Made by a program: the position numbers and the translations under genes. Positions 1 to 64,000 of a DNA stretch of 64,000 nt are shown here, piece after piece; the first letter of the stretch is position 1; the number at the start of each line of letters is the position of its first letter. The notes below the pieces were generated by a model that was not told where the DNA came from, did no database searches, and saw only the letters and a list, made by a program, of their open reading frames with translations. The stretch comes from Bacillota bacterium (GTDB taxonomy: Bacteria > Bacillota > Clostridia > Peptostreptococcales > Anaerovoracaceae). The DNA is taken from assembly GCA_017459895.1 (NCBI GenBank), contig JAFUCA010000038.1, forward strand, positions 55,545 to 119,544, read 5' to 3'.

Positions 1-756
1 CGGCTGGAGGAGACCTACGGGACGGAGATCCGCATCATTCACAATGCGCCCTTCGATATCTCCGCCACCGAGATCCGGGAGAGGCTGGCCGCGGGAGCAT
101 CCGCGGAAGGCCTGGTCCCCCCGGCGGTCCTGGAGTACATCCGGGAGCACGGGCTCTATCGCAATCAGGATCTGAATGCCCGGGGCCTTGCCTACATCCG
201 GGAGCACCTGAAGGAGTCCCGGCTGGCCCACACCTGCCGGGTAGCGGATACCGCCGTGACCCTGGCCAGACGCTTCGGCGCCGATCCTGCAAAGGCTGAG
301 ACGGCCGCGATCTTCCACGACATGGCAAAGAACATGTCCGCAGAGGAGATGAACGAGCAGATCCGAAGCTTCGGACTTGATGAAAAATATATAGACAACC
401 CGAATCTTGCCCACAGCAAGATCGCCCGCTGCCTGATGGTGCGGGACTTCGGCATCACCGACGAGGATATCCTGAACGCGGTGGCCTATCATACCACCGG
501 CCGGGCGGGGATGAGCCTTCTGGAGAAGGTCGTATTCCTGGCCGATGCCATTGAACCGGGGCGCAGCTATCCTTCGGCGGAGGAAATTCGAAGGATCGCA
601 GACACCGACCTGGACCGGGCCTGCCTTTGCATGCTGGAGAGAACCGTCGCCTACCTGAAGAAGAAGGGCGCCCGGATCGATACCGACACGACAGATGCGC
701 TGGCGTATCTGAAAGATAAACCAATTCTCAATGAGGAGGAGAACAAACATGCTTGA
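1..756 (+). CDS. NadD-YqeK fusion protein (5' truncated by window edge)
   Basis: The frame is open from base 1 to the TGA at 754-756. Its first ~55 visible residues match the C-terminus of nicotinate-mononucleotide adenylyltransferase NadD, with the ISATEIRERL motif and the ending VLEYIREHGLY. Without a stop it runs into a YqeK-type HD-domain phosphohydrolase with the metal motif IFHDMAK and H-T-C-R-V upstream. YqeK proteins hydrolyse diadenosine tetraphosphate symmetrically; NadD makes deamido-NAD. In Bacillus these are separate adjacent genes, so this looks like a fusion. An internal ATG at 256 is not needed, because the YqeK domain begins before it. The stop overlaps rsfS by 8 bp, giving the usual nadD-yqeK-rsfS order. 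Confidence 0.85.
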   Translation, partial: RLEETYGTEIRIIHNAPFDISATEIRERLAAGASAEGLVPPAVLEYIREHGLYRNQDLNARGLAYIREHLKESRLAHTCRVADTAVTLARRFGADPAKAETAAIFHDMAKNMSAEEMNEQIRSFGLDEKYIDNPNLAHSKIARCLMVRDFGITDEDILNAVAYHTTGRAGMSLLEKVVFLADAIEPGRSYPSAEEIRRIADTDLDRACLCMLERTVAYLKKKGARIDTDTTDALAYLKDKPILNEEENKHA

Positions 757-1093
757 ACCGAACGAAATGGCTCAGAAGATTGCGCAGAAGCTGGCCGACA
801 ACAAGGCAGCGGATGTCATGATCATCGACATCAGCCCGAAATCGTCCTTCGCGGATTACTTTGTCATGGGGTCCGCAGCCAATGAACGGCAGCTGGAAGC
901 GCTGAAGGACTACGTCGAGGGTCTGCTGGAACCGATGGAGATCTTTCCGAAGAGCATCGAAGGCAAACGGGATTCCGGATGGATCCTGATGGACTACGGC
1001 GACGTCATCGTCAATATTCTGACCCGCGAGATGCGTGAGAAGTACAACATCGAGAAAATCTGGGGCGACTGCGAGATGGTCACCTGCGAATAA
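749..1093 (+). CDS. rsfS: Ribosome silencing factor RsfS
   Basis: 114-aa RsfS/YbeB/DUF143 protein. The family binds ribosomal protein uL14 and blocks subunit joining when nutrients are scarce. Family features are the [17 protein letters not shown] segment and the closing W-I-L-M-D-Y-G-D stretch around residues 78-86. The ATG at 749 is preferred over the in-frame ATG at 731, because GAGGAGGAG at 732-740 sits 8 nt before 749. The start lies inside the end of the NadD-YqeK gene, so translation is probably coupled. leuS follows after 26 nt. Confidence 0.9.
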
Positions 1094-1119
1094 ATCAACA
1101 TGGAGGGAATCAGGTAGCA

Positions 1120-3588
1120 ATGTTAGAAAAGTACAATTTCACAGAAATCGAGAAGAAGTGGCAGCAGATCTGGGAAAAGGAAGACGCCTTCCGCGTCAGC
1201 GAGGATCCGGACAAGGAGAAATACTATGTCCTCGAAATGTTCCCGTACCCGTCCGGTAAGCTGCACATGGGACACGTGAGAAACTATTCCATCGGCGACG
1301 TGCTGGCCCGGTTCAAGACCATGAGCGGCTACAATGTGCTGCATCCCATGGGCTGGGACGGTTTCGGACTTCCGGCGGAGAACGCGGCCATCAAGAACAA
1401 CGTTGCTCCTGCGGACTGGACCTGGGCGAACATCAGCGATATGCAGGACCAGCTGAAGCAGATGGGACTGTCCTACGACTGGAACCGGGAAGTCGCCACC
1501 TGCCATCCGGAATACTACCGCTGGATGCAGTGGATCTTCATCCAGTTCTACAAGAAGGGCCTGGCCTATAAGAAAGAAAGCCAGGTCAACTGGTGCCCCA
1601 GCTGTCAGACGGTACTGGCCAACGAACAGGTCGTGGACGGCTGCTGTGAGCGCTGCAAATCCCCGGTGGGCAAGAAAGACCTGTCCCAGTGGTACTTCAA
1701 GATCACCGATTACGCGGACCGTCTGCTGCAAAACCTGGACGAGCTTCCGGGATGGCCGGCGAAGGTCAAGACCATGCAGAGAAACTGGATCGGTAAATCC
1801 AAGGGCGCACTGGCGACCTTTGATGTGCAGGACAGAGACGAGAAGCTGACGGTCTTCACCACCAGAATCGACACCATCTACGGAACCACCTTCATGGTTC
1901 TGGCGCCGGAGTATCCCGACGTGATCCCCATGGTGGAGGGAACCGAGTACGAAGCGCCGGTCAGAGAATACATCGACCGCTGCGCTCACATGACCGAGAT
2001 CGAGCGTACATCCACCACCAATGAGAAGACCGGTGTGTTCATCGGACGCTACGCCGTAAATCCGTTTACGAAGAAGCCGATGCCGATCTACATCTCCGAC
2101 TACGTCCTCATGGGCTACGGAACCGGCGCGGTCATGGGCGTTCCGGCCCACGACCAGAGAGACTTCGACTTTGCGAAGAAGTTTGATCTGGAGATCATCC
2201 CCGTCATCGATCCCCGGGATCCGGAGGTGGATGTGAACAACCTGACGGAAGCCTGCGCGGCGGAGGGCGTGCTCATCAATTCCGGTGAATTCAGCGGAAT
2301 GAATAACAAGGAAGCCATCGAGAAGATCGCTCTGGTTGCCAGAGAACGGGGCATCGGCGAGCCTACGATCACGTATCGTCTGCGGGACTGGCTGATCTCC
2401 CGTCAGAGATACTGGGGAACACCGATCCCGATGATCTGGTGCGAGGAGTGCGGCTGGGTGCCTGAGAAGGAAGAGAACCTGCCGGTCCTGCTGCCCACGG
2501 ACGTGGAGTTCACCGGCAAGGGCGAATCCCCGCTGGCCACCAGCAAGACCTTCGCGGATACGGTCTGCCCCTGCTGCGGAAGACCGGCGAAGAGGGAGCT
2601 GGATACCATGGACACCTTCCTGGATTCCTCCTGGTACTTCCTGCGGTACACGGATGCCCGCAATACCGAAGCGGCCTTCAGCAAGGAGAAGGCGGATTAC
2701 TGGATGAACGTCGACCAATACATCGGCGGTGTGGAGCACGCGATCCTGCACCTGATGTATGCCCGGTTCTTCCAGATGGCTCTGTACGATCTGGGGCTGA
2801 CCTCCAGCGAAGAGCCCTTCCAGAACCTGCTGACCCAGGGCATGGTCATCAAAGACGGCGCCAAGATGAGCAAGTCTTTGGGCAATGTCGTCAGCCCGGC
2901 GGAAATCATCGGGAAATACGGCGCGGATACCGCCCGTCTGTTCATCCTGTTCGCGGCTCCGCCCGAACGGGAGCTGGACTGGTCCGACCGGGGCGTGGAG
3001 GGATCCTTCCGGTTCCTGAACCGCGTGTACCGTCTGGTCTACGACTTCAAAGCCCAGTGCGATGCGGCTCCCGGAGAGTATGAGATCGGAAACGACGCCG
3101 ACCGTAAGCTGGCCTACACACTGAATTACACAATCAAGAAGGTGACCGAGGACATCGGTGACCGGTTCAACTTTAACACCGCGATCAGCTCCATCATGGA
3201 ACTGGTCAACGAAATGTACAAATACAGAGAAGGGAATATCAACGAGACGCTGTTTGCCTGCGCGATCCGCACGCTGGTGGTACTGCTGGCGCCCTTCGTG
3301 CCTCACATCACAGAAGAGATGTGGGAGCACCTCGGATATGAGGGCAGGGCCTATGGGCAGAGCTGGCCGGCCTATGATCCGGACGCGCTGGTCAAGGATA
3401 CCATCGAGATCGTCGTTCAGATCAACGGCAAGAACAAGGCGAAGATCGATATCCCGGGCGATGCTACGAGAGACGATATGCTTCAGATCGCCGCCGAGGA
3501 TGAGACGATCCGCAGCCTGACCGAAGGGAAGAACGTCATCAAGACGATCGCGGTCCCGGGCAGACTGATCAACATCGTTGCGAAATAA
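1120..3588 (+). CDS. leuS: Leucyl-tRNA synthetase
   Basis: 822-aa class I synthetase that charges tRNA-Leu in the cytoplasm. The HIGH-type signature is HMGH at residues 49-52 after PYPSGKL, and KMSKS is at about 582-586. A Cys cluster (CPSC...CCERC) lies at about 160-180. The central region carries the CP1 editing domain, with the T-rich [12 protein letters not shown] segment. The length is normal for bacterial LeuRS. A GGAGGG-type ribosome site precedes the ATG. The rnj start follows the stop after only 3 nt. A long antisense open frame over this gene is a codon-bias shadow. Confidence 0.97.
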
Positions 3589-3591
3589 CAT

Positions 3592-5460
3592 ATGAGCGAA
3601 AAAAAACGAAACACCAAACCGGCCGGCACCAGAAAGCGCCAGCCGGCCGCCGGACGCAATAAATCCGCAGCACCGAGGGCAAAGGCCAAAGTGCCGGCCC
3701 GTCCGGCTGCGAAGAACACGAAGGCGAAACAGACCAGACCCGCCGGATCAGCGAAGACAGCCAAACCGGCGAAGACCGCAGGGCCGTCAAAACCGAAACA
3801 ACCGGCGCTGCCGGTGCGGGTGATCCCCCTGGGGGGACTGCACGAGATCGGCAAGAACATGACCGCCATCGAATACGATAACGAGATCATGATCATCGAC
3901 TGCGGTCTGTCCTTTCCCGATGACGACATGTTCGGCATCGACAAGGTCATCCCGGATTTCACCTATCTCCGGGAAACGGACAAGAAGATCCTGGGACTGG
4001 TCATCACCCACGGCCACGAGGACCACATCGGCGGCATCCCGTTCCTGCTGAAGGAGCTGAATGTGCCGATCTACGGGATGCGGTTCCCCCTGGGACTGAT
4101 CCAGAACAAGCTGGACGAGCACGGGCTGAAGGCCGATATGCACTACATCGAGGCGGGAGACATCTTCCCCCTGGGAAGGTACTTCCGCGTGGAAGCGCAG
4201 CGCATCACCCATTCCATCGCCGACTCCATCTGCCTGAAGATCGATACCCCCGCGGGGGCGATCTTCCACACCGGAGATTTCAAGATCGACTATACGCCGG
4301 TGGACGGCAACAAGATCGATTTCGGCCGGCTGGCCCAGATCGGAAACGAAGGCGTTCTGCTGATGATGGCCGACAGCACCAATGTCATGCGGCAGGGATT
4401 CACCCGATCCGAGATGAAGGTAGGGGAGACCCTGGACATCATTTTCCGCAGCGCCAGAAGCCGGATCATCGTCGCCACATTCTCATCGAACGTGCACCGG
4501 ATCCAGAAGATCATCGATATCGCCCTGGAGTGCAACCGGAAGGTCGCGATCTCCGGACGGAGCATGGTCAACGTATTCGAACTGGCGAAAGAGCTGGGAT
4601 ACATTCGGATTCCGGACCATATGCTGGTGGATCTGAACCGGACGAAGAACATTCCGGACGATCAGCTGGTGATCATCACCACCGGCAGCCAGGGCGAGCC
4701 GATGTCGGCGCTGGCCCGGATGGCCTCCATGGAACACAAGACCATCCGCATCAAACCGGGGGACATGGTCATTCTGTCCTCCACACCGGTGCCCGGAAAC
4801 GAACTGACGGTATCCAACGTCGTCGATCAGCTGATCGAGAAGGGAGCCGAAGTCATCTATTCCGACATCGCCGAGACCCACGTATCGGGGCACGCCTGCC
4901 GGGAAGAGCTGAAGCTGATGCATTCCCTGATCCGGCCGAAATTCTTCATGCCGGTCCACGGAGAATACCGGTTCCTGCAGAAGCACGCCCAGCTGGCGGA
5001 GTATCTGGGAATGGATCCGAAGAACATCTTCCTGCTGGACAACGGCGACGCCCTGTCCGTGACGTCTGCGAAGGCTGAGAAGACCGAGAAGGCCGTGCCC
5101 GCAGACCCGGTCATGGTGGATGGCCTTGGGGTGGGGGATGTAGGAAACATCGTCCTTCGAGACCGGCGGCTCCTGTCGGAATCCGGCCTTGTGATCCTGG
5201 TGGCCGCCATCGACGGCAGTGACCGGCGGCTGGTTGCGGGGCCGGACATCATCACCCGCGGATTCGTCTATGCCAGAGAAAATGAAGATCTGATCGATGA
5301 GGCCTGCCGGATCGCCGAGGACTGCATCGTTACCTGCCTGTCAAGGGGCATGAGCGACTGGAACGCCATCAAGACCAAGGTCCGGGAGGAACTGCGGAAA
5401 TTTATCTATCAGAAGACGAAACGAACACCGATCATTCTTCCGGTCTTCCAGGAAGTGTGA
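3592..5460 (+). CDS. rnj: Ribonuclease J with basic N-terminal extension
   Basis: 622-aa metallo-beta-lactamase/beta-CASP ribonuclease, a 5'-3' exo- and endonuclease in RNA turnover. The zinc motif HGHEDHIGG starts at residue 140 and is followed by THSIADS and HTGDFKID. The beta-CASP part has GSQGEP and the C-terminal part carries HVSGHA and PVHGEYR. The first ~75 residues are an unusual Lys/Pro/Ala/Arg-rich tail (KKRNTKPAGTRKRQPAAG...), which is probably disordered and may bind RNA or ribosomes. The nearly abutting leuS stop suggests co-transcription. Confidence 0.95.
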   Translation: MSEKKRNTKPAGTRKRQPAAGRNKSAAPRAKAKVPARPAAKNTKAKQTRPAGSAKTAKPAKTAGPSKPKQPALPVRVIPLGGLHEIGKNMTAIEYDNEIMIIDCGLSFPDDDMFGIDKVIPDFTYLRETDKKILGLVITHGHEDHIGGIPFLLKELNVPIYGMRFPLGLIQNKLDEHGLKADMHYIEAGDIFPLGRYFRVEAQRITHSIADSICLKIDTPAGAIFHTGDFKIDYTPVDGNKIDFGRLAQIGNEGVLLMMADSTNVMRQGFTRSEMKVGETLDIIFRSARSRIIVATFSSNVHRIQKIIDIALECNRKVAISGRSMVNVFELAKELGYIRIPDHMLVDLNRTKNIPDDQLVIITTGSQGEPMSALARMASMEHKTIRIKPGDMVILSSTPVPGNELTVSNVVDQLIEKGAEVIYSDIAETHVSGHACREELKLMHSLIRPKFFMPVHGEYRFLQKHAQLAEYLGMDPKNIFLLDNGDALSVTSAKAEKTEKAVPADPVMVDGLGVGDVGNIVLRDRRLLSESGLVILVAAIDGSDRRLVAGPDIITRGFVYARENEDLIDEACRIAEDCIVTCLSRGMSDWNAIKTKVREELRKFIYQKTKRTPIILPVFQEV

Positions 5461-5476
5461 GGAAAGGAGCTCTAAG

Positions 5477-5833
5477 ATGAACGTATACGATCAGGCCCAC
5501 CAGCTGGCGAAGGCCATCCGGGAGTCCGAGGAATTCAAGCAGTTTGACGCCACAAAGAAACAGATCGAGCAGAACCCGGATCTGGACAAGGCCATCAAGG
5601 ATTTCATGGCAAAGCAGCTGGAGCTGCAGACCATGCAGATGATGGGACAGGAGGTCGATCAGAATGCCTTCCAGCAGCTGCAGCAGCTGAGCGTGGTGCT
5701 GATGCAGGATCCGCTGGCCGCGAACTATCTGCAGTGTCAGATGCGGTTCACAATGATGATGTCCGACGTCTATAAGATCGTGGGGGAAGTCTCCGATTTC
5801 GGACTGGACGGACCCTTTAAGAACATGCAGTAA
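5477..5833 (+). CDS. YlbF/YmcA family protein
   Basis: 118-aa, mostly helical YlbF-family protein (DUF964). In Bacillus, YlbF and YmcA form the Y-complex that modulates RNase Y. The sequence has the family's Gln-rich helix (KQLELQTMQMMGQEVDQ) and an N-terminal segment of the type VYDQAHQLAKAIRESEEFK. GGAAAGGAG stands 9 nt before the ATG. It directly follows RNase J, so two RNA-decay-related genes are adjacent. The next promoter begins right after its stop. Confidence 0.8.
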   Translation: MNVYDQAHQLAKAIRESEEFKQFDATKKQIEQNPDLDKAIKDFMAKQLELQTMQMMGQEVDQNAFQQLQQLSVVLMQDPLAANYLQCQMRFTMMMSDVYKIVGEVSDFGLDGPFKNMQ

Positions 5834-5839
5834 CAGTAA

Positions 5840-5869
5840 TTGACGAATACGACATTGTTTTGGTATAAT
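5840..5869 (+). promoter_or_regulatory. SigA-type promoter of efp
   Basis: TTGACG (5840-5845), an 18-bp spacer and TATAAT (5864-5869) with an upstream TG at 5861-5862 (extended -10). It lies about 40 nt before the efp start and right after the ylbF stop, so efp has its own promoter. Confidence 0.8.
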
Positions 5870-5910
5870 CGAACCGTTAATACTATCGATAAAGAGAAAG
5901 GCGAGATACT

Positions 5911-6471
5911 ATGATTTATGCAGGTGATTTCAGAAAAGGTATTACGTTTGAAATAGATGGCGATCCCCATGTAGTTCTGGATTTTCAGCACGTGAAGCCG
6001 GGCAAGGGAGCAGCCTTCGTCAGAACGAAGCACAAGAACATCCTGACCGGAGCCATCAAAGAAGAATCCTTCAACCCGGACGCCAAGTTCCCGAAGGCCC
6101 ACATCGAAACGAAGACCATGCAGTATCTGTACAACGACGGAGAGCTGTATTACTTCATGGACCCGGACACCTTCGATCAGATCCCTTTGGCATACGATCA
6201 GGTAGAAGAGGCCATGAAATATCTGAGAGAGAACGATGAGGCCACCATCAAGTTCTATCAGGGCAATGCGTTCCAGGTCGATGCGCCCAACTTCGTTGAC
6301 CTGCTGGTCACTGAGACCGAGCCGGGCGTGAAGGGCGACACCGCGACCAACGTTACCAAGGCCGCGACGGTGGAGACCGGCGCTGTGATCCAGGTTCCGA
6401 TCTTTATCGAGGAAGGCGAACGGATCCAGATCGACACGAGGTCTGGCGAATACCTGGGCAGATCCAAATAG
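5911..6471 (+). CDS. efp: Translation elongation factor P
   Basis: 186-aa EF-P, which enters the ribosomal E site and relieves stalling at polyproline. It shows the KOW-like N-domain with the loop [12 protein letters not shown], where the tip residue is a Lys at about position 32. The ending [14 protein letters not shown] is the family signature. The ribosome site is AAAGGCGAG. It is monocistronic, with its own promoter upstream and a terminator directly downstream. Confidence 0.96.
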
Positions 6472-6480
6472 CGATTCCGA

Positions 6481-6509
6481 AAAGGGAACGATCTGTCGTT
6501 CCTTTTTCT
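6481..6509 (+). terminator. Rho-independent terminator after efp
   Basis: AAAGGGAACGA (6481-6491) pairs with TCGTTCCTTTTT across a TCTG loop and continues into a T-rich tail. It begins 10 nt after the efp stop. Confidence 0.85.
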
Positions 6510-6538
6510 ATAGGTTGTAACTGCGTGTGAGGTGATTT

Positions 6539-7630
6539 ATGTCCGGCAATGGAGCTGATAAGAAGAAACAGGGCTCGAAACTCAAGTGGATCGCGCTGAT
6601 CATCATCGTGGTTGTCGCTGCTTTTTCCGGCGGAATCCTGTACTATCTGAACGGACTGGGGGCGGCGGATCCATCCGATACCGAGGAGATCACGGTGGAG
6701 ATTCCTTCCGGCAGCGGAGCGTCTTATATCGTCGATCTGCTGGATGAGCAGGGCCTGGTCAAAAACCGGACCGCAGCCAAGGTCAAGGCCAAGCTGGGCG
6801 GATACGATTCACTTCAGGCGAACACCTACCTGCTGAACCGGTCCATGACCTTTCCGGAGATCATGGAGGTGATCAACACCGGCAATTTCGAATATCTGCT
6901 GAAGGAATCCATCAAGGTTTCGGACGGAGCCCGTCTGGAGCAGGTGGCGGACGCGATCTCGCAGCAGCTGGGGGTTTCCTCCAAGGAGATCATGAAGAAA
7001 TGGAACGACCGGAGTTACGTGAAGGAACTGATCGACCGGTACTGGTTCCTGACCGACGAGGTGCTCAGCGATAAGGTGATGTATCCGCTGGAAGGGTATC
7101 TCTACGCGGACACCTACTATCTGACCTCGGAGGATGTCACCGTCGAAAGCTTTACCGAAATGTGCCTGGATCAGATGGATGCAGCTCTGACGGAGCGGAA
7201 GGCGCAGATCGAGGCGACGGGCTTCAGCGTTCATGAATTTCTGACTCTGACGTCCATCGTTACCAAGGAAGCTGCCGCCGGGGAGCAGGCCGGGGTTGCC
7301 GGCGTATTCATGAACCGGCTGAAGGAAGGCATGTCCCTGGGCAGCGATGTCACGGTGTGCTACATCTTTCAGGAGGACCGGGTGGATCTGAAGGTCAGCC
7401 AGCTGTCCAGCGACAGCCCCTACAACACACGGAAAGTCTCCGGACTTCCGCCGGGACCCATCTGTCAGGTGATCTCCGATGCGATGGATGCGGTCATTAA
7501 CTACGAAAACAACGACTATCTGTTCTTCTTCGCCGGCCCGGACGGAACGGTCTATTATGCGAAGACCGAGGCGGAGCACGAGAAGAACATCAGCGAACAC
7601 CCCTGGAGCGAGGAGGATCTGGCTCAGTAA
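6539..7630 (+). CDS. mltG: Endolytic transglycosylase MltG (YceG-like)
   Basis: 363-aa membrane-anchored lytic transglycosylase that cuts nascent glycan strands. A Lys-rich N-terminus is followed by a transmembrane segment at about residues 18-40 (WIALIIIVVVAAFSGGILYY). The LysM-like region is followed by the catalytic domain with LTSIVTKEAAAGE, whose Glu at about residue 244 is the expected acid. YNTRKVSGLPPGPICQ is the conserved closing motif. The gene abuts trmR (TAA then ATG), as in the Bacillus yrrL-yrrM-yrrN order. Confidence 0.92.
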   Translation: MSGNGADKKKQGSKLKWIALIIIVVVAAFSGGILYYLNGLGAADPSDTEEITVEIPSGSGASYIVDLLDEQGLVKNRTAAKVKAKLGGYDSLQANTYLLNRSMTFPEIMEVINTGNFEYLLKESIKVSDGARLEQVADAISQQLGVSSKEIMKKWNDRSYVKELIDRYWFLTDEVLSDKVMYPLEGYLYADTYYLTSEDVTVESFTEMCLDQMDAALTERKAQIEATGFSVHEFLTLTSIVTKEAAAGEQAGVAGVFMNRLKEGMSLGSDVTVCYIFQEDRVDLKVSQLSSDSPYNTRKVSGLPPGPICQVISDAMDAVINYENNDYLFFFAGPDGTVYYAKTEAEHEKNISEHPWSEEDLAQ

Positions 7631-8332
7631 ATGGACAGCGACAATATTGTCAGCGAATTAATATCTTCTTATGTGGATGCGTTTTATCAGGAGCCGGACG
7701 AGTCTTTGATGGAGCTGCGGTCCTTCGCGGAGGATCACCATGTGCCCATCATACAGAAGGACACCGAAGAGCTGCTGCGCATCCTGCTCGCACTGCAGAA
7801 GCCGGCGCGGATCCTGGAGATCGGGACTGCGATCGGCTATTCTGCATGTTTTTTTGCGGAGGTTTCCAACGCGGAAGTGATCAGCATCGAGCGGGAGGAG
7901 TCCCTGTACCGGACGGCCTGTTCCAATATCCGTGAACTGGGATATGCGCCCCGGGTCTTCGTGATCCACGGCAATGCTCAGGACATTCTGAAGGAAATGA
8001 ACGAATCGGAATTTGGCGCCGCCGAGGAAGGCTTTGATTTCGTGTTCATCGACGCGGCCAAAAGCCATTACCGGGAGTTCTGGGATCTTTGCGTGCCGCT
8101 GGTCAGTGAGGACGCAGTCATCGTCTGCGACAACGTGCTGATGCGGGGGCTGACAGCGACCGTTCCGGAGGAGGCGGCCCACAAGCACCGCACCAGCATC
8201 CGCAACATGCGGGGATTCCTTCAGTTCCTGAAAGAGCTCCCCTATGCGGACACCTGCATTCTGACGGTGGGGGACGGCGTTTCCATCAGCCGGATCGACA
8301 AAGAAGCCTATCAGGAGTTTATCAGATCATGA
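7631..8332 (+). CDS. trmR: tRNA 5-hydroxyuridine O-methyltransferase (TrmR type)
   Basis: 233-aa SAM-dependent O-methyltransferase of the caffeoyl-CoA/COMT-like family. Motif I is ILEIGTAIGYSA at residues 61-72; FIDAAKSHY and CDNVL supply the metal and SAM ligands. Its place between mltG and a U32 protein matches B. subtilis yrrM, which methylates ho5U34 of tRNA to mo5U. The function is inferred from family and context. The start abuts the mltG stop, and the end overlaps the U32 gene by 4 bp (ATGA). Confidence 0.8.
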   Translation: MDSDNIVSELISSYVDAFYQEPDESLMELRSFAEDHHVPIIQKDTEELLRILLALQKPARILEIGTAIGYSACFFAEVSNAEVISIEREESLYRTACSNIRELGYAPRVFVIHGNAQDILKEMNESEFGAAEEGFDFVFIDAAKSHYREFWDLCVPLVSEDAVIVCDNVLMRGLTATVPEEAAHKHRTSIRNMRGFLQFLKELPYADTCILTVGDGVSISRIDKEAYQEFIRS

Positions 8333-9552
8333 AGAGCATCGAACTGCTGGCGCCGGCGGGCGATCCCGAAAAACTGAAAATCGCGATCCGTTACGGCGCC
8401 GATGCCGTTTATTTCGGCGGCCGCAGCTTCAGCCTGCGGGCGGGAGCCGGCGGGATGTCCCTTCCGGAGATCCGGGAGTGCGTCGCCTATGCCCATGAGC
8501 GGGGCGTCCGCTGCCACATGACACTGAACATCTACGCGCATAACGAGGATCTGCAGCCTTTGCGGGAATACATCAAAGAGCTGTCGGATATTCCCATCGA
8601 CGCGTTTATCGTATCGGATCCGGCGGTCATTCAGCTTCTGCAGGAGTATGCGCCGGAGGCGGAGCTGCACCTGTCGACCCAGGCCAACACGACGAATTAT
8701 CTGGCAGCCCGGTTCTGGTACGATCTTGGGATCCGGCGTCTGGTGCTGGCCAGGGAGCTGTCTCTTGAGGAAATCGCCCGGATCCGCGGGGAGATCCCGG
8801 AGGATATGGAGCTGGAAGCCTTCGCCCATGGCGCGATGTGCATCTCTTATTCCGGCCGGTGCCTGCTGAGCAATTTCATGACCGGGCGGGATGCCAACCG
8901 GGGCGCCTGCGCCCATCCCTGCCGCTACAAGTACCGTCTGGAGGAGGAGAAGCGGCCCGGAGAGTACTGGCCCGTGGAGGAGGACGCCCGGGGAACGTAC
9001 ATCTTCAATTCCAACGACCTCTGCATGCTGGAGCACATCGGGGATCTCGCAAAGGCTGGCGTAACCTCCCTGAAGATCGAGGGGCGGATGAAGAGCATTT
9101 TTTATATCGCCCACGTGATCGGCGCCTACCGCAGAGCCATCGACGCCTATGAGGCAGGGGAGCCCTTCGATCCCGCCTGGATGGAAGAGATGATGAAGGC
9201 AAGCCACCGGAATTTCACCACCGGGTTCTATTATCACGAGCCGGGAGCGGAGGATCAGAACTACTCCTCCAGCGCCTATTCGAGAGATTACGCCTTCGTG
9301 GGGCTGGTCCAGGACTTTGATCCGGAAACCGGACTTGCGGTGGTGGAACAGAGAAACAAGATGGTCCTGGGGGATACGATCGAGGTGTTCGGTCCGGGGC
9401 AGTCCGGATTTACCCAGAGGATCAGTGAAATGTATGACGAAGAGGGGGAGCCTCTGGAATCTGCGCCCCATCCGCAGCAGATTCTGAAAATGCGGATGAT
9501 GCAGCCGGTCTCTTCCGGCTGGATGCTGCGAAAGAAACAATCAAAGGAGTAA
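8329..9552 (+). CDS. Peptidase U32 family protein, likely tRNA uridine hydroxylation factor (TrhP type)
   Basis: 407-aa U32-family protein. The family signature is clear at about residues 163-205: AFAHGAMCISYSGRCLLSN, then RGACAHPCRYKY, whose cysteines ligate an Fe-S centre in characterised members. In Bacillus and E. coli such proteins (TrhP/YegQ) make 5-hydroxyuridine at tRNA position 34 using prephenate. The overlap with trmR supports a two-step wobble modification pathway. Only one U32 gene is present here, whereas Bacillus has two. Confidence 0.82.
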   Translation: MKSIELLAPAGDPEKLKIAIRYGADAVYFGGRSFSLRAGAGGMSLPEIRECVAYAHERGVRCHMTLNIYAHNEDLQPLREYIKELSDIPIDAFIVSDPAVIQLLQEYAPEAELHLSTQANTTNYLAARFWYDLGIRRLVLARELSLEEIARIRGEIPEDMELEAFAHGAMCISYSGRCLLSNFMTGRDANRGACAHPCRYKYRLEEEKRPGEYWPVEEDARGTYIFNSNDLCMLEHIGDLAKAGVTSLKIEGRMKSIFYIAHVIGAYRRAIDAYEAGEPFDPAWMEEMMKASHRNFTTGFYYHEPGAEDQNYSSSAYSRDYAFVGLVQDFDPETGLAVVEQRNKMVLGDTIEVFGPGQSGFTQRISEMYDEEGEPLESAPHPQQILKMRMMQPVSSGWMLRKKQSKE

Positions 9553-9555
9553 ACT

Positions 9556-10902
9556 ATGGAATCCGATATCGTACCTTTATGGAGTATTATCTGCTTTATT
9601 CTGATCCTTGCGGTGAACGCCTATGTGGTCGCGGCGGAGCGGGCGCTTTCCGCCGTCAACAAGGGGCATATCCGGACTCTTGCGGAGGACGGTGACCGCC
9701 GGGCGGAGGATCTGGAACAGATCATCGATGATCCCGGAGCCTATATGCCGGCCATGCGCGCCGGCAGCGTGCTTCTGACGCTGTGCGCCGCGGCCATATC
9801 GGTCCTGTTCTTCCTGCGTCCCATTGAGACCGCGCTGCACCGTTTCGGGGTCCCGGAAGGAGACATGCTGATCCTTGTTTCCATCGCGATCCTGATCCTG
9901 CTTCTGGCGCTGGTGATGTGCGCTTTTACCGAGCTTCTCCCCCGGCGCCTGGCAGTGCTGCATCCGGACGGGATCGCCATGTTCAGCACCGGCTTCTGCC
10001 GCTTTCTGATCGGGATCATGAAGCCGATGACGGCCATTTCCTCCGGAATCGTCTACCTGTTTCTGAAGCTGCTGCGGCAGAGGATCGAGTACGATTATAA
10101 CGAATACTCGGAGGAAGACATCGTATCCATGCTGGAGGCCGGCCAGGAAAAGGGCGAGCTGAAGGAAGAGGGCAAGAAGATGATCACCGGTGTGTTCGCC
10201 TTTGACGATCTGCTGGCCTACGAGGTGATGACGCCCCGGACCGACGTGTTCGCCATCGATATCAACGATCCGCCGGAGGAGTACATCGACGAGCTGATGG
10301 AGCTTCGTTATTCCCGCATCCCGGTGTACGAGGACGACAGCGACAACATCATCGGCATTCTCTACATCAAGGACTATCTGATCCAGGCCAGAGAAGCCGG
10401 CTTCGACAATGTGGATATCCGCGGGATCCTGCGCACGCCGTACTTCGTACCCGAAACCAAGAACATCGACTCCCTGTTTGTGGAGCTGCAGAAGACCAAG
10501 CAGCACATCGCCATTCTGATCGATGAATACGGAGGGTTTTCCGGCATTGTCACCATGGAGGACATCATTGAGGAGGTCATGGGAGAGATCGACGACGAGT
10601 ACGATGAGGAGGAACCGGAGATCAAACAGATCCGTTCCGACACGTGGCAGCTGGACGGCAGCATGGATCTGGACGACATCGATGAGGAGTTGGACATCGA
10701 CCTGGAGTCGGAGAGCAGCGAGACCATCGGAGGTTTCCTGATCGATATTCTTGGGGAGATCCCCGATGACGATGACCTGAATCAGCCCATCACCTACGAG
10801 AATTACATTTTCACGATCCTGTCCGTCAAGGACCGCCGGATCGAGAGCATTACCATGCAGATCCTGCCGAAGGAGACGGCCGAGGAGGCCGAGAAGGAGT
10901 GA
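9556..10902 (+). CDS. CorC/CNNM-type membrane protein (hemolysin family)
   Basis: 448-aa protein with a DUF21/CNNM membrane domain (several hydrophobic segments in residues 1-185), a CBS pair at about 220-340 beginning MTPRTDVFAID, and an acidic C-terminal CorC_HlyC domain. Members are linked to Mg2+/Co2+ efflux or membrane homeostasis. The linker after the CBS pair is very acidic (DDEYDEEEPE). The start is 3 nt after the U32 stop, so it belongs to the mltG operon. Confidence 0.88.
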   Translation: MESDIVPLWSIICFILILAVNAYVVAAERALSAVNKGHIRTLAEDGDRRAEDLEQIIDDPGAYMPAMRAGSVLLTLCAAAISVLFFLRPIETALHRFGVPEGDMLILVSIAILILLLALVMCAFTELLPRRLAVLHPDGIAMFSTGFCRFLIGIMKPMTAISSGIVYLFLKLLRQRIEYDYNEYSEEDIVSMLEAGQEKGELKEEGKKMITGVFAFDDLLAYEVMTPRTDVFAIDINDPPEEYIDELMELRYSRIPVYEDDSDNIIGILYIKDYLIQAREAGFDNVDIRGILRTPYFVPETKNIDSLFVELQKTKQHIAILIDEYGGFSGIVTMEDIIEEVMGEIDDEYDEEEPEIKQIRSDTWQLDGSMDLDDIDEELDIDLESESSETIGGFLIDILGEIPDDDDLNQPITYENYIFTILSVKDRRIESITMQILPKETAEEAEKE

Positions 10903-10922
10903 CTGCGTCGGGGCGCGCTGTA

Positions 10923-10951
10923 TTGCGTGCCCTGTGTTTTTCTGATATAAT
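10923..10951 (+). promoter_or_regulatory. Promoter upstream of asp23-nusB operon
   Basis: TTGCGT (10923-10928), a 17-bp spacer and TATAAT (10946-10951) with TG at 10943-10944. It is 27 nt before the asp23 ATG. Confidence 0.75.
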
Positions 10952-10977
10952 TATCCCATCATTTAGGAGATAGATCC

Positions 10978-11403
10978 ATGAGCGATAAATATGTTTTTTC
11001 GGACGAGGTGGTTGCGGTCTGCGCAGTCAACGCAACCCTTAAAACCGAGGGTGTCTTCGGTATGGCCGGCGGCATGTACGATGCTCTTTCGAAGAACCTT
11101 CTGGGACGAGAGAGCGCAGCCAAGGGCACGAAGGTCAGCCGCAGCGGGGAAGAAACCGCAGTGGATGTTTCCGTGATCGTAGACTACGGATGCAATATCC
11201 CCTCGGTGGCCTGGGAGATCCAGGAGAACGTCAAGAACGAATTGAGAGATATGGTGGAGATCGATGTCACTGCAGTGAACATTCACGTGCAGGGGGTCGG
11301 TCTCTCAACGGATAAGGACAGAGATCCCGCGGGCGGCAAGGGCGCCGGCCAGGATCGTACGATCGTCGAAGTGCAGGAGGATTCAGCGGATGACGAGAAA
11401 TGA
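10978..11403 (+). CDS. Asp23/Gls24 family envelope stress protein
   Basis: 141-aa Asp23 (DUF322) protein with the family core DVSVIVDYGCNIPSVAWEIQ and the AVNIHVQGV ending. Family members associate with the cytoplasmic face of the membrane and with cell-envelope homeostasis. The C-terminal ~30 residues are charged and low in complexity. It has a TAGGAGAT ribosome site. Its end overlaps nusB by 14 bp, and asp23 next to nusB is a standard Firmicutes arrangement. Confidence 0.88.
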   Translation: MSDKYVFSDEVVAVCAVNATLKTEGVFGMAGGMYDALSKNLLGRESAAKGTKVSRSGEETAVDVSVIVDYGCNIPSVAWEIQENVKNELRDMVEIDVTAVNIHVQGVGLSTDKDRDPAGGKGAGQDRTIVEVQEDSADDEK

Positions 11404-11791
11404 AGCCAGAGAAATAATGATGCAGATCCTGTACGAGATGGAAGCCGCCGGAGAAATGAACGAAGCGGCCGTCTGCCGTCTGACGGAGGAACGGCTGGCC
11501 GGCAATCATGTGCAGAGGGGCCGGACCCTTCTGAGCGACATCCTTCGCCACATCGACCAGATCGATGACAGCATCAATCGGTGCAGCACGCGCTGGAAGA
11601 CCGCGCGCATGCCGAAGGTGGATCTGGCGATCATGCGGCTTGCCATCGGCGAAATGAACTATGGGGAGGATATTCCCGATGCGGTTGCCATCAATGAAGC
11701 CATCAATCTGGGCAAAAAATACAGCACCGGAGAATCATCAAAATTCATCCACGGTGTCCTCGGAGCTGTTGCCCGAAGAGACGATGACTGA
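11390..11791 (+). CDS. nusB: Transcription antitermination factor NusB
   Basis: 133-aa all-helical NusB, a partner of NusE (S10) at boxA during rRNA antitermination. Recognisable segments are TRNEAREIMMQILYEME at the N-terminus and DAVAINEAINLGKKYSTGES in the C-terminal half, followed by FIHGVLG. It overlaps the preceding asp23 and the following TsaD-like gene (8 bp), so the operon is tightly coupled. Confidence 0.93.
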   Translation: MTRNEAREIMMQILYEMEAAGEMNEAAVCRLTEERLAGNHVQRGRTLLSDILRHIDQIDDSINRCSTRWKTARMPKVDLAIMRLAIGEMNYGEDIPDAVAINEAINLGKKYSTGESSKFIHGVLGAVARRDDD

Positions 11792-12851
11792 ACCGGAATA
11801 CATCCTCGGCATCGATACGAGCAATTATAAGACATCCGTTGCGGTATTGAGCCGGGATCATATCGAGTGCGACATCCGGAAATTTCTCGATGTGAAGCAG
11901 GGAGAACGGGGCCTGAGACAGTCAGAAGCCCTGTTTCAGCATGTGAAGAATCTTCCGGAGCTGTTCGAGACGGCCTGCAATGAATTCTCACGGGAGGGGA
12001 ATCTGCGGGAGGACATCCGCGGGATCGCCTTTTCGTCAAAGCCCCGTCCGCAGGAAGGGTCCTATATGCCCTGTTTTCTTGCCGGCGAAAGCTTCGCCCG
12101 CTCTCTGGGCGCGGTGCTGAACGTTCCCGTGATCGGCTTTTCCCATCAGGAGGGGCACATTCAGGCGATTAAGTCCTATACGGAGATGGCGAGCATGGAT
12201 GAGTTTCTGGCCTGTCATTTCTCCGGCGGCACCTGTGAGGTCCTCCGGATCCGCAGCCGTGACTACGATCCGTCAAATCTGATCCGCGGCAGCCATTTCC
12301 AGTGGGTCCGGGGGGAAGGGGCCTTCTACGATGTCGAGATCATCGGAGGTTCCCGGGACATCTCCTTCGGACAGGTCCTGGACCGGGCCGGGGTTGCGAT
12401 GGGATTTTCTTTTCCCGCCGGCGCACAGATGGATGAGATCGCGCTCCGCACCCGAAAATCGACCAACATGCTGACTCCCATCAAGGTGACCGGCGGTGAG
12501 ATCAATCTGTCCGGCATCGACACCCAGATCAAGAACAAGCTGTCCAGCCTTTCCATGACCCGCTCCATCATCAATGTGGATCAGCAGGTGCGGGACGAAC
12601 TGATCCGCGAGATCTTCGTACGGATCAGCGACTGTCTGACGGAGCTTCTGAAGCAGGCCTCCCGGCGAAGCGGTCTGAAGGATATCATCATGTCCGGAGG
12701 AGTATCCTCCAGCCGCTTTATCCGGTCCTACGTCAGCGACCGGCTGGAGGAAGAAGACATCATCGTCTATTTTGACGACAACGAGAACGACCTCGCCACG
12801 GACAATGCGGTAGGAACGGCGCTTCTGGGAGGGAAACTGCTATGGGATTGA
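11784..12851 (+). CDS. TsaD/Kae1-like paralogue
   Basis: 355-aa ASKHA-fold protein related to TsaD, the N6-threonylcarbamoyladenosine enzyme, but divergent. It starts GIDTSNYKTS where TsaD has GIETSCDET. It keeps the metal-type H-x-E-G-H (FSHQEGHI), but the usual SGGHTEL is FSGGTCEVL, lacking the His. The nucleotide motifs IMSGGVSSS and TDNAVGTALLGG are kept. The ATG at 11784 fits the homologous start; longer versions run into nusB. It overlaps nusB (8 bp) and xseA (10 bp). It is a paralogue rather than canonical TsaD, and its function is unknown to me. Confidence 0.75.
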   Translation: MTEPEYILGIDTSNYKTSVAVLSRDHIECDIRKFLDVKQGERGLRQSEALFQHVKNLPELFETACNEFSREGNLREDIRGIAFSSKPRPQEGSYMPCFLAGESFARSLGAVLNVPVIGFSHQEGHIQAIKSYTEMASMDEFLACHFSGGTCEVLRIRSRDYDPSNLIRGSHFQWVRGEGAFYDVEIIGGSRDISFGQVLDRAGVAMGFSFPAGAQMDEIALRTRKSTNMLTPIKVTGGEINLSGIDTQIKNKLSSLSMTRSIINVDQQVRDELIREIFVRISDCLTELLKQASRRSGLKDIIMSGGVSSSRFIRSYVSDRLEEEDIIVYFDDNENDLATDNAVGTALLGGKLLWD

Positions 12852-14059
12852 ACCCGATCCGCGTCGGACAACTGAATCAGTACATCGGCCGGATCCTCAG
12901 AAACGATCCACTGCTGTCGGATGTATCCGTGATCGGCGAGATCTCCAACCTGAAATTTCACAGCTCCGGGCACATCTACTTCTCACTGAAGGATGAAGCC
13001 TCCCGGATCGACTGTTTTCTCTCGTCCCGGATCGCGCCCCAGATCCGCTGTCCGCTGGAGGAGGGGCTGGAGGTCGTCGCCGCCGGGTTCGTATCCGTCT
13101 ACGAGCGGGGCGGCCGGTATTCGCTGAACATCATGGATCTGGAGACCGCCGGCCGGGGGCAGCTGGCCGTTCGCTTTGAGCAGCTCAAGCAAAGGCTGGA
13201 GAGCGAGGGGCTGTTTGATCCGGCGCACAAGAAGCCGATCCCGTCCTTCCCGTCAAAGATCGCGGTCATTACCTCCCCCACGGGAGCGGCGGTCCGGGAT
13301 ATACAGAAGATCATACGAAGCAAGAACGACTACGTCAGCATCCTGATCGTTCCCGTCCTGGTGCAGGGACCCTCGGCAGCCCAGGACATCGCCGATGCGA
13401 TCAGGGAAGTCAACGAACGGTGTCCGGAGGTGGACGTCATCATCACCGGACGGGGCGGCGGCAGCGCCGAGGAGCTGTGGGCCTTCAACGAGGAAATCGT
13501 TGCCCGGAGCATCTACGCCTCGGAGATCCCGGTGATCTCGGCGGTGGGTCATGAAACGGATTTCACCATCTCCGATTTCGTGGCGGACCTGCGGGCCGAA
13601 ACACCGACGGCAGCGGCGGACCGGGCGGTTCCGGACATCGAAGAGCTGCGGCAGATGATGCTCTTTTACCGGGACGAGATGACCCGCACGCTGCAGCTTC
13701 GCACCGAAGCGGCGCGCCAGAGGCTTTCGGCAATGGACCCGGCAGCCTTTGCATCCGGAATCCGTACGAGAATCGAATACGATCAGATGTACTCGGACGG
13801 CCTCGCCGCGGGGATGACCGACCGGATGCGGCAGCTTCTGAAGGAACAGATGCACCGGATCGAGCTTCTGCGAAACACCATCGAATCGGCCAATCCCTAT
13901 GAGCTGCTGAACCGCGGTTATTCCATGATCCGCGGGGAAGGGCAGAGCGTGATTCACTCCGTGCGGGATCTTGTCCCGGGGCAGAGTGTGATGATCCGTA
14001 TGAGCGATGGAAGCGCCGAGGCGCAGATCGTCAGGATCGATGAGGAGGATCTGATATGA
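12842..14059 (+). CDS. xseA: Exodeoxyribonuclease VII large subunit
   Basis: 405-aa XseA. It has an N-terminal OB fold (residues ~5-100; ISNLKFHSSGHIYFSLKD) and then the catalytic domain with ITSPTGAAVRDI, GRGGGSAEELWAFN and SAVGHETDFT. The C-terminal coiled-coil contacts XseB and the end carries NRGYSMIR. It degrades single-stranded DNA with XseB, whose gene overlaps by 4 bp (ATGA). At 405 residues it is slightly shorter than E. coli XseA. Confidence 0.95.
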   Translation: MGLNPIRVGQLNQYIGRILRNDPLLSDVSVIGEISNLKFHSSGHIYFSLKDEASRIDCFLSSRIAPQIRCPLEEGLEVVAAGFVSVYERGGRYSLNIMDLETAGRGQLAVRFEQLKQRLESEGLFDPAHKKPIPSFPSKIAVITSPTGAAVRDIQKIIRSKNDYVSILIVPVLVQGPSAAQDIADAIREVNERCPEVDVIITGRGGGSAEELWAFNEEIVARSIYASEIPVISAVGHETDFTISDFVADLRAETPTAAADRAVPDIEELRQMMLFYRDEMTRTLQLRTEAARQRLSAMDPAAFASGIRTRIEYDQMYSDGLAAGMTDRMRQLLKEQMHRIELLRNTIESANPYELLNRGYSMIRGEGQSVIHSVRDLVPGQSVMIRMSDGSAEAQIVRIDEEDLI

Positions 14060-14247
14060 CGAAGAAAAAACCATCCTTTGAAGAGTCTCTTAAGAAACTG
14101 GAGGCTGCTTCCGAAAAACTGAAACGGCAGGATGTCCCTCTGGAGGAGGCCATCAGGAGTTACCGGGAAGGACTGCAGTACTATGAGGAGTGCCGGAGCA
14201 TTCTGGATGAGGCTTCGGCAGAGATCGAAACGTTAACGCGAAAATGA
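14056..14247 (+). CDS. xseB: Exodeoxyribonuclease VII small subunit
   Basis: 63-aa XseB with the family pattern SFEESLKKLEAASEKLK, then PLEEAIRSYREGLQYYEEC. It is a helical hairpin that binds several copies per XseA. It overlaps xseA and is followed closely by ispA, the common xseA-xseB-ispA-dxs order. Confidence 0.93.
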   Translation: MTKKKPSFEESLKKLEAASEKLKRQDVPLEEAIRSYREGLQYYEECRSILDEASAEIETLTRK

Positions 14248-14272
14248 TCTGAAAACGGCGATGAGGTGCGAG

Positions 14273-15169
14273 ATGAACGATTATACCTTTGACGATTATA
14301 AAGGGATCATAGAAGAACACCTGACGGATTTTCTTCCGGACATTGATCACAAGAGCATCACCCTGTATGAGTCCATGAAGTACAGCCTGCTGGCCGGAGG
14401 CAAAAGGATCCGGCCGGTCCTGCTGCTGGCGGCCTGTGATTTCTGCGGAGGTAAGGTGGAGGAGGCGCTGCCCTACGCATGCGCCATTGAATACATCCAT
14501 ACCTATACGCTGATTCACGACGATCTGCCCTGCATGGACAACGACGATCTGCGCCGCGGGGTGCCGACCAACCACAAGGTTTACGGAGACGCGGTGGCAA
14601 CGCTGGCGGGGGACGGGCTGCAGTCGGCCGCCTACGAGGCGATGCAGCGGGATATGCTCCTTTATCTGGACGATCCGGGGGCGCTCAAAAAACGGATCCG
14701 GGCAGCCTATGAGATCACGAAGGGCTGCGGCTGCCGCGGAGTGGTGGCCGGACAGATCGCGGACATGGAGGCCGAAAACAAGAGCTGTTCACCGGAGCTT
14801 CTGGATTTCATCCATCTGAACAAGACCGCCGCGATGATCGTCGCCGCCATCCGGGCCGGGGCTGCTCTTGGCTCCTCCGATCCGGAGATGCTCGAAAACC
14901 TGACGATCTACGCGGAGAATCTGGGTCTGGCGTTCCAGATCTGCGATGATATTCTGGATGTGGTCGGCAATGCCGATGAAATGGGCAAGATGACCGGAAT
15001 GGATCAGGAAAACCAGAAAGCGACCTATCCGGCCATCTACGGGCTTGAGAAGTCCCGAAAGCGGCTGACCGAACTGACCGATACGGCGGTGGATTCCTTA
15101 AGCCGCTATTACGACAACGCAGAGCTATTCAACCTGCTGGCAAGACAGCTGGAAGTCCGAGGAAAATAA
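14273..15169 (+). CDS. ispA: Polyprenyl (farnesyl/geranyl) diphosphate synthase
   Basis: 298-aa trans-prenyltransferase. The first aspartate-rich motif is DDLPCMDND at about residues 83-91, followed by RRG. The second is DDILDVVG at about 224. GGKRIRP near residue 44 binds diphosphate. It condenses IPP with DMAPP/GPP for isoprenoid supply. The ATG at 14273 is preferred to 14261, because GAGGTG lies 4 nt upstream of it. It neighbours dxs, the first MEP-pathway gene. Confidence 0.92.
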   Translation: MNDYTFDDYKGIIEEHLTDFLPDIDHKSITLYESMKYSLLAGGKRIRPVLLLAACDFCGGKVEEALPYACAIEYIHTYTLIHDDLPCMDNDDLRRGVPTNHKVYGDAVATLAGDGLQSAAYEAMQRDMLLYLDDPGALKKRIRAAYEITKGCGCRGVVAGQIADMEAENKSCSPELLDFIHLNKTAAMIVAAIRAGAALGSSDPEMLENLTIYAENLGLAFQICDDILDVVGNADEMGKMTGMDQENQKATYPAIYGLEKSRKRLTELTDTAVDSLSRYYDNAELFNLLARQLEVRGK

Positions 15170-15172
15170 TTT

Positions 15173-17041
15173 ATGAGCAACTACCTGAAACGACACGATT
15201 TTCCTTCTGAACTTAAGAACATGACCTACGAAGAGCTGGAGCTTCTGTCCTATGAGATCCGGGATTTTCTGGTGGATTCCGTCTCCCGGACCGGCGGGCA
15301 TCTGGCCTCCAGCCTGGGCGTGGTGGAGCTTGCGATCGTGCTTCACCGCGTCTTCGATTCACCGAAGGATAAGCTGATCTGGGACGTGGGACATCAGTCC
15401 TATGTTCATAAGATCCTGACCGGACGGGCGGAGGGATTCGAACATCTGCGCCAGATGGGCGGAATGAGCGGATTCCCCAAACGCTGCGAGAGTGAACACG
15501 ATGTGTTCGATACCGGACACAGCAGCACCTCCATCGGTCTGGGTCTTGGAATGGCAGCGGCCAGGGATCTGAAGGGAGAGGACTACCGGGTCGTCTCCGT
15601 GATCGGAGACGGGGCCCTGACCGGCGGGCTTGCTTTCGAAGCGCTTAATCACGCAGGTCACCTGGACACAGACCTGATCGTTGTCCTAAACGACAACGGC
15701 ATGTCCATCTCGCCGAACATCGGAGGCCTCTCCCGGCACCTGGTTCGGCTGTCCGGAACCGCCGGTTATTCCGCGATGAAGAACCGGATCAAAACCGGAG
15801 TCTCCAAGGTTCCGGTCATTGGTGACGATATCGTATCGGGACTGCAGCACGCCAAGGAGAAGATCAAATACTCCGTTCTGGAGGATGGCGTCATCTTCGA
15901 GGAGCTGGGGTTCAAATACATCGGGCCCGTGGACGGTCACGACATCCGCCAGCTGTGTGAGGTCCTTGAAAACGCATCCCGCCTGGGCGGGCCGGTGCTG
16001 ATCCACACCCTGACCACGAAAGGGAAGGGGTATTCCCACGCCGAAAAGGACCCCGGCAAATTCCACGGAATCGGACCCTTTGACGTGTCTACGGGGAAGC
16101 CCCTGAAGAGCGGAGCATCGGATTCCTGGTCCGATGTGTTCGGGGACAAGCTGGTGCGGATGGCATTTCAGAATCCGAAGATCATTGCGGTCAGCGCCGC
16201 TATGATCGAGGGCACCGGACTGTCTGCCTACAGCCGGACTTTCCCGAAACGGATCTTCGATGTGGGCATCGCGGAGGAGCACGGGGTCACCTTCAGCGCC
16301 GGCATGGCGGCGGCGGGAATGAAGCCCTTCGTCGCGATCTACTCCACCTTCCTTCAGCGGGCTTACGATCAGATCATGGAGGAAGTCTGTCTTCAGGGAC
16401 TTCCGGTGGTTTTCTGTCTCGACCGGGCCGGCGTCGTCGGCGCGGACGGGGAAACGCACCACGGGATCTTTGACCTTTCCTATCTTCGCAGCATGCCGGG
16501 AATGACCATCCTGGCACCGGCATCGGCCCGGCAGCTGGAAGAAATGATGGATTTCGCCGCCTCCTGCGAGGGGCCCTGCGCGATCCGTTATCCCCGGGGA
16601 AAGGCGGAGAAGAACCTTGAGCTTGCCCCCTTTGAATGCGGGAAGGCTGAGCGCATCCGGGAAGGATCGGACGTCGATCTGTGGGCGGAGGGGCCGATGC
16701 TCGCTTCGGCTGTGAAAGCCTCGGAGATCCTGGAGCAGCAGGGGATTCATGCAGGTGTTGTCAACATCGCCTCGATCCAGCCTTTGGATGAGAAGCAGCT
16801 GCGGGAATCCGCCCGGGAGCATCCGATGATCGTTACGATCGAGGACAATGTCATCTCCGGCGGCATCGGGGAGCACATGGACCGGCTCCTCACCGATGAT
16901 CCTGTTCACATCGTCAACCTCGGATGGCCGGATCAGTTCGTCCCCCACGGGACCCAGGAGGAACTGTACGAAGCCTTCGGGCTGGACGGAGCATCCATCG
17001 CCCGCAGAGTCATGGAAGAAAGGACCGAAGACAGAAAGTGA
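15173..17041 (+). CDS. dxs: 1-deoxy-D-xylulose-5-phosphate synthase
   Basis: 622-aa thiamine-diphosphate enzyme opening the MEP isoprenoid pathway (pyruvate + glyceraldehyde-3-phosphate). The ThDP motif GDGALTGGLAFEALNHAG starts near residue 145, and GHSSTSIGLG is also present. The transketolase-like half has DVGIAEEHGVTFSAGMA with the catalytic Glu and DRAGVVGADGETHHG. The start is 3 nt after ispA. The TGA overlaps the tlyA GTG start. Confidence 0.96.
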   Translation: MSNYLKRHDFPSELKNMTYEELELLSYEIRDFLVDSVSRTGGHLASSLGVVELAIVLHRVFDSPKDKLIWDVGHQSYVHKILTGRAEGFEHLRQMGGMSGFPKRCESEHDVFDTGHSSTSIGLGLGMAAARDLKGEDYRVVSVIGDGALTGGLAFEALNHAGHLDTDLIVVLNDNGMSISPNIGGLSRHLVRLSGTAGYSAMKNRIKTGVSKVPVIGDDIVSGLQHAKEKIKYSVLEDGVIFEELGFKYIGPVDGHDIRQLCEVLENASRLGGPVLIHTLTTKGKGYSHAEKDPGKFHGIGPFDVSTGKPLKSGASDSWSDVFGDKLVRMAFQNPKIIAVSAAMIEGTGLSAYSRTFPKRIFDVGIAEEHGVTFSAGMAAAGMKPFVAIYSTFLQRAYDQIMEEVCLQGLPVVFCLDRAGVVGADGETHHGIFDLSYLRSMPGMTILAPASARQLEEMMDFAASCEGPCAIRYPRGKAEKNLELAPFECGKAERIREGSDVDLWAEGPMLASAVKASEILEQQGIHAGVVNIASIQPLDEKQLRESAREHPMIVTIEDNVISGGIGEHMDRLLTDDPVHIVNLGWPDQFVPHGTQEELYEAFGLDGASIARRVMEERTEDRK

Positions 17042-17838
17042 AAGACCGACTTGACAGTATCGCCGCCGGCCGCGGTCTGTTTGAATCAAGAGAAAAAGCA
17101 AAGGCCTCGATCATGGCGGGCCTCGTCTATGTGGACGGGCAGCGGATCGATAAACCGGGAACGAAGATCGATACACAGGCCGAGATCACCGTCGCTTCCG
17201 CCGGCTGTCCCTACGTCAGCCGGGGCGGATTGAAGCTGGAGAAGGCGATCGGCTGTTTCGGTCTGGATCTGAAGGGTGCAAAGGCTGTGGATATCGGTGC
17301 ATCCACCGGCGGTTTCACCGACTGCATGCTCCAGAATGGCGTCTCCCATGTCACCTGCATCGATGTGGGGTACGGCCAGCTGGACTGGAAGCTGCGAAAC
17401 GATCCCCGGGTAACCAATCTGGAAAAGACCAACGTACGGTATCTGGATGCGGATGACGTAGGAACCGACCACGATTTCATCTCCATCGATGTTTCGTTTA
17501 TTTCCCTGAAGCTGGTGCTCCCGGTGGCCGCCCGGCTGCTGCGGGAGGAGGGGCAGCTGGTGTGCCTTGTGAAACCGCAGTTTGAAGCCGGAAGGGAGCA
17601 GGTGGGAAAGAAGGGAATCGTCCGGGATCCGGCGGTCCACCGGCATGTGATCCGGCAGGTGATCGGCTACGGAAAGGACGCGGGACTTGCCTCCGTGGGG
17701 CTGGATTTTTCCCCGGTCACAGGTACCAAAGGAAATATTGAATATCTTCTTTTCATGACGAAGAAACTGTGCGATAATACAATGGGTGAGGAGGACGTTT
17801 CCCGCATTGTAGAACAGTCTCATCTGCAGCTGAAATAA
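17038..17838 (+). CDS. tlyA: TlyA family rRNA 2'-O-methyltransferase (hemolysin A)
   Basis: 266-aa protein with an N-terminal S4 RNA-binding domain (residues ~3-60, GLFESREKAKASIMAGLVYV) and an FtsJ-like methyltransferase domain starting VDIGASTGGFTDC at about residue 84. TlyA proteins 2'-O-methylate rRNA cytidines. The start is a GTG at 17038 overlapping the dxs stop (GTGA). The S4 domain begins right there, and longer in-frame starts upstream would lie inside dxs. Confidence 0.88.
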   Translation: MKDRLDSIAAGRGLFESREKAKASIMAGLVYVDGQRIDKPGTKIDTQAEITVASAGCPYVSRGGLKLEKAIGCFGLDLKGAKAVDIGASTGGFTDCMLQNGVSHVTCIDVGYGQLDWKLRNDPRVTNLEKTNVRYLDADDVGTDHDFISIDVSFISLKLVLPVAARLLREEGQLVCLVKPQFEAGREQVGKKGIVRDPAVHRHVIRQVIGYGKDAGLASVGLDFSPVTGTKGNIEYLLFMTKKLCDNTMGEEDVSRIVEQSHLQLK

Positions 17839-17891
17839 CCGGCTGCCCGTGTGAACTATCGTATTTTTAAGGATTTAGGAGGACAAAGACA

Positions 17892-19091
17892 ATGGAAGTA
17901 TCTAAGAGAGTTGGCGCGATGCAGTTTTCGCCGATCCGGCGTTTTAACACCTACGCGTTCGAGGCAGAGGCGGAGGGCAAGAAGGTCTATCGCCTGAACA
18001 TCGGACAGCCGGACGTTGAGACGCCGCAGGTATTCATGGACGCGATCCGCGATTTCGACAAGAAGGTCATCGCTTATGCAGAATCCGGTGGAGTGACGGA
18101 TCTGGTCGATGCCATCATCGATTACAATAAGCAGTATGACATGGAGTTTGAGCGGGGCGATATCCTGATCACCAACGGAGGATCCGAAGCGCTGACCATG
18201 ATCTTCACCGCGCTGCTGAATCCAGGAGAGGAAGCTGTGATCGCGGAGCCGTTCTACACGAACTACAACACCTTCTGCAATCAGGTCAACGGCAAGCTGG
18301 TACCGATCACCACGAAGGCGGAGGACGGTTACGCATGGGCGGACCGTGAAATGATCGAAGCTTCCATTACCGAGAATACGAAGGCGATCTGCTGCATCAG
18401 CCCGGGAAATCCCACCGGCCGCGTTCTGACGCTGGACGAGATGCGTCTGATCGGCGATATCGCCAAGGAGCATGATCTGTGGATCATTTCCGATGAGGTT
18501 TACAGAGAATTCGCATACGACGGCAGAGCGGTCACATCCTTCGGCATGCTGGACGACATCGCAGACCGGGTCGTCATCGTTGACTCCGTTTCCAAGCGGT
18601 TCTCCGCCTGCGGCGCCCGTGTCGGCTGCGTCATGAGCAAGAACAAAGAACTGATGAGCGGTATCCTGAAGCTGGCCCAGGGCAGACTCTGCTGTCCGAC
18701 GCTGGAGCAGGTGGGCGCAGCGGCGCTGTACCGTCTCGACAAGTCCTACTACGCCGAGGCAAAGGCTGAATATGAAGGCAGAAGAAACGCGGCTTACGAA
18801 GAGCTGTCCCAGATCCCGGGCATCGTCTGCCAGAAGCCGGGCGGCGCGTTCTATCTGACCTGCAAGCTGCCGGTAGAAGACGCGGAGGACTTCCTGATGT
18901 TCCTGCTCAAGGAATTCGACGACAACGGCGAAACCGTCATGTTCGCGCCGGCGGCCGGATTCTACGCGACCCCGGGCCTGGGCAAGAACGAGATGCGGAT
19001 CGCTTACGTTCTGAATCAGGATTCCATGCGCAGAGGCGCGGAGCTGATCAAGCTGGGCATCGAGGCTTACAAGGCAGCAGGTAATAAATAA
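17892..19091 (+). CDS. PLP-dependent aminotransferase, aspartate aminotransferase family
   Basis: 399-aa fold-type I aminotransferase. The PLP lysine is in DSVSKRFSACGARVG (K235). Also visible are NGGSEALTMIFTALL, SPGNPTGRV and IISDEVYREF. It probably transaminates aspartate or a related amino acid; the substrate is not decidable here. TAGGAGGACAAAG precedes the ATG. No clear promoter is seen in the 53-nt gap after tlyA. Confidence 0.9.
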   Translation: MEVSKRVGAMQFSPIRRFNTYAFEAEAEGKKVYRLNIGQPDVETPQVFMDAIRDFDKKVIAYAESGGVTDLVDAIIDYNKQYDMEFERGDILITNGGSEALTMIFTALLNPGEEAVIAEPFYTNYNTFCNQVNGKLVPITTKAEDGYAWADREMIEASITENTKAICCISPGNPTGRVLTLDEMRLIGDIAKEHDLWIISDEVYREFAYDGRAVTSFGMLDDIADRVVIVDSVSKRFSACGARVGCVMSKNKELMSGILKLAQGRLCCPTLEQVGAAALYRLDKSYYAEAKAEYEGRRNAAYEELSQIPGIVCQKPGGAFYLTCKLPVEDAEDFLMFLLKEFDDNGETVMFAPAAGFYATPGLGKNEMRIAYVLNQDSMRRGAELIKLGIEAYKAAGNK

Positions 19092-19116
19092 GCATTGATT
19101 GTTGAAAGGCGCAGGT

Positions 19117-21765
19117 ATGGCATCAAAACTGTCACCGATGATGCAGCAGTACATCGAGATCAAGGAGCAGTACAAGGACGAGATCCTGTTCTTTCGGCTC
19201 GGTGACTTCTACGAAATGTTCTTTGAAGACGCGAAGCTGGTCTCAAAGGAACTGGAACTGACACTGACAGGTAAAAACTGCGGATTAGAAGAAAGGGCTC
19301 CTATGTGTGGAGTCCCTTTCCATTCCGCGGATACTTATATTGCCCGTCTGATCGAGAAGGGCTATAAGGTTGCCATCTGCGAACAGACGGAGGATCCGGC
19401 CTCTGCGAAGGGGCTGGTGCGGCGGGAGGTCATTCAGGTAGTGACCCCCGGCACGCTGATCTCCAGCACCATGCTGCGGGAAAACGAAAACAACTTCATC
19501 GCATCCGTATTTGCCGGAACCGGCGAATGGGGACTGGCTTACTGCGATATCTCCACCGGGGAGCTGCGTCTGACCAGCCTTTGCGGTCCGGGGGCGGAGA
19601 CGTCTCTGCAGGATGAGCTGGTGAAGATCGATGCCCGGGAGATCCTGATGAGCGAGGAAACAGCCGAAGCAGCTGATACGGGGGCTCTGGCCGCGCTGAC
19701 CGGCGCCTATCTGAATACCATCGGCGAGGCCTTTTACCGCGGAGAAGCGATGCAGGACGCGATCCGCCGCCAGTTCCACACGGATTCACTGCAGGGACTG
19801 GGCATCGGCGAGGGATCCGCGGCAGAGGCAGCGGTGGGTTCGCTGCTGCTGTATATCCACGATACCCAGAAGAACGACATGAGCCATATCGCCCGGCCGG
19901 CGGTGTATGCCACCGGGGATCACATGTCTCTCGATAAGGCGACGATCCGCAATCTGGAGCTGACGGAGACGCTGTTTGAGAAAAAGCTCTCCGGATCCCT
20001 GCTGGGCGTGCTGGATAAGACTCATACCGCGATGGGATCCCGGCTTCTGAAGCAGTGGATCCGCACACCTCTCAACGACTGCGACAGGATCAACGCCCGG
20101 CTGGATGCGGTATCGGAACTGGCCGACGACATTCTGCTCCGAAACGACCTGAAGGAGGAGCTGAAGCGCATCTACGACTTCGAACGCCTGGCGGGACGGA
20201 TCGCCACCGGCAAAGCCAACGGCCGGGATCTGATCGCTCTTCGGGGTTCCTGCCGCAGCCTGCCGGAGATCAAGCAGCTGACCATCGGATCCCGGAGCCG
20301 GCTTCTGCAGGAGCTGTCGGATCAGATCCACGGGCTGGAGGACGTATATGAGCTGATCGACCGCAGCATCGTCGAGGAGCCGCCCTTCACGGTGAAGGAG
20401 GGCGGGCTGATCCGGGAGGGTTACTCGGAGGAGCTGGATGATATGAAGCTCTCCATCCGGGTCGCGAGAGAATGGATCGCCTCACTGGAAGCCAAAGAAC
20501 GGGAGCGGACCGGCATCAAGAATCTGAAGGTGGGCTTCAACAAGGTCTTCGGCTATTATCTGGAGGTGACGAAGTCCTTCTACGATCTGGTTCCGGAGGA
20601 TTACATCCGCAAGCAGACCCTGGTGGGCAGCGAGCGGTTCGTGACACCCCAGCTGAAGGAAACGGAGCGGCTGGTACTGAATGCCGAGACCGAGATCAAT
20701 AAGATGGAATACGATCTGTTTTCGGAGATCCGGCGGACTCTGCAGGCTCGGACGGCGGACATTCAGCAGACCTCGGCTGCCGTAGCGCGGCTGGATGCGC
20801 TGGTCTCCTTCGCTCACGTCAGCGATCAGAACGGCTACGTCCGTCCCCAGGTCGACGAAGGGGATGTGATTCAGATCGAGCGGGGACGCCACCCGGTCAT
20901 CGAGCTATCCTCCCGGGACGGTCTGTTTGTCAGCAACGACACCTATATCGACCGCAGCGATGCCAGCATGCTGATCATTACCGGCCCCAACATGTCCGGT
21001 AAATCCACGTATATGCGGCAGACGGCTCTGATCGTTCTGATGTCCCAGATCGGCTGCTTCGTTCCCGCCAGCGCGGCACGCATCGGTGTCTGCGACCGGA
21101 TCTTTACCAGGATCGGAGCCTCCGATAATCTGTCCCAGGGACAGAGCACCTTCTACGTCGAAATGAGCGAGCTGTCCTATATTCTGAATACGGCAACCCA
21201 TCGGAGTCTGGTGATCCTGGACGAGATCGGGCGGGGGACCAGCACCTACGACGGTCTGTCCATCGCCTGGGCGGCCGCCGAGTTTCTCAGCGCACCCCAG
21301 CGGCGGATCCGGACGCTGTTCGCGACGCATTATCATGAAATGACGGTTCTGGAGGAGACGCTGCGGGGCGTACGGAATCTGAACGTCGACGTGGCCGAAG
21401 AAAACGGAGACATCGTATTCCTGCACAAGATCGTACCAGGCAGCGCCAGCCGCAGCTACGGCATCCATGTGGCCAAACTGGCCGGCGCTCCGAAGGAGCT
21501 GCTGGACAGCGCGCAGCTGCACCTGGAGGCCCTCAGCGGCGATATGAGAGACAATGTGTCTGCAGTGGCATCCGAGTCCGCGGATACGGCAAAAATCGTC
21601 TCAGAGCGAATCCCTGCGCCTTCTGAGGCATTCGAAGAAGAGCAGCTGTCCCTGTTCGCGCAGGTGCCCGATCCGATTTCGGAGCGGATCCGGGGACTGG
21701 ATCTGATGAATACGACACCGTCCCAGGCGCTGCAGATTCTGGAAGAACTGAAGGAGTATCTATGA
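19117..21765 (+). CDS. mutS: DNA mismatch repair protein MutS
   Basis: 882-aa MutS. The mismatch-binding motif is GDFYEMFFEDA near the N-terminus. The ATPase has Walker A GPNMSGKSTYM at about residue 622 and Walker B VILDEIGRGTSTYDG at about 700, then FATHYHE. A start at the ATG 19117 with AAAGGC 6 nt upstream is preferred to the TTG at 19099. It overlaps mutL by 4 bp. Confidence 0.97.
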   Translation: MASKLSPMMQQYIEIKEQYKDEILFFRLGDFYEMFFEDAKLVSKELELTLTGKNCGLEERAPMCGVPFHSADTYIARLIEKGYKVAICEQTEDPASAKGLVRREVIQVVTPGTLISSTMLRENENNFIASVFAGTGEWGLAYCDISTGELRLTSLCGPGAETSLQDELVKIDAREILMSEETAEAADTGALAALTGAYLNTIGEAFYRGEAMQDAIRRQFHTDSLQGLGIGEGSAAEAAVGSLLLYIHDTQKNDMSHIARPAVYATGDHMSLDKATIRNLELTETLFEKKLSGSLLGVLDKTHTAMGSRLLKQWIRTPLNDCDRINARLDAVSELADDILLRNDLKEELKRIYDFERLAGRIATGKANGRDLIALRGSCRSLPEIKQLTIGSRSRLLQELSDQIHGLEDVYELIDRSIVEEPPFTVKEGGLIREGYSEELDDMKLSIRVAREWIASLEAKERERTGIKNLKVGFNKVFGYYLEVTKSFYDLVPEDYIRKQTLVGSERFVTPQLKETERLVLNAETEINKMEYDLFSEIRRTLQARTADIQQTSAAVARLDALVSFAHVSDQNGYVRPQVDEGDVIQIERGRHPVIELSSRDGLFVSNDTYIDRSDASMLIITGPNMSGKSTYMRQTALIVLMSQIGCFVPASAARIGVCDRIFTRIGASDNLSQGQSTFYVEMSELSYILNTATHRSLVILDEIGRGTSTYDGLSIAWAAAEFLSAPQRRIRTLFATHYHEMTVLEETLRGVRNLNVDVAEENGDIVFLHKIVPGSASRSYGIHVAKLAGAPKELLDSAQLHLEALSGDMRDNVSAVASESADTAKIVSERIPAPSEAFEEEQLSLFAQVPDPISERIRGLDLMNTTPSQALQILEELKEYL

Positions 21766-23609
21766 TCCGTGTACTTGACAAAGCGGTAGCGGATAAGATC
21801 GCCGCCGGAGAAGTGATCGACCGTCCCGTATCCATCGTGAAGGAACTGGTCGAAAACTCCCTGGATGCCGGAGCATCCTCCATTACCGTGGAACTGAGAA
21901 AGGGCGGCAAGGAATACATCCGCATCACCGACGACGGCTGCGGGATCGATGCTGAGGAAACCGAGCTGGCGTTCCGGCGCCACGCCACCAGCAAGATCAC
22001 ATCGGAGGAGGACCTGGATTCCATCCGGAGTCTGGGCTTTCGGGGGGAAGCGCTGGCCAGCATCTGCGCAGTCGCCCGGGTGGATATGATCACGAAGACC
22101 GGGGAGGCTCATGCGGGACGCCATGTGGTCTGCGAGGGAAGCGAGATCCTCCGCAGCGCTCCCACGGGCTGCCCGGAGGGCACGACCATCACCGTCCGGG
22201 ATCTGTTTTATAATGTTCCGGCAAGGAAGAAATTTCTCGGTACCGACGGGGCCGAATCCCGCCGGATCATCGATCTGATGTCCCGGATCGCTCTGGCCTA
22301 TCCGGATGTTCGCTTCCGGCTGATCAACGGCCGTCAGGAGGTCTTCTCAACCACCGGGCGTGGAAGCATTCTGGACAACATCTGCCGGATCTACGGCAGA
22401 GACATCGGAAGGGATCTGGTGCCGGTGGATGTCTTCCGGGAACCCTATCTGCTTCGGGGATTCGTATCCTCTCCCGGGGTATCCACGTCTTCCCGAAACC
22501 GACAGTTTTTCTGCGTCAACGGACGCGTCGTTTCCAGCAAAACAGTGGAGCAGGGCCTGGAAAAGGCCTATCGCGAACGGCTTTTCCCGGGTCGTTTTCC
22601 CATCGCATTCCTGTTTCTGCAGATTCCGGCGGATCAGCTGGATGTGAATGTTCATCCGACCAAAAAAGAAATACGTTTCGATGATCCCTTCGCGGTGGAG
22701 GACTTCATCTGCGAATCCGTCGCATCAGCCCTGGAAAAAAGTCAGGCGATCCCGGCGGCAGAAGCGGACAGAGCGAAACCGGCGCAGGAGCCCCCGAAAC
22801 CAGCGGCGTTTCAGGAACCGGCGGAGAAGGAACCGGCCGCTGAGGCTGCAAAGGCTGGAGATCCGGTGGACCCGGCTCCTTTGGCTCCGGAAGCTTCCTC
22901 CGGCACACAGGTTGACATAAAAAAATTATTGCAGACCATGCGGCAGGATGCGGTCCTGCGGGAGCCGGATGCCGCCGATGCTCCCATGATCTCCGATCCG
23001 GTCCGGAAGGAGATGGAGCAGCGGGAAGAACGTCTGGATATCGCTTCTCTGGAGGTGATCGGCTCGGTGTTCAACACCTATATCATCACCACCGACGGCG
23101 AATGCGTTTATCTGATCGACCAGCATGCCGCCCACGAACGGGTTTTCTATGAAAGGCTGCTGGCGCAGTATCACAGCAGTGAGAAGCTGCAGCAGGAAAT
23201 GCTGATCCCGCTTCAGATCAGCGTTTCCGCCGAGGTGGAAAGCGCCGAGGAATCCTGGATCGGATACCTTCGCGCTATGGGATACGACATCGAGAATTTC
23301 GGAGGCAGGGTGTACCTTGTGCGGGCGGTGCCGGCCTTCGGGGATCCGAAGGAATCCGAAGCCTTCCTGCGCCAGATGCTGCTGGAGCTGGAGCAGACGC
23401 CGGACGTTCATTCGTTTGCCGGACTGGACCGGCTCATCATGCGTTCCTGTAAATCCGCGGTCAAGGGCGGCGATGTGCTGCACCCGGCGGAGATCCGGGC
23501 GCTTCTGAGCCAGCTGGCGGCCTGTGATCGCCCCTGGTCCTGTCCCCACGGCCGGCCGACTATTGTACGGCTGAGCCGCTACGATCTGGAAAGGATGTTC
23601 AAACGCTAA
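21762..23609 (+). CDS. mutL: DNA mismatch repair protein MutL with endonuclease motif
   Basis: 615-aa MutL. GHKL ATPase motifs are NSLDAGASS, DDGCGID and GFRGEALASI. Residues ~330-430 form a Pro/Ala/Glu-rich linker. The C-terminal domain has the metal endonuclease motif DQHAAHERVFYE at about residue 453 and CPHGRP at 594, so the protein should nick DNA, as expected in bacteria lacking MutH. One copy of the 10-mer GCAAAGGCTG lies in the linker at 22848. It overlaps miaA by 1 bp (TAATG). Confidence 0.96.
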   Translation: MIRVLDKAVADKIAAGEVIDRPVSIVKELVENSLDAGASSITVELRKGGKEYIRITDDGCGIDAEETELAFRRHATSKITSEEDLDSIRSLGFRGEALASICAVARVDMITKTGEAHAGRHVVCEGSEILRSAPTGCPEGTTITVRDLFYNVPARKKFLGTDGAESRRIIDLMSRIALAYPDVRFRLINGRQEVFSTTGRGSILDNICRIYGRDIGRDLVPVDVFREPYLLRGFVSSPGVSTSSRNRQFFCVNGRVVSSKTVEQGLEKAYRERLFPGRFPIAFLFLQIPADQLDVNVHPTKKEIRFDDPFAVEDFICESVASALEKSQAIPAAEADRAKPAQEPPKPAAFQEPAEKEPAAEAAKAGDPVDPAPLAPEASSGTQVDIKKLLQTMRQDAVLREPDAADAPMISDPVRKEMEQREERLDIASLEVIGSVFNTYIITTDGECVYLIDQHAAHERVFYERLLAQYHSSEKLQQEMLIPLQISVSAEVESAEESWIGYLRAMGYDIENFGGRVYLVRAVPAFGDPKESEAFLRQMLLELEQTPDVHSFAGLDRLIMRSCKSAVKGGDVLHPAEIRALLSQLAACDRPWSCPHGRPTIVRLSRYDLERMFKR

Positions 23610-24556
23610 TGGATCAGCCCATCAAAATCGTTGTGATTGCAGGCCCTACGGCAGTGGGGAAAACGGCTTTTGCCATCGGGACCGCCCGGCGCTTCGGGGG
23701 CGAGATCGTATCCTGCGATTCCATGCAGCTCTATAAATACATGGATATCGGCAGCGCCAAGCCCACCGAAGAGGAGCGGGCGCTGGCTGCGCATCATCTG
23801 ATCGACTGCATTGACCCTCTGGCACCGAAAGGAGATTTCAGCGCGGCGAAATACGCGGTGCTTGCGGAGAAAGCCATCCGGGATATCCACGCCCGGGACA
23901 GGCTTCCCATCGTTTCGGGCGGAACCGGACTCTATTTGAATGCGATCCTCTACGAGATGGATTTCGGCGAAAGACAGCCGGATCTGCAGCTTCGCTCCCG
24001 TCTGTCCCGCATCGCCGAAACCGAGGGGCCCCAGCCTTTGCATGAGATGCTCCGGGAGAAAGATCCGAAGGCGGCGGAGCGAATTCATCCCAACAACGTC
24101 AAGAAGGTGATCCGCGCCCTGGAGCGGCTGGAAGGAGGGGAGGAGACCCTCCGTGAATTTCACGCCGTCCGAAAGAAAAACCCGCTGTACGATCCGGTCC
24201 TGATCGGCCTTACCCGGGACCGCTCCGAGCTCTATGAGCGGATCAATGCCCGTGTTCAGAAAATGATCGAAGAGGGTCTGGTGGAAGAGGTGCGCCGGTT
24301 GCAGAAGATGGGGCTTTCCACCGAATACATCTCCATGCTTGGGATCGGATACAAAGAAATTCTGGCTTTTTTGGCCGGTGAAACCACCCTGGCCGAAGCG
24401 ACCGAATTAATACAAAAAAATACACGCCATTTCGCCAAAAGACAGTTAACGTGGTTCCGCAGATATGATAAAATGTTCTGGCTGGATATCTCGGAATACG
24501 GCGATGATCATTCGGCGATGGAGGAACTGTTTTCATGGCTCGGTCAAAGACTGTAA
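23609..24556 (+). CDS. miaA: tRNA dimethylallyltransferase MiaA
   Basis: 315-aa MiaA that adds the isopentenyl group to A37 of tRNAs reading U-starting codons. The P-loop is AGPTAVGKTAFAIG at residues ~10-23; CDSMQLYKYMDIGSAKPT and SGGTGLYLNAI follow. FAKRQLTWFR is near the C-terminus. mutS-mutL-miaA is the usual order. The end overlaps the next gene by 22 bp. hfq, often next to miaA, is absent. Confidence 0.95.
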   Translation: MDQPIKIVVIAGPTAVGKTAFAIGTARRFGGEIVSCDSMQLYKYMDIGSAKPTEEERALAAHHLIDCIDPLAPKGDFSAAKYAVLAEKAIRDIHARDRLPIVSGGTGLYLNAILYEMDFGERQPDLQLRSRLSRIAETEGPQPLHEMLREKDPKAAERIHPNNVKKVIRALERLEGGEETLREFHAVRKKNPLYDPVLIGLTRDRSELYERINARVQKMIEEGLVEEVRRLQKMGLSTEYISMLGIGYKEILAFLAGETTLAEATELIQKNTRHFAKRQLTWFRRYDKMFWLDISEYGDDHSAMEELFSWLGQRL

Positions 24557-25668
24557 AACTGCATAACCGGAGCGACAAACCCGACAATGTCGTACTCCGT
24601 CAGCACGAGACGGAGCAAAAATGCGAAGATTTACAGAAAGCGCTGCCAAACTTCATGCGGGGCTTTTTTGCTTACCTGAAGGGAAACGTTCTGCCCCTGA
24701 CCCGGCTGAATTATCTGTCGGACATCCGGTTCTTCTGCCAGTATCTGATCGATGAGACGGATCTGACGCAGGCTGAAGAAACGAAGGGAATCAAACTGAC
24801 GGAGTTTCAGAATATCCAGGCGGTGGACATCAACATCTTTATCGACTGGTGCCGCAAGTACACGGTGGAGAAGGATGATGTGCAGATCGTCTACGAGAAC
24901 AGCAGCCGGACGCTGGCGCGAAAGAAATCATCTCTGTCGGTCCTGTTCAAACAGCTGTACCGGGACGGTCTTCTGGAGAAGAACATCACCGACGGTTTCG
25001 ATCCGATCCGGGTCCCAAAGGCTGGAGAGCGTGAGATCAAGGCGCTGCAGGATGACGAGGTGATGGTCATGCTGGATGCGGTCTCCACCGGCGCCCATCT
25101 GACGGAGAAGGAGCGTCAGTTCTGGGAAAAAACGAAGAAACGGGACAAGGCCATCCTGATCCTGTTTCTGACCTACGGACTGCGGCTGTTCGAGCTGCAG
25201 CAGCTGAATGTGTCCTCGTTCAATTTTCAACGGGGCGAATTCAAGATCTATCGCAAGCGCGATAAGGAAGCGATCATGCCGCTCAACATTTCCGTGACGG
25301 AGGTCGTCTCGGATTATATCGAGAATGAGCGGCCGGACGATGAAACACTGGATGAGATCCACAGGGATGCGCTGTTCCTGTCTCTGCAGGGGAAGCGGAT
25401 GACCGAGCGCGCCATTCGGGATCTCGTTAAGAAATACACGTCCATCGGCATGGCGACCTCCCGCAGGGGAGGCTACAGTCCGCACAAGCTGCGGGCGACG
25501 GCTGCCACCAGCCTGATCGGACGGGGAAATTCCATCTTTGACGTGCAGGCGCTGCTGGACCATGAGCAGGTGACCACAACGCAGCTGTACGCGGATCACA
25601 AGATGAACGTCAAGCGGGATCTGGTCAAAGACATGGAATGGGAATTGGAGCGAAAAGGAGAGGACTAG
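24535..25668 (+). CDS. Tyrosine recombinase/integrase family protein
   Basis: 377-aa tyrosine recombinase. The catalytic set is visible: R217 (YGLRLFE), HxxR at 317-320 (HKLRATAA), H343 (LLDHEQ) and Y352 (QLYADHK). A SAM-like N-terminal core-binding domain is at ~40-150. It resembles XerC/XerD but is longer by an N-terminal tail. The ATG overlaps the miaA 3' end, so it is translated as part of the mutS-mutL-miaA operon, which argues for a resident function such as dimer resolution. No attachment site was found. Confidence 0.82.
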   Translation: MARSKTVKLHNRSDKPDNVVLRQHETEQKCEDLQKALPNFMRGFFAYLKGNVLPLTRLNYLSDIRFFCQYLIDETDLTQAEETKGIKLTEFQNIQAVDINIFIDWCRKYTVEKDDVQIVYENSSRTLARKKSSLSVLFKQLYRDGLLEKNITDGFDPIRVPKAGEREIKALQDDEVMVMLDAVSTGAHLTEKERQFWEKTKKRDKAILILFLTYGLRLFELQQLNVSSFNFQRGEFKIYRKRDKEAIMPLNISVTEVVSDYIENERPDDETLDEIHRDALFLSLQGKRMTERAIRDLVKKYTSIGMATSRRGGYSPHKLRATAATSLIGRGNSIFDVQALLDHEQVTTTQLYADHKMNVKRDLVKDMEWELERKGED

Positions 25669-25672
25669 TTCG

Positions 25673-27199
25673 ATGAAACGTCGTTTAATCATATTATTAG
25701 CCGCAGCAGCCGCCGCGGTATGTATGCTGTGCCCGCAGACCGCTTTGGCCGAGGCCGATTACACCGGTGCGGACACTTCCTGGTTTGATTCACTGAATCC
25801 GAAAGGGGATTACCGGATATCCACGGAGGCGGAGCTTCGGGGGCTGGCCAGTCTGGTCAACGAGGAGCAGTATTACTGGAAGCCGAACCGCACCGAATCC
25901 TTCGAAGGCGTCACCTTCGTTCTGACGAGGGATATCACTCTGACCGGCGACTGGACGCCCATCGGCCGGGACAATCAGATCACCTTCAGCGGCACGTTCG
26001 ATGCCAAGGGACATACGATCACCGGACTGTCCATCGATTCCGAGGATCCCTACTGCGGGCTGTTCGGACACCTGTCCGGCACCGTACGCAATCTCTACGT
26101 CGAAGGGGATGTATCGACCTCAGAAAACTACTGCGGGGGGATCGCAGGGTTCGTCAGCGAGACCGGCACGATCGATCACTGCCGCGCGAATGTTCAGATC
26201 GCCGGCCGGTACGATGTCGGCGGGATCACCGGCGAATGCCGGGGCGGACAGATCACCAGCAGCCTGAATTTCGGCGAGGTGATCGGCACCAGCATGGTGG
26301 GCGGGATCGCCGGCGAATGCTGGGGGGCCTCCATCGAGTCCTGCGGCAACCGGGGCCTGATCGTTTCCAACGGCGCCGGAAGCTTCAACAACGGAACGGG
26401 GGGAATCGCGGGGCGCTCGGTATCCGCTTCAAGCCTCAGCCTCTGCTATAACGTGGGCGATATCATATCCTCCAACGAAGCCACCGGCGGAATCACCGGT
26501 TATACGAATTCTACGGGATCCTCCATCCGCGACTGTTATTCCATCGGTTCCATCCGCATCGAAGCGGCGCAGGTGAAGACGGCCGCGGCACTGAATGGGG
26601 CGCAGTCCGCCGCTGCGCTGACCGGAAGCAATCTGCCGGTCTATGCCGGCGGGATCGCCGGTTACGTCGGCTCCCAGAATCTGTCCATCACCAATTGCTA
26701 TAACACAGGAAAGATCCGGGGCGCGGATTATGCCGGCGGCATCATCGGCAAATGCGAGAACGAACTGTACTCCCAGGATCCGCCGCAGTTCAGCAACAAT
26801 TACTATGCGAAGGGCTCATTCAACGGTGCCATCGCGGCGGACCGGGATGATAAAAGGATGCGCGTGCGGGGCGCTGCCAATGAGGTATACGATTCGGCCT
26901 TCGGCCATATGGCGGCATCTCTGGGAGAGGCGTACATGGATGACCGTTCCGGCACCTACGGAAGCCGGGGCTATCCGGTGCTGACCTGGCAGGAGGAGGT
27001 TCAGACGGACGATGATCTGGCGGTGCTGAAACACATCGACCAGGATGTTGTAAACCGTCTGCACGAGCTCACCCTGGTGCAGAACGCGCAGGAAAGCGAG
27101 CCTGGAGAGACGGTTCTGCGGTTCTTCAACAAGGACATCATCTCTGCTGCTCCCGCAGCGCAGGAAATTCCCATCAAGGAGAAAGGAACACAGAAGTAA
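25673..27199 (+). CDS. Secreted GLUG-motif repeat protein
   Basis: 508-aa protein with an N-terminal signal peptide (hydrophobic residues ~5-22, cleavage likely after ALAEA). Residues ~130-360 carry repeated GLUG-type segments (GGIAGFVS, GGITGECRGG, GGIAGECWG, GGIAGRS, GGITGYT, GGIAGYVG, GGIIGKC), each with a following beta-rich stretch, as in surface beta-helix proteins. No LPxTG or membrane anchor is seen. The gene sits 4 nt after the recombinase and overlaps the next ATG by 1 bp, an odd position for an exported protein. Function unknown. Confidence 0.78.
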   Translation: MKRRLIILLAAAAAAVCMLCPQTALAEADYTGADTSWFDSLNPKGDYRISTEAELRGLASLVNEEQYYWKPNRTESFEGVTFVLTRDITLTGDWTPIGRDNQITFSGTFDAKGHTITGLSIDSEDPYCGLFGHLSGTVRNLYVEGDVSTSENYCGGIAGFVSETGTIDHCRANVQIAGRYDVGGITGECRGGQITSSLNFGEVIGTSMVGGIAGECWGASIESCGNRGLIVSNGAGSFNNGTGGIAGRSVSASSLSLCYNVGDIISSNEATGGITGYTNSTGSSIRDCYSIGSIRIEAAQVKTAAALNGAQSAAALTGSNLPVYAGGIAGYVGSQNLSITNCYNTGKIRGADYAGGIIGKCENELYSQDPPQFSNNYYAKGSFNGAIAADRDDKRMRVRGAANEVYDSAFGHMAASLGEAYMDDRSGTYGSRGYPVLTWQEEVQTDDDLAVLKHIDQDVVNRLHELTLVQNAQESEPGETVLRFFNKDIISAAPAAQEIPIKEKGTQK

Positions 27200-28491
27200 T
27201 GCAGCACAACACCTACGAGCTTCTTCGGGATCAGTTTCATATCGATGAACGGATCCTGGCGCTCATCGAAGACAGCGAATCCCGGGTTTCCTCCCAGTTT
27301 GAATCGCTGGATGATATCATGACCTATAATCAGTACAAGGTCCTGGCAGCCTTTCAGAAAAACGGCATCCGGGACATGCATTTCTCCTGGAATACCGGCT
27401 ACGGATACGATGATCCCGGGCGGGATGCCATCGAGCGTGTCTATGCTGACATCTTTCATACCGAGGCAGCGCTGGTCCGGCCGATCATCGTCAACGGAAC
27501 CCATGCGCTGACGCTGGCCCTGATGGGACCGCTGCGCCCCGGGGACGAGCTGATCTACAGCACCGGCGCTCCCTACGATACGCTGGAGGAAGTCATCGGC
27601 ATCCGGGGCGAAGGCAAGGGGTCCCTGCGGGATTACGGGGTGAATTATAAGCAGGTGGAGCTGCGGGATGACGGCAGGATCGATCTGGAGGCCCTCGGCA
27701 AAGCCATCGGTCCCGCCACGAAGATGGTCTGCCTGCAGCGGGCGACGGGTTACGGCTGGAGAAAAGCCATTACCATTGAGGAAATCGAAGAATGGGCGGC
27801 CTTCGTTCACGGGATCCGTTCGGACATCATCTGCATGGTGGACAACTGTTACGGCGAGTTCCTCCACATCAAGGAACCGACGGATGTGGGCGCGGATATC
27901 ATGGCGGGCTCCCTCATCAAGAATCCGGGGGGCGGGTTGGCGCTCACAGGCGGCTACGTTGCCGGACGGGCGGATCTGATCGAGAAGGTTTCCTACCGGA
28001 TGACATCCCCCGGCATCGGCGGGGAGTGCGGCCTGACCTTCGGGCAGACCCGCAGCATGCTCCAGGGGCTGTTCATCGCTCCGAAGACGGTCAACGGGGC
28101 AGTGAAGGGGGCGGTCCTGTGCGCCAGTGCATTCCGGCAGCTGGGCTATGAGGTGTGTCCCGGAGCGGAGGATGTTCGTTCGGACATCATTCAGGCGGTG
28201 AAGCTGGGGACTCCTGAGGCGGTCGTAGCCTTCTGTCAGGGGATCCAGGCAGCAGCGCCGGTGGATTCCTTTGTCAGCCCCGAGCCGTGGGATATGCCCG
28301 GCTATGAGGATCCGGTGGTCATGGCTGCCGGTGCCTTCGTGCAGGGATCTTCCATCGAGCTTTCGGCGGATGCTCCGATCCGCCCGCCTTACGTGGTTTA
28401 TTTTCAGGGCGGCCTGACCTACGAGCATTCCAAGTTCGGCGTCATCAAGGCACTGCAGGCGCTGGTGGATCAAAAGCTGGTTTTCCTCTAA
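27199..28491 (+). CDS. Methionine gamma-lyase family / YnbB-type PLP protein
   Basis: 430-aa fold-type I PLP enzyme of the family annotated aluminium resistance protein/YnbB. The PLP lysine is K241 in SLIKNPGGGLALTGGYVAG. VNGTHALTLALMG and MVDNCYGEF are other family segments. In Bacillus the gene is also close to miaA. The physiological substrate is not established. It starts on the stop of the GLUG gene (TAATG) and ends just before a terminator. Confidence 0.82.
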   Translation: MQHNTYELLRDQFHIDERILALIEDSESRVSSQFESLDDIMTYNQYKVLAAFQKNGIRDMHFSWNTGYGYDDPGRDAIERVYADIFHTEAALVRPIIVNGTHALTLALMGPLRPGDELIYSTGAPYDTLEEVIGIRGEGKGSLRDYGVNYKQVELRDDGRIDLEALGKAIGPATKMVCLQRATGYGWRKAITIEEIEEWAAFVHGIRSDIICMVDNCYGEFLHIKEPTDVGADIMAGSLIKNPGGGLALTGGYVAGRADLIEKVSYRMTSPGIGGECGLTFGQTRSMLQGLFIAPKTVNGAVKGAVLCASAFRQLGYEVCPGAEDVRSDIIQAVKLGTPEAVVAFCQGIQAAAPVDSFVSPEPWDMPGYEDPVVMAAGAFVQGSSIELSADAPIRPPYVVYFQGGLTYEHSKFGVIKALQALVDQKLVFL

Positions 28492-28521
28492 AATCAACGC
28501 CAAATCTACACAATAAGCGTG

Positions 28522-28527
28522 TATAAT
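28522..28527 (+). promoter_or_regulatory. Candidate -10 element upstream of TVP38 gene
   Basis: A perfect TATAAT stands 57 nt before the TVP38 ATG. No good -35 is visible at 16-18 bp. The predicted start point (~28534) falls inside the terminator hairpin that follows. Confidence 0.45.
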
Positions 28528-28528
28528 G

Positions 28529-28557
28529 GACTCGTACTTAAGTATGAGTCTTTTTTT
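28529..28557 (+). terminator. Terminator after the YnbB-type gene
   Basis: GACTCGTACTT (28529-28539) pairs with AAGTATGAGTC (28540-28550), with one G-U pair, and is followed by seven T. It closes the mutS-to-YnbB operon. Confidence 0.8.
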
Positions 28558-28578
28558 ATTGCAGGAGTTTTTAAGAGA

Positions 28579-29340
28579 ATGCAGCAGCCGAAACCGGAAC
28601 CGGTACAACAGAATAAAAAACAGCTCCGCCGGCAGCGGTTCAAGATGTTTTCCGCGATCGTGAAGCTGGCGATTCTGGCGGTTCTCATCCTCGGAATACC
28701 GGCTTACCTGCTGTTTTTCGATCATGAGTTCCTGGATCAGTTCACATCGATCCAGGATATTTACGCCTTCTTTATCAGGTATCGTTCCCAGAGCATTCTG
28801 ATCTACCTGGGGCTCCAGATTTTGCAGATCGTGATCTGCATCATCCCGGGACAGGCGCTGCAGCTGGCGGCCGGATATGTGTTTCACTTCTGGCTGGGGC
28901 TTCTGCTCTCGGTGGCTGGTGCGGCACTGGGCACCATCGTTACATATTATCTGGCGAAGATTCTCGGCCACGACGCCATGCACATGATCTTTGGGGAGGA
29001 ACGGATCCATTCCACGCTGGAGAAGCTGAACAGCAATAGGGGAATGAGCATTGTGTTTCTGATCTACCTGATCCCCGGGGTTCCGAAGGATCTCTTCGCT
29101 TATGCCGCGGGATTATCCGAAATGAAGCTGAAGCCGTTCCTGATCCTGTCCCTGAGCGGCCGGATCCCCGGCATGATGGGCTCGCTTCTGATCGGGCATC
29201 AGATCCAGATGGGAGGCTATAAGGCGGCGGCCCTCATCGGCGGTATCGCCGTGGTTCTGTTCCTGCTCGGCCTGATCTTCCGAAAACCTTTGATGGAATT
29301 CTCGGACAAAGCCTATGATAAACTGAGAAGCATGATGTGA
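28579..29340 (+). CDS. TVP38/TMEM64 (VTT domain) family membrane protein
   Basis: 253-aa integral membrane protein with a Gln/Lys-rich N-terminus and about five hydrophobic segments. It carries the VTT/SNARE-associated motif region (GQALQLAAGYVFHFWLGL ... GAALGTIVTYYLAKILG) and FLIYLIPGVPKDLFAYAAGL. Homologues of the DedA/TVP38 group are lipid scramblases or transporters. The start at ATG 28579 has GCAGGAG upstream; extending to 28519 would run through the terminator. Confidence 0.8.
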   Translation: MQQPKPEPVQQNKKQLRRQRFKMFSAIVKLAILAVLILGIPAYLLFFDHEFLDQFTSIQDIYAFFIRYRSQSILIYLGLQILQIVICIIPGQALQLAAGYVFHFWLGLLLSVAGAALGTIVTYYLAKILGHDAMHMIFGEERIHSTLEKLNSNRGMSIVFLIYLIPGVPKDLFAYAAGLSEMKLKPFLILSLSGRIPGMMGSLLIGHQIQMGGYKAAALIGGIAVVLFLLGLIFRKPLMEFSDKAYDKLRSMM

Positions 29341-29370
29341 TCTGTGCGCCTCCGCCTGAGGTTTCACCTC

Positions 29371-29399
29371 TTGACCCGGTTTCGAAATTCTGATAAAGT
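29371..29399 (+). promoter_or_regulatory. Promoter of riboswitch/cation exchanger unit
   Basis: TTGACC (29371-29376), a 17-bp spacer and TAAAGT (29394-29399) preceded by TGA (extended -10). It is located just upstream of the structured leader. Confidence 0.65.
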
Positions 29400-29402
29400 A
29401 GA

Positions 29403-29536
29403 TTCTGATCAGGGAGTAGCTTGCGCGCAGGAGGATATCCGACGCGCGCTGTGCATGACGTCAGCACGTCCACGGGACCGGAATGCGCACTGAGATAAGA
29501 GCGAGACTGTATCACATTGGTTGTGGTACGGTTTTT
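29403..29536 (+). ncRNA. Candidate yybP-ykoY (Mn2+-type) riboswitch with terminator
   Basis: The leader has the yybP-ykoY hallmarks: the loop GGGAGTAGC (29412-29420) after a P1 5' strand, a GC hairpin (GCGCGC ... GCGCGC), a GTGCAT/ATGCGCAC helix, then CTGAGA and the closing GAGCGAGACTG. P1 can pair GATCAG (29407-29412) with CTGTATC (29507-29513). The terminator pairs GTATCACA (29509-29516) with TGTGGTAC (29522-29529), followed by GGTTTTT. The P1 3' strand and the terminator 5' strand overlap, so ligand-stabilised P1 would prevent termination (an ON switch). Known yybP-ykoY aptamers sense Mn2+ and control exporters. Confidence 0.72.
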
Positions 29537-29559
29537 CTTATATATGGAGATCATTTCTT

Positions 29560-30510
29560 ATGCAGATGGTATTGATACAACTGGGAATTATGGTGATCGG
29601 ATTTGTTCTGCTGATCAAGGGTGCGGACTTCTTTGTGAAGGGAGCATCGGCCATTGCTCATAAATTCGGTGTTCCGCAGATCGTCATCGGCCTTACCGTG
29701 GTCGCCATGGGGACCAGCGCGCCGGAAGCCGCCGTCAGCATCAGCGCAGCCCTGTCCGGGAATGCGGACATTACCATCGGCAATGTGTTGGGAAGCAATA
29801 TAATGAACGTTCTCGTGATCCTCGGCATTACGGCGCTGGTTGCGCCGCTGACCGTTGACCGTAGCGCGGTGAAGTCGGATATGCCCGTTATGCTGGGCAC
29901 AACGCTTCTTCTGCTTCCTCTGGGGCTTCTCGGAGGAAGCGTCAACCGCTGGGAGGGCCTGCTGCTGCTGGCAGTCTTCGCCGCGTATATGGTGGATCTG
30001 TTTCGGGATGCCCTGAAGCACCGGGATGAAGAAGGGGAGCAGCGTCCGACCTACGGACAGGGCAATGCCTGGACCATTCTGATGACTCTGGGAGGACTGA
30101 TCATGATCGTTCTCGGAAGCCGGCTTACCGTCAGCAGCGCTACGGAGATCGCTCAGTACCTCGGCGTCAGCCAGCGGATGATCGGACTGACGGTGGTGGC
30201 CTTCGGCACATCCCTTCCGGAACTGGTCACATCCGTGACTGCGGCCAGAAGAGGGAACACCGGCATTGCCATCGGCAATATTGTCGGCAGCAATATTTTC
30301 AATATCCTGTTCGTAACGGGGCTCACAGCGGCGATCACGCCGATCGCGTTTCTCCGTGATTTCACATTTGATCTTCTGGTGGCGGCACTGGCAGCGCTGC
30401 TCCTGTGGGTTTTCTCTTTCAAATCAGGCTTTCTCGGGCGGCCCAGCGGCATTGTTTTCGTTGTTCTTTATGCCGCCTATTTCACGGTCATCGTGCTGAA
30501 TCTGGTATAG
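29560..30510 (+). CDS. Calcium/sodium antiporter family (CaCA) cation exchanger
   Basis: 316-aa YrbG-type CaCA exchanger with two inverted alpha-repeats: GTSAPEAAVSISAAL ... GSNIMNVLVILG in the first half and GTSLPELVTSVTAA ... GSNIFNILFVTG in the second. Each repeat has the ion-binding Glu and Asn. About ten transmembrane segments are expected. The ATG at 29560 has GGAGA 9 nt upstream; the longer TTG start would lie inside the terminator. The riboswitch-like leader suggests a role in Mn2+ or related cation efflux. Confidence 0.87.
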   Translation: MQMVLIQLGIMVIGFVLLIKGADFFVKGASAIAHKFGVPQIVIGLTVVAMGTSAPEAAVSISAALSGNADITIGNVLGSNIMNVLVILGITALVAPLTVDRSAVKSDMPVMLGTTLLLLPLGLLGGSVNRWEGLLLLAVFAAYMVDLFRDALKHRDEEGEQRPTYGQGNAWTILMTLGGLIMIVLGSRLTVSSATEIAQYLGVSQRMIGLTVVAFGTSLPELVTSVTAARRGNTGIAIGNIVGSNIFNILFVTGLTAAITPIAFLRDFTFDLLVAALAALLLWVFSFKSGFLGRPSGIVFVVLYAAYFTVIVLNLV

Positions 30511-30531
30511 CCGGTAAACAGTTACGAGTTG

Positions 30532-30574
30532 CGAACAATTGTTTATTTTTTAGTTGACATCGAACACATATTCT
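30532..30574 (+). promoter_or_regulatory. Two LexA (SOS)-box-like sites upstream of LysM gene
   Basis: CGAACAATTGTTTA (30532-30545) matches the Gram-positive LexA box CGAACNNNNGTTYG except for the last base. A second site, CGAACACATATTCT (30561-30574), has a perfect left half and a degenerate right half, and lies between the -35 and -10 of the promoter. Confidence 0.55.
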
Positions 30575-30582
30575 GATAAGAT
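30554..30582 (+). promoter_or_regulatory. Promoter of LysM gene
   Basis: TTGACA (30554-30559), a 17-bp spacer and TAAGAT (30577-30582) preceded by TGA (extended -10). Confidence 0.75.
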
Positions 30583-30647
30583 AGCCTCACAAAGAAAAAG
30601 AACAGACGTTCATAGTCCTGAAACAGGGCAGGAAGTGAGGTTAAGAT

Positions 30648-30959
30648 ATGAAGAATACGAGAAAGCGCACCAGAGTCAAATCCAGACCCAGATTTATCAC
30701 GTTCCTGATCATCATGATCGGGCTCATCGTCGGAACGTTCGGATTCGTGACCGGTATGGACGAATCCATTGCATCGGTAACGACCGATTATACGACGTAC
30801 ACGGTATGTGCCGGCGATACATTATGGGATATTGCAGACCGCGTGAATTATCACAATACGGATACCCGGAAGATCGTCCATGTGATCAGTCAGACCAACG
30901 GTATTCGTCCGGATGAGCTGCAGCCGGGAATGGTGCTGAGCATACCAACGGACCTGTAA
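30648..30959 (+). CDS. Small membrane-anchored LysM protein (YneA-like)
   Basis: 103-aa protein with a basic N-terminus, one transmembrane helix (~residues 18-38) and a single LysM domain at ~49-100 (YTVCAGDTLWDIADRV ... LQPGMVLSIPTDL). This architecture and size match YneA-type SOS cell-division inhibitors, and the two LexA-like boxes in its promoter agree. No lexA lies next to it here. GGAAGTGAGG precedes the ATG. A terminator follows at 31018. Confidence 0.75.
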   Translation: MKNTRKRTRVKSRPRFITFLIIMIGLIVGTFGFVTGMDESIASVTTDYTTYTVCAGDTLWDIADRVNYHNTDTRKIVHVISQTNGIRPDELQPGMVLSIPTDL

Positions 30960-31017
30960 GTCAATCAAACCAGATTTGACATAGCAGAAGGACTCCCGTA
31001 AACCAGATTTCTGCGAA

Positions 31018-31059
31018 AATAAACATCTCCGGGAAATGCTCCCGGAGACGTTTATTTTT
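31018..31059. terminator. Bidirectional terminator
   Basis: AATAAACATCTCCGGGA pairs with TCCCGGAGACGTTTATT across AATGC. T-rich runs on both sides serve the LysM gene (+) and the DMT gene (-). In the 311-bp gap 30960-31270 I see nothing else I can support. Confidence 0.85.
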
Positions 31060-31270
31060 AAAGGATCTGTGGGTCAAAGGGCACTAATAAAATCGCTTAA
31101 ATCGAAAAACAGAGCCTCGTTATTTTTTGTTATTTTCGTAGAATTGCATCGATGGATGCGCCGGAAGCCTTGGAAACACTGTTTCGGGGCGTTTGGCCTG
31201 ATCCGGCTCCATCTCTTCCCAAAATTATGATTATCGGAAGAGTTGCGCCTCTTTCAAATGAGCCTCCCCT

Positions 31271-31729
31271 TCATTTGGCGATGGACAGTTTCACCAGGAT
31301 CACCCCGGCCACGAGGAATACGATTCCCAGGATCTTCAGCCAGTTGATCGGCTCCTGCTGCAGACCGAACCATCCGTAATGTGCGGTTACCGTTGCCACG
31401 ATCATCTGCATCGTTACCGTGATCGACGCTGTGAGCACCGGCCCTATGTGTTTCATACAGTAAATGGTAAACGCCAGTATAATGATCCCGCAGATTCCGG
31501 CCAGGATATATAGCTTCGGCACCTCTCCTATTCCGGACCTTATGGTCTGGAATCGATCATTGATGAAGCAGATGCAGATCAATATTGTAATCGATACCGA
31601 CAGGCTTCCCAGTGCCGCATACCACATACCTACCGATCTGGAGACTGCCGTATTGAAGATCGGCTGAATTGCCAGGCAGCTTCCGATCACCATTGCTACC
31701 AGAATCGGTAATATCAGTCTTGATACCAT
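31271..31729 (-). CDS. Small DMT-family membrane protein (YdcZ/DUF606 type)
   Basis: 152-aa protein with about five hydrophobic helices and the DUF606 pattern: LVAMVIGSCLAIQPIFN, then GICGIIILAFTIY and QMIVATVTAHYGWFGL. Related small DMT proteins act as half-size transporters of unknown substrate. AGGAG lies 9 nt before the ATG. It starts 11 nt after the larC-like stop on the same strand and is probably co-transcribed with it. Confidence 0.78.
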   Translation of the reverse strand: MVSRLILPILVAMVIGSCLAIQPIFNTAVSRSVGMWYAALGSLSVSITILICICFINDRFQTIRSGIGEVPKLYILAGICGIIILAFTIYCMKHIGPVLTASITVTMQMIVATVTAHYGWFGLQQEPINWLKILGIVFLVAGVILVKLSIAK

Positions 31730-31740
31730 ATCAGATGCTC

Positions 31741-32517
31741 CTATGCTTCGTACAGTTCTGCGATCAGGCCGTGCTCCGTGAAGGTTCGTGCTCCCTTCGC
31801 TTCCGATGCACGAACAGTTGTTCTTGCTGGTCTTTCTCCCGTTTCAGCGCCGATTCCGAGCACCATGGCCAGGCCCGAGGGCGTGACCATCTCTCCCTCA
31901 TGCTCCGTCTGGCGATAGGCCAGATCACAGCTGTCCAGCATGGCTTTCACTGCCGGAACCGGTACGTTCAGCACGCCGTGAGCGCACTGTACCGTTCCCT
32001 GCCCGTCACAGATCTCAGAGACGATCACCTGATCCGGACGAATGGAATCCAGGCATATAGCAACGCCGAGGACATTGGCTATGGCCTGGTCCCTTCCCAC
32101 CTCATGAAAATGCAGCGTCTCCAGGGGATCTCCGTGCACAGCGGACTCTGCCTTCGCAATGACAGCGTAGATCTGCTCCGCCGTCCGTTTTACACGGCTG
32201 CTGACCGGCATCTGGCTGATGATCTCCATCACTTCCCGGTAGCTGCGGTGGGAATGGCCGCTGTGATGCTCCGGACCGTGGCCATGCTCGTGTCCGTGAG
32301 CATGATCATGCCCATGGTGATGTTCATGCCCGTGATGATGGCCATGCTCATGGATGTGGCTCGGTCCGTACGGATCGGCCCCCTTCTCCAAAACAACACC
32401 GCGGATCCGCTCAATATTGGCCCGCACCGATTCCGGATCCTCACTCAGATCCGCCAGCGCGTTCAGCACCATGTCCCCGCTGATTCCATTGCTGCAGTCA
32501 AGATAAATCATTCTCAT
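31741..32517 (-). CDS. LarC1-like nickel-insertion protein with His-rich loop
   Basis: 258-aa protein homologous to the N-terminal part (LarC1/DUF111) of LarC, the CTP-dependent cyclometallase that puts nickel into the lactate racemase cofactor. It starts MIYLDCSNGISGDM and has ETLHFHEVGRDQAI, CAHGVLNVPVPA and EMVTPSGLA. Residues ~54-90 form a His/Gly-rich stretch (HEHGHHHGHEHHHGHDHAHG) likely to bind Ni2+. The LarC2 half is absent and no larA, larB or larE is in the window. Confidence 0.8.
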   Translation of the reverse strand: MRMIYLDCSNGISGDMVLNALADLSEDPESVRANIERIRGVVLEKGADPYGPSHIHEHGHHHGHEHHHGHDHAHGHEHGHGPEHHSGHSHRSYREVMEIISQMPVSSRVKRTAEQIYAVIAKAESAVHGDPLETLHFHEVGRDQAIANVLGVAICLDSIRPDQVIVSEICDGQGTVQCAHGVLNVPVPAVKAMLDSCDLAYRQTEHEGEMVTPSGLAMVLGIGAETGERPARTTVRASEAKGARTFTEHGLIAELYEA

Positions 32518-32803
32518 AATTGAAACCTCATGATTATATTTCCGGTTTTCATTAAATTAGCTCCTAAAACCTATGAAAATAAGGAATTTCCCTATATGTA
32601 TGTGTGTCGATTCATTATTATCGCCGAAATATGACACTAAAATAATGAATCACTATGGTTTGCATCCGCTCCGAACACATGATTTTTGGTCTGGAGAAGG
32701 ATAATTCATTAAATTGAAGCCTATCAGGAGCCATTTTAATGAATTCCGGTTATTTCCCGCCCAGGAATTTTCGATAAAAATATTATGTCTACATCTGCGC
32801 CGA
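32518..32803. repeat. Palindrome array E between the two larC-like genes
   Basis: This AT-rich 286-bp gap holds three 43-bp imperfect palindromes: 32546-32588 (arms TTTTCATTAAA / AATAAGGAATT), 32609-32651 (GATTCATTATT / AATAATGAATC, perfect) and 32703-32745 (AATTCATTAAA / TTTAATGAATT, perfect). Arm starts are 32 bp apart in each unit; unit starts are 63 and 94 bp apart. The cores are unrelated. No gene is seen. Confidence 0.85.
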
Positions 32804-33652
32804 TCACTCTTCCATCAGAATCAGCGTGAGCGGCGCAAGTCCGGTGTCCCGTTTGCCGGTTCCTCGGCCGATCCGCGCAGGTCCGGCTTCCCTTTCACCC
32901 GCCGGGCCTGCTGTTTCCCCGGCTGCGCCAGCCTTTGCAGCAGCCGGACCTGTGGTTTCCCCGGCTGCGCCAGCCTTTGCAGCCCCCTCGATCACCTCAT
33001 CCGGTACGAATTCATCGACGATCCCGGCCAGAATCGCTGCTCCGGTGGGGGTCAGAAGCTCCTGCTCAATATCCCCCCGGTAATGCGGCAGCCCGGTCTC
33101 CTTCAGGATGGCCTGCACTGCAGGCGCCGGCACCGGAAGCGTTCCGCAGGCGCACTCCACCGTCCCGAAGCCGGTGGGCACATGACAGGATACCACCCGA
33201 TCCGCCCCCAGAGCATCCGCGCAGATCGCGGTCCCGACCACATCTACGATGGAATCCACCGCTCCCACCTCATGAAACTGGACCTCATCCACCGGCACTC
33301 CGTGGGCAGTGGACTCCGCCGCTGCCTTGATATCAAAAATCCGCCGGCTCAGGGCCTTGGCGTGCTCCGTGATCCCGCTGCGCTCGATCATTTCCCGGAT
33401 CTGCCCGTAGTTGCGGTATTTGCCGCTGTAGGGATGGATCCAGGCGTGTTCTTTATTATGAAGGATCACATCCACATCCGTGGCCGGTGATCCGTGATAT
33501 TCTTTCTCACTTACTGCCAGTTCGAACTCATTGAGTCCCAGGCTTTCCAGCCCCTCCTCGAGGGCCCTCCGGGGAACGCCGAGCGACAGCATCGCTCCCA
33601 GTGTCATATCCCCGCTGGCGCCGCCCCGGCAGTCGATATACAAAGTCTTCAT
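32804..33652 (-). CDS. LarC1-like protein with Ala/Gly-rich tail
   Basis: 282-aa second LarC1 homologue: MKTLYIDCRGGASGDM, then DEVQFHEVGAVDSIVD, CACGTLPVPAPAVQ and ELLTPTGAAILA. After about residue 225 the family similarity ends in a low-complexity tail with a 42-bp tandem DNA repeat (32914-32940 and 32956-32982), each copy carrying the 10-mer GCAAAGGCTG and encoding AAKAGAAGE. No LarC2 reading is found downstream in any frame, so both larC genes here encode only the first half. It lacks the His-rich insert of its neighbour. Confidence 0.78.
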   Translation of the reverse strand: MKTLYIDCRGGASGDMTLGAMLSLGVPRRALEEGLESLGLNEFELAVSEKEYHGSPATDVDVILHNKEHAWIHPYSGKYRNYGQIREMIERSGITEHAKALSRRIFDIKAAAESTAHGVPVDEVQFHEVGAVDSIVDVVGTAICADALGADRVVSCHVPTGFGTVECACGTLPVPAPAVQAILKETGLPHYRGDIEQELLTPTGAAILAGIVDEFVPDEVIEGAAKAGAAGETTGPAAAKAGAAGETAGPAGEREAGPARIGRGTGKRDTGLAPLTLILMEE

Positions 33653-33680
33653 ATCCAGATTACTGTCCTTATTATACTAT

Positions 33681-33719
33681 AAAAAGGGATAGAATACGGG
33701 CACAATATTCTATCCCTTT
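33681..33719 (-). terminator. Terminator after the hydroxyacyl-CoA dehydrogenase gene
   Basis: AAAGGGATAGAAT and ATTCTATCCCTTT form a perfect 13-bp stem. On the minus strand it runs into TTTTTATAG. Confidence 0.88.
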
Positions 33720-33730
33720 CGATCCGAAGT

Positions 33731-34672
33731 TTACAGCCGATCCAGGGCTTTCGCGACCTTGATCAGACCCTCCGTCAGGTTCTTTCTGGACGCTGCGATC
33801 TCCTCATCCGTCCACTTCTGAAAACCTTCGTTCGTCTTAAATCCCAGACAGCCCCGCTCGATCTTTTCTTCCAGCAGACGGGCCGGTTTCTGGGTGTTCT
33901 CGATGTTCGGGAACAGATACTTGTGGATGGAATACGTCAGATCCAGGCCGGCGTTGTCCATGACTTCCATGGGCGCCATGACCCCCAGACGCATACCGAA
34001 GCCGTACTTGATGGCATCATCCACCGAAGCGGGATCCGCGATATCGTTCTCCACGATGGAGATGGCCTCGCGGAACAGCGCGTGCTGCAGGCGGTTGGCC
34101 AGGAAGCCCGGCACGTCCTTTTTGACCAGCACCGGTTTCTTCCCTGCCCCTTCCAGCAGTTCGAACATGGCCTCTTCCGTCTCCTTCGAAACGTATTCCG
34201 TGCGGATGACCTCTACCAGCGGTACGAGATACGCCGGATTCCAGTAATGGGTCCCGATGATCCTCTCCTTGTGCTCCGACTTCTCCGCGATCTCGGTAAT
34301 GCTGATGGCGGAAGTATTGGAGGCCAGGATGGTCGATGGCGGACACAGCTCGTCCAGTTTCGCGAAGTAGTCCTGCTTGACCGTCAGATTCTCGACGATG
34401 CATTCGAAGATCACATCGGCAAACCGGGCGGCCTCCTCCAGGCTTTCGGTGAAGCTGACATTGGCGATCGTTTCCTCGATCTGCGCCTCTTCGATCACCC
34501 CCTGCTCCAGCAGCACCTGCAGATTGCCCCGCATGGTCTCGACCGGCTTCGCGCGCAGCTTGTCATCGTAGACGTAGATCAGCATGACCTTGTGGCCTTT
34601 GGATGCAAAGAGCTGGGCGATCCCGGTTCCCATCATTCCTGCGCCGAGAACGGCGATGTTTTTCTTAGCCAT
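33731..34672 (-). CDS. 3-hydroxyacyl-CoA dehydrogenase family protein
   Basis: 313-aa NAD-dependent dehydrogenase. Its Rossmann motif is VLGAGMMGTGIAQ at residues 8-20. The catalytic region is SNTSAISITEIAE followed by IGTHYWNPAYLVPLVEVI, and the C-terminal dimerisation domain begins PGFLANRLQHALFREA. The THYWNP motif differs slightly from classic 3-hydroxybutyryl-CoA dehydrogenases (HFFNP) and recalls dehydrogenases of beta-hydroxy acids such as carnitine dehydrogenase. The substrate is not decided. The start at 34672 has GAGGAG 8 nt upstream. It is second in the sigma-54-driven unit. Confidence 0.85.
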   Translation of the reverse strand: MAKKNIAVLGAGMMGTGIAQLFASKGHKVMLIYVYDDKLRAKPVETMRGNLQVLLEQGVIEEAQIEETIANVSFTESLEEAARFADVIFECIVENLTVKQDYFAKLDELCPPSTILASNTSAISITEIAEKSEHKERIIGTHYWNPAYLVPLVEVIRTEYVSKETEEAMFELLEGAGKKPVLVKKDVPGFLANRLQHALFREAISIVENDIADPASVDDAIKYGFGMRLGVMAPMEVMDNAGLDLTYSIHKYLFPNIENTQKPARLLEEKIERGCLGFKTNEGFQKWTDEEIAASRKNLTEGLIKVAKALDRL

Positions 34673-34687
34673 TGTGAAACTCCTCAA

Positions 34688-35605
34688 TTAATATACGCCG
34701 TACGGATACTCTTTGTCCGGAACGCTGCGGTCGATTCTCTCCGAAGGAACGAACGCCACCGCTCTGACGATGGTTCCGTCTCCCATGTACCAGCGGAGCG
34801 GGAACGCGCAGAACAGGAATCTCTGGTTCTTGACCTTGTCCAGATCGCCGCCCAGGTTCTCGATACCCATGACATTATGCGCCAGCAGGATGTCGTGGCA
34901 GGGTTCCCATTCCGGGAAATCTTCCTCGACCGGATGTCCCTTCAGCTCCTCGTATTCCTCGACCACACGGGGGACATAGGGGCCCGGGCCGTGCTTGCCG
35001 CCATAGGTGTAGAGGAAGTGGTCAATGGCCTGCATATCGAAGCCTACGCCCTTCACATGATGATCTACGAACCACCAGGCTCCTTCGATGGACAGACCCG
35101 GCGAATATCCGAAATAGTCTTCGTTCTCGCCCCAGCGTCTGTGGGTACCGGTGTTCAGCAGGACCCAGTCGCCCTCCTTGATGCCGCCGGGAACCTTCTT
35201 CGCTGCTTCCTCGATGTCCTCCACCGTGATCAGCTCCCATTTGCCCTTCGGGATATCCAGGCAGACCGCCTCGCCGAAGTAGTTCTGAATCGGCAGCTCA
35301 TGGGTGAAGGGGCTCTCCGGAATAACGTGGGACGGAGAATCCGCATGGGTCGAGTTGTGCATATGAAAATCATTGAAGGTCTGCAGCAGCCGGTAGTGCA
35401 TCGGCATATGCTGTACCCGGTCGATATGGAAGTCTCCGTTGGACGGCCAGAGCGGATTGCCTCTTCCGAAGGGATTGGAGAGGTCCAGAAGTTCAAACTG
35501 TCCGCCGGCGAACATCTCAAAAATGCTCGCGTCATAGGGCTTCTTCCAGTCATTTGTATGCGCGTAATTCTCTTCGCGTGTATGTCTTTCGTAGATTTCT
35601 GACAT
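34688..35605 (-). CDS. Cyclase-family metal hydrolase
   Basis: 305-aa protein of the cyclase family (PF04199; kynurenine formamidase and isatin hydrolase relatives). The metal motif is HNSTHADSPSHV, and DWVLLNTGTHRRWGE and LLAHNVMGIENLG follow. Such enzymes open cyclic amides or hydrolyse formamides. The start at 35605 has AAAGGAGATC upstream; a longer frame to 35692 would overlap the promoter. It is first gene after the sigma-54 promoter at 35677 and 15 nt before the dehydrogenase gene. Substrate unknown. Confidence 0.82.
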   Translation of the reverse strand: MSEIYERHTREENYAHTNDWKKPYDASIFEMFAGGQFELLDLSNPFGRGNPLWPSNGDFHIDRVQHMPMHYRLLQTFNDFHMHNSTHADSPSHVIPESPFTHELPIQNYFGEAVCLDIPKGKWELITVEDIEEAAKKVPGGIKEGDWVLLNTGTHRRWGENEDYFGYSPGLSIEGAWWFVDHHVKGVGFDMQAIDHFLYTYGGKHGPGPYVPRVVEEYEELKGHPVEEDFPEWEPCHDILLAHNVMGIENLGGDLDKVKNQRFLFCAFPLRWYMGDGTIVRAVAFVPSERIDRSVPDKEYPYGVY

Positions 35606-35676
35606 GGTTGATCTCCTTTTTCGACTTTCTGAAATAACGTTGTTGAAAATGAAATGAGTTTTGTCTTTTGTATATC

Positions 35677-35692
35677 GCAAAGGCTGTGCCAA
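35677..35692 (-). promoter_or_regulatory. Sigma-54 promoter of cyclase-dehydrogenase unit
   Basis: Minus strand reads TTGGCACAGCCTTTGC. GG and GC are 10 bp apart, as in the -24/-12 consensus TGGCAC-N5-TTGC. It lies 72 nt before the cyclase start and coincides with one GCAAAGGCTG 10-mer. Confidence 0.82.
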
Positions 35693-35718
35693 CCTGTGAC
35701 AGGTTTATCAAAGAACAT

Positions 35719-35745
35719 GCAAAAGCTGGACATTCCAGCCTTTGC
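35719..35745. repeat. Inverted pair of the 10-mer signal
   Basis: GCAAAAGCTGG (35719-35729) and CCAGCCTTTGC (35735-35745) face each other across five bases, with one mismatch. This is the same arrangement as the perfect pair at 41957-41982. Confidence 0.7.
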
Positions 35746-35793
35746 AGAGGCGTGCGCCGGTGTCCCAGATCGTTAATCATTTAACAGACAGCG

Positions 35794-35850
35794 TTTTGTT
35801 GCATCAAATCAACGCTGTATGCAACAAATTGTTTCCGCAATGCAACAAAA
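35794..35850. promoter_or_regulatory. Candidate activator sites between divergent units
   Basis: TTTTGTTGCAT (35794-35804), ATGCAACAAAT (35819-35829) and ATGCAACAAAA (35840-35850). The last two are 21 bp apart. They lie 100-160 bp upstream of the sigma-54 promoter at 35677 and just upstream of the activator's own -10. TTTTGTTGCAC recurs upstream of the second sigma-54 promoter. Confidence 0.65.
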
Positions 35851-35874
35851 GCTGTTCTTCCTGCGAAACTCTGG

Positions 35875-35880
35875 TATAAT
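35875..35880 (+). promoter_or_regulatory. Extended -10 of the sigma-54 activator gene
   Basis: TGGTATAAT with no good -35, 41 nt before the ATG. The TGCAACA sites lie directly upstream, so autoregulation is possible. Confidence 0.55.
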
Positions 35881-35920
35881 GGGAACGGACGACAGCTGGT
35901 AAGGAACATGGGAGGAACGT

Positions 35921-37456
35921 ATGGATCAGGTACTTGCGATCAAACAGATTCAGGATAAGATTTCGAAGGCTTTAGAAGAGAATCGTTTCGGCGACCGCGC
36001 GGACTGCGAAGATTTCCTTCGGGAGATCTCGGAGGACCTGAATGTCTTCCTGCGTCAGGGCATTGATTACAAGATCGTTGTGGATAATCTGGATGACAGC
36101 GTGTTCATCACCGACAAGGACGGGCTGGTGCTCTATGTGAATCCGGCCTACGAAAACAATACCGGGATCCTGTCGGAGGAAGTGGTGGGACGCATGATCC
36201 AGGATATCGTCGAGGAAGGCAAGCTCTTCACCGGAGGCGCCACTTTGGATGTCATGCGGGATAAGAAGCGGGTCTTCCGGCTTTCGACAACGTTTAAGAC
36301 GGACCCGCCCCGGATCGGTTACGCCGTCGGCGTTCCTATCTTCGATCAGAACCATATGCTTCATCAGATCGTGGTCAGCAGCCGCCCCATCTATACCCTT
36401 CAGGAACTGCGGGAGGATTTCCAGCGGTTCATCGATGAGGCCACGGCCCTCAAGGAAAGCCAGGAATACGTGCAGATGCATGAAACGGCCGATGATCCCG
36501 TGCTCTCCGAGAGCCTGATCGGATCCTCCGCATCCCTGCAGAATGTCTGGGCTATGATCCAGAAGGTCGCTCCCACCGATGCCAGCGTCATGATCACCGG
36601 TGAATCCGGTGTCGGCAAGGAGATCGTCGCCGACGAGATCTACAAGATGGGTCCGCGAAAGGACAAGCCCTTCGTCAAGGTCAACTGCGCCTCGATCCCG
36701 GTCAATCTGCTGGAATCGGAGCTGTTCGGCTACGAAAAAGGCGCCTTCTCCGGCGCCAGCAACACCGGCAAGCAGGGCCTGTTCGAAATGGCCAATCACG
36801 GCACCCTGCTGCTGGACGAGATCGGCGATATGCCGCTGGACCTGCAGGTGAAGCTGCTGCGGGCCATTCAGAACAAAGAGATCACCCGGGTCGGCGGAAC
36901 CCACCCGATCCCGCTGGATATCCGGTTCATCGCCTCCACTAATTCGGATCTGAAGAAAAAGATCGAGGAAGGCACCTTCCGCCGGGATCTCTATTACCGG
37001 CTGAGCGTCATCCCCATCCACATTCCTCCCCTGCGCCAGCGCACCGAGGATCTGGAGGAACTCTGCAATCATTTCATCGACATCTACGGCAAGCAGCACA
37101 ACCGCCGCATCAATCTGGCGCCGGTCCACATCGAGGTCATGAAGCGGTACAACTGGCCGGGCAATATCCGGGAGCTGGAGAACGTGATCGAATACCTGAC
37201 CATCTGCAGCTCCGGCACCGGCAGCGTGGATATGGACATGCTCCTGGGCCTTTTGAACATCACCGGCAGTCAGGAACTGAACATGAACGAGGTCTCCCTG
37301 GCGGAATCCATGGAGCAGCACGAGATCGCCCGGATCAAGGATGCCCTCGCCCATTCGAAGAACCTGCGGGAGGCAGGAAAGATCCTGGGGGTCAACGCCT
37401 CCACCGTTTCCCGCAAGATCAAGCAGTTCGGGATTGATTATCCGGGAAGACGGTAG
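35921..37456 (+). CDS. PAS-AAA+-Fis sigma-54-dependent transcriptional activator
   Basis: 511-aa enhancer-binding protein. A PAS domain at ~residues 45-160 (NLDDSVFITDKDGLVLYVNPAYE) senses a signal. The AAA+ domain has Walker A GESGVGKE near 227, the sigma-54 contact loop GAFSGA near 274 (Ser for the usual Thr) and Walker B TLLLDEIGD. The C-terminal Fis-type helix-turn-helix is SKNLREAGKILGVNASTVSR. It is divergent from the cyclase unit. Its likely targets are the two sigma-54 promoters at 35677 and 43612, both with TGTTGCA/TGCAACA sites upstream. Confidence 0.92.
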   Translation: MDQVLAIKQIQDKISKALEENRFGDRADCEDFLREISEDLNVFLRQGIDYKIVVDNLDDSVFITDKDGLVLYVNPAYENNTGILSEEVVGRMIQDIVEEGKLFTGGATLDVMRDKKRVFRLSTTFKTDPPRIGYAVGVPIFDQNHMLHQIVVSSRPIYTLQELREDFQRFIDEATALKESQEYVQMHETADDPVLSESLIGSSASLQNVWAMIQKVAPTDASVMITGESGVGKEIVADEIYKMGPRKDKPFVKVNCASIPVNLLESELFGYEKGAFSGASNTGKQGLFEMANHGTLLLDEIGDMPLDLQVKLLRAIQNKEITRVGGTHPIPLDIRFIASTNSDLKKKIEEGTFRRDLYYRLSVIPIHIPPLRQRTEDLEELCNHFIDIYGKQHNRRINLAPVHIEVMKRYNWPGNIRELENVIEYLTICSSGTGSVDMDMLLGLLNITGSQELNMNEVSLAESMEQHEIARIKDALAHSKNLREAGKILGVNASTVSRKIKQFGIDYPGRR

Positions 37457-37484
37457 CAAGATATTCATAATCTCAACACGAAAA

Positions 37485-37526
37485 AACCCTGCCAAACACT
37501 TCATTTGTGTTGTGATTGGCAGAGTT
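37485..37526. repeat. Single palindrome unit D (possible terminator)
   Basis: 42-bp unit with arms AACCCTGCCAA and TTGGCAGAGTT, a 20-bp core, and A- and T-runs outside. It lies between the convergent activator and nitroreductase genes and could end transcription from both sides. The arms are the same family as in arrays B and C. Confidence 0.8.
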
Positions 37527-37578
37527 TTCGTCAAATTCGTATTAGCAACGTGCTCCAGCATCCATTGCTGTCCGCATA

Positions 37579-38097
37579 CTATGCCCGGATGGTCCTTCCC
37601 GGTAGACGTGCCGGCGCTTCAGGGAGCTCTCCATCCCGGTATCCCAGAATGCAGTTTCCGACGCCGACCCAGGTGTCATCCAGTCCCCACTTCGCCTTCA
37701 AAGCTTTGCCCTCTTCGGATTCAAAGACTTCCTTCGCTCTGTGGATCCAGCAGGAATCGACGCCCTCCGCAAAGGCGGCCAGCATCAGGTTGCCGATGAC
37801 CAGGCTGCCATCTTCCACGGTGGTTGCCGACTGGGTGCTGCCGAACACGACAACGACGGTGGGAGCACCGTAGAACGGATCGATATCCATGCCCATGACC
37901 TGTGCATTGAGCCGGCTCATCTGCGCGATGATCTCCGGATCCTGGACACAGACCGCTTTAACCAGCTGATTACCCATACCGCTGGCAGCGTATTCACCAG
38001 CCTCCAGAATGGCGGTCAGCTGCTCCTCCGCTACCTGGTCTTTCTTGAAGCTGCGGATGCTGCGGCGCTCTTTGATAGCGCGAATGACTTCATTCAT
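37579..38097 (-). CDS. Nitroreductase family protein
   Basis: 172-aa FMN-dependent nitroreductase-like protein. RRSIRSFKKDQV at residues ~11-22 is the typical FMN-phosphate-binding start. GNQLVKAVCVQDP and LMLAAFAEGVDSCWI follow. It is a short member of the family. Its start is about 50 bp from palindrome array A. It has no visible sigma-54 promoter, so it may be independent of the catabolic units. Confidence 0.85.
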   Translation of the reverse strand: MNEVIRAIKERRSIRSFKKDQVAEEQLTAILEAGEYAASGMGNQLVKAVCVQDPEIIAQMSRLNAQVMGMDIDPFYGAPTVVVVFGSTQSATTVEDGSLVIGNLMLAAFAEGVDSCWIHRAKEVFESEEGKALKAKWGLDDTWVGVGNCILGYRDGELPEAPARLPGRTIRA

Positions 38098-38458
38098 AGT
38101 GTGATCTCCTTCCCTGATGAGGCAGTGTCAGACACTCCATTCTGCAAATTGTCACGAAACAAACAGTTTTTGTCCGCTTCGTGACAATTCTCTGCTCTGA
38201 ATGTCACGCGTCCTGTTATTTTTGATATCGTCGTGACAATTTGCTCTCTAAAAACCGGATCGCTCGGATGATATTGTCACGCACGTACTCAAATCTCTGC
38301 GTCCTGTGACAATAGCTTATCCTGATTGTCACGAAGTCCTATCTTTTTGCTTCTCCCGTGACAATCCATTTCACATTTTGTCACGCATCAGGTCATTTGC
38401 GCATGTATCGTGACAAATCCGGATTTTCATACGTCAACTGACGCTACCTGATCGATAA
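38098..38458. repeat. Palindrome array A, five 41-bp units
   Basis: Units at 38148-38188, 38200-38240, 38273-38313, 38325-38365 and 38377-38417. Each has the left arm ATTGTCACG (variants AATGTCACG, TTTGTCACG) and the right arm CGTGACAAT (variants TGTGACAAT, CGTGACAAA). The 23-bp cores are unrelated. Unit starts are 52, 73, 52 and 52 bp apart. This fills the gap between the BKACE 3' end and the nitroreductase start. No gene is seen. Confidence 0.9.
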
Positions 38459-39310
38459 TTATTTCCTCAACCCTAAGATTTCTCTGGCCTCTTCCGGCGT
38501 GGCAGCCTTTTTGCCCATTTCCTCCGCGATGCGGACCACGCGGGCAACGAACTGCTCGTTGGACTCGGCCGGTACACCCTTATTATAATACACATTGTCC
38601 TCCAGGCCAACCCGGACGTTTCCTCCCATGGCGATGGCGGACAGCAGGATCTCGTTGGCTCCCCGTCCGATGCCGAAGGTGGACCAGGTGCAGTCCTCCG
38701 GCAGATGGTTCACCAGATAGACCAGGCTCTCGGTAGTTGCCTCCATGCCGCCGGGAGCGCCCAGGCACAGCTGGAAGTGGGCCGGCGCGTTGATGATCCC
38801 CTTCTTCAGATAGTATTTAGCCGTGTTCAGCATACCCATATCGAACACTTCGATCTCCGGCTTGACGTTCACCTCCTGCATGACCTCGCCGCATTTCTCC
38901 AGGAAGCCCGGCTCGTTCATGAAGACGACGGTGTTCAGCCAGTTCATGGTACCCGCATCGAAGGAAGCCATTTCCGGCTTCAGCTCCTTGAACGGCTTGA
39001 TCCTCTCATCCCAGGAGAAGCCCTGACCGCCGGAGGAGGTCAGATTGATGACGCCGGGGAACTTCTGATCCCGAAGGCCGGTCACGATCTTTTCGAACAC
39101 ATCGTAGCGCATACTGGCCGCGTCGTTCTCATCTCTGACATGAATATGAACGATGGCCGCGCCGGCTTCATAGCATTTGAACGCGGATTCGATGATCTCC
39201 GCCGGCTGCGTGGGCAGCGCCGGATTATCCGCTTTCGTGGTCACAGCGCCGGTGAGGGCCGCAGTGATGATGATCTTCTCTTTGTGATTCAGTCTCTTTG
39301 TATCAAACAT
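38459..39310 (-). CDS. 3-keto acid cleavage enzyme (BKACE, DUF849)
   Basis: 283-aa BKACE. The Zn ligands H55 and H57 lie in AAIVHIHVRDEND, and the third-ligand region is VGLEDNVYY near the C-terminus. LTSSGGQG, FDMGMLNTAKY and TFGIGRG are further family segments. BKACEs convert a beta-keto acid and acetyl-CoA to acetoacetate and a new CoA ester. The adjacent thiolase could split the acetoacetyl-CoA formed later. It is the last gene of the unit, 15 nt after the thiolase. Confidence 0.92.
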   Translation of the reverse strand: MFDTKRLNHKEKIIITAALTGAVTTKADNPALPTQPAEIIESAFKCYEAGAAIVHIHVRDENDAASMRYDVFEKIVTGLRDQKFPGVINLTSSGGQGFSWDERIKPFKELKPEMASFDAGTMNWLNTVVFMNEPGFLEKCGEVMQEVNVKPEIEVFDMGMLNTAKYYLKKGIINAPAHFQLCLGAPGGMEATTESLVYLVNHLPEDCTWSTFGIGRGANEILLSAIAMGGNVRVGLEDNVYYNKGVPAESNEQFVARVVRIAEEMGKKAATPEEAREILGLRK

Positions 39311-39325
39311 GATTCTATCCCTTTC

Positions 39326-40504
39326 TTACGCCATCTCCACCAGCACCGCAACACCCATGCCGCCGCCGGCGCACAGCGTCGCAATGCCGTACTTCTGTTC
39401 TCTTCTCTTCAGTTCGTGCACCAGAGTGACCACCAGTCTGGCTCCGGTGGCTCCCACCGGATGCCCGATGGAGATGCCGCCTCCGTTGACGTTCAGCTTG
39501 TCGCCGTCAATGCCAAGCTCCCTCTGGCAGGCCAGGCACTGCGCCGCGAAGGCCTCGTTCATTTCCCACAGGTCGATGTCGTCCACGGACAGTCCAGCCT
39601 TTGAGAGAACCTTCCGGGAAGCTCCGATGGGGCCAAGACCCATGTAATCGGGATCCAGACCGACCGCGCCCACGGACAGGACCCGGGCGATCACGGGGAT
39701 CCCCAGCTCCTTCGCCTTATCCTCATCCATCAGGATCACGCCGGAAGCCGCGTCGTTCATACCGGAGGAGTTTCCTGCGGTGACCTTGCCGTCTTCCTTG
39801 AAGGTGGCCTTCAGTTTCGCCAGCTTCTCCAGGGACGTGTCTCTTCTGGGGAATTCATCAGTGTCGCAGACCGTATCGCCCTTGCGGCCGTGGATGGTGA
39901 TGGGAACGATCTCATCCTTGAACTTTCCCGCATCGATGGCTGCTACGGCTCTCTGGTGGCTCTGCAGCGCATAGGCATCCATCTCTTCTCTGGTGATGCC
40001 GTACTTTTCCGCCACGTTTTCCGCGGTGATGCCCATGGCCGGGCCGACCCCCAGGTTGGTGAAGGAGTCCCACATTGAGTCCCGCAGTTCCATGTGACCG
40101 TACTTCTTGCCGTAGCGGGCGTCAAACACCATGTGCGGCGCGGTGCTCATGCTGTCCGCTCCGCCGGCCATGATGCAGACCGCCTCCCCTGCCCTGATCT
40201 GGTAGAATCCGAACTGGATCGAGGATAAGGAGGAGGTGCAGTTGCGGTGGATGGTGATTCCCGGCACGCTCTGCGGCAGGCCCGCCTTCACCGCCGCCAC
40301 TCTCGCCAGGTTGTTCTCTTTGTATGTTCTCTGGTAGTTGCAGCCCCAGATGACGTCTTCGATGATCTCGGGATCGATACCGGACCGTTTGATCAGTTCC
40401 TGCATGACCGGGATGGACAGATCCAGCGAAGTGATGGTCTTGTACATGCCTCCCAGTGATCCGACGGCGGTTCTGCACGCCGCAACGATTGCTACATTAT
40501 CCAT
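39326..40504 (-). CDS. Acetyl-CoA C-acetyltransferase (thiolase)
   Basis: 392-aa thiolase. The nucleophile is C89 in HRNCTSSLSSIQ. The second-half motifs are NGGGISIGHPVGATGAR (His) and CAGGGMGVAVLVE (Cys and oxyanion loop). It interconverts acetoacetyl-CoA and two acetyl-CoA, or acts on a related beta-ketoacyl-CoA. The start at 40504 has AAGGAAGG upstream; the longer frame to 40576 lacks a ribosome site. It lies between the transporter and the BKACE gene. Confidence 0.93.
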   Translation of the reverse strand: MDNVAIVAACRTAVGSLGGMYKTITSLDLSIPVMQELIKRSGIDPEIIEDVIWGCNYQRTYKENNLARVAAVKAGLPQSVPGITIHRNCTSSLSSIQFGFYQIRAGEAVCIMAGGADSMSTAPHMVFDARYGKKYGHMELRDSMWDSFTNLGVGPAMGITAENVAEKYGITREEMDAYALQSHQRAVAAIDAGKFKDEIVPITIHGRKGDTVCDTDEFPRRDTSLEKLAKLKATFKEDGKVTAGNSSGMNDAASGVILMDEDKAKELGIPVIARVLSVGAVGLDPDYMGLGPIGASRKVLSKAGLSVDDIDLWEMNEAFAAQCLACQRELGIDGDKLNVNGGGISIGHPVGATGARLVVTLVHELKRREQKYGIATLCAGGGMGVAVLVEMA

Positions 40505-40548
40505 AGGTTGTTTCCTTCCTTGCTGTTTCAGCATTCTCGATATGGCAA

Positions 40549-40570
40549 GGGCTGCCAACCAAGCAGCCCC
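40549..40570 (-). other. Intercistronic hairpin between transporter and thiolase genes
   Basis: On the minus strand, GGGCTGC pairs with GCAGCCC across TTGGTTG. No T-run follows, so it is probably an RNA-processing or stability element rather than a terminator. Confidence 0.5.
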
Positions 40571-40594
40571 CGTCATAGTAAGTTATGTCAATGT

Positions 40595-41926
40595 CTACGC
40601 ATTCATGACTTCGTCTTCCTTCTGATAGTCCAGATTGTACTTTCTGGTGTTCAGAACGGAGATCAGGATGAAGTTCAGGATCAGCAGTCCGATGAATACT
40701 ACGTAAGCTCCTCTCAGGGATCCGGTGATCCTCAGAGCCATGGAGTTGACGATGTAGTTGAGCATCAGGACGATCTGCATGATCGGGAAGTAGATGGAGT
40801 ATACCAGGTCGAAGTTGTGACGTCCGAAGACGGATGCCGGAAGCGAAGTCATGAAGTTCGCCGCCGCTCCGATGGCGATACCAACCATAGCTACGCAGAT
40901 GTAGCCGCCGATCATGTTGTTGAAGGTAACGTTGACTGCCAGTGCTACCATGTACTATAACAGGAACATTCTGACTGCGGTCTTGACGCCCAGCTTCTGA
41001 TCCAGGAATCCGAAAGCGAAGGATCCGGCCAGACCGACCAGAGCGCATACCGTCATCAGAGCGATGGCCTTGGGCTGTGTGAAGCCCAGCTCCATGTTTC
41101 TGGGAACCATCTGGCTCATGACGCCGGTGGTGACCATCTGGTTGATACCGATGATGATAGCGACCAGCCACATTTCCTTTGTCTTCAGCAGGGACGCGAC
41201 TGTCCAGCGGCTGGTGTTCTCATCGCTCATGTCCGCGTATTCTCTCTCATAGACATCCTGCGTGACGTTATCCGGCAGCTGTCCTGCTTCCTGCGGAGTG
41301 TTCTTGATGATGAAGATCGCAGCGATGGCGACCAGGATGGAGATGACGCCTGTAATGGTCATGCCCTTGCCCATGCCGTAAGCTCCGATGAGAGCCGCGA
41401 TGAGAGGTACATACAGAGCGGAACCCAGGTTGTGGCCCATGGTGGTGAAGCCGTTGGCCAGACCTTTTTTCTTAGGCATCCACTGGGTGACCAGGTTTCC
41501 GCCGCCCAGATAAGCAGCCGCGTTGATGAAGATGGTGACCAGGGTCAGTCCCGCGAAATAGGTGCCCAGCGTTGTGGAATGTCCATAGAAGATGTAGGAT
41601 AAGCCGGCCAGTGCCAGACAAACGATGGACAGCCATTTGGCGCCGATCTTGGTCAGGATACGACCGATGATGAAGTAAGCGACGACTCCGATGAATCCGG
41701 CCCACATAGCCAGCTCGAGCAGCTTGGCGTGGAGCAGTGTCGGATCGGTATATCCCAGCTCTTCATAGTGTGCGTTAACGAATACATCGATGACGATGTT
41801 CTGTCCGTCGATCGAGAAACCGATCAGGAACCAGAACATGATCATGCTGTAAAAGATGATGATCCAGCCTTTACCAAAGTTCGCCTTGGTGTTTTCGGAC
41901 TGGAGCTTCTGTCCGTTCTGTGACAT
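40595..41926 (-). pseudogene. MFS transporter (oxalate/formate antiporter type) with internal TAG
   Basis: Open frame for a 12-helix MFS protein of the OFA family. It starts FGKGWIIIFYSMIMFWFLIG, and NLVTQWMPKKKGLANGFTTMGHNLG is the conserved central loop. After ...TAVRMFLL an in-frame TAG occurs at 40957-40955. The next codons read Y-M-V-A-L-A and continue in the same frame for 119 more residues to a normal end (DEVMNA), so one nonsense codon splits an otherwise complete gene. TAG is an ordinary stop elsewhere in the window (efp, the recombinase, a larC gene). Either a recent mutation, a sequencing error or readthrough. Confidence 0.82.
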
Positions 41927-41956
41927 GTTTGTTCTCCTTTAATAATGATGATTGCT

Positions 41957-41982
41957 GCAAAGGCTGGAGCGCCAGCCTTTGC
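41957..41982. repeat. Perfect inverted pair of the 10-mer signal
   Basis: GCAAAGGCTGG (41957-41967) and CCAGCCTTTGC (41972-41982) form a perfect 11-bp stem with loop AGCG, between the 87-aa gene and the transporter gene. This is how uptake sequences are paired in Haemophilus and Neisseria intergenic regions. No strong T-run follows. Confidence 0.88.
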
Positions 41983-41987
41983 AATTC

Positions 41988-42251
41988 CTATTTGCCAAAT
42001 GCCTCGTCGGTAGCTGCCTTCACCATGTCCTCCCAGGTCTCGAACTTCGTGCTCTCCCGGATGAAGTGATTGAAGACCTCCGGAGAGTACACCATCTGAT
42101 CCGCCTCCCAGTTGGTCATGACCGCGCTGGAAAACTTGAATCCGTCGAAGTTCTCGAAGGTGGTATTCGCCTTCATGAACTCATCCGTAAAGATCCGTTT
42201 CAGAAGGTCCCGGAATTCCTTCGGTGTCGGTACTGCTACATAATCGTCCAT
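41988..42251 (-). CDS. Small protein of unknown function
   Basis: 87-aa acidic protein rich in aromatic residues (KANTTFENFDGFKFSS, NWEADQMVYSPEVFNHF). I do not recognise a family. No signal peptide or Cys is seen. Its ATG abuts the DUF362 stop (TAA-ATG), which strongly implies coupled translation with that protein and perhaps a shared complex. Confidence 0.7.
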   Translation of the reverse strand: MDDYVAVPTPKEFRDLLKRIFTDEFMKANTTFENFDGFKFSSAVMTNWEADQMVYSPEVFNHFIRESTKFETWEDMVKAATDEAFGK

Positions 42252-43538
42252 TTATCTTCCCTCCGGATGCTCGGCGAAGTATTCTTCTGCTCTCTCCCAG
42301 ACATAGTCATGCCATACCTGGGCGTCTCTTGCCATACAGGGACGGATGATCTCGTCTTCCTGATCGCCCATGCCGTTGATGACTTCGTTTCTCTGGATCG
42401 TCAGATACAGAGCCGGCTCGTTCGGCGGGCAGCCCAGGATCCACTTCGCGTTCGGATGATCCTTCAGATACTTCTTCGTGCAGTTTCCGTGGAGCACGAT
42501 CTGATCGTCCGGAATGTCCTTCGGGATCTCGTTCTTCGGACCGACCACGATGGTCATGCCCTTGTTCTTCTCATATTCGTTGACCGCCTTGAGCTCCTCC
42601 ATGTTGATGGCCAGAAGGGCCTGACAGCTGGAGCATGCTCCCTCGCAGCGGACGTCGTATTCCGGCCAGCGGGTGCTCATGTCGCCGATGTACGGAATCC
42701 ACATCTGCTTGAAGCAGTCTTCGATCTTGTCGCCGACTACCTCGATGTCTTCCAGATCGTACTTGCCGAGGCCGACTTCCTTCGCTACCTGGAAGTAGTC
42801 TACCGCCGTGGTGTCGATACCGGTGACTTCGCAGGCGATCCGGTCGATGGATACCGGGTCCTTGGAGCCCAGGATCATGTTGGTCGAAGTCGGATACGGC
42901 ATATGCGGGGAGTATCCGGAAGCTGCTCTCATGGCGTCCATGATGTTGATGTCCGCCTTGCAGACGGACCATACGTCCATCATAGCCATGGTCAGGTTCT
43001 GCTGATGCATCTGCATGTGGACCTTATCCTGCACAACGCCTTTGATGTTCTTCAGCGCGCCGGAGAATACCATGCTGGCGTGGGCCTTCAGGATCGGCAG
43101 GTTGATCAGATGCTCCGCTTCCATCAGTCTCTTCGGAAGCTTGACGTGGGAGATGTTGGATCTGAAATCTCTGACTGCGACGTTGACCAGATCCTTATCT
43201 CTCTTGATATCGTAGGTCTCGACGCCCTCTTCATCGGCAACGGCCTGGATGCCGCTGACCTTGAAGCATTCGATGGTGTTGCATCCGATAGCTGCTGCTT
43301 CGGCAACGACGATCTCCTTCGGATTTGCTTTTTTGACTTCTCTGATGACCGCTCTGACGACCTCCGGGTTGGTGCATACGGATGTCTCCGGCGGCTCTGC
43401 GTGACCTGCGTTCGGCTTGATCATGACGGTCGTTCCCGGCCGGATCACGTTCTCAACTCCGCCCATCAGGTCAAATACTCTCGTAACATTAGCTTGAATG
43501 TCTTCACCCTTTACGAGTGCTACCTGAGATTTTGACAT
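42252..43538 (-). CDS. DUF362 family protein
   Basis: 428-aa DUF362-domain protein (MIKPNAGHAEPPETSVCTNPEVVRAV, then NLPILKAHASMVFSGALKN). A C-terminal extension carries CEGACSSCQALLAI and other cysteines (HGNCTKK, GCPPN) that could bind an Fe-S cluster. Its enzymatic role is unknown. The start at 43538 has GAGGTAGAG upstream; a frame extending to 43745 would run through the sigma-54 promoter at 43612. It is the first gene of the DUF362-87aa-transporter-thiolase-BKACE unit. Confidence 0.82.
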   Translation of the reverse strand: MSKSQVALVKGEDIQANVTRVFDLMGGVENVIRPGTTVMIKPNAGHAEPPETSVCTNPEVVRAVIREVKKANPKEIVVAEAAAIGCNTIECFKVSGIQAVADEEGVETYDIKRDKDLVNVAVRDFRSNISHVKLPKRLMEAEHLINLPILKAHASMVFSGALKNIKGVVQDKVHMQMHQQNLTMAMMDVWSVCKADINIMDAMRAASGYSPHMPYPTSTNMILGSKDPVSIDRIACEVTGIDTTAVDYFQVAKEVGLGKYDLEDIEVVGDKIEDCFKQMWIPYIGDMSTRWPEYDVRCEGACSSCQALLAINMEELKAVNEYEKNKGMTIVVGPKNEIPKDIPDDQIVLHGNCTKKYLKDHPNAKWILGCPPNEPALYLTIQRNEVINGMGDQEDEIIRPCMARDAQVWHDYVWERAEEYFAEHPEGR

Positions 43539-43611
43539 AACTCTACCTCTTTGCCTAACGGCACTCCTCATACAGTAATTACGGATTTCATTTTCAACGC
43601 TTTTATATAGT

Positions 43612-43627
43612 GCAAAGGCTGTGCCAA
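43612..43627 (-). promoter_or_regulatory. Sigma-54 promoter of DUF362-thiolase-BKACE unit
   Basis: Minus strand reads TTGGCACAGCCTTTGC, identical over 16 bases to the promoter at 35677-35692, with GG-N10-GC. It is 74 nt before the DUF362 ATG. Confidence 0.85.
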
Positions 43628-43660
43628 CTGTTTTTGATATTAATTTAACGCAAAAACGCG

Positions 43661-43683
43661 AAAATCCCCCGGATGGGGATCGG
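43661..43683 (-). terminator. Terminator after the iron alcohol dehydrogenase gene
   Basis: On the minus strand, ATCCCC pairs with GGGGAT and is followed by TTTTCGCG. It insulates the dehydrogenase from the sigma-54 unit. Confidence 0.6.
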
Positions 43684-43684
43684 G

Positions 43685-43735
43685 TTTTGTTGCACATAGC
43701 AAAGATCTGTTGCATGTCTGCAACAGATCTTTGCT
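43685..43735. promoter_or_regulatory. Candidate enhancer sites with a 17-bp perfect inverted repeat
   Basis: TTTTGTTGCAC (43685-43695) is followed by a perfect inverted repeat, AGCAAAGATCTGTTGCA (43698-43714), TGTC, then TGCAACAGATCTTTGCT (43719-43735). It lies 60-120 bp upstream of the sigma-54 promoter at 43612. TGTTGCA/TGCAACA is shared with 35794-35850. Confidence 0.7.
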
Positions 43736-43748
43736 CGCATATCATTAA

Positions 43749-44978
43749 TTAATAAGCCTGTTTGAGGATCTCAATGATGTCTTCTTTGGTGATGCCCTGT
43801 CTGGGGTTGAAGCCTAATACGGGTTCGTGGAGGACGTCGGTTGCCAGCATATCGAAGTCGTCCTTCGTGATGCCCTGCTCCTGCAGGGTCTTGATGCCCA
43901 GGTCCTTGGTGAGCTGCAGCAGCGCGTCCGCCAGAAGATATTTGTCGGTTTCGGGATCGCCGGTGGGCGCAAGGCCAATGGACTTCGCCAGGTCCACCAT
44001 CTTCTCCGGGGCAGCCTCGGCGTTATAGCGCATCACGTACGGGAGCACGCAGGCGTTGGCCATGCCGTGGGCCAGTCCGAAATGAGCGCTCAGGGTGTGA
44101 GCGATGCCGTGGACGAGGCCGAGGTTGGCATTGGAAAAACTGAATCCGGTAATGATGCAGCCCAGCATCATCTGTTCCCGGGCATCCATATCATCTCCGT
44201 TTTCGCAGACCCTGGGCAGGTTGTGATAGAGGATCTCCAGTCCCTTCAGGGCATTGTACTCTGTCAGAGGAGTCGCCATATTGGAGATGTAGCTTTCGAC
44301 GGCGTGGGTGATGGCATCCATGCCGGTGGCCGCGCTCACGCTGCGGGGAACGGTCCGGGTCAGCTCGGGATCGGCGATCACATCGGTCGCGACGATGTTG
44401 TTATCGATGACCACGTATTTGATGACCTTCTCGGTGTCGATCAAGGCGCTGACGTTGGTGATCTCGCTGGATGTGCCTGCGGTGGTCGGGATCGCAATCA
44501 GGGGCAGACAGGGGTTCTTGACCATGTTCATCCCGCCGTACTCTCCGATCCTTCCCGGGTTGGTCATCAGAATATTGACCGCCTTGGCCAGATCGATGCT
44601 GGATCCGCCGCCCACGGCAACAAAGCCTTCCACCTTCGCTTCTTTGGCGATCTTCGCCGCCTCCTCCACCACTTCATTGGTGGGATTGGGGATTACACCG
44701 TCAAAGATGGTATAGGATACTCCAACTGAAGAACTGCCACGCAGCGAAGCTGCTGCAGTTCCTGTAGGGGCACTGCGCGCCGCATCAGAGATGCGGGCTG
44801 TGCTCCCAGCCTTTGCGACCTGTTCGATGACCTTGTCCGCGATCCCGGCCGCCTTGACGCCGCCGTCATAGACGATCATCACCGACTTCAGCCGGTAGCC
44901 TTCGATGATCCGCGGCAGGTCCGCCAGCGCGCCCCGTCCGAAATCGATGTTGCTCTTAACATAAAAATTATAACTCAT
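43749..44978 (-). CDS. Iron-containing alcohol dehydrogenase with low-complexity insert
   Basis: 409-aa group III Fe-ADH. It has VGGGSSIDLAKAVNILM (NAD), DAITHAVESYIS and LVHGIAHTLSAHFGLAHGMANA with the Fe-binding histidines. Between IADKVIEQV and YTIFDGVIPNPT, where relatives have a short loop, residues ~55-88 form an Ala/Ser/Gly-rich insert that carries one GCAAAGGCTG 10-mer at 44807. GGAGGAG precedes the ATG. The substrate is unknown. It is upstream of the sigma-54 unit with its own terminator. Confidence 0.88.
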   Translation of the reverse strand: MSYNFYVKSNIDFGRGALADLPRIIEGYRLKSVMIVYDGGVKAAGIADKVIEQVAKAGSTARISDAARSAPTGTAAASLRGSSSVGVSYTIFDGVIPNPTNEVVEEAAKIAKEAKVEGFVAVGGGSSIDLAKAVNILMTNPGRIGEYGGMNMVKNPCLPLIAIPTTAGTSSEITNVSALIDTEKVIKYVVIDNNIVATDVIADPELTRTVPRSVSAATGMDAITHAVESYISNMATPLTEYNALKGLEILYHNLPRVCENGDDMDAREQMMLGCIITGFSFSNANLGLVHGIAHTLSAHFGLAHGMANACVLPYVMRYNAEAAPEKMVDLAKSIGLAPTGDPETDKYLLADALLQLTKDLGIKTLQEQGITKDDFDMLATDVLHEPVLGFNPRQGITKEDIIEILKQAY

Positions 44979-45129
44979 GGTACTCCTCCGTCTGTCTCAG
45001 CATTTGCATAAGGTTCAACAGGATAATAAGCAAGGAGTATGCCACTGGCGGTCATTCGGTTTTATGGTAGGGCTGGATATGCGGAATCGTTCTTACACCA
45101 CTTTAGTGAATTCCGGTTCCATCAGATCC

Positions 45130-45558
45130 TCAATGACTGTCCAGATACCCCTGCAGGATCAGGACCGCTGCCTGCTTGTCGATGACGTCCTTCCGTCTGC
45201 GGCGGCTGACGTCGGCTTCGATGAGGACCTTTTCGGCCATGACAGTGGTAAGACGCTCATCGTAGTATTCGATGCTGACATTCCCCAGACCCTGGCTCTT
45301 CATCTTGTTCTCCAGCCGGGTCCGGAATTCATAAACCTTCTCCGTCTGGGGGCTGTCGGTGCCGTCCAGCTTTTTGGGAAGGCCGATGACCACAGTATCA
45401 CAGTCGTATTCCCTGATATAATCGACGACCTTCGTCGTGTCTTTCTTGATTCCGACCCGCTCAATGGTGGTGATCCCCTGCGCAGTCCAGCCCAGCGCGT
45501 CGCTGACCGCAACACCGATGGTCTTATCCCCTACATCCAGTCCGATTTTTCTTCCCAT
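45130..45558 (-). CDS. ruvX: Holliday junction resolvase-like RuvX (YqgF)
   Basis: 142-aa RNase H-fold protein with KIGLDVGDKTIGVAVSDALG at the N-terminus, VVIGLPKKLDGTDS in the middle, DERLTTVMAE and the closing IDKQAAVLILQGYLD. It is implicated in pre-16S rRNA 5' processing and recombination. It follows ireB on the same strand after a 305-bp gap filled by palindrome array B. Confidence 0.92.
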   Translation of the reverse strand: MGRKIGLDVGDKTIGVAVSDALGWTAQGITTIERVGIKKDTTKVVDYIREYDCDTVVIGLPKKLDGTDSPQTEKVYEFRTRLENKMKSQGLGNVSIEYYDERLTTVMAEKVLIEADVSRRRRKDVIDKQAAVLILQGYLDSH

Positions 45559-45863
45559 GTCTTCTCCTTGACATAATATATGTATTGTATATAAAACTCT
45601 GCCAATATCCTTTTCCCGGGCTCAAATGGCAGGGTTAGCTTCATCTAAACAAGTGAAAATCCCTGCAAACTCTGCCAAATCAGTCTGTTTCTCAATCAAT
45701 TGGCAGAGTTCGCGAGAAAAAGCTGACAAATACTCTGCCAGGTCACTCATTTCCGGCCAGTTTGGCAGAGTTCGGCCGAACCTGCCCTTACGATCGGATC
45801 AATTCAGCCTTTACAATAAGAAAAGCGGACGCAAATGGTCCGCTTCGCAGGTTCTGTTCCCTG
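45559..45863. repeat. Palindrome array B between ireB and ruvX
   Basis: Three units: 45595-45636 (AACTCTGCCAA / ATGGCAGGGTT), 45668-45710 (AACTCTGCCAA / TTGGCAGAGTT) and 45731-45772 (TACTCTGCCAG / TTGGCAGAGTT). Starts are 73 and 63 bp apart. The arm family is shared with units D and C. No gene is seen in this gap. Confidence 0.9.
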
Positions 45864-46112
45864 TTATTTTTTCAGATATGCCTTGATCAGTTCCTCCACC
45901 AGGTCGTCCCGCTCGATCCTTCCCATGACGTTTCTCGCGTTGTTGTGGCTTGTAATATAGGACGGATCTCCGGACAGGATGAAACCGACCATCTGATCGA
46001 TCGCGTTGTATCCTCTCTCCTCCAGCGCGTCGTACACCAGATTCAGGATCTCCTCGATCGTCTTCTGCTCAACTCTGTCAAAATTATCATATAATCTTGT
46101 CTGTCTGTCCAT
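45864..46112 (-). CDS. IreB family regulatory phosphoprotein
   Basis: 82-aa IreB/DUF965 (YrzL) protein with the family core QKTIEEILNLVYDALEERG and SGDPSYITSHNNARN. In Enterococcus, IreB is phosphorylated by the IreK Ser/Thr kinase and affects cephalosporin resistance. The alaS-ireB-ruvX order is standard. TTGGAGGTAATTC precedes the ATG. Confidence 0.92.
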   Translation of the reverse strand: MDRQTRLYDNFDRVEQKTIEEILNLVYDALEERGYNAIDQMVGFILSGDPSYITSHNNARNVMGRIERDDLVEELIKAYLKK

Positions 46113-46146
46113 GAATTACCTCCAAGTGATTTGCTTACTTTAATTC

Positions 46147-46175
46147 AGTATAACATCTTCACTCCTATAAAGCAA
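46147..46175 (-). promoter_or_regulatory. Promoter upstream of ireB
   Basis: On the minus strand, TTGCTT (46175-46170), a 17-bp spacer and TATACT (46152-46147), 35 nt before the ireB start. Confidence 0.6.
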
Positions 46176-46237
46176 AGGGGTTTCGGCAAGTTAACCAATA
46201 TTTTGCTGATTCTTCACGAAATATACACATTTCGTAT

Positions 46238-48862
46238 TCAGCCCAGCAGCTCCTCCGCCTTTGCAAAGGCTGCGCCGACCTTGGACGCGTCCTTCGCGCC
46301 GGCCATCGCCATGTTGGCCTTGCCGCCGCCGCCGCCGCCGGCAGCCTTTGCGATCTCCTTGATCAGCTTGCCCGCGTGATAGCCCTGCTCCACCAGATCG
46401 TCGCTGACGGAGACCATGAAGTTGACCTTGCCCTTGCGCACCGCCGCGAAGACCATGATGATGTTCTTTTCTTTCGCCCGCAGACCGTCCGCGATGGTGC
46501 GAAGATCATCCGCGCCGAAATCATCGAACTGCTTGCAGATCAGGCGGACGCCGTTCACATCCTTCGCCTCATCAATAAGGGAGCCGAGACCTGCCGCCAT
46601 CTTCTCCTGCTTCTGGGACTCGATTTCCTTCTTGAGGGTCTTCACCTCGCCCAGAAGAGATGCCGCCTTGTCCATGATGTTCTCACGGCTGACCTTCATG
46701 ACATCCGTCAGGCTGCCGAGCACGTTCTCGTTCTTCACATAGTGCTCCAGAATGCCGAGGCCGGTGATCGCCTCGATCCGGCGCACACCGGAAGCGACGC
46801 CGGACTCGCTGAGGATCCGGAAGGCGCCGACCTGGCCCGTATTCTTGACGTGGGTTCCTCCGCAGAGTTCCTTGCTGAAGTCGCCGATGGAAACCACCCG
46901 GACCGTATCCCCGTACTTCTCTCCGAACAGGGCCATGGCCCCGGACTTGAAGGCTTCCTTCGCCGGCATGACCTGCGTGGTCACGTCGATGAAATGGCCG
47001 ATCTTATTGTTGACGATCTCTTCGACCTTACGGATTTCCTCCGCCGTCATCGCCTGATAGTGGCTGAAGTCGAAGCGCAGTCCGTCCCGGGTCACCGAAG
47101 AGCCTGCCTGTTTGACATGGCTTCCCAGCACCTCCTGCAGGGCCTTGTGCAGCATATGGGTCGCTGTGTGGTTGGCCGCAGTGCGGTTGCGGGGGATCTC
47201 ATTGTAACCGCCCAGGATCGTATCGCCGCTCTTCAGAACGCCGCCGCGTCCGGTCACATGATGGACGTAGACCTTCTGGAACTTCTCCACATGATCGACG
47301 GTGGCGCTGCCGTTATCGTTATAGATGAGGCCGGTATCGCTGGCCTGGCCGCCGCTCTCCGCGTAGAACGGTGTTTTGTCCAGGATCACGACCGCTTTCT
47401 GTCCCTCCCGGATCTCTTCCACCGGCTCATGGTCTACCAGCATCGCCTTGATGACGCTCCGGCAGCCCACCTGATCGTATCCGACAAACTCGGTCTCCCC
47501 TTCGAAGACAAAGTCCGTGGCGGCTTCTTCCCAGCCGGCGCCTTCCATCTCCTGCTGTTTCTGGGAGCGCGCCTTCTGCTCCGCCATGGCCTCCTCGAAT
47601 CCCTTCTGGTCCACTTCGAATCCCGCCTCCGCCAGGATCTCCCTGGTGAGGTCGATGGGGAAACCATAGGTGTCGTGGAGCTTGAATGCCTTCTCGCCGT
47701 CCAAAACGCTCTTCTGAGCGTCTTTCATCTCCTGGGTGTATTCCTCAATGATCTTCATGCCCTGATCGATCGTAGCGGCGAAATTCGCCTCCTCCGCCGC
47801 GATGACCTTGTGGATGAAGACCCGCTGCTTCTCCAGCTCCGGATAGGCCTTGCCGGAGACGTCCACCACCTTCTCGCTGAGGGACGCCAGGAACGGACCC
47901 TCGATCCCCAGCAGCCGGCCGTGTCGCGCTGCCCGGCGGATCAGCCGGCGCAGGACATACTCTCTGCCCTCGTTGCCCGGCAGGATCCCGTCGCTGATCA
48001 TGAAGGTCATGGAACGCAGATGGTCCGTGATGATCCGCATGGATACATCGCTGTCCGCTCTTCCCTGCTGGTATTTCACCCCGCTGACCCGGGCCACTTC
48101 CTTCAGGATGTACTGAATGGTATCCACATCGAAGATCGAGCTGGTGTCCTGCATGATGCAGGCGATCCGCTCCAGGCCCATGCCCGTATCGATGTTCGGG
48201 TGGGGCAGCGGCGTATAGCTGCCGTCTTCTTCCTTGATAAACTGGGTGAACACCAGATTCCAGAATTCTACGTAACGGTCGCATTCGCAGCCGGGCTTGC
48301 AGTCGGCCCGCCCGCAGCCGTGCTCTTCTCCCCGGTCGAAATAGATCTCGGAACAGGGACCGCAGGGGCCGCCCACGCCGATCTCCCAGAAGTTGTCATC
48401 CTTGCCCAGGGCAACGATCTTCTCCTCGGGAATGCCGATCATATCCCGCCAAAGGCCTCTGGCCTCCTCATCCTCTTCATAAATGGTGACCCAAAGCTTC
48501 TCCTCCGACAGCTTCAGCACATTGGTCGCGAAATCCCAGCTCCAGGTGATGGCCTCTTTTTTGAAATAATCGCCGAAAGAGAAGTTGCCCAGCATCTCAA
48601 AGAAGGTGCCGTGGCGGTCGGTGTGTCCCACGTTATCCAGATCTCCGGTCCGGATACATTTCTGGCATGTGGTCATGCGCTTCGAGGGGGGTGTCTCCAG
48701 CCCTGCGAAGTACGGCTTCAGCGGGGCCATGCCGGCGCCGATCAGCAGCAGACTCTTGTCGCTTTCGGGGATCAGCGAATAGCTGCCTCTGCGGAAGTGT
48801 CCCTGCTTCTCGAAGTAATCCAGAAACATCTCTCTAATTGTATTCAGACCGAGTTTTTCCAT
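46238..48862 (-). CDS. alaS: Alanyl-tRNA synthetase
   Basis: 874-aa class II synthetase. The catalytic core begins GLNTIREMFLDYFEKQGH. The editing domain has NHTATHMLHKAL and KELCGGTHVKNTGQ with the Zn ligands, and a Gly-rich C-terminal C-Ala domain has AAGGGGGGKANMAMAG. The start MEKLGLN at 48862 fits family starts; a frame reaching 48928 would overlap the promoter. Two GCAAAGGCTG 10-mers (46263, 46340) lie in the last 110 nt. No T-box leader is present in the short upstream region. Confidence 0.96.
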   Translation of the reverse strand: MEKLGLNTIREMFLDYFEKQGHFRRGSYSLIPESDKSLLLIGAGMAPLKPYFAGLETPPSKRMTTCQKCIRTGDLDNVGHTDRHGTFFEMLGNFSFGDYFKKEAITWSWDFATNVLKLSEEKLWVTIYEEDEEARGLWRDMIGIPEEKIVALGKDDNFWEIGVGGPCGPCSEIYFDRGEEHGCGRADCKPGCECDRYVEFWNLVFTQFIKEEDGSYTPLPHPNIDTGMGLERIACIMQDTSSIFDVDTIQYILKEVARVSGVKYQQGRADSDVSMRIITDHLRSMTFMISDGILPGNEGREYVLRRLIRRAARHGRLLGIEGPFLASLSEKVVDVSGKAYPELEKQRVFIHKVIAAEEANFAATIDQGMKIIEEYTQEMKDAQKSVLDGEKAFKLHDTYGFPIDLTREILAEAGFEVDQKGFEEAMAEQKARSQKQQEMEGAGWEEAATDFVFEGETEFVGYDQVGCRSVIKAMLVDHEPVEEIREGQKAVVILDKTPFYAESGGQASDTGLIYNDNGSATVDHVEKFQKVYVHHVTGRGGVLKSGDTILGGYNEIPRNRTAANHTATHMLHKALQEVLGSHVKQAGSSVTRDGLRFDFSHYQAMTAEEIRKVEEIVNNKIGHFIDVTTQVMPAKEAFKSGAMALFGEKYGDTVRVVSIGDFSKELCGGTHVKNTGQVGAFRILSESGVASGVRRIEAITGLGILEHYVKNENVLGSLTDVMKVSRENIMDKAASLLGEVKTLKKEIESQKQEKMAAGLGSLIDEAKDVNGVRLICKQFDDFGADDLRTIADGLRAKEKNIIMVFAAVRKGKVNFMVSVSDDLVEQGYHAGKLIKEIAKAAGGGGGGKANMAMAGAKDASKVGAAFAKAEELLG

Positions 48863-48904
48863 GATGATTGATCCTTTCATGTCTTGATTGCAATGAACTA
48901 TACT

Positions 48905-48933
48905 ATTATACACGAAATGCCTATGCATGTCAT
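48905..48933 (-). promoter_or_regulatory. Promoter of alaS
   Basis: On the minus strand, ATGACA (48933-48928), a 17-bp spacer and TATAAT (48910-48905), 43 nt before the alaS start. Confidence 0.78.
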
Positions 48934-48987
48934 GGATTTTTATTCCGGGAAACCGTGGACAAAATCAGTTAGATGCGTTATACTATT

Positions 48988-49007
48988 GTTAGTTCAGATT
49001 AACTAAC
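48988..49007. promoter_or_regulatory. Inverted repeat in AraC-type gene promoter, possible metal-regulator box
   Basis: GTTAGTT (48988-48994), six bases, then AACTAAC (49001-49007). Related GTTAGTT/TTAACT words occur before feoA (52123-52142) and between feoA and feoB (51824-51844). Confidence 0.5.
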
Positions 49008-49025
49008 GACGTGCAGGGTATGATC

Positions 49026-49382
49026 ATGCAAAAGCTGGAGAAACACGGACAACAACCGAAACAGTCGCTGGCCGACCGGGCGGTTTCCTACCTGGAAAGC
49101 CACTATACGGATAAGTTTTCGCTGGAGGAGATCGCCGGATCCCTCTATGTCAATAAGAACTATCTGGCCCGGGTATTCCATAAATCGACCGGCCAGACTT
49201 TGCTCCAGTATCATAACCGCCTTCGCTGCGAGAAGGCCCGGCAGCTTTTGGAAGACCGCTCCTACAGCATTTCGGTGGTCGCCTTCAAGACCGGCTTCGC
49301 TTCGGCATCCCACTTCTCGCGGATCTTCAAGATCTATGAGGGCTGCACCCCTTCTCAATACCGGAAACAGATCTCAAAATAA
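49026..49382 (+). CDS. AraC-type DNA-binding domain protein
   Basis: 118-aa protein consisting of a double helix-turn-helix AraC domain only (FSLEEIAGSLYVNKNYLARVF, then VVAFKTGFASASHFSRIFKIYEGCTPSQYR). No ligand-binding domain is present, as in MarA/SoxS-like regulators. The ATG at 49026 has GGG 7 nt upstream; GTG 49011 and ATG 49020 are alternatives. It is divergent from alaS and next to the feo genes, and its promoter shares the GTTAGTT word with them, which suggests a role in the iron response. Confidence 0.8.
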   Translation: MQKLEKHGQQPKQSLADRAVSYLESHYTDKFSLEEIAGSLYVNKNYLARVFHKSTGQTLLQYHNRLRCEKARQLLEDRSYSISVVAFKTGFASASHFSRIFKIYEGCTPSQYRKQISK

Positions 49383-49412
49383 AACACGGACAAATCAGCC
49401 CGTGTTTTTTTG
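49381..49412. terminator. Bidirectional terminator between AraC-type and Cys-rich genes
   Basis: AAAACACGG (49381-49389) pairs with CCGTGTTTT (49400-49408), followed by more T. The minus strand also ends in a T/A run. Confidence 0.85.
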
Positions 49413-49420
49413 CAGTTCTT

Positions 49421-49636
49421 CTATTGATTCGATGCCTTGATCTTCTCGGTGATCTCGGCGATCAGCTCCTCGGAAGAATCACATCTAACGCCATCGCCGT
49501 GGTACCTCTGGCACCCTTCGGCATAGGGGCATCCCACGCATTTGGAGCCCTTCTTTTTTTCCTTATATATGTATCGCACCGCGAGGAAAACGACGACGAT
49601 CAGCGCGATCACCGCGATTACTGTTGCCAGATTCAT
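49421..49636 (-). CDS. FeoB-associated Cys-rich membrane protein
   Basis: 71-aa protein with one N-terminal transmembrane helix (LATVIAVIALIVVVFLAVRY), a Lys-rich stretch and a Cys cluster CVGCPYAEGC with a further Cys at GVRCDSS. This is the FeoB-associated Cys-rich family found after feoB in Firmicutes. The start at 49636 has GGAGG upstream; a 78-aa version would start inside that site. It follows feoB on the same strand. Confidence 0.85.
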   Translation of the reverse strand: MNLATVIAVIALIVVVFLAVRYIYKEKKKGSKCVGCPYAEGCQRYHGDGVRCDSSEELIAEITEKIKASNQ

Positions 49637-49674
49637 TTCCTCACCTCCAATCTCCATTCCTTTTCAGATGAATA

Positions 49675-49698
49675 CAGGCGGGGATGTACCCCCGCCTG
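49675..49698. other. Intercistronic hairpin after feoB
   Basis: CAGGCGGGG (49675-49683) and CCCCGCCTG (49690-49698) form a 9-bp stem with a 6-nt loop and no T-run. It could reduce expression of the Cys-rich gene relative to feoB. Confidence 0.6.
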
Positions 49699-49731
49699 CT
49701 CAGTATACCATAGTTTCCGATGCTGTGCACC

Positions 49732-51744
49732 TTATGCAGCCTGGGAAGCCGCCTGATGCAGCGCATACTGCTCGTCGAAGTGCGCGCGGATCTTTCTGGA
49801 GATCGCAACCACGACGCAGACCATGACGAGAATCGCGATCAGTCCGGGCAGGAAGCCTGCTGCCATATGTCCGGCAGTGACGAGCGTGCCCACCTGATTG
49901 ATCAGGAACGCTACTGTGTAGCCGACGCACATCTGCAGACCGATGGCGCACCACAGCCAGCCTTTGCTACGCATCTCGGAGTTCATCGCGCCGATGGCCG
50001 CGAAGCACGGGGGTGTGAACAGGTTGAAGAACAGATATGCGATAGCGCCGACACCGGTCAGACCCATAGCTGCCGCGACGGTGTTGGCATCGCCGGTCAT
50101 TGCCAGCTCATCCGTATCGATGAATCTGGTCAGTCCGTATACGACCGCCAGAGTACCGACGACGTTCTCCTTAGCGATGAATCCGGTAACAGCGGCTGCC
50201 GCCAGCTGCCATACGCCGCATCCCAGCGGGATCAGCAGGAAGGCGAACGGGGTCGCGATGGATGCCAGGATCGAAGTGTCCTCCATGCCTTCCGGTACGA
50301 CCTGGAAATGCCAGTTGAACGCCTGCATCAGCTGTACGACCAGGTTGCAGACCAGGATGATGGTGGCTGCCTTGATGATGTATGCTTTCGCACGCTCCAT
50401 CATGGACCAGAATGCCCGCTTGAGGCTCGGTGCCTTCCACTTCGGCAGCTCCATGATGAAGAAGGATTTTCTGAACTTCGCGCCGGTGACTGCCTTAACC
50501 AGCAGTGCGCCCAGGAAGATCAGCAGCAGTCCGGAGAAGTAGCAGATGAAGGTAACCCAGCCGGCTCCCGCGAAGAAAGCTCCCGCGAACAGCGCGATGA
50601 CCGGAATCTTCGCGCCGCAGGGAATGAATGTGGTCAGCATAGCTGTCGCTCTTCTCTCTCTTTCGTCACGGATGGTTCTGGATGCCATGATTCCCGGAAC
50701 GCCGCAGCCGGTTCCGACGATGATCGGAATGACGGACTTGCCGGACAGGCCTACCCGCTTGAAGATCGGGTCAAGCACAGCCGTAACACGAGCCATGTAG
50801 CCGCAGTCCTCCAGCAGCGCGATCAGGAAGAACATGACCATGATCAGGGGCAGGAAGCCTACGACGGCACCGACGCCGCCGATGATACCGCCGCCGATGA
50901 TGGTGGTCAGCAGAGCCGGGCTGTTCTCCATGGCTCCTTCCACGAATCCCTGGAACGTCTCGATCCAGCCTACCAGCCAGTCGGCGATCCATGTGCCCAG
51001 ATAGGTCTGGGAAATAGCGAATACACACCACATAACAGCAGCGAAGATGATGATGCCGGCGACCGGATTGGTCAGTACGGCATCCAGCTTGTCTGCCTTC
51101 GTGGTCTCACTGGAGACAACCTTTCTGGTCTCCACTGCCTTGACGATCTCATTGGCAAAGGCAAAACGCTTACGGTCTTCCGCGTCGACCGCCGCCTTGT
51201 CGTGCAGGTCGATGTCTGCCTGAAGGTACGGAGCCTTCTGCCCCTGTCCGTTCAGCGAAATCGCCTTCTGGCAGACCTCTGCCAGTCCGTTGTTGTTCTT
51301 TTCGGTGGAAACCGTCTCGATTACAGGACAGCCCAGCTTTTGCTCGAGTGCCGCCACGTCGATCTTGGTTCCTTCCTTCTCGTTGATGTCGCTCTTGTTC
51401 AGCGCGACAACGACGGGGATTCCCAGCTCCAGCAGCTGGGTGGTGAAAAACAGGCTCCGGCTCAGGTTGGTAGCATCCACGATGTTGATGATGGCGTCCG
51501 GATGCTCGTCCCGGACGAACTCACTGGTGATGCCCTCCTCCGGTGTGAACGGAGACATGGAATAGGCGCCCGGAAGGTCGACGGCAGTAACGTCGGCTCC
51601 GCCCGCGTATTCCTTTAATAATGGAGCTTCTTTCTTACCTACGGTAACTCCGGCCCAGTTACCTACTCTCTCGTTGAGTCCCGTCAGCTGGTTGTACATA
51701 GTCGTCTTACCGCTGTTCGGGTTGCCGGCAAATGCGATTCTCAT
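49732..51744 (-). CDS. feoB: Ferrous iron transport protein FeoB
   Basis: 670-aa Fe2+ permease. The N-terminal G domain has G1 GNPNSGKTT (residues 7-15), G3 DLPGAYSM and G4 NKSD. The membrane part has Gate motifs, including GTGCGVPGIMASR and FIPCGAKIPVIALF with the conserved Cys residues. An RVGNWAGVTVGKKEA switch segment is present. feoA lies upstream on the same strand. Confidence 0.96.
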   Translation of the reverse strand: MRIAFAGNPNSGKTTMYNQLTGLNERVGNWAGVTVGKKEAPLLKEYAGGADVTAVDLPGAYSMSPFTPEEGITSEFVRDEHPDAIINIVDATNLSRSLFFTTQLLELGIPVVVALNKSDINEKEGTKIDVAALEQKLGCPVIETVSTEKNNNGLAEVCQKAISLNGQGQKAPYLQADIDLHDKAAVDAEDRKRFAFANEIVKAVETRKVVSSETTKADKLDAVLTNPVAGIIIFAAVMWCVFAISQTYLGTWIADWLVGWIETFQGFVEGAMENSPALLTTIIGGGIIGGVGAVVGFLPLIMVMFFLIALLEDCGYMARVTAVLDPIFKRVGLSGKSVIPIIVGTGCGVPGIMASRTIRDERERRATAMLTTFIPCGAKIPVIALFAGAFFAGAGWVTFICYFSGLLLIFLGALLVKAVTGAKFRKSFFIMELPKWKAPSLKRAFWSMMERAKAYIIKAATIILVCNLVVQLMQAFNWHFQVVPEGMEDTSILASIATPFAFLLIPLGCGVWQLAAAAVTGFIAKENVVGTLAVVYGLTRFIDTDELAMTGDANTVAAAMGLTGVGAIAYLFFNLFTPPCFAAIGAMNSEMRSKGWLWCAIGLQMCVGYTVAFLINQVGTLVTAGHMAAGFLPGLIAILVMVCVVVAISRKIRAHFDEQYALHQAASQAA

Positions 51745-51823
51745 AATGTAACTCCTTTGATAATAATTTATGATTGCAGACTACACTGGTGTGGCGCGAT
51801 TTGCGCTCACGCCGGTAGTTCAA

Positions 51824-51844
51824 TTTAACTAACCTGTGGTTAAA
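51824..51844. promoter_or_regulatory. Possible second metal-regulator box between feoA and feoB
   Basis: TTTAACTAACCTGTGGTTAAA is an imperfect inverted repeat, similar in words to the box upstream of feoA. Confidence 0.4.
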
Positions 51845-51860
51845 AAAATACGCAGCTATA

Positions 51861-52082
51861 CTAGATGATAACTGCTTCGGCCAGCTGGTTGTCCAGTCCG
51901 TACCGGCTGTCCTTGATGGCTACGATGCAGCTCTTCTTCTTCTTCGAGATCACGGTGATCGGCTCACCGCTGTAGCAGCCCAGGCGGAACAGGAACGCGT
52001 TCATATCCTCGTCCGTCGTGTTGATCTCCTTCACCGTATATGTCTGACCGATCTCCGCCTGCAGCAGATTCTTCTTGTCCAT
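51861..52082 (-). CDS. feoA: Ferrous iron transport protein FeoA
   Basis: 73-aa SH3-like FeoA with LLQAEIGQTYTVKEINTTDE and the closing SRYGLDNQLAEAVII. It partners FeoB at the membrane. It is the first gene of the feoA-feoB-Cys-rich unit. AAAGGAAAAG precedes the ATG. Confidence 0.9.
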   Translation of the reverse strand: MDKKNLLQAEIGQTYTVKEINTTDEDMNAFLFRLGCYSGEPITVISKKKKSCIVAIKDSRYGLDNQLAEAVII

Positions 52083-52122
52083 GGTTGACTTTTCCTTTCG
52101 ATTGGCTATGAGGTTTGTTCTA

Positions 52123-52146
52123 TTGAACTAACTTCAGTTAATTATA
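52123..52146 (-). promoter_or_regulatory. feoAB promoter -10 with overlapping inverted repeat
   Basis: Minus strand TATAAT (52146-52141) runs directly into TTAACTGAAGTTAGTTCAA, an inverted repeat of TAACT/AGTTA overlapping the -10. This is the expected position for repression by a metal-sensing DtxR/MntR- or Fur-type protein. The regulator itself is not in the window. Confidence 0.6.
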
Positions 52147-52214
52147 CTTGTCTAACCGCGGGAAATGTAGTCTGATATTGACTTTTTTGCCCGCATTCAT
52201 GCAGTTGACGCTGC

Positions 52215-52274
52215 ACAGAAAAAATGCTCGGTGATTTTGCTTCAAATACAGCGCAAAACCTGGTCAGAGCATTT
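52215..52274 (-). terminator. Terminator after lpdA (end of glycine operon)
   Basis: On the minus strand, AAATGCTC (52274-52267) pairs with GAGCATTT (52229-52222), with an inner GGTTTTGC/GCAAAATC helix, and is followed by TTTTTC. It ends the gcv-lpd operon. Confidence 0.78.
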
Positions 52275-52290
52275 CCAACATCTGGTATTA

Positions 52291-52356
52291 TTGTACCTGA
52301 ACCTGGTTTCGAGGTGATTCTTACAAAAATATACCTCAATCCAGATTCAGGTACAA
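52291..52356. repeat. 66-bp imperfect palindrome next to lpdA
   Basis: Outer arms TTGTACCTGAA (52291-52301) and TTCAGGTACAA (52346-52356), extended inward by CTGG/CCAG and GAGGT/ACCTC. It is longer than the 41-43-bp units and belongs to no other arm family here. It lies 6 bp from the lpdA stop. Confidence 0.75.
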
Positions 52357-52361
52357 AACGC

Positions 52362-53921
52362 CTACCGCCTCCGACGCGGCACGGTGTGGAGGGACTGCCC
52401 GAACACGTCCTCCAGCGCCTCGGCGATGCCTTCATTATAAGTCGGATGTGGCCGTATGCTGCGGAGCATGTCCTCCACGGTCAGATCGTTGACGATGGCG
52501 GTGGCGAATTCCGCGATCATGTCCGTCGCTCGGGCACACATCATCTGGGCTCCGAGCACTTTGTGGGAAGTCGCATCGGCAACGACTTTGATGAAACCGC
52601 GCTCCTCCCTGGTGATCAGGGATTTCCCATTGGCGCTCATGATGAACTTACCGGCAGCCATCTCGATCCCCTGCTCTTTTGCCTGGGCTTCTGTGATGCC
52701 GACGGTGGCGATCTCCGGGTCGGTATAGACGCCCGCCGGGATCACGTCGATCTTCTGTGCAAAGGCTGGAGCGGCAGCTGCGCTGTCCCCCTGACCCTGC
52801 CCGGCCAGAATCTCCTCCACTGCCCGCGCGCCCTGCGCGGAGGCTGCATGGGCCAGCATGATCCCGCCCGCCAGGTCGCCGATGGCATACACGCCCGGCA
52901 TGGAAGTCCGGAAATGCTCATCCACCGCGACGAATCTGCGGTTCATTCGAATGAAGCTGCCGCCGGCCGCGGGCTCATCCGCCTGCAGCACCGCGACGCC
53001 CTCTCCGAACAGTCCTTCGGTCACCGGCGCTCTTCCGGCGGCAACCAGAACGTACTCCGCGGACAGCTCCTGTGCCTTCCCTTTCTCTTCAAAGGAAACA
53101 CGTACCCAGTCGTCATCCGCGGGCAGGCACTCCTTCACGGAGGCGTTCAGATGGGCCTCCACGCCCCGCTTCTTCAGGATCATTTTCAGATTCTGGGAGA
53201 TCTCCTTATCGAAGTTGTCCAGCAGCTTCGGCAGCGCCTCGATAATGGTGACTTCCGTCCCCAGGTTGGAAAATACGGTAGCAAATTCCACGCCGATGAC
53301 GCCGCCCCCGATGATGATCAGGCTCTGTGGCGCATCCTCCAGAGCAAACAGACCGTCACTGTCCAGCACATGGGGCAGATCCATACCCGGCACCGGGATC
53401 CGGGCCGGCTTCGAGCCCGCCGCCAGGATCACATTCCTGGCGCAGTATACGGCATCAGAAGCGGCCGCGCCGGACTCTCCCGCGCCTTGACTACCTTCAG
53501 CAGCGATGTCGCTGGTCTTTCTATCAGCACCGCTGCTGACCTGCACCCGGTTCAGGCCATCCTGGGCGGAAAGCAATGTTCCCGTGCCTTCCAGGATTGT
53601 GACGCCGTTTGCCTCCAGCAGCTGTTCGATGCCTCCCACCAGCTGATCGACGCTTTCCTGTTTGTATTTCAGGATCTCTTCATAGTCGTAGGCGGCATCC
53701 TCGGCGAACAGACCGAACCGCTGTCCGCAGACTGCTTCCCGGTAAAGGGACGACGCATGGATCATTGCCTTGGCAGGGATGCATCCCCGGTTCAGGCACG
53801 TTCCCCCCACCCGGCGGTTCTCTGCGACGGCAACATTCAGTCCGGCTTTCGCGGCCTTGATCGCAGCCACATAGCCTCCCGGCCCGGCGCCGATCACGAT
53901 CAGATCAAATTCCCTCTTCAT
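52362..53921 (-). CDS. lpdA: Dihydrolipoyl dehydrogenase (glycine cleavage L protein)
   Basis: 519-aa FAD disulfide oxidoreductase. FAD motif VIGAGPGGYVAAIKAAKAG; redox pair C42/C47 in GGTCLNRGCIPAK; NAD motif IIGGGVIGVEF; and the C-terminal RPHPTYNEGIAEA with the catalytic His-Glu. Compared with the usual ~460 residues it has two Ala/Gly/Ser-rich inserts, at ~130-158 and ~375-390. The second holds a GCAAAGGCTG 10-mer (52759). It reoxidises the GcvH lipoyl group. Separated from gcvPB by array C. Confidence 0.93.
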   Translation of the reverse strand: MKREFDLIVIGAGPGGYVAAIKAAKAGLNVAVAENRRVGGTCLNRGCIPAKAMIHASSLYREAVCGQRFGLFAEDAAYDYEEILKYKQESVDQLVGGIEQLLEANGVTILEGTGTLLSAQDGLNRVQVSSGADRKTSDIAAEGSQGAGESGAAASDAVYCARNVILAAGSKPARIPVPGMDLPHVLDSDGLFALEDAPQSLIIIGGGVIGVEFATVFSNLGTEVTIIEALPKLLDNFDKEISQNLKMILKKRGVEAHLNASVKECLPADDDWVRVSFEEKGKAQELSAEYVLVAAGRAPVTEGLFGEGVAVLQADEPAAGGSFIRMNRRFVAVDEHFRTSMPGVYAIGDLAGGIMLAHAASAQGARAVEEILAGQGQGDSAAAAPAFAQKIDVIPAGVYTDPEIATVGITEAQAKEQGIEMAAGKFIMSANGKSLITREERGFIKVVADATSHKVLGAQMMCARATDMIAEFATAIVNDLTVEDMLRSIRPHPTYNEGIAEALEDVFGQSLHTVPRRRR

Positions 53922-54175
53922 ATAATCACCTTTTCACTTTCTCGTTGAACTCTGCCAAATACCGATGTTTTCGCGTAGTTGGCAGAATTAGATGACTCCA
54001 TTTAGCTGAAAACCCGCCAAACTCTGCCAAACAGTTACTCTTAATGCCATTCTGGCAGAGTTTGAGCTGATTTCAAAAAGAAAACTCTGCCAAAATCGCA
54101 TGTTTCTTCAATATTGGCAGAGTTCCTCATTTCGCAATCCTCAGTCTTCAAATCGCAATGTTCATTCCTCAGGCA
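53922..54175. repeat. Palindrome array C between gcvPB and lpdA
   Basis: Three units: 53948-53989 (AACTCTGCCAA / TTGGCAGAATT), 54020-54062 (AACTCTGCCAA / CTGGCAGAGTT) and 54083-54124 (AACTCTGCCAA / TTGGCAGAGTT). Starts are 72 and 63 bp apart, nearly the same spacing as array B. No gene is seen in this gap. Confidence 0.9.
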
Positions 54176-55624
54176 TCATTTTTCAAACGCATATTTCAGC
54201 ACCGGATGACGGGCCGCGCCCACCTCATCCAGCCGGGTGACCGGCGTGCTGTGAGGCGCATGATGCAGGTATTCCGGATCGTCGTGTGCCAGCTGATACA
54301 GGGACCGCAGCACATCAATCGCCTCATCCAGAGTTTCCTTCGTCTCCGTTTCGGTCGGCTCCACCATCAGAGCCTCGTGGACCGTCAGCGGGAAGTACAT
54401 CGTCGGCGGATGGATCCCGTGATCCAGCAGACCCTTGGCGATGTCCATGGCGGATACGCCCGTCTCCTTCAGCAACGCCGAGAGATCCATGACGAATTCG
54501 TGCATGCATACTTCCGTACCAAAGGCAATGTCATACAGATCCCGCAGCTTTGCCATCATGTAGTTGGCGTTCAGGACCGCATTCGCCGATGCCTCCGCGA
54601 TTCCCGCCGCTCCCAGCATCTTGATGTAGGTCAGAGCCTTCACGGCCACCAGGAAGTTGCCATAGAAGTTCTTCATCTCACCGAAGCTCTCCGCGGGTTT
54701 CACGAAGGTCAGCTCGCCGCCGGCAGCTTCCACCACCAGCCCCGGCAGGAACTTCGCCAGATGCTCCTTGCAGCCGACCGGACCTGCGCCCGGGCCGCCG
54801 CCGCCGTGAGGCGTGGAGAAGGTCTTGTGCAGATTCAGGTGCACACAGTCAAAGCCCATATCCGCCGGCCGGGCCACGCCCATGACCGCGTTCAGATTCG
54901 CGCCGTCGTAATACACCTGTCCTCCGCAGGCATGAATGATGTCCGTGATCTCCCGGATGTTCGGATCGAACAGGCCCGCCGTATTCGGATTGGTCAGCAT
55001 GAGACCCGCGATCTGCGCGCCTTCTTCGCTTTCGCACAGTTCCCGGAGCTTGGCCACATCCACGCAGCCCTTTTCATCGGAATCCACATTGATGACCGAC
55101 ATACCCGCCATGACCGCGCTGGCCGGGTTGGTCCCGTGGGCCGAATCCGGAACGATGATCTTCGTCCTTGCGGTATCCCCGTTCGCCAGGTGGTACGCCT
55201 TGATCAGCAGAAGTCCGGTAAATTCCCCGTGTGCTCCCGCCGCCGGCTGCAGTGTGAACCGGGCCATGCCGGTGATCGCCGCCAGCGCCTCCTCGATCTC
55301 GCGGAGCACGCGCAGCGCACCCTGCACCGTATGCAAAGGCTGGAGCGGGTGGATCTGGGTAAATCCCGGAAGGGATGCCGCCGTCTCATTGACCCTGGGA
55401 TTGTATTTCATCGTGCAGGAGCCCAGGGGATAAAATCCGTCGTTGACACCGTGGGCCTTGTGTGCCAGCTCCGTATAATGCCGGGACAGTTCCACCTCCG
55501 GCACCTGAGGCAGGCGCAGGGGTTTTTCCCGCAGGTCCTTCTCCTCAAAAGCATATTCCGGTACGTCGCAGGCTGGGAGCAGGCTGCAGCCCCGGCCTTC
55601 CCTGCTCTTTTCGTAGATCAGCAT
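54176..55624 (-). CDS. gcvPB: Glycine dehydrogenase (decarboxylating) subunit 2
   Basis: 482-aa P-protein beta half. The PLP lysine is in HLNLHKTFSTPHGGGGPG at about residue 270. SCTMKYNPRVNE and FTLQPAAGAHGEFTG are further family motifs. With GcvPA it decarboxylates glycine and loads aminomethyl onto GcvH. It overlaps gcvPA by 7 bp. A GCAAAGGCTG 10-mer at 55333 encodes LQPLH. Confidence 0.95.
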   Translation of the reverse strand: MLIYEKSREGRGCSLLPACDVPEYAFEEKDLREKPLRLPQVPEVELSRHYTELAHKAHGVNDGFYPLGSCTMKYNPRVNETAASLPGFTQIHPLQPLHTVQGALRVLREIEEALAAITGMARFTLQPAAGAHGEFTGLLLIKAYHLANGDTARTKIIVPDSAHGTNPASAVMAGMSVINVDSDEKGCVDVAKLRELCESEEGAQIAGLMLTNPNTAGLFDPNIREITDIIHACGGQVYYDGANLNAVMGVARPADMGFDCVHLNLHKTFSTPHGGGGPGAGPVGCKEHLAKFLPGLVVEAAGGELTFVKPAESFGEMKNFYGNFLVAVKALTYIKMLGAAGIAEASANAVLNANYMMAKLRDLYDIAFGTEVCMHEFVMDLSALLKETGVSAMDIAKGLLDHGIHPPTMYFPLTVHEALMVEPTETETKETLDEAIDVLRSLYQLAHDDPEYLHHAPHSTPVTRLDEVGAARHPVLKYAFEK

Positions 55625-56943
55625 GAGAGCACCTCCTTTACGACGGCAGCGGCCTCATCGATATCGGCCTTCCCGTTCATTTCCGTGCAGCACCAGAGGA
55701 TGCGTTTTCCCTCAGGTCCGTCCAGCGGCAGGCCGCCCAGGATCCCCTTCGCCTCCAGGGCATCCAGGATCTTTCCGGCCGGCACATCGGAGCACGTCAC
55801 AAATTCGTGGAAGAACTCGCCTTCACTGACGGCAAGTCCAGCCTTTGCAAGCTCTGCCGCCATATAATGCGCCTTTGACGCGCACTGGGACGCGACATTC
55901 TTCAGTCCCTCCGGTCCCATGGCCGCCAGATACACACCCACCGCCAGCGCGCAAAGCGCCTGATTGGAGCAGATGTTGCTGGAAGCCTTTTCGCGGCGGA
56001 TGTGCTGCTCCCGGGCCTGCAGGGTCAGAACGTAACCGGTCCGCCCCTCCGTATCCACCGTCTGTCCGACGATCCGCCCGGGGAGCTTGCGCTTCATCGC
56101 ATCGGTCGCTGCCATAAACCCGAGGTACGGTCCGCCAAACGCCATGGGAAGTCCCAAAGGCTGGCCTTCCCCCACCGCAGCATCCGCGCCGTATTCCGCC
56201 GGAGTCTTGAGCACGCCCAGGGAGATCGGATTGACGCCCATGACGAACTTCGCTTTGACGCTGTGAGCGATCTCGCCGATGGCCGCAGCTTCCTCCAGGC
56301 GTCCCGTATAATTCGGATGCTGGATGTAGACGCAGGCCGTCTGATCATCGATCAGCTCCTGCAGCGCAGCGGTGTCGGTGATGCCGTCCTTTTCGGGGAT
56401 CAGCACCAGTTCCATCTCATTGCCGAAGCAGTAGGTCCGGATCGTATCCAGAACCGACGGCTGGATGCAGGAGGAGACCAGCGCTTTGTTTCTCTTTCTC
56501 TCCCGGCACATTGCCACAGCTTCCGCTGCGGCGGTCGCGCCGTCATAGACCGACGCATTGGACACATCCATGCCCGTCAGCTCCGCAATCCCCGTCTGAT
56601 ACTCGAAGATCGACTGGAGCACGCCCTGGCTGATCTCCGCCTGATATGGCGTGTACGCCGTCTGCAGCGTTTCATTCGACAGGACGCTGCAGACCATCGC
56701 CGGGATGTAATGGCGATAGGCTCCGGCGCCCCGGAACACACTGCGGAACACAATATTCTCTGCGGCCATCTGCTCCATCTGCCTCAGAGCCTCCATCTCG
56801 GAAAGCCCCTCCGGCAGAGGCAGCAGGCCGTCATACTTCACGTCACCGGGAATCGCAGCGAAAAGATCTTCGATCTTCTGCATCCCGATCTCACGCAGCA
56901 TCTCCTGTTGCTGCGCGGCTGTATTCGGTACAAAGCTGCCCAT
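55618..56943 (-). CDS. gcvPA: Glycine dehydrogenase (decarboxylating) subunit 1
   Basis: 441-aa P-protein alpha half: FRGAGAYRHYIPAMV, then TAYTPYQAEISQGVLQ, DVSNASVYDGATA and EKASSNICSNQAL. It forms the (alpha-beta)2 decarboxylase with GcvPB. It is 23 nt after gcvH on the same strand. Confidence 0.95.
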   Translation of the reverse strand: MGSFVPNTAAQQQEMLREIGMQKIEDLFAAIPGDVKYDGLLPLPEGLSEMEALRQMEQMAAENIVFRSVFRGAGAYRHYIPAMVCSVLSNETLQTAYTPYQAEISQGVLQSIFEYQTGIAELTGMDVSNASVYDGATAAAEAVAMCRERKRNKALVSSCIQPSVLDTIRTYCFGNEMELVLIPEKDGITDTAALQELIDDQTACVYIQHPNYTGRLEEAAAIGEIAHSVKAKFVMGVNPISLGVLKTPAEYGADAAVGEGQPLGLPMAFGGPYLGFMAATDAMKRKLPGRIVGQTVDTEGRTGYVLTLQAREQHIRREKASSNICSNQALCALAVGVYLAAMGPEGLKNVASQCASKAHYMAAELAKAGLAVSEGEFFHEFVTCSDVPAGKILDALEAKGILGGLPLDGPEGKRILWCCTEMNGKADIDEAAAVVKEVLSC

Positions 56944-56966
56944 AACATTCTACCTCTCTTATGGTC

Positions 56967-57347
56967 TTATTCTGCCTCGCTTTCGACGAAGGCTTCGTAT
57001 TCCTCTGCGGTCATGAATTCGGCCTGATCGGTGACATCCTCTACCTTGATGAACCAGGCGTCGTAGGCGGATTCATTGATCAGCTCCGGAGCATCCAGCA
57101 GCTCTTCATTGATCTCGCAGACGGTTCCGGACACGGGGGAATAGATATCGGAGACCGCCTTGACGGACTCTACATCCGCGAAGGCCGTTTCCACCTCGAC
57201 GGTGTCGCCTTCCTCCGGCAGATTGACAAATACGAGATCCCCCAGCGCATCCTGCGCATAATCGGTGATGCCGATGGTTGCAACGTCGCCTTCCAGCTTG
57301 ACCCATTCGTGGGACTTGGTGTAGCTAAGATCTGTTCTGAATTCCAT
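56967..57347 (-). CDS. gcvH: Glycine cleavage system H protein
   Basis: 126-aa lipoyl carrier. The lipoylated lysine is K63 in [35 protein letters not shown] is the family start. AAGGAGAAGAATC precedes the ATG at 57347; the longer open frame to 57683 overlaps gcvT. Confidence 0.96.
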
Positions 57348-57384
57348 GATTCTTCTCCTTTTAATACTGATATGTGAATGATAA

Positions 57385-58476
57385 TTACTTACTTCTCGTA
57401 TAGAAGGGCAGCGGGATGACCTCCGTCTCCACCTGCCGGCCCCGCACGTCGACGACCAGCTTCGTGCCGATTTCGGCGAAGGCCTTCGGCACTCTCGCCA
57501 TGGCAATGGGCTTTTCGCAGCACGGTGTTTTCGTTCCGGATGTGGTATGTCCGATCCGGTTTCCTTCGGTATCGTAAACATCCTGATGCTCCCGCACGAT
57601 GCCCCGGCCGGTGACCTGCAGTCCGACGCGGACCTCCTCCGGTGCTCCCGCCTCCTCCATCGGCTTCTTGCCGATGAAGTCATCCTTCTTCATCTTGACG
57701 GCAAACCCCAGGCCCGCTTCGATCGGCGAAATATCGTCATCCATCTCATGACCGTACAGGGGCATGCCGGCCTCCATCCGCAGCGTATCCCGTGCTCCCA
57801 GTCCGCAGGGGATCAGGCCGAACTCCCTGCCGGCCTCCAGAAGCGCATCCCACATCTTCTCCGCTCTGGCTGCCGGAAGATACAGCTCCACGCCGTCCTC
57901 TCCGGTATATCCGGTCTTGGAGACGATGCAGGGAATTCCCGCAACCTCCGAGGCGATCTTCGCGTGGTAATATTTCGTCGGAATATCCTCCTCCTTCGCC
58001 AGCTTTTGGATGACATCCATTGCCTTCGGGCCCTGCACCGCGATCTGGGCGTACTGATCGGATACATCGGTGAAGGTCACATCGCCTTGCTGGTGCTCCA
58101 GCATCCACTGGAAATCCTTATCCTTATTGGCGGCGTTGACCACGAGGAAGTACTTGTTTTCGTCCATCTTGTATACGATCAGGTCATCCACGGTGCCGCC
58201 GTGCTCATTGCACATCGGGCTGTACCTGGCCTGCTCCAGGACCATGCTGGTAAAGTCGTTGGTCAGGATCCGGTTCAGATTGGCCAGCGCATCCGGACCC
58301 TCGCAGAGGATCTCTCCCATATGGGAAACGTCAAACATACCGACCGCCGTACGTACCGCCAGGTGCTCCTTGTTGACACCCGTACCGTACTGGACCGGCA
58401 GAATATAACCGGCGAAGGGAACCATCTTGCCGCCCGCCTTGACGTGCGCATTATAGAGGGGTGTTTTTAATTCCAT
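57385..58476 (-). CDS. gcvT: Glycine cleavage system T protein (aminomethyltransferase)
   Basis: 363-aa tetrahydrofolate-dependent aminomethyltransferase: [29 protein letters not shown], then [17 protein letters not shown] and [19 protein letters not shown]. The start at 58476 has AAGGAGAAC upstream; the longer frame lies over the DUF1015 gene. It transfers the C1 unit to folate and releases ammonia. Confidence 0.95.
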
Positions 58477-58489
58477 AGTATCGTTCTCC

Positions 58490-59704
58490 TTATTTGATCT
58501 TTCTGGCTTCGATGTAATAGCGTTTATCCGCGGCATGCCCCATGGAAAAGGTCTTGCGCGGCAGCGGTCCGTCGGCCGCGATGGACCGGAACAGATCATT
58601 CTTATCCATGGCCGGAAGCAGCAGCGCGATGCAGCCCGGCTTCTTTCCCAGTTCGATGGTAATGTCATCGCCGTGGACGTAATCGATGCGTCCGCCCTTT
58701 CGCTTCAAATAATCATCGAGGAAAGGCTGGAGTGTCCCGACTTCCAGCTGCGCTGCAGGCTGCGGGATGGTCAGGATCCCTTCCTTCTTTTCCCAGGCGT
58801 AGCGGATGCTGTGGCCTTCCCCCTCGCCTTCATGAGTGCCCGGATAGCAGGCCGCAAGTTCCGTCAGCACGTCCTGGGGATCCACATCGAACAGAACCCG
58901 GTGGATCGGTTCAAATTCCAGGGCATCGTCGTAGAGGTTGACCACCTCCACCAGAGCGTATCTGGACAGCGCCGCCGACGGAAGGCCTTTGGCCTTTTCT
59001 TCCTCATAATGGGCCTTGGCGGATGCCAGTGAATGGTTGCCGTCACCGACCGCGAAGAGCAAAGGCTGGCCCTCCGCCAGTTTCGATAACGACTCAGACA
59101 CCGCCAGCTTTTGCGCATCTGAGAGCAGCATTCCCTTCGCGTGGCCGCCGCCCTCCATCAGATCGAAATCGTAGAGGACATCATCTGAAGCCGCCAGAGG
59201 ACCGATCACGGTGTTATCCGGATCGTCGATCAGCAGCATGATGTGGGGCAGCTCCAGGGACGCGTTCCTGCGCACCGCCTGCCGGGGCGGGATCCGTTCG
59301 AGGACCGTGCCCTCCGTGGCCCGAACCAGCGACTGGCTGTCCGCGGAATAATCATACTCTTCGAGATCGATCCTGCCGATGACGCCCCGGCGGATCCGTC
59401 CGTCGCTTTGCGTCCGCTCCAGGTAGATCATCGCGTCCGGGTACTCCTGAAAAACGCCGTCTTCCTGATAGCGGAGCATCGTCTCATTGATCTTCGCGAT
59501 GTGCTCCTCGGTGTGCCCGTCCGACAGCTGGGCCTCCGGCAGGATCAGCCGCAAAGCCGAGGCCTGGTCCGCAACCGCCGCCTCGACACGCTCCCAGTAC
59601 TCCGGCTGAGATGTGAACTGATCACAGGCAACCACGGCCCATGTTTCAAAGTTCTTCGCAGCAGGCAGGAGAATGTCGGCTGGGGAAAATCCTGTTTTGT
59701 TCAT
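58490..59704 (-). CDS. DUF1015 family protein
   Basis: 404-aa DUF1015 protein: WAVVACDQFTSQPEYWERVE near the N-terminus, HIMLLIDDPDNTVIG, and the conserved FAVGDGNHSLASAKAHYEE. The family is predicted to be HTH-linked or kinase-like and is often near serine/glycine genes; its biochemistry is not settled. As first gene behind the glycine riboswitch and 13 nt before gcvT, it is part of the glycine response. Confidence 0.82.
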   Translation of the reverse strand: MNKTGFSPADILLPAAKNFETWAVVACDQFTSQPEYWERVEAAVADQASALRLILPEAQLSDGHTEEHIAKINETMLRYQEDGVFQEYPDAMIYLERTQSDGRIRRGVIGRIDLEEYDYSADSQSLVRATEGTVLERIPPRQAVRRNASLELPHIMLLIDDPDNTVIGPLAASDDVLYDFDLMEGGGHAKGMLLSDAQKLAVSESLSKLAEGQPLLFAVGDGNHSLASAKAHYEEEKAKGLPSAALSRYALVEVVNLYDDALEFEPIHRVLFDVDPQDVLTELAACYPGTHEGEGEGHSIRYAWEKKEGILTIPQPAAQLEVGTLQPFLDDYLKRKGGRIDYVHGDDITIELGKKPGCIALLLPAMDKNDLFRSIAADGPLPRKTFSMGHAADKRYYIEARKIK

Positions 59705-59734
59705 TCAATATCACGCTTCCTTTCATCATGACCT

Positions 59735-59910
59735 AAAAAAGAGGAGAATAATGCGCATTCGCTTATTCTCCTCTGTCGCTTCTCCAGAGTTCGTCCAGAT
59801 CTGATCCCTGTTGCCTGAGAGTTTCAGCGGCTTTCCCGGCCGCCTTGCCCCTTCGGCGTCCCGCCCGGCGAATCAGCCCGGCGCGGATCTCTCACAGACC
59901 CTTCATCCGT
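59735..59910 (-). ncRNA. Glycine riboswitch, single aptamer, with terminator
   Basis: On the minus strand: GGGTCTGTGAGAGATCCG, then GCCGAAGGGGCAA, CTGAAACTCTCAGGCAACAG and CTCTGGAGA, the conserved glycine aptamer core. Only one aptamer copy is seen. The expression platform is AGAGGAGAATAA (59774-59763) pairing with TTATTCTCCTCT (59751-59740), ending in TTTTTT. Glycine binding should allow read-through into the DUF1015-gcvTH-gcvPA-gcvPB(-lpdA) genes. Confidence 0.93.
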
Positions 59911-59927
59911 TTTTCTTCTGTGATTTT

Positions 59928-59955
59928 ATAATATCATTATTTTCTGAAAATGCAA
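59928..59955 (-). promoter_or_regulatory. Promoter of the glycine operon
   Basis: On the minus strand, TTGCAT (59955-59950), a 16-bp spacer and TATTAT (59933-59928) preceded by TGA. Confidence 0.6.
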
Positions 59956-59979
59956 GGGGGTTTTTTATCCAATTACCGG

Positions 59980-60199
59980 AATTCCTTATTTCACCCCTAT
60001 TTCATCTGCCAAATAAGGAATTTACGTTTCATTCTGTCCTGAGCGAGGAATTTCGCAGCCGTTCTTCCTCCTGAGCACATCCATATTCCTTAAAAAGGCT
60101 GTAGCTTACGGTTGTTTTAAGGAACCTGATTCTAGCTGTAATTCACTGACAGGAACAATTCACTAAAAACAGGCCCCCTCATAGAGATTTTAAGGAATT
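59980..60199. repeat. Palindrome array F beside the surface-protein gene
   Basis: Three 43-bp units: 59980-60022 (AATTCCTTATT / AATAAGGAATT, perfect), 60084-60126 (TATTCCTTAAA / TTTAAGGAACC) and 60157-60199 (AATTCACTAAA / TTTAAGGAATT). Starts are 104 and 73 bp apart. The last right arm encodes the final residues and stop of the surface protein. The arms are the same family as array E. Confidence 0.85.
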
Positions 60200-63100
60200 C
60201 CGGTAATTTTACCTCTTATGATCATCCCTGCTCCGGCAAGCAGGATCAGCATGCCGCCGAGAATGTAGAGCATCGCAGTGCCGGGGCCGCCGGTGGAGGG
60301 GAGCTCGACGCCGGAGGTGTTGCGAACGGTCACGCTATATCCGTCCGTCAGACTTCCGATCACCGTACCCTGCGTTCCTGAATCATTTCCGGTGACCCAG
60401 GTAGCCTCGATCTTCGGATCTGCGGCGGTCGAGACGCTCAGTTTGAATCTGCCCTGCGGCGGATAATACCCTGCCGGAACGGTCGTCTCTTCGAGATAGT
60501 ACGTGCCTACCTGCAGTTTCCCGCTGAAGAAGACACCATCCGCAGCGGAGGACAGATCTTTCAGCTGTTTTCCATCGATATCCTTCGCTATATCCGTTTC
60601 GGCTGTCCCGGTTGCCGATGTGTAAACCGTGAATACAGCCCCGGCCAGCGGCACTTCATTCGGCTCGATCACGGTGTTATCCACTCCGACCTTCGTCAGA
60701 GTCACAGGCACGGCCTTTAACAGGTTCGCGAAGGCAAGGGATCCGTCCTCTGTGATCGCAACCGGATCTTCCCCGAACACATAGCTTTCGACAGGTGTCC
60801 CGTTGTTCCAGGAATACTGCGCTTTATAAAGAGCTGTTTCTGTCTCCGCGACCTTCAGCTTGCATCCGTGTGGGATCTTCAACTGGACGACATCTCTGTG
60901 CTTCAGCAACAGGTTCAGTTCTCCGACATTGTTCGTTCTCAGCTCCTGATCATTCCATGTTCCGATCACGTAGTTCCGAAGTCCGGTGTTGCCGCTGTCT
61001 GTTACTGTGACTCTGAAGGTGAACTCATCGGCCCCTTCATTCTCAACGGTCTTGCTCAGTGTCACCGTGTGGATCGGATCGTCATATACGATCAGTGTGT
61101 CTCCCGCGGTATTCAGTTCCGCTGTAGTCGCTGTTACTGTTCCGCCGCTGGAATTGAATAGCCTCCATGCGTTCTCTTTATCGATGCTCAGGTACAGGTC
61201 GGTCCCGATCAGGGCGTGATCCGCCGGCGCTTCTGTCTCTGTGATACGATAGGTACCCTCCTGCAGCCAGCGTTCGAAGGTTTCGGAGTTTACCGTGATC
61301 GTGATCTTGTCCCCGGCATCTTCCCACCGATTGGTTTGCGGATTGAATTCCACCGGAGTGATGTCGAACTTCGCTCCGGTCAGTACCCGGCTGTGATCGG
61401 TCGTATCCCGCTTCTGCATCTTCAGCAGGACTTTCTGCGAGTAGGTATAGGTGATCGCAACGTCTCCGAGCACCGGATAGTTCCCAAGCTCTGTTAAAGG
61501 CAGAACTTCCGTGGTTCCGTCATCTTTCGTGACGATCGCGTTCACACGCACATCGTAGGAGGCGTCCGCAGGGATCACCGGAGGCTCGATATGGATCACA
61601 TGACCGGTCAGATCATAGTACCCGAAATCATCGAGGGTGAAGGAACTGTTCCCCGCCAGACTTTGCGTTACACTGTCAGCAGGAAGCGCCAGTTCCGGTC
61701 CACTCTTGTACTTATATACGAAGGTGTTCTGAGGCACGCCATCCTCGACGATCTGTTTCACGGTGATGGAATACTTCTTCGGCTGCCACATGGCGTAAAG
61801 TGTATTTCCCTCGTCGTTCAGATCACTGATGATCAGATTGTCCGCAGCCACCTGCTGTCCGGGCCGGAAATTGGGAGCATCATCTGTAGCTGCCGCCACC
61901 TGCGCTTCATACGTACCTTCAGTAAAGGACCATCCAACCAGTTCATATCCATCCAGATAGAAATCCTCTGCTGATGGAAGCTCGATCGTCTGGTTTACTT
62001 CCTTGTCCAGGGTGACAGTCTTTCGTTCGGTTCCGTCGGCTGCCCTTCCCTGAACCTGCCTGGTTCCTCCGTTATATAGGTTCTCTGTGAATGCGTCACC
62101 GTCATAGGTGATCGTCGTCTGCCGGTTCGGATCTCCGGTCAGATCATAAACAGCCCGCAGGGTCACTGTCTTTCGGAGCACCTCACCGGTGATCTCATCG
62201 GTTACCGTTTCCGTCGCCGTCAGAACGGACAGGTCCACCGGATCTCCCGGATAAAAATGTACTGTCTGACCGGCCTCCGTTGTCGCTTCCCAGTATTTAA
62301 ACGTATACAGGTCGCTGTAGTTGGACGGTGCTTCCCTGGCAATCGATGTTCCGTCGAAATCGTACATAAGGGAATCGATCGGAACAGCCGTCAGCAGTGT
62401 CCCAACGGAATCATAGATCGCCGCATCACCGGGATCATACTCTACATTGATTCCTCTGCTGTTAGGGTCCGGGATCCATTTCGCGTACAGATGGAGAATG
62501 CCGCGGACATTTTCATATCTTTCCGCGTCATCACCGTATACGGCACGTTCCGCCGCCCAGCGGGGAGACGTCTGATAATCCCACGCCACATCCGAGGTCT
62601 CATCGTTGACCGGATCACTAAAGAGGAACCTATTGGTGAAATCAGGATCCGTATACCATCCATCGAGAATGTAGCCGGCTCTGGTAGCAGTCTCCAGCAG
62701 GCCCCCATCGATTCTTTCATCATAATCCAGACGGAATGCTGTAGCCTGACTTCCCATATAAACGTTGTTTGCTCCCGGTTCGATCACGACACGAATACGG
62801 CGCATCTTCCACTTGCCATAGACGGCAACGTTGTTGTCCGGCATGTTTTGGGAGAAATCGAATTCTTCTGTACAGCCCGGATCCTCATACCAGCCGAGGA
62901 AGTAGTAGCCTCTGCGCTGCCCCGGGTTCTGATCCGCGTACTGCTGCAAAGACTGGTCATACGGGACAGTATAGTCGGCCAGTTGATTCGATCCGTTATT
63001 GGTATAGAACGTCAGAGTATAGTCCGTACGGTCGAAGCGGATGTATAGATTGTTGCTGTATGATACCGGATCTCCATTGTTATAGTAACCCTGGCTGTTC

Positions 63101-63669
63101 TTGTTTCCTACACTACGCCAGTTATCGTTATCGGGCCTGTATTGAACTGCATGGTAGCCGATGTACTTATCTGAAATATAGAAGTTACCTCCCCCTGCAG
63201 TAATAGTATCCTTCTCTGTATATGATCCGTCAGAATTCTGAACAAGGAAATGAATTTGACTGCTACCCGAAGGCTTATTTCCATAAAAATCTACATTTAC
63301 TTGATTGTCTGTCGGAAGGAACGCCGACATAAATGTAGTGCGAGTACCACCAACATTTCCATAATCATCTCCCGTTGAATACCAGTCATATTCAGGTGGC
63401 CATGCAAAACCATTTTCTTCTAGCGTAGACCCGTACAAACCTGTAAATGATTTATACGACTGCCACGACCCATTGTAACGATAAGCATTACCTCTTGTGA
63501 ATTCGCTCCGTGTTAACGGACGATAGTATCCATCTATTACTCCATAATACCTGGTATTGTAATTTAACTCCCCGGTAACTTCAGAAATAACCCCATAGTT
63601 ATAAGTGTAGTACTTTCCAACATATGCACTTCCACCATATGACCAGTAATATACTTTATCCCGAATTAT
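60190..63669 (-). pseudogene. LPSTG surface adhesin-like protein, 5' end cut off by an IS
   Basis: The frame is open from a TGA at 63670 to the stop at 60190 (about 1,159 codons). It carries Listeria-Bacteroides (InlB-B) repeats such as FYTNNGSNQLADYTV ... GYYFLGWYEDPG, a Cna-B/SpaA-like domain (GAVFTVYTSATGTAE ... GTYYLEETTVPAGYYP) and a sortase signal LPSTG followed by a hydrophobic helix and RGK. Coding-like sequence continues to about 63660 (YYWSYGGSAYVGKYYTYNY) but has no start codon or signal peptide: the IS boundary lies there. Probably non-functional unless fused or rejoined. Confidence 0.82.
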
Positions 63670-64000
63670 TCACGGATGTCCGATCCTAGCGGATTCGCAT
63701 CCTAAAACATATTGTGATAACGTATATCGATGACAACTCACTCGGGCACCATGGGAGCGCGGATTGTACTTTCTAAAAAAGGGTACAAACATTCCGTTCT
63801 TGTTCCGATTGCCGCTGTGAAGTTGTCAAAGTTCAAAAAGATTTATCAACAGGCTGCCTCATTCGAGCTGCAATCGCAGTCTGCCGATGTTGGTCAGAGT
63901 CTCAAAGAACTCTTTCTTGTACGGGCAGCTGCTGCTCAGCCTGAAGTGAATATATCTTGCTGATCTCACCGCCCTGGCGGCGATCTTCAGCAGTTTGATA
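63661..64000 (-). mobile_element. IS1380-like insertion sequence, left part
   Basis: The element seems to begin near 63661 (CCGAATTATTCACGGATGTC), where the surface-protein frame ends abruptly. It contains the 3' end of a minus-strand transposase (63859-63999). The remainder and the other end lie beyond the window, so the inverted repeat and target duplication cannot be checked here. Confidence 0.68.
63859..63999 (-). CDS. IS1380-family transposase, C-terminal fragment (continues past window)
   Basis: The last 46 residues, beginning IKLLKIAARAVRSARYIHFR and then LSSSCPYKKEFFETL, match the typical C-terminus of IS1380-type DDE transposases (a basic ARxVRS.R stretch, then WP/CPYxxxF). A 77-aa plus-strand frame over the same bases is a shadow. 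Confidence 0.65.
   Translation of the reverse strand: MKLLKIAARAVRSARYIHFRLSSSCPYKKEFFETLTNIGRLRLQLE

Follow-up and report, generated by a model that had tools for sequence, protein, structure and literature searches.

The motif in the window

The window, by which we mean the whole 64-kb stretch of DNA analysed here, carries xseA-, mutS-, mutL-, larC-, Fe-ADH-, alaS-, feoB-, lpdA-, gcvPB- and gcvPA-like ORFs, named by reading of the translations and with no family search. The same 10-nt word, GCAAAGGCTG, lies both within these ORFs and outside them, at the following positions:

289..298, plus strand: exact, word match
8554..8563, minus strand: exact, word match
9049..9058, plus strand: exact, word match
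13189..13198, plus strand: exact, in xseA-like ORF 12842-14059
13743..13752, minus strand: exact, in the same xseA-like ORF 12842-14059, on the opposite strand to the copy at 13189
17278..17287, plus strand: exact, word match
18759..18768, plus strand: exact, word match
19575..19584, minus strand: exact, in mutS-like ORF 19099-21765
22848..22857, plus strand: exact, in mutL-like ORF 21762-23609, reads AKA
24032..24041, minus strand: exact, word match
32929..32938, minus strand: exact, tail of larC-like ORF 32804-33652
32971..32980, minus strand: exact, larC-like tail, 42 bp from the copy at 32929
35677..35686, plus strand: exact, its complement part of a strict sigma-54 promoter, TGGCAC-N5-TTGC
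35719..35728, plus strand: GCAAAAGCTG, one mismatch to GCAAAGGCTG, inverted pair with 35736
35736..35745, minus strand: exact, intergenic
41957..41966, plus strand: exact, first arm of an intergenic inverted pair
41973..41982, minus strand: exact, second arm of that intergenic pair (with 41957)
43612..43621, plus strand: exact, its complement part of a second sigma-54 promoter, identical to that at 35677
44807..44816, minus strand: exact, in Fe-ADH-like ORF 43749-44978
46263..46272, plus strand: exact, extreme 3′ end of alaS-like ORF 46238-48928 (minus strand)
46342..46351, minus strand: exact, in alaS-like ORF 46238-48928 (minus strand)
49958..49967, minus strand: exact, in feoB-like ORF 49732-51744
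52759..52768, plus strand: exact, in lpdA-like ORF 52362-53921
55333..55342, plus strand: exact, in gcvPB-like ORF 54176-55624
55839..55848, minus strand: exact, in gcvPA-like ORF 55618-56943
59059..59068, plus strand: exact, word match

The sequence-only reading had counted 25 exact copies by eye (13 on the plus and 12 on the minus strand, spanning 289..59068), and this count is exact. Another 22 sites in the window differ from GCAAAGGCTG by one mismatch, bringing the total to 47, where 100 dinucleotide shuffles average 3.9 such sites and never exceed 13. The expectation of 0.12 copies given earlier was a naive figure, and fitting the window with an order-4 Markov model raises it to 0.52; the excess itself stands, and GCAAAGGCTG is the most deviant 10-mer of the window (25 vs 0.52).

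Genome-wide excess and extended consensus

In the whole source assembly (2,495,951 bases in 55 contigs; 93.34% complete, 5.14% contamination), GCAAAGGCTG occurs 864 times, 442 on the plus and 422 on the minus strand, which corresponds to one copy per 2.9 kb. The reversed word, taken as control, occurs 10 times (4 plus, 6 minus), placing the genome-wide count at about 86 times the control. Moreover, the motif supplies the top words at all lengths from 8 to 14 (416 kb examined), and GCAAAAGCTG is its commonest one-mismatch form (796 kb). An extended consensus, tGCAAAGGCTGG-N5-C, was found. The C at position +16 has a frequency of 0.58 in sites not wholly within genes and of 0.55 in the CA-ending dialect of G008 (see below), and is not marked in G017, G018, G030, and G033. 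Apart from this short extension the flanks lack conservation, and a mobile repeat family was rejected on this ground.

Selection, orientation, and placement

The sequence-only reading held that the word is read in all six frames within genes, and this is true of the 263 genic copies examined, where shuffling of synonymous codons predicts 4.1. These numbers show selection at the level of DNA, and a codon or peptide cause was rejected on them. The proposed preference for linkers was assessed as placement outside versus inside genes: sites outside called genes are over-represented, at 58 of 323 (18%), with genes covering 90% of the bases (796 kb).

The proposed lack of strong replication polarity is likewise borne out (166:140 relative to GC skew, p = 0.15). 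Within genes the forward orientation is commoner (155 vs 108, n = 263); the gene fifths hold rather similar numbers of forward copies (32, 25, 29, 26, and 35), while reverse copies differ between fifths and are most numerous at the 5′ end (31, 9, 20, 26, and 19, given here as raw counts with no significance test). Spacing, which was to be checked for regularity, shows none, having a coefficient of variation of 0.95 and a near-exponential distribution. Motif deserts that would mark foreign DNA were not seen in four contig runs, where the longest internal gap is 11.6 kb; by our own estimate, the longest gap expected at random is ~14 kb.

Of the two inverted pairs described from the window, 41957-41982 is real and 35719-35745 is real with one mismatch, but a genome-wide prominence of such pairs is not upheld: the 284 distances between neighbouring sites in 796 kb include 11 below 60 bp, five of them convergent. 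Terminators were rejected as a general cause of the motif. At 35677 and 43612, the motif overlaps exactly with strict sigma-54 promoters (TGGCAC-N5-TTGC). These two are the only sites preceded by TGGCA (2/323; 796 kb), and sigma-54 promoters are thereby ruled out as a general cause.

Conservation of the sites was assessed in one genome pair, the source and its relative G011 (81.6% identity). Here, 33 of 48 sites are intact, compared with 19.5% of all 10-mers (p about 2e-13), and identity is 0.92 inside the sites and 0.78 in their flanks, so that the conservation envisaged earlier is indeed seen in this sister genome.

Dialects across the genus

The motif was followed through 49 genomes of the genus (source included) and 300 genomes from other genera of the family; the genus genomes are drafts, many of them fragmented or under 90% complete. 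The GCAAAGGCTG spelling reaches hundreds of copies in five of the 49 (864, 556, 355, 332, and 332; next highest, 89). The core TGCAAAGGC is present at about 84/Mb or more in 32/49 genus genomes and TGCAAAGGCA at 60/Mb or more in 18/49. None of the 300 genomes from other genera carries TGCAAAGGC at 84/Mb or more, the densest having about 59/Mb (table read by eye). One Clostridiales bacterium genome has 9 copies of the motif.

The endings of the core vary by clade. CTGG and CA are well sampled, CC and CTACA rest on small samples; the endings beyond the well-sampled ones come from G030, G034, and G033 (71-100 kb each). The motif classes follow the clades, requiring 4 changes on a one-protein tree of 26/49 genomes where shuffling gives 14.0 on average. 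A tag was also sought in the motif-poor clade, with G037 (300 kb) as its representative, and none emerged: GCAAAGGC is at 123/Mb there and shows neither an ending nor a +16 preference. The same genome has TGCAAAGG mildly above expectation (55 vs 23) and gave other words, e.g., AAACGGTGAAA with 14 copies. Clade-specific dialects are a further hallmark of an uptake signal, and one that the sequence-only reading did not contain.

Uptake genes

Genes of the com/pil type, whose presence was to be checked, were found: ComEC, DprA, PilT, and a PilC-type T2SSF protein, with ComEC and PilT scoring above their NCBIfam cut-offs. Both TadA-type and PilT-type ATPases occur, the PilT-type assignment being our own sorting by matched region and frame length. 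Among genomes at 90% completeness or more, ComEC together with DprA is present in 11/11 motif-dense genomes; ComEC is found in 11/11 motif-dense vs 10/11 motif-poor genomes and the PilT-type ATPase in 8/11 vs 6/11. Since both are frequent in motif-poor genomes too, neither singles out the motif-bearers. Across the 49 genomes, motif density relates to PilT with p = 0.042 and to ComEC with p = 0.22, both uncorrected for kinship. A PilC-PilT operon is present in 29/49 genomes and was not found in several motif-dense ones. It holds four small proteins with, as judged by eye, a hydrophobic N-terminus, and these gave no confident match to a pilin family.

Comparison with known systems

To our knowledge, sequence-specific DNA self-recognition has so far been described in two Gram-negative families, and the motif matches their DUS and USS signals; we know of no other repeat that fits. 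Intergenic inverted pairs are familiar from Neisseria DUS, whereas here they are rare, only five of 284 distances representing convergent pairs closer than 60 bp. The H. influenzae USS combines a short core with weaker distal positions, a build that the present motif shares with the USS of Pasteurellaceae. It also shares with Chi the character of a short repeated DNA word; unlike Chi, it is unpolarised, longer, and variable between congeners.

In the Neisseriaceae, according to excerpts of PMC3630211, the DUS is 10-12 bp long and present in 943 to 5918 copies per genome, and its dialects follow phylogeny around a common core, with some relatives lacking it. Length, copy numbers of hundreds to thousands, dialects, and relatives lacking the signal all have their parallel here. 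The differences are an unrelated sequence, a host that appears to be a member of the Clostridia, 864 copies, a C favoured at +16, beyond the core, and the lack of any match to ComP among the proteins found. The USS of Pasteurellaceae, as far as described in parts of PMC2346458, is like the present motif genic and intergenic, differs in spelling in one subclade, and has one orientation commoner in genes (here 155 vs 108). Its sequence is unrelated, and the gene-end bias noted in the same parts contrasts with the mixed picture here. The ComEC and filament genes recall the Gram-positive ComG and Flp/Tad uptake filaments; in Micrococcus luteus, Flp pili are linked to competence (PMC6370729, in part). 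In contrast to the putative sequence-specific uptake proposed here, DNA uptake in nearly every competent species besides Neisseria and Haemophilus is described as sequence-independent (portions of PMC12040237).

Proposed explanation and alternatives

Neither a copy number near expectation, nor strong replication polarity, nor conserved flanks was found, and the earlier reading of the motif as an uptake signal is thereby supported, uptake itself being what we infer from it. In one Clostridia genus, a DNA uptake signal probably has GCAAAGGCTG as its core; this signal would be a new variant, apparently independent of DUS and USS. We further lean towards the view that this genus evolved sequence-based DNA self-recognition on its own, with a two-part tag in several dialects whose spelling would set the exchange partners, and with a new receptor that may not be a relative of ComP.

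In this scenario, tGCAAAGGCTGG and a C lying roughly one helical turn away from the centre of the core would be bound by a putative surface receptor, for which a subunit of a type IV-type or Tad-type filament is the likeliest candidate. Fragments with the tag would enter via ComEC, be protected by DprA, and recombine. Their preferential uptake would let the tag accumulate by molecular drive, in both orientations and wherever the encoded protein tolerates it. As the preference of the receptor drifts, the genome would slowly be re-spelled, giving rise to clade-specific dialects.

An improbable alternative is that the motif binds an intracellular chromosome-organising or segregation protein in need of hundreds of non-polar sites. 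The balanced orientation, the site positions kept in the relative, and the failure of uptake genes to track the motif are consistent with such a protein; however, known systems of this kind make do with tens of sites rather than hundreds, most sites here are genic and in all frames, and re-spelling by clade would demand concerted change at hundreds of sites in the absence of transfer-based drive. Very improbable is drive by another DNA-transfer route with a sequence preference (gene transfer agent, vesicles, or conjugation) in place of a competence filament. That the PilC-PilT operon was not found in several motif-dense genomes would fit it, but none of these routes is known to us to use a genome-wide tag, and every motif-dense genome at 90% completeness or more has ComEC, though so do most motif-poor ones. 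Less credible again is a Chi-like recombination hotspot for an AddAB/RecBCD-type enzyme: the density is of the order of that of Chi and 155/263 genic copies are forward, but strong strand polarity with replication is lacking, on which ground Chi was rejected, 10-12 bp plus a distal C exceeds known Chi lengths, and the site differs among genomes of one genus. Codon usage, peptide repeats, composition, or a mobile repeat family has next to no chance of being the cause, since, although Ala-Lys-Ala is the commonest frame (95/263), the synonymous-shuffling result, the excess outside genes, and the unconserved flanks all speak against it.

Significance

No uptake sequence of Clostridia appeared in the titles and abstract openings of the literature matches listed, a search whose scope excluded preprints and most subscription papers. 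If the uptake-signal reading is true, it would add a further, unrelated occurrence in Clostridia and show that DNA self-recognition evolves repeatedly, and it would offer a fresh example for testing models of molecular drive. These bacteria would then be naturally transformable, which might help basic genetics in organisms short of tools.

Abundance, orientation, and spacing of the motif

The sequence-only reading had counted 25 exact copies of the 10-mer GCAAAGGCTG in the window, 13 on the forward and 12 on the reverse strand, and this count is borne out. Under an order-4 model, it is the most deviant 10-mer of the window (0.52 copies expected). Allowing up to one mismatch gives 47 sites, against an average of 3.9 and a highest count of 13 over 100 shuffles. 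The assembly holding the window (2,495,951 bases in 55 contigs; 93.34% complete, 5.14% contamination) carries 442 forward and 422 reverse copies, and 10 copies of the reversed word used as control. This whole-assembly count includes contig C14 (9,132 bp), which duplicates part of contig C34 with 99.99% identity, probably through assembly redundancy, and which was excluded from the analyses of stretches of this genome (G000). Words of the motif are top-ranked at each length from 8 to 14 in 416 kb of G000, and 796 kb (39 stretches and the window) hold 323 sites.

The motif is neither polar nor mobile. Its orientation against local GC skew is 166:140 (p = 0.15; 10-kb tiles with skew 0.03 or more), and the spacing between sites is near exponential (CV 0.95). 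The inverted pairs pointed out earlier do exist but are not the typical arrangement, as convergent pairs closer than 60 bp account for 5 among 284 neighbor distances; in this respect, the motif differs from Neisseria, where inverted pairs are habitual. Around position 31000 in the window, GC skew changes sign and the genes switch their predominant direction, a pattern like that of a replication terminus or a convergent block.

Two copies had been read as parts of sigma-54 promoters, and four strict sigma-54 promoters are indeed found in the 796 kb, two of which contain the motif, both in the window:

35677, minus strand, strict sigma-54 promoter TGGCACAGCCTTTGC, embedding the motif
43612, minus strand, identical promoter TGGCACAGCCTTTGC, embedding the motif

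Both are near the ORF at 35921-37456, which reads like a sigma-54 activator.

Anatomy of the site and selection on DNA

The extended consensus is tGCAAAGGCTGG (322 of the 323 sites; one is without full flanks). It adds T at -1 (frequency 0.66), G at +10 (0.70), and a distal C at +16 (0.59); T at -4 is less strongly preferred (0.43), and the remaining flank columns carry at most 0.11 bits each. The frequency of C at +16 is 0.58 among the 59 sites not wholly within genes and 0.37 to 0.81 across the six reading frames, so this preference is not a mere codon effect. Changes in the 295 one-mismatch sites are unevenly distributed over positions (raw counts, no composition correction): the commonest are G to A at position 5 (57) and G to C at position 0 (55), and at positions 3, 4, 7, and 9 each observed change occurs only 1 to 5 times. 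This unevenness resembles what a binding protein would tolerate.

Genes called with a simple codon-usage script cover 90% of the 796 kb; 263 sites lie wholly within them, 58 are intergenic, and two are on borders. Synonymous-codon shuffling gives 4.1 genic copies on average (50 runs, never more than 9) in place of the 263 present, and the excess over expectation is 17-fold or higher in all six frames. Within genes, the forward orientation is commoner (155 versus 108); known uptake sequences likewise show a prevailing orientation in genes, according to PMC2346458.

Copies of the motif are also conserved in a sister genome, G011, which uses the same spelling. Over 35 aligned blocks (138,613 columns, 81.6% identity) of this single genome pair, 33 of 48 G000 sites are intact in G011, compared to 19.5% of 137,180 background 10-mers and 189 of 1,064 control 10-mers three changes from the motif (17.8%). 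In the reverse comparison, 33 of 46 G011 sites are intact in G000. Sites are better preserved (identity 0.92) than their flanks (0.78), and position +16 reaches 0.90.

Dialects across the genus

Among 100 genomes, its own included, the word occurs in hundreds only in G000, G011, G010, G001, and G045. Scans of DNA from other genomes yielded different spellings (dialects; copies and sample size in parentheses): TGCAAAGGCA(A) in G008, TGCAAAGGCAG in G016 (9, 51 kb), GCAAAGGCA in G017 (11, 46 kb), GCAAAGGCC in G030 (16, 100 kb), CAAAGGCTACA in G034 (6, 82 kb), and GCAAAGGCT in G033 (17, 71 kb). G018 has a loose ending, with both GCAAAGGC (114) and GCAAAAGC (122) in 300 kb. No tag spelling was found in the first samples of G031, G037, and G041, two of these samples spanning just 37 and 30 kb. 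The motif-poor genome G037, in a 300-kb sample, has GCAAAGGC at 123 per Mb with no ending or +16 preference, and TGCAAAGG slightly more often than expected (55 against 23). The C at +16 recurs in G008 (0.55 of 84 sites) and G011 (0.53 of 144), stands at 0.42 of 26 sites in G016 and 0.41 of 27 in G034, and is not marked in G017, G018, G030, and G033.

Of the 49 genus genomes, 32 have the core TGCAAAGGC at a density of at least about 84 per Mb, and 18 have TGCAAAGGCA at no less than 60 per Mb. For 300 genomes from other genera, the highest core density found by reading the table is approximately 59 per Mb (genome sizes rounded).

The spellings were compared with a TadA/CpaF-type protein tree covering the 26 of 49 genomes with TadA-type loci recovered, with motif-group thresholds fixed before the tree was seen. 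Genomes with the CTG spelling group together as a single clade (4 rows, 100/99), and a single branch (8 rows, 97/97) sets apart those poor in the motif; two changes each are needed for the CA genomes and for the remaining genomes. In total, the motif classes change four times, versus a shuffled mean of 14.0. These clade-wise spellings around the core are similar to the Neisseriaceae dialects, which follow phylogeny and share a common core (PMC3630211).

Other repeated words

The window also has intergenic arrays of approximately 10-bp words in alternating orientation, about every 30 bp:

38139-38420, intergenic array of CGTGACAATT
45595-45775, intergenic array of AACTCTGCCA
53948-54125, intergenic array of AACTCTGCCA

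Elsewhere in G000, the array word is ATATGGTAGG, partly palindromic with CCTACCATAT (stretches L011, L014, L017, L101, and L108). The array words occur 20, 35, and 22 times in the 796 kb from G000 and not at all in 374 kb from its close relative G011. Over-represented words other than the tag vary between G030 (TTCTGACAA, 20 in 100 kb; L092-L096), G037 (AAACGGTGAAA 14 and AAACTCTGTATA 6, in 300 kb; L033-L037, L156, and L159-L167), and G018 (AACGTGAAGTC, 7 copies; L087-L091 and L168-L177); these words could be variants of such arrays.

Candidate uptake machinery

The com/pil uptake genes, proposed earlier as a check, are present in G000, where ComEC (849 aa) and a PilT are above NCBIfam cut-offs. 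One filament-like operon is located on contig C34:

L097, 7070-10891, PilC, four small proteins, and PilT

Its PilC is of T2SSF type. The small proteins, judged by eye, are hydrophobic at their N-termini, and one of them matches DUF4860. No PilB-type gene was found beside this operon; G000 also has a TadA-type ATPase. The same gene order is seen in the ORF lists of G011, G008, G019, and G037. From the 49 genus genomes, ComEC was recovered in 40, DprA in 45, and this PilC in 29. Among genomes at least 90% complete, 11 are motif-dense and 11 motif-poor; a PilT-type ATPase is present in 8 of the former and 6 of the latter, and ComEC in all 11 and in 10, respectively. Rank tests over the 49 genomes, which ignore kinship and are blurred by loci missing from drafts, gave p = 0.042 for PilT and p = 0.22 for ComEC. 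The distribution of the machinery tends to count against the uptake hypothesis, in that the motif gives no clear lead to a machine of its own.

A candidate uptake sequence

Uptake is sequence-independent in almost every competent species except Neisseria and Haemophilus, according to a 2025 paper (PMC12040237), and Neisseria is named as an exception in a 2025 review (PMC12236230). Our literature search found no uptake sequence in Clostridia among the entries listed. No mechanism known to us would re-spell intracellular binding sites clade by clade.

Collectively, the motif is most likely a DNA uptake signal, since selection at the DNA level, both orientations, genome-wide spread, conservation, and clade-wise re-spelling fit biased uptake; from these we infer both a receptor and uptake. 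Most of the uptake-sequence features that can be tested on sequence are found here, and the motif would work like the DNA uptake sequence (DUS) of Neisseriaceae and the uptake signal sequence (USS) of Pasteurellaceae, as a candidate rather than a proven member. Biased uptake together with recombination would generate a word of this kind, selected at the DNA level, oriented either way, spread over the whole genome, retained in place among relatives, and re-spelled by clade.
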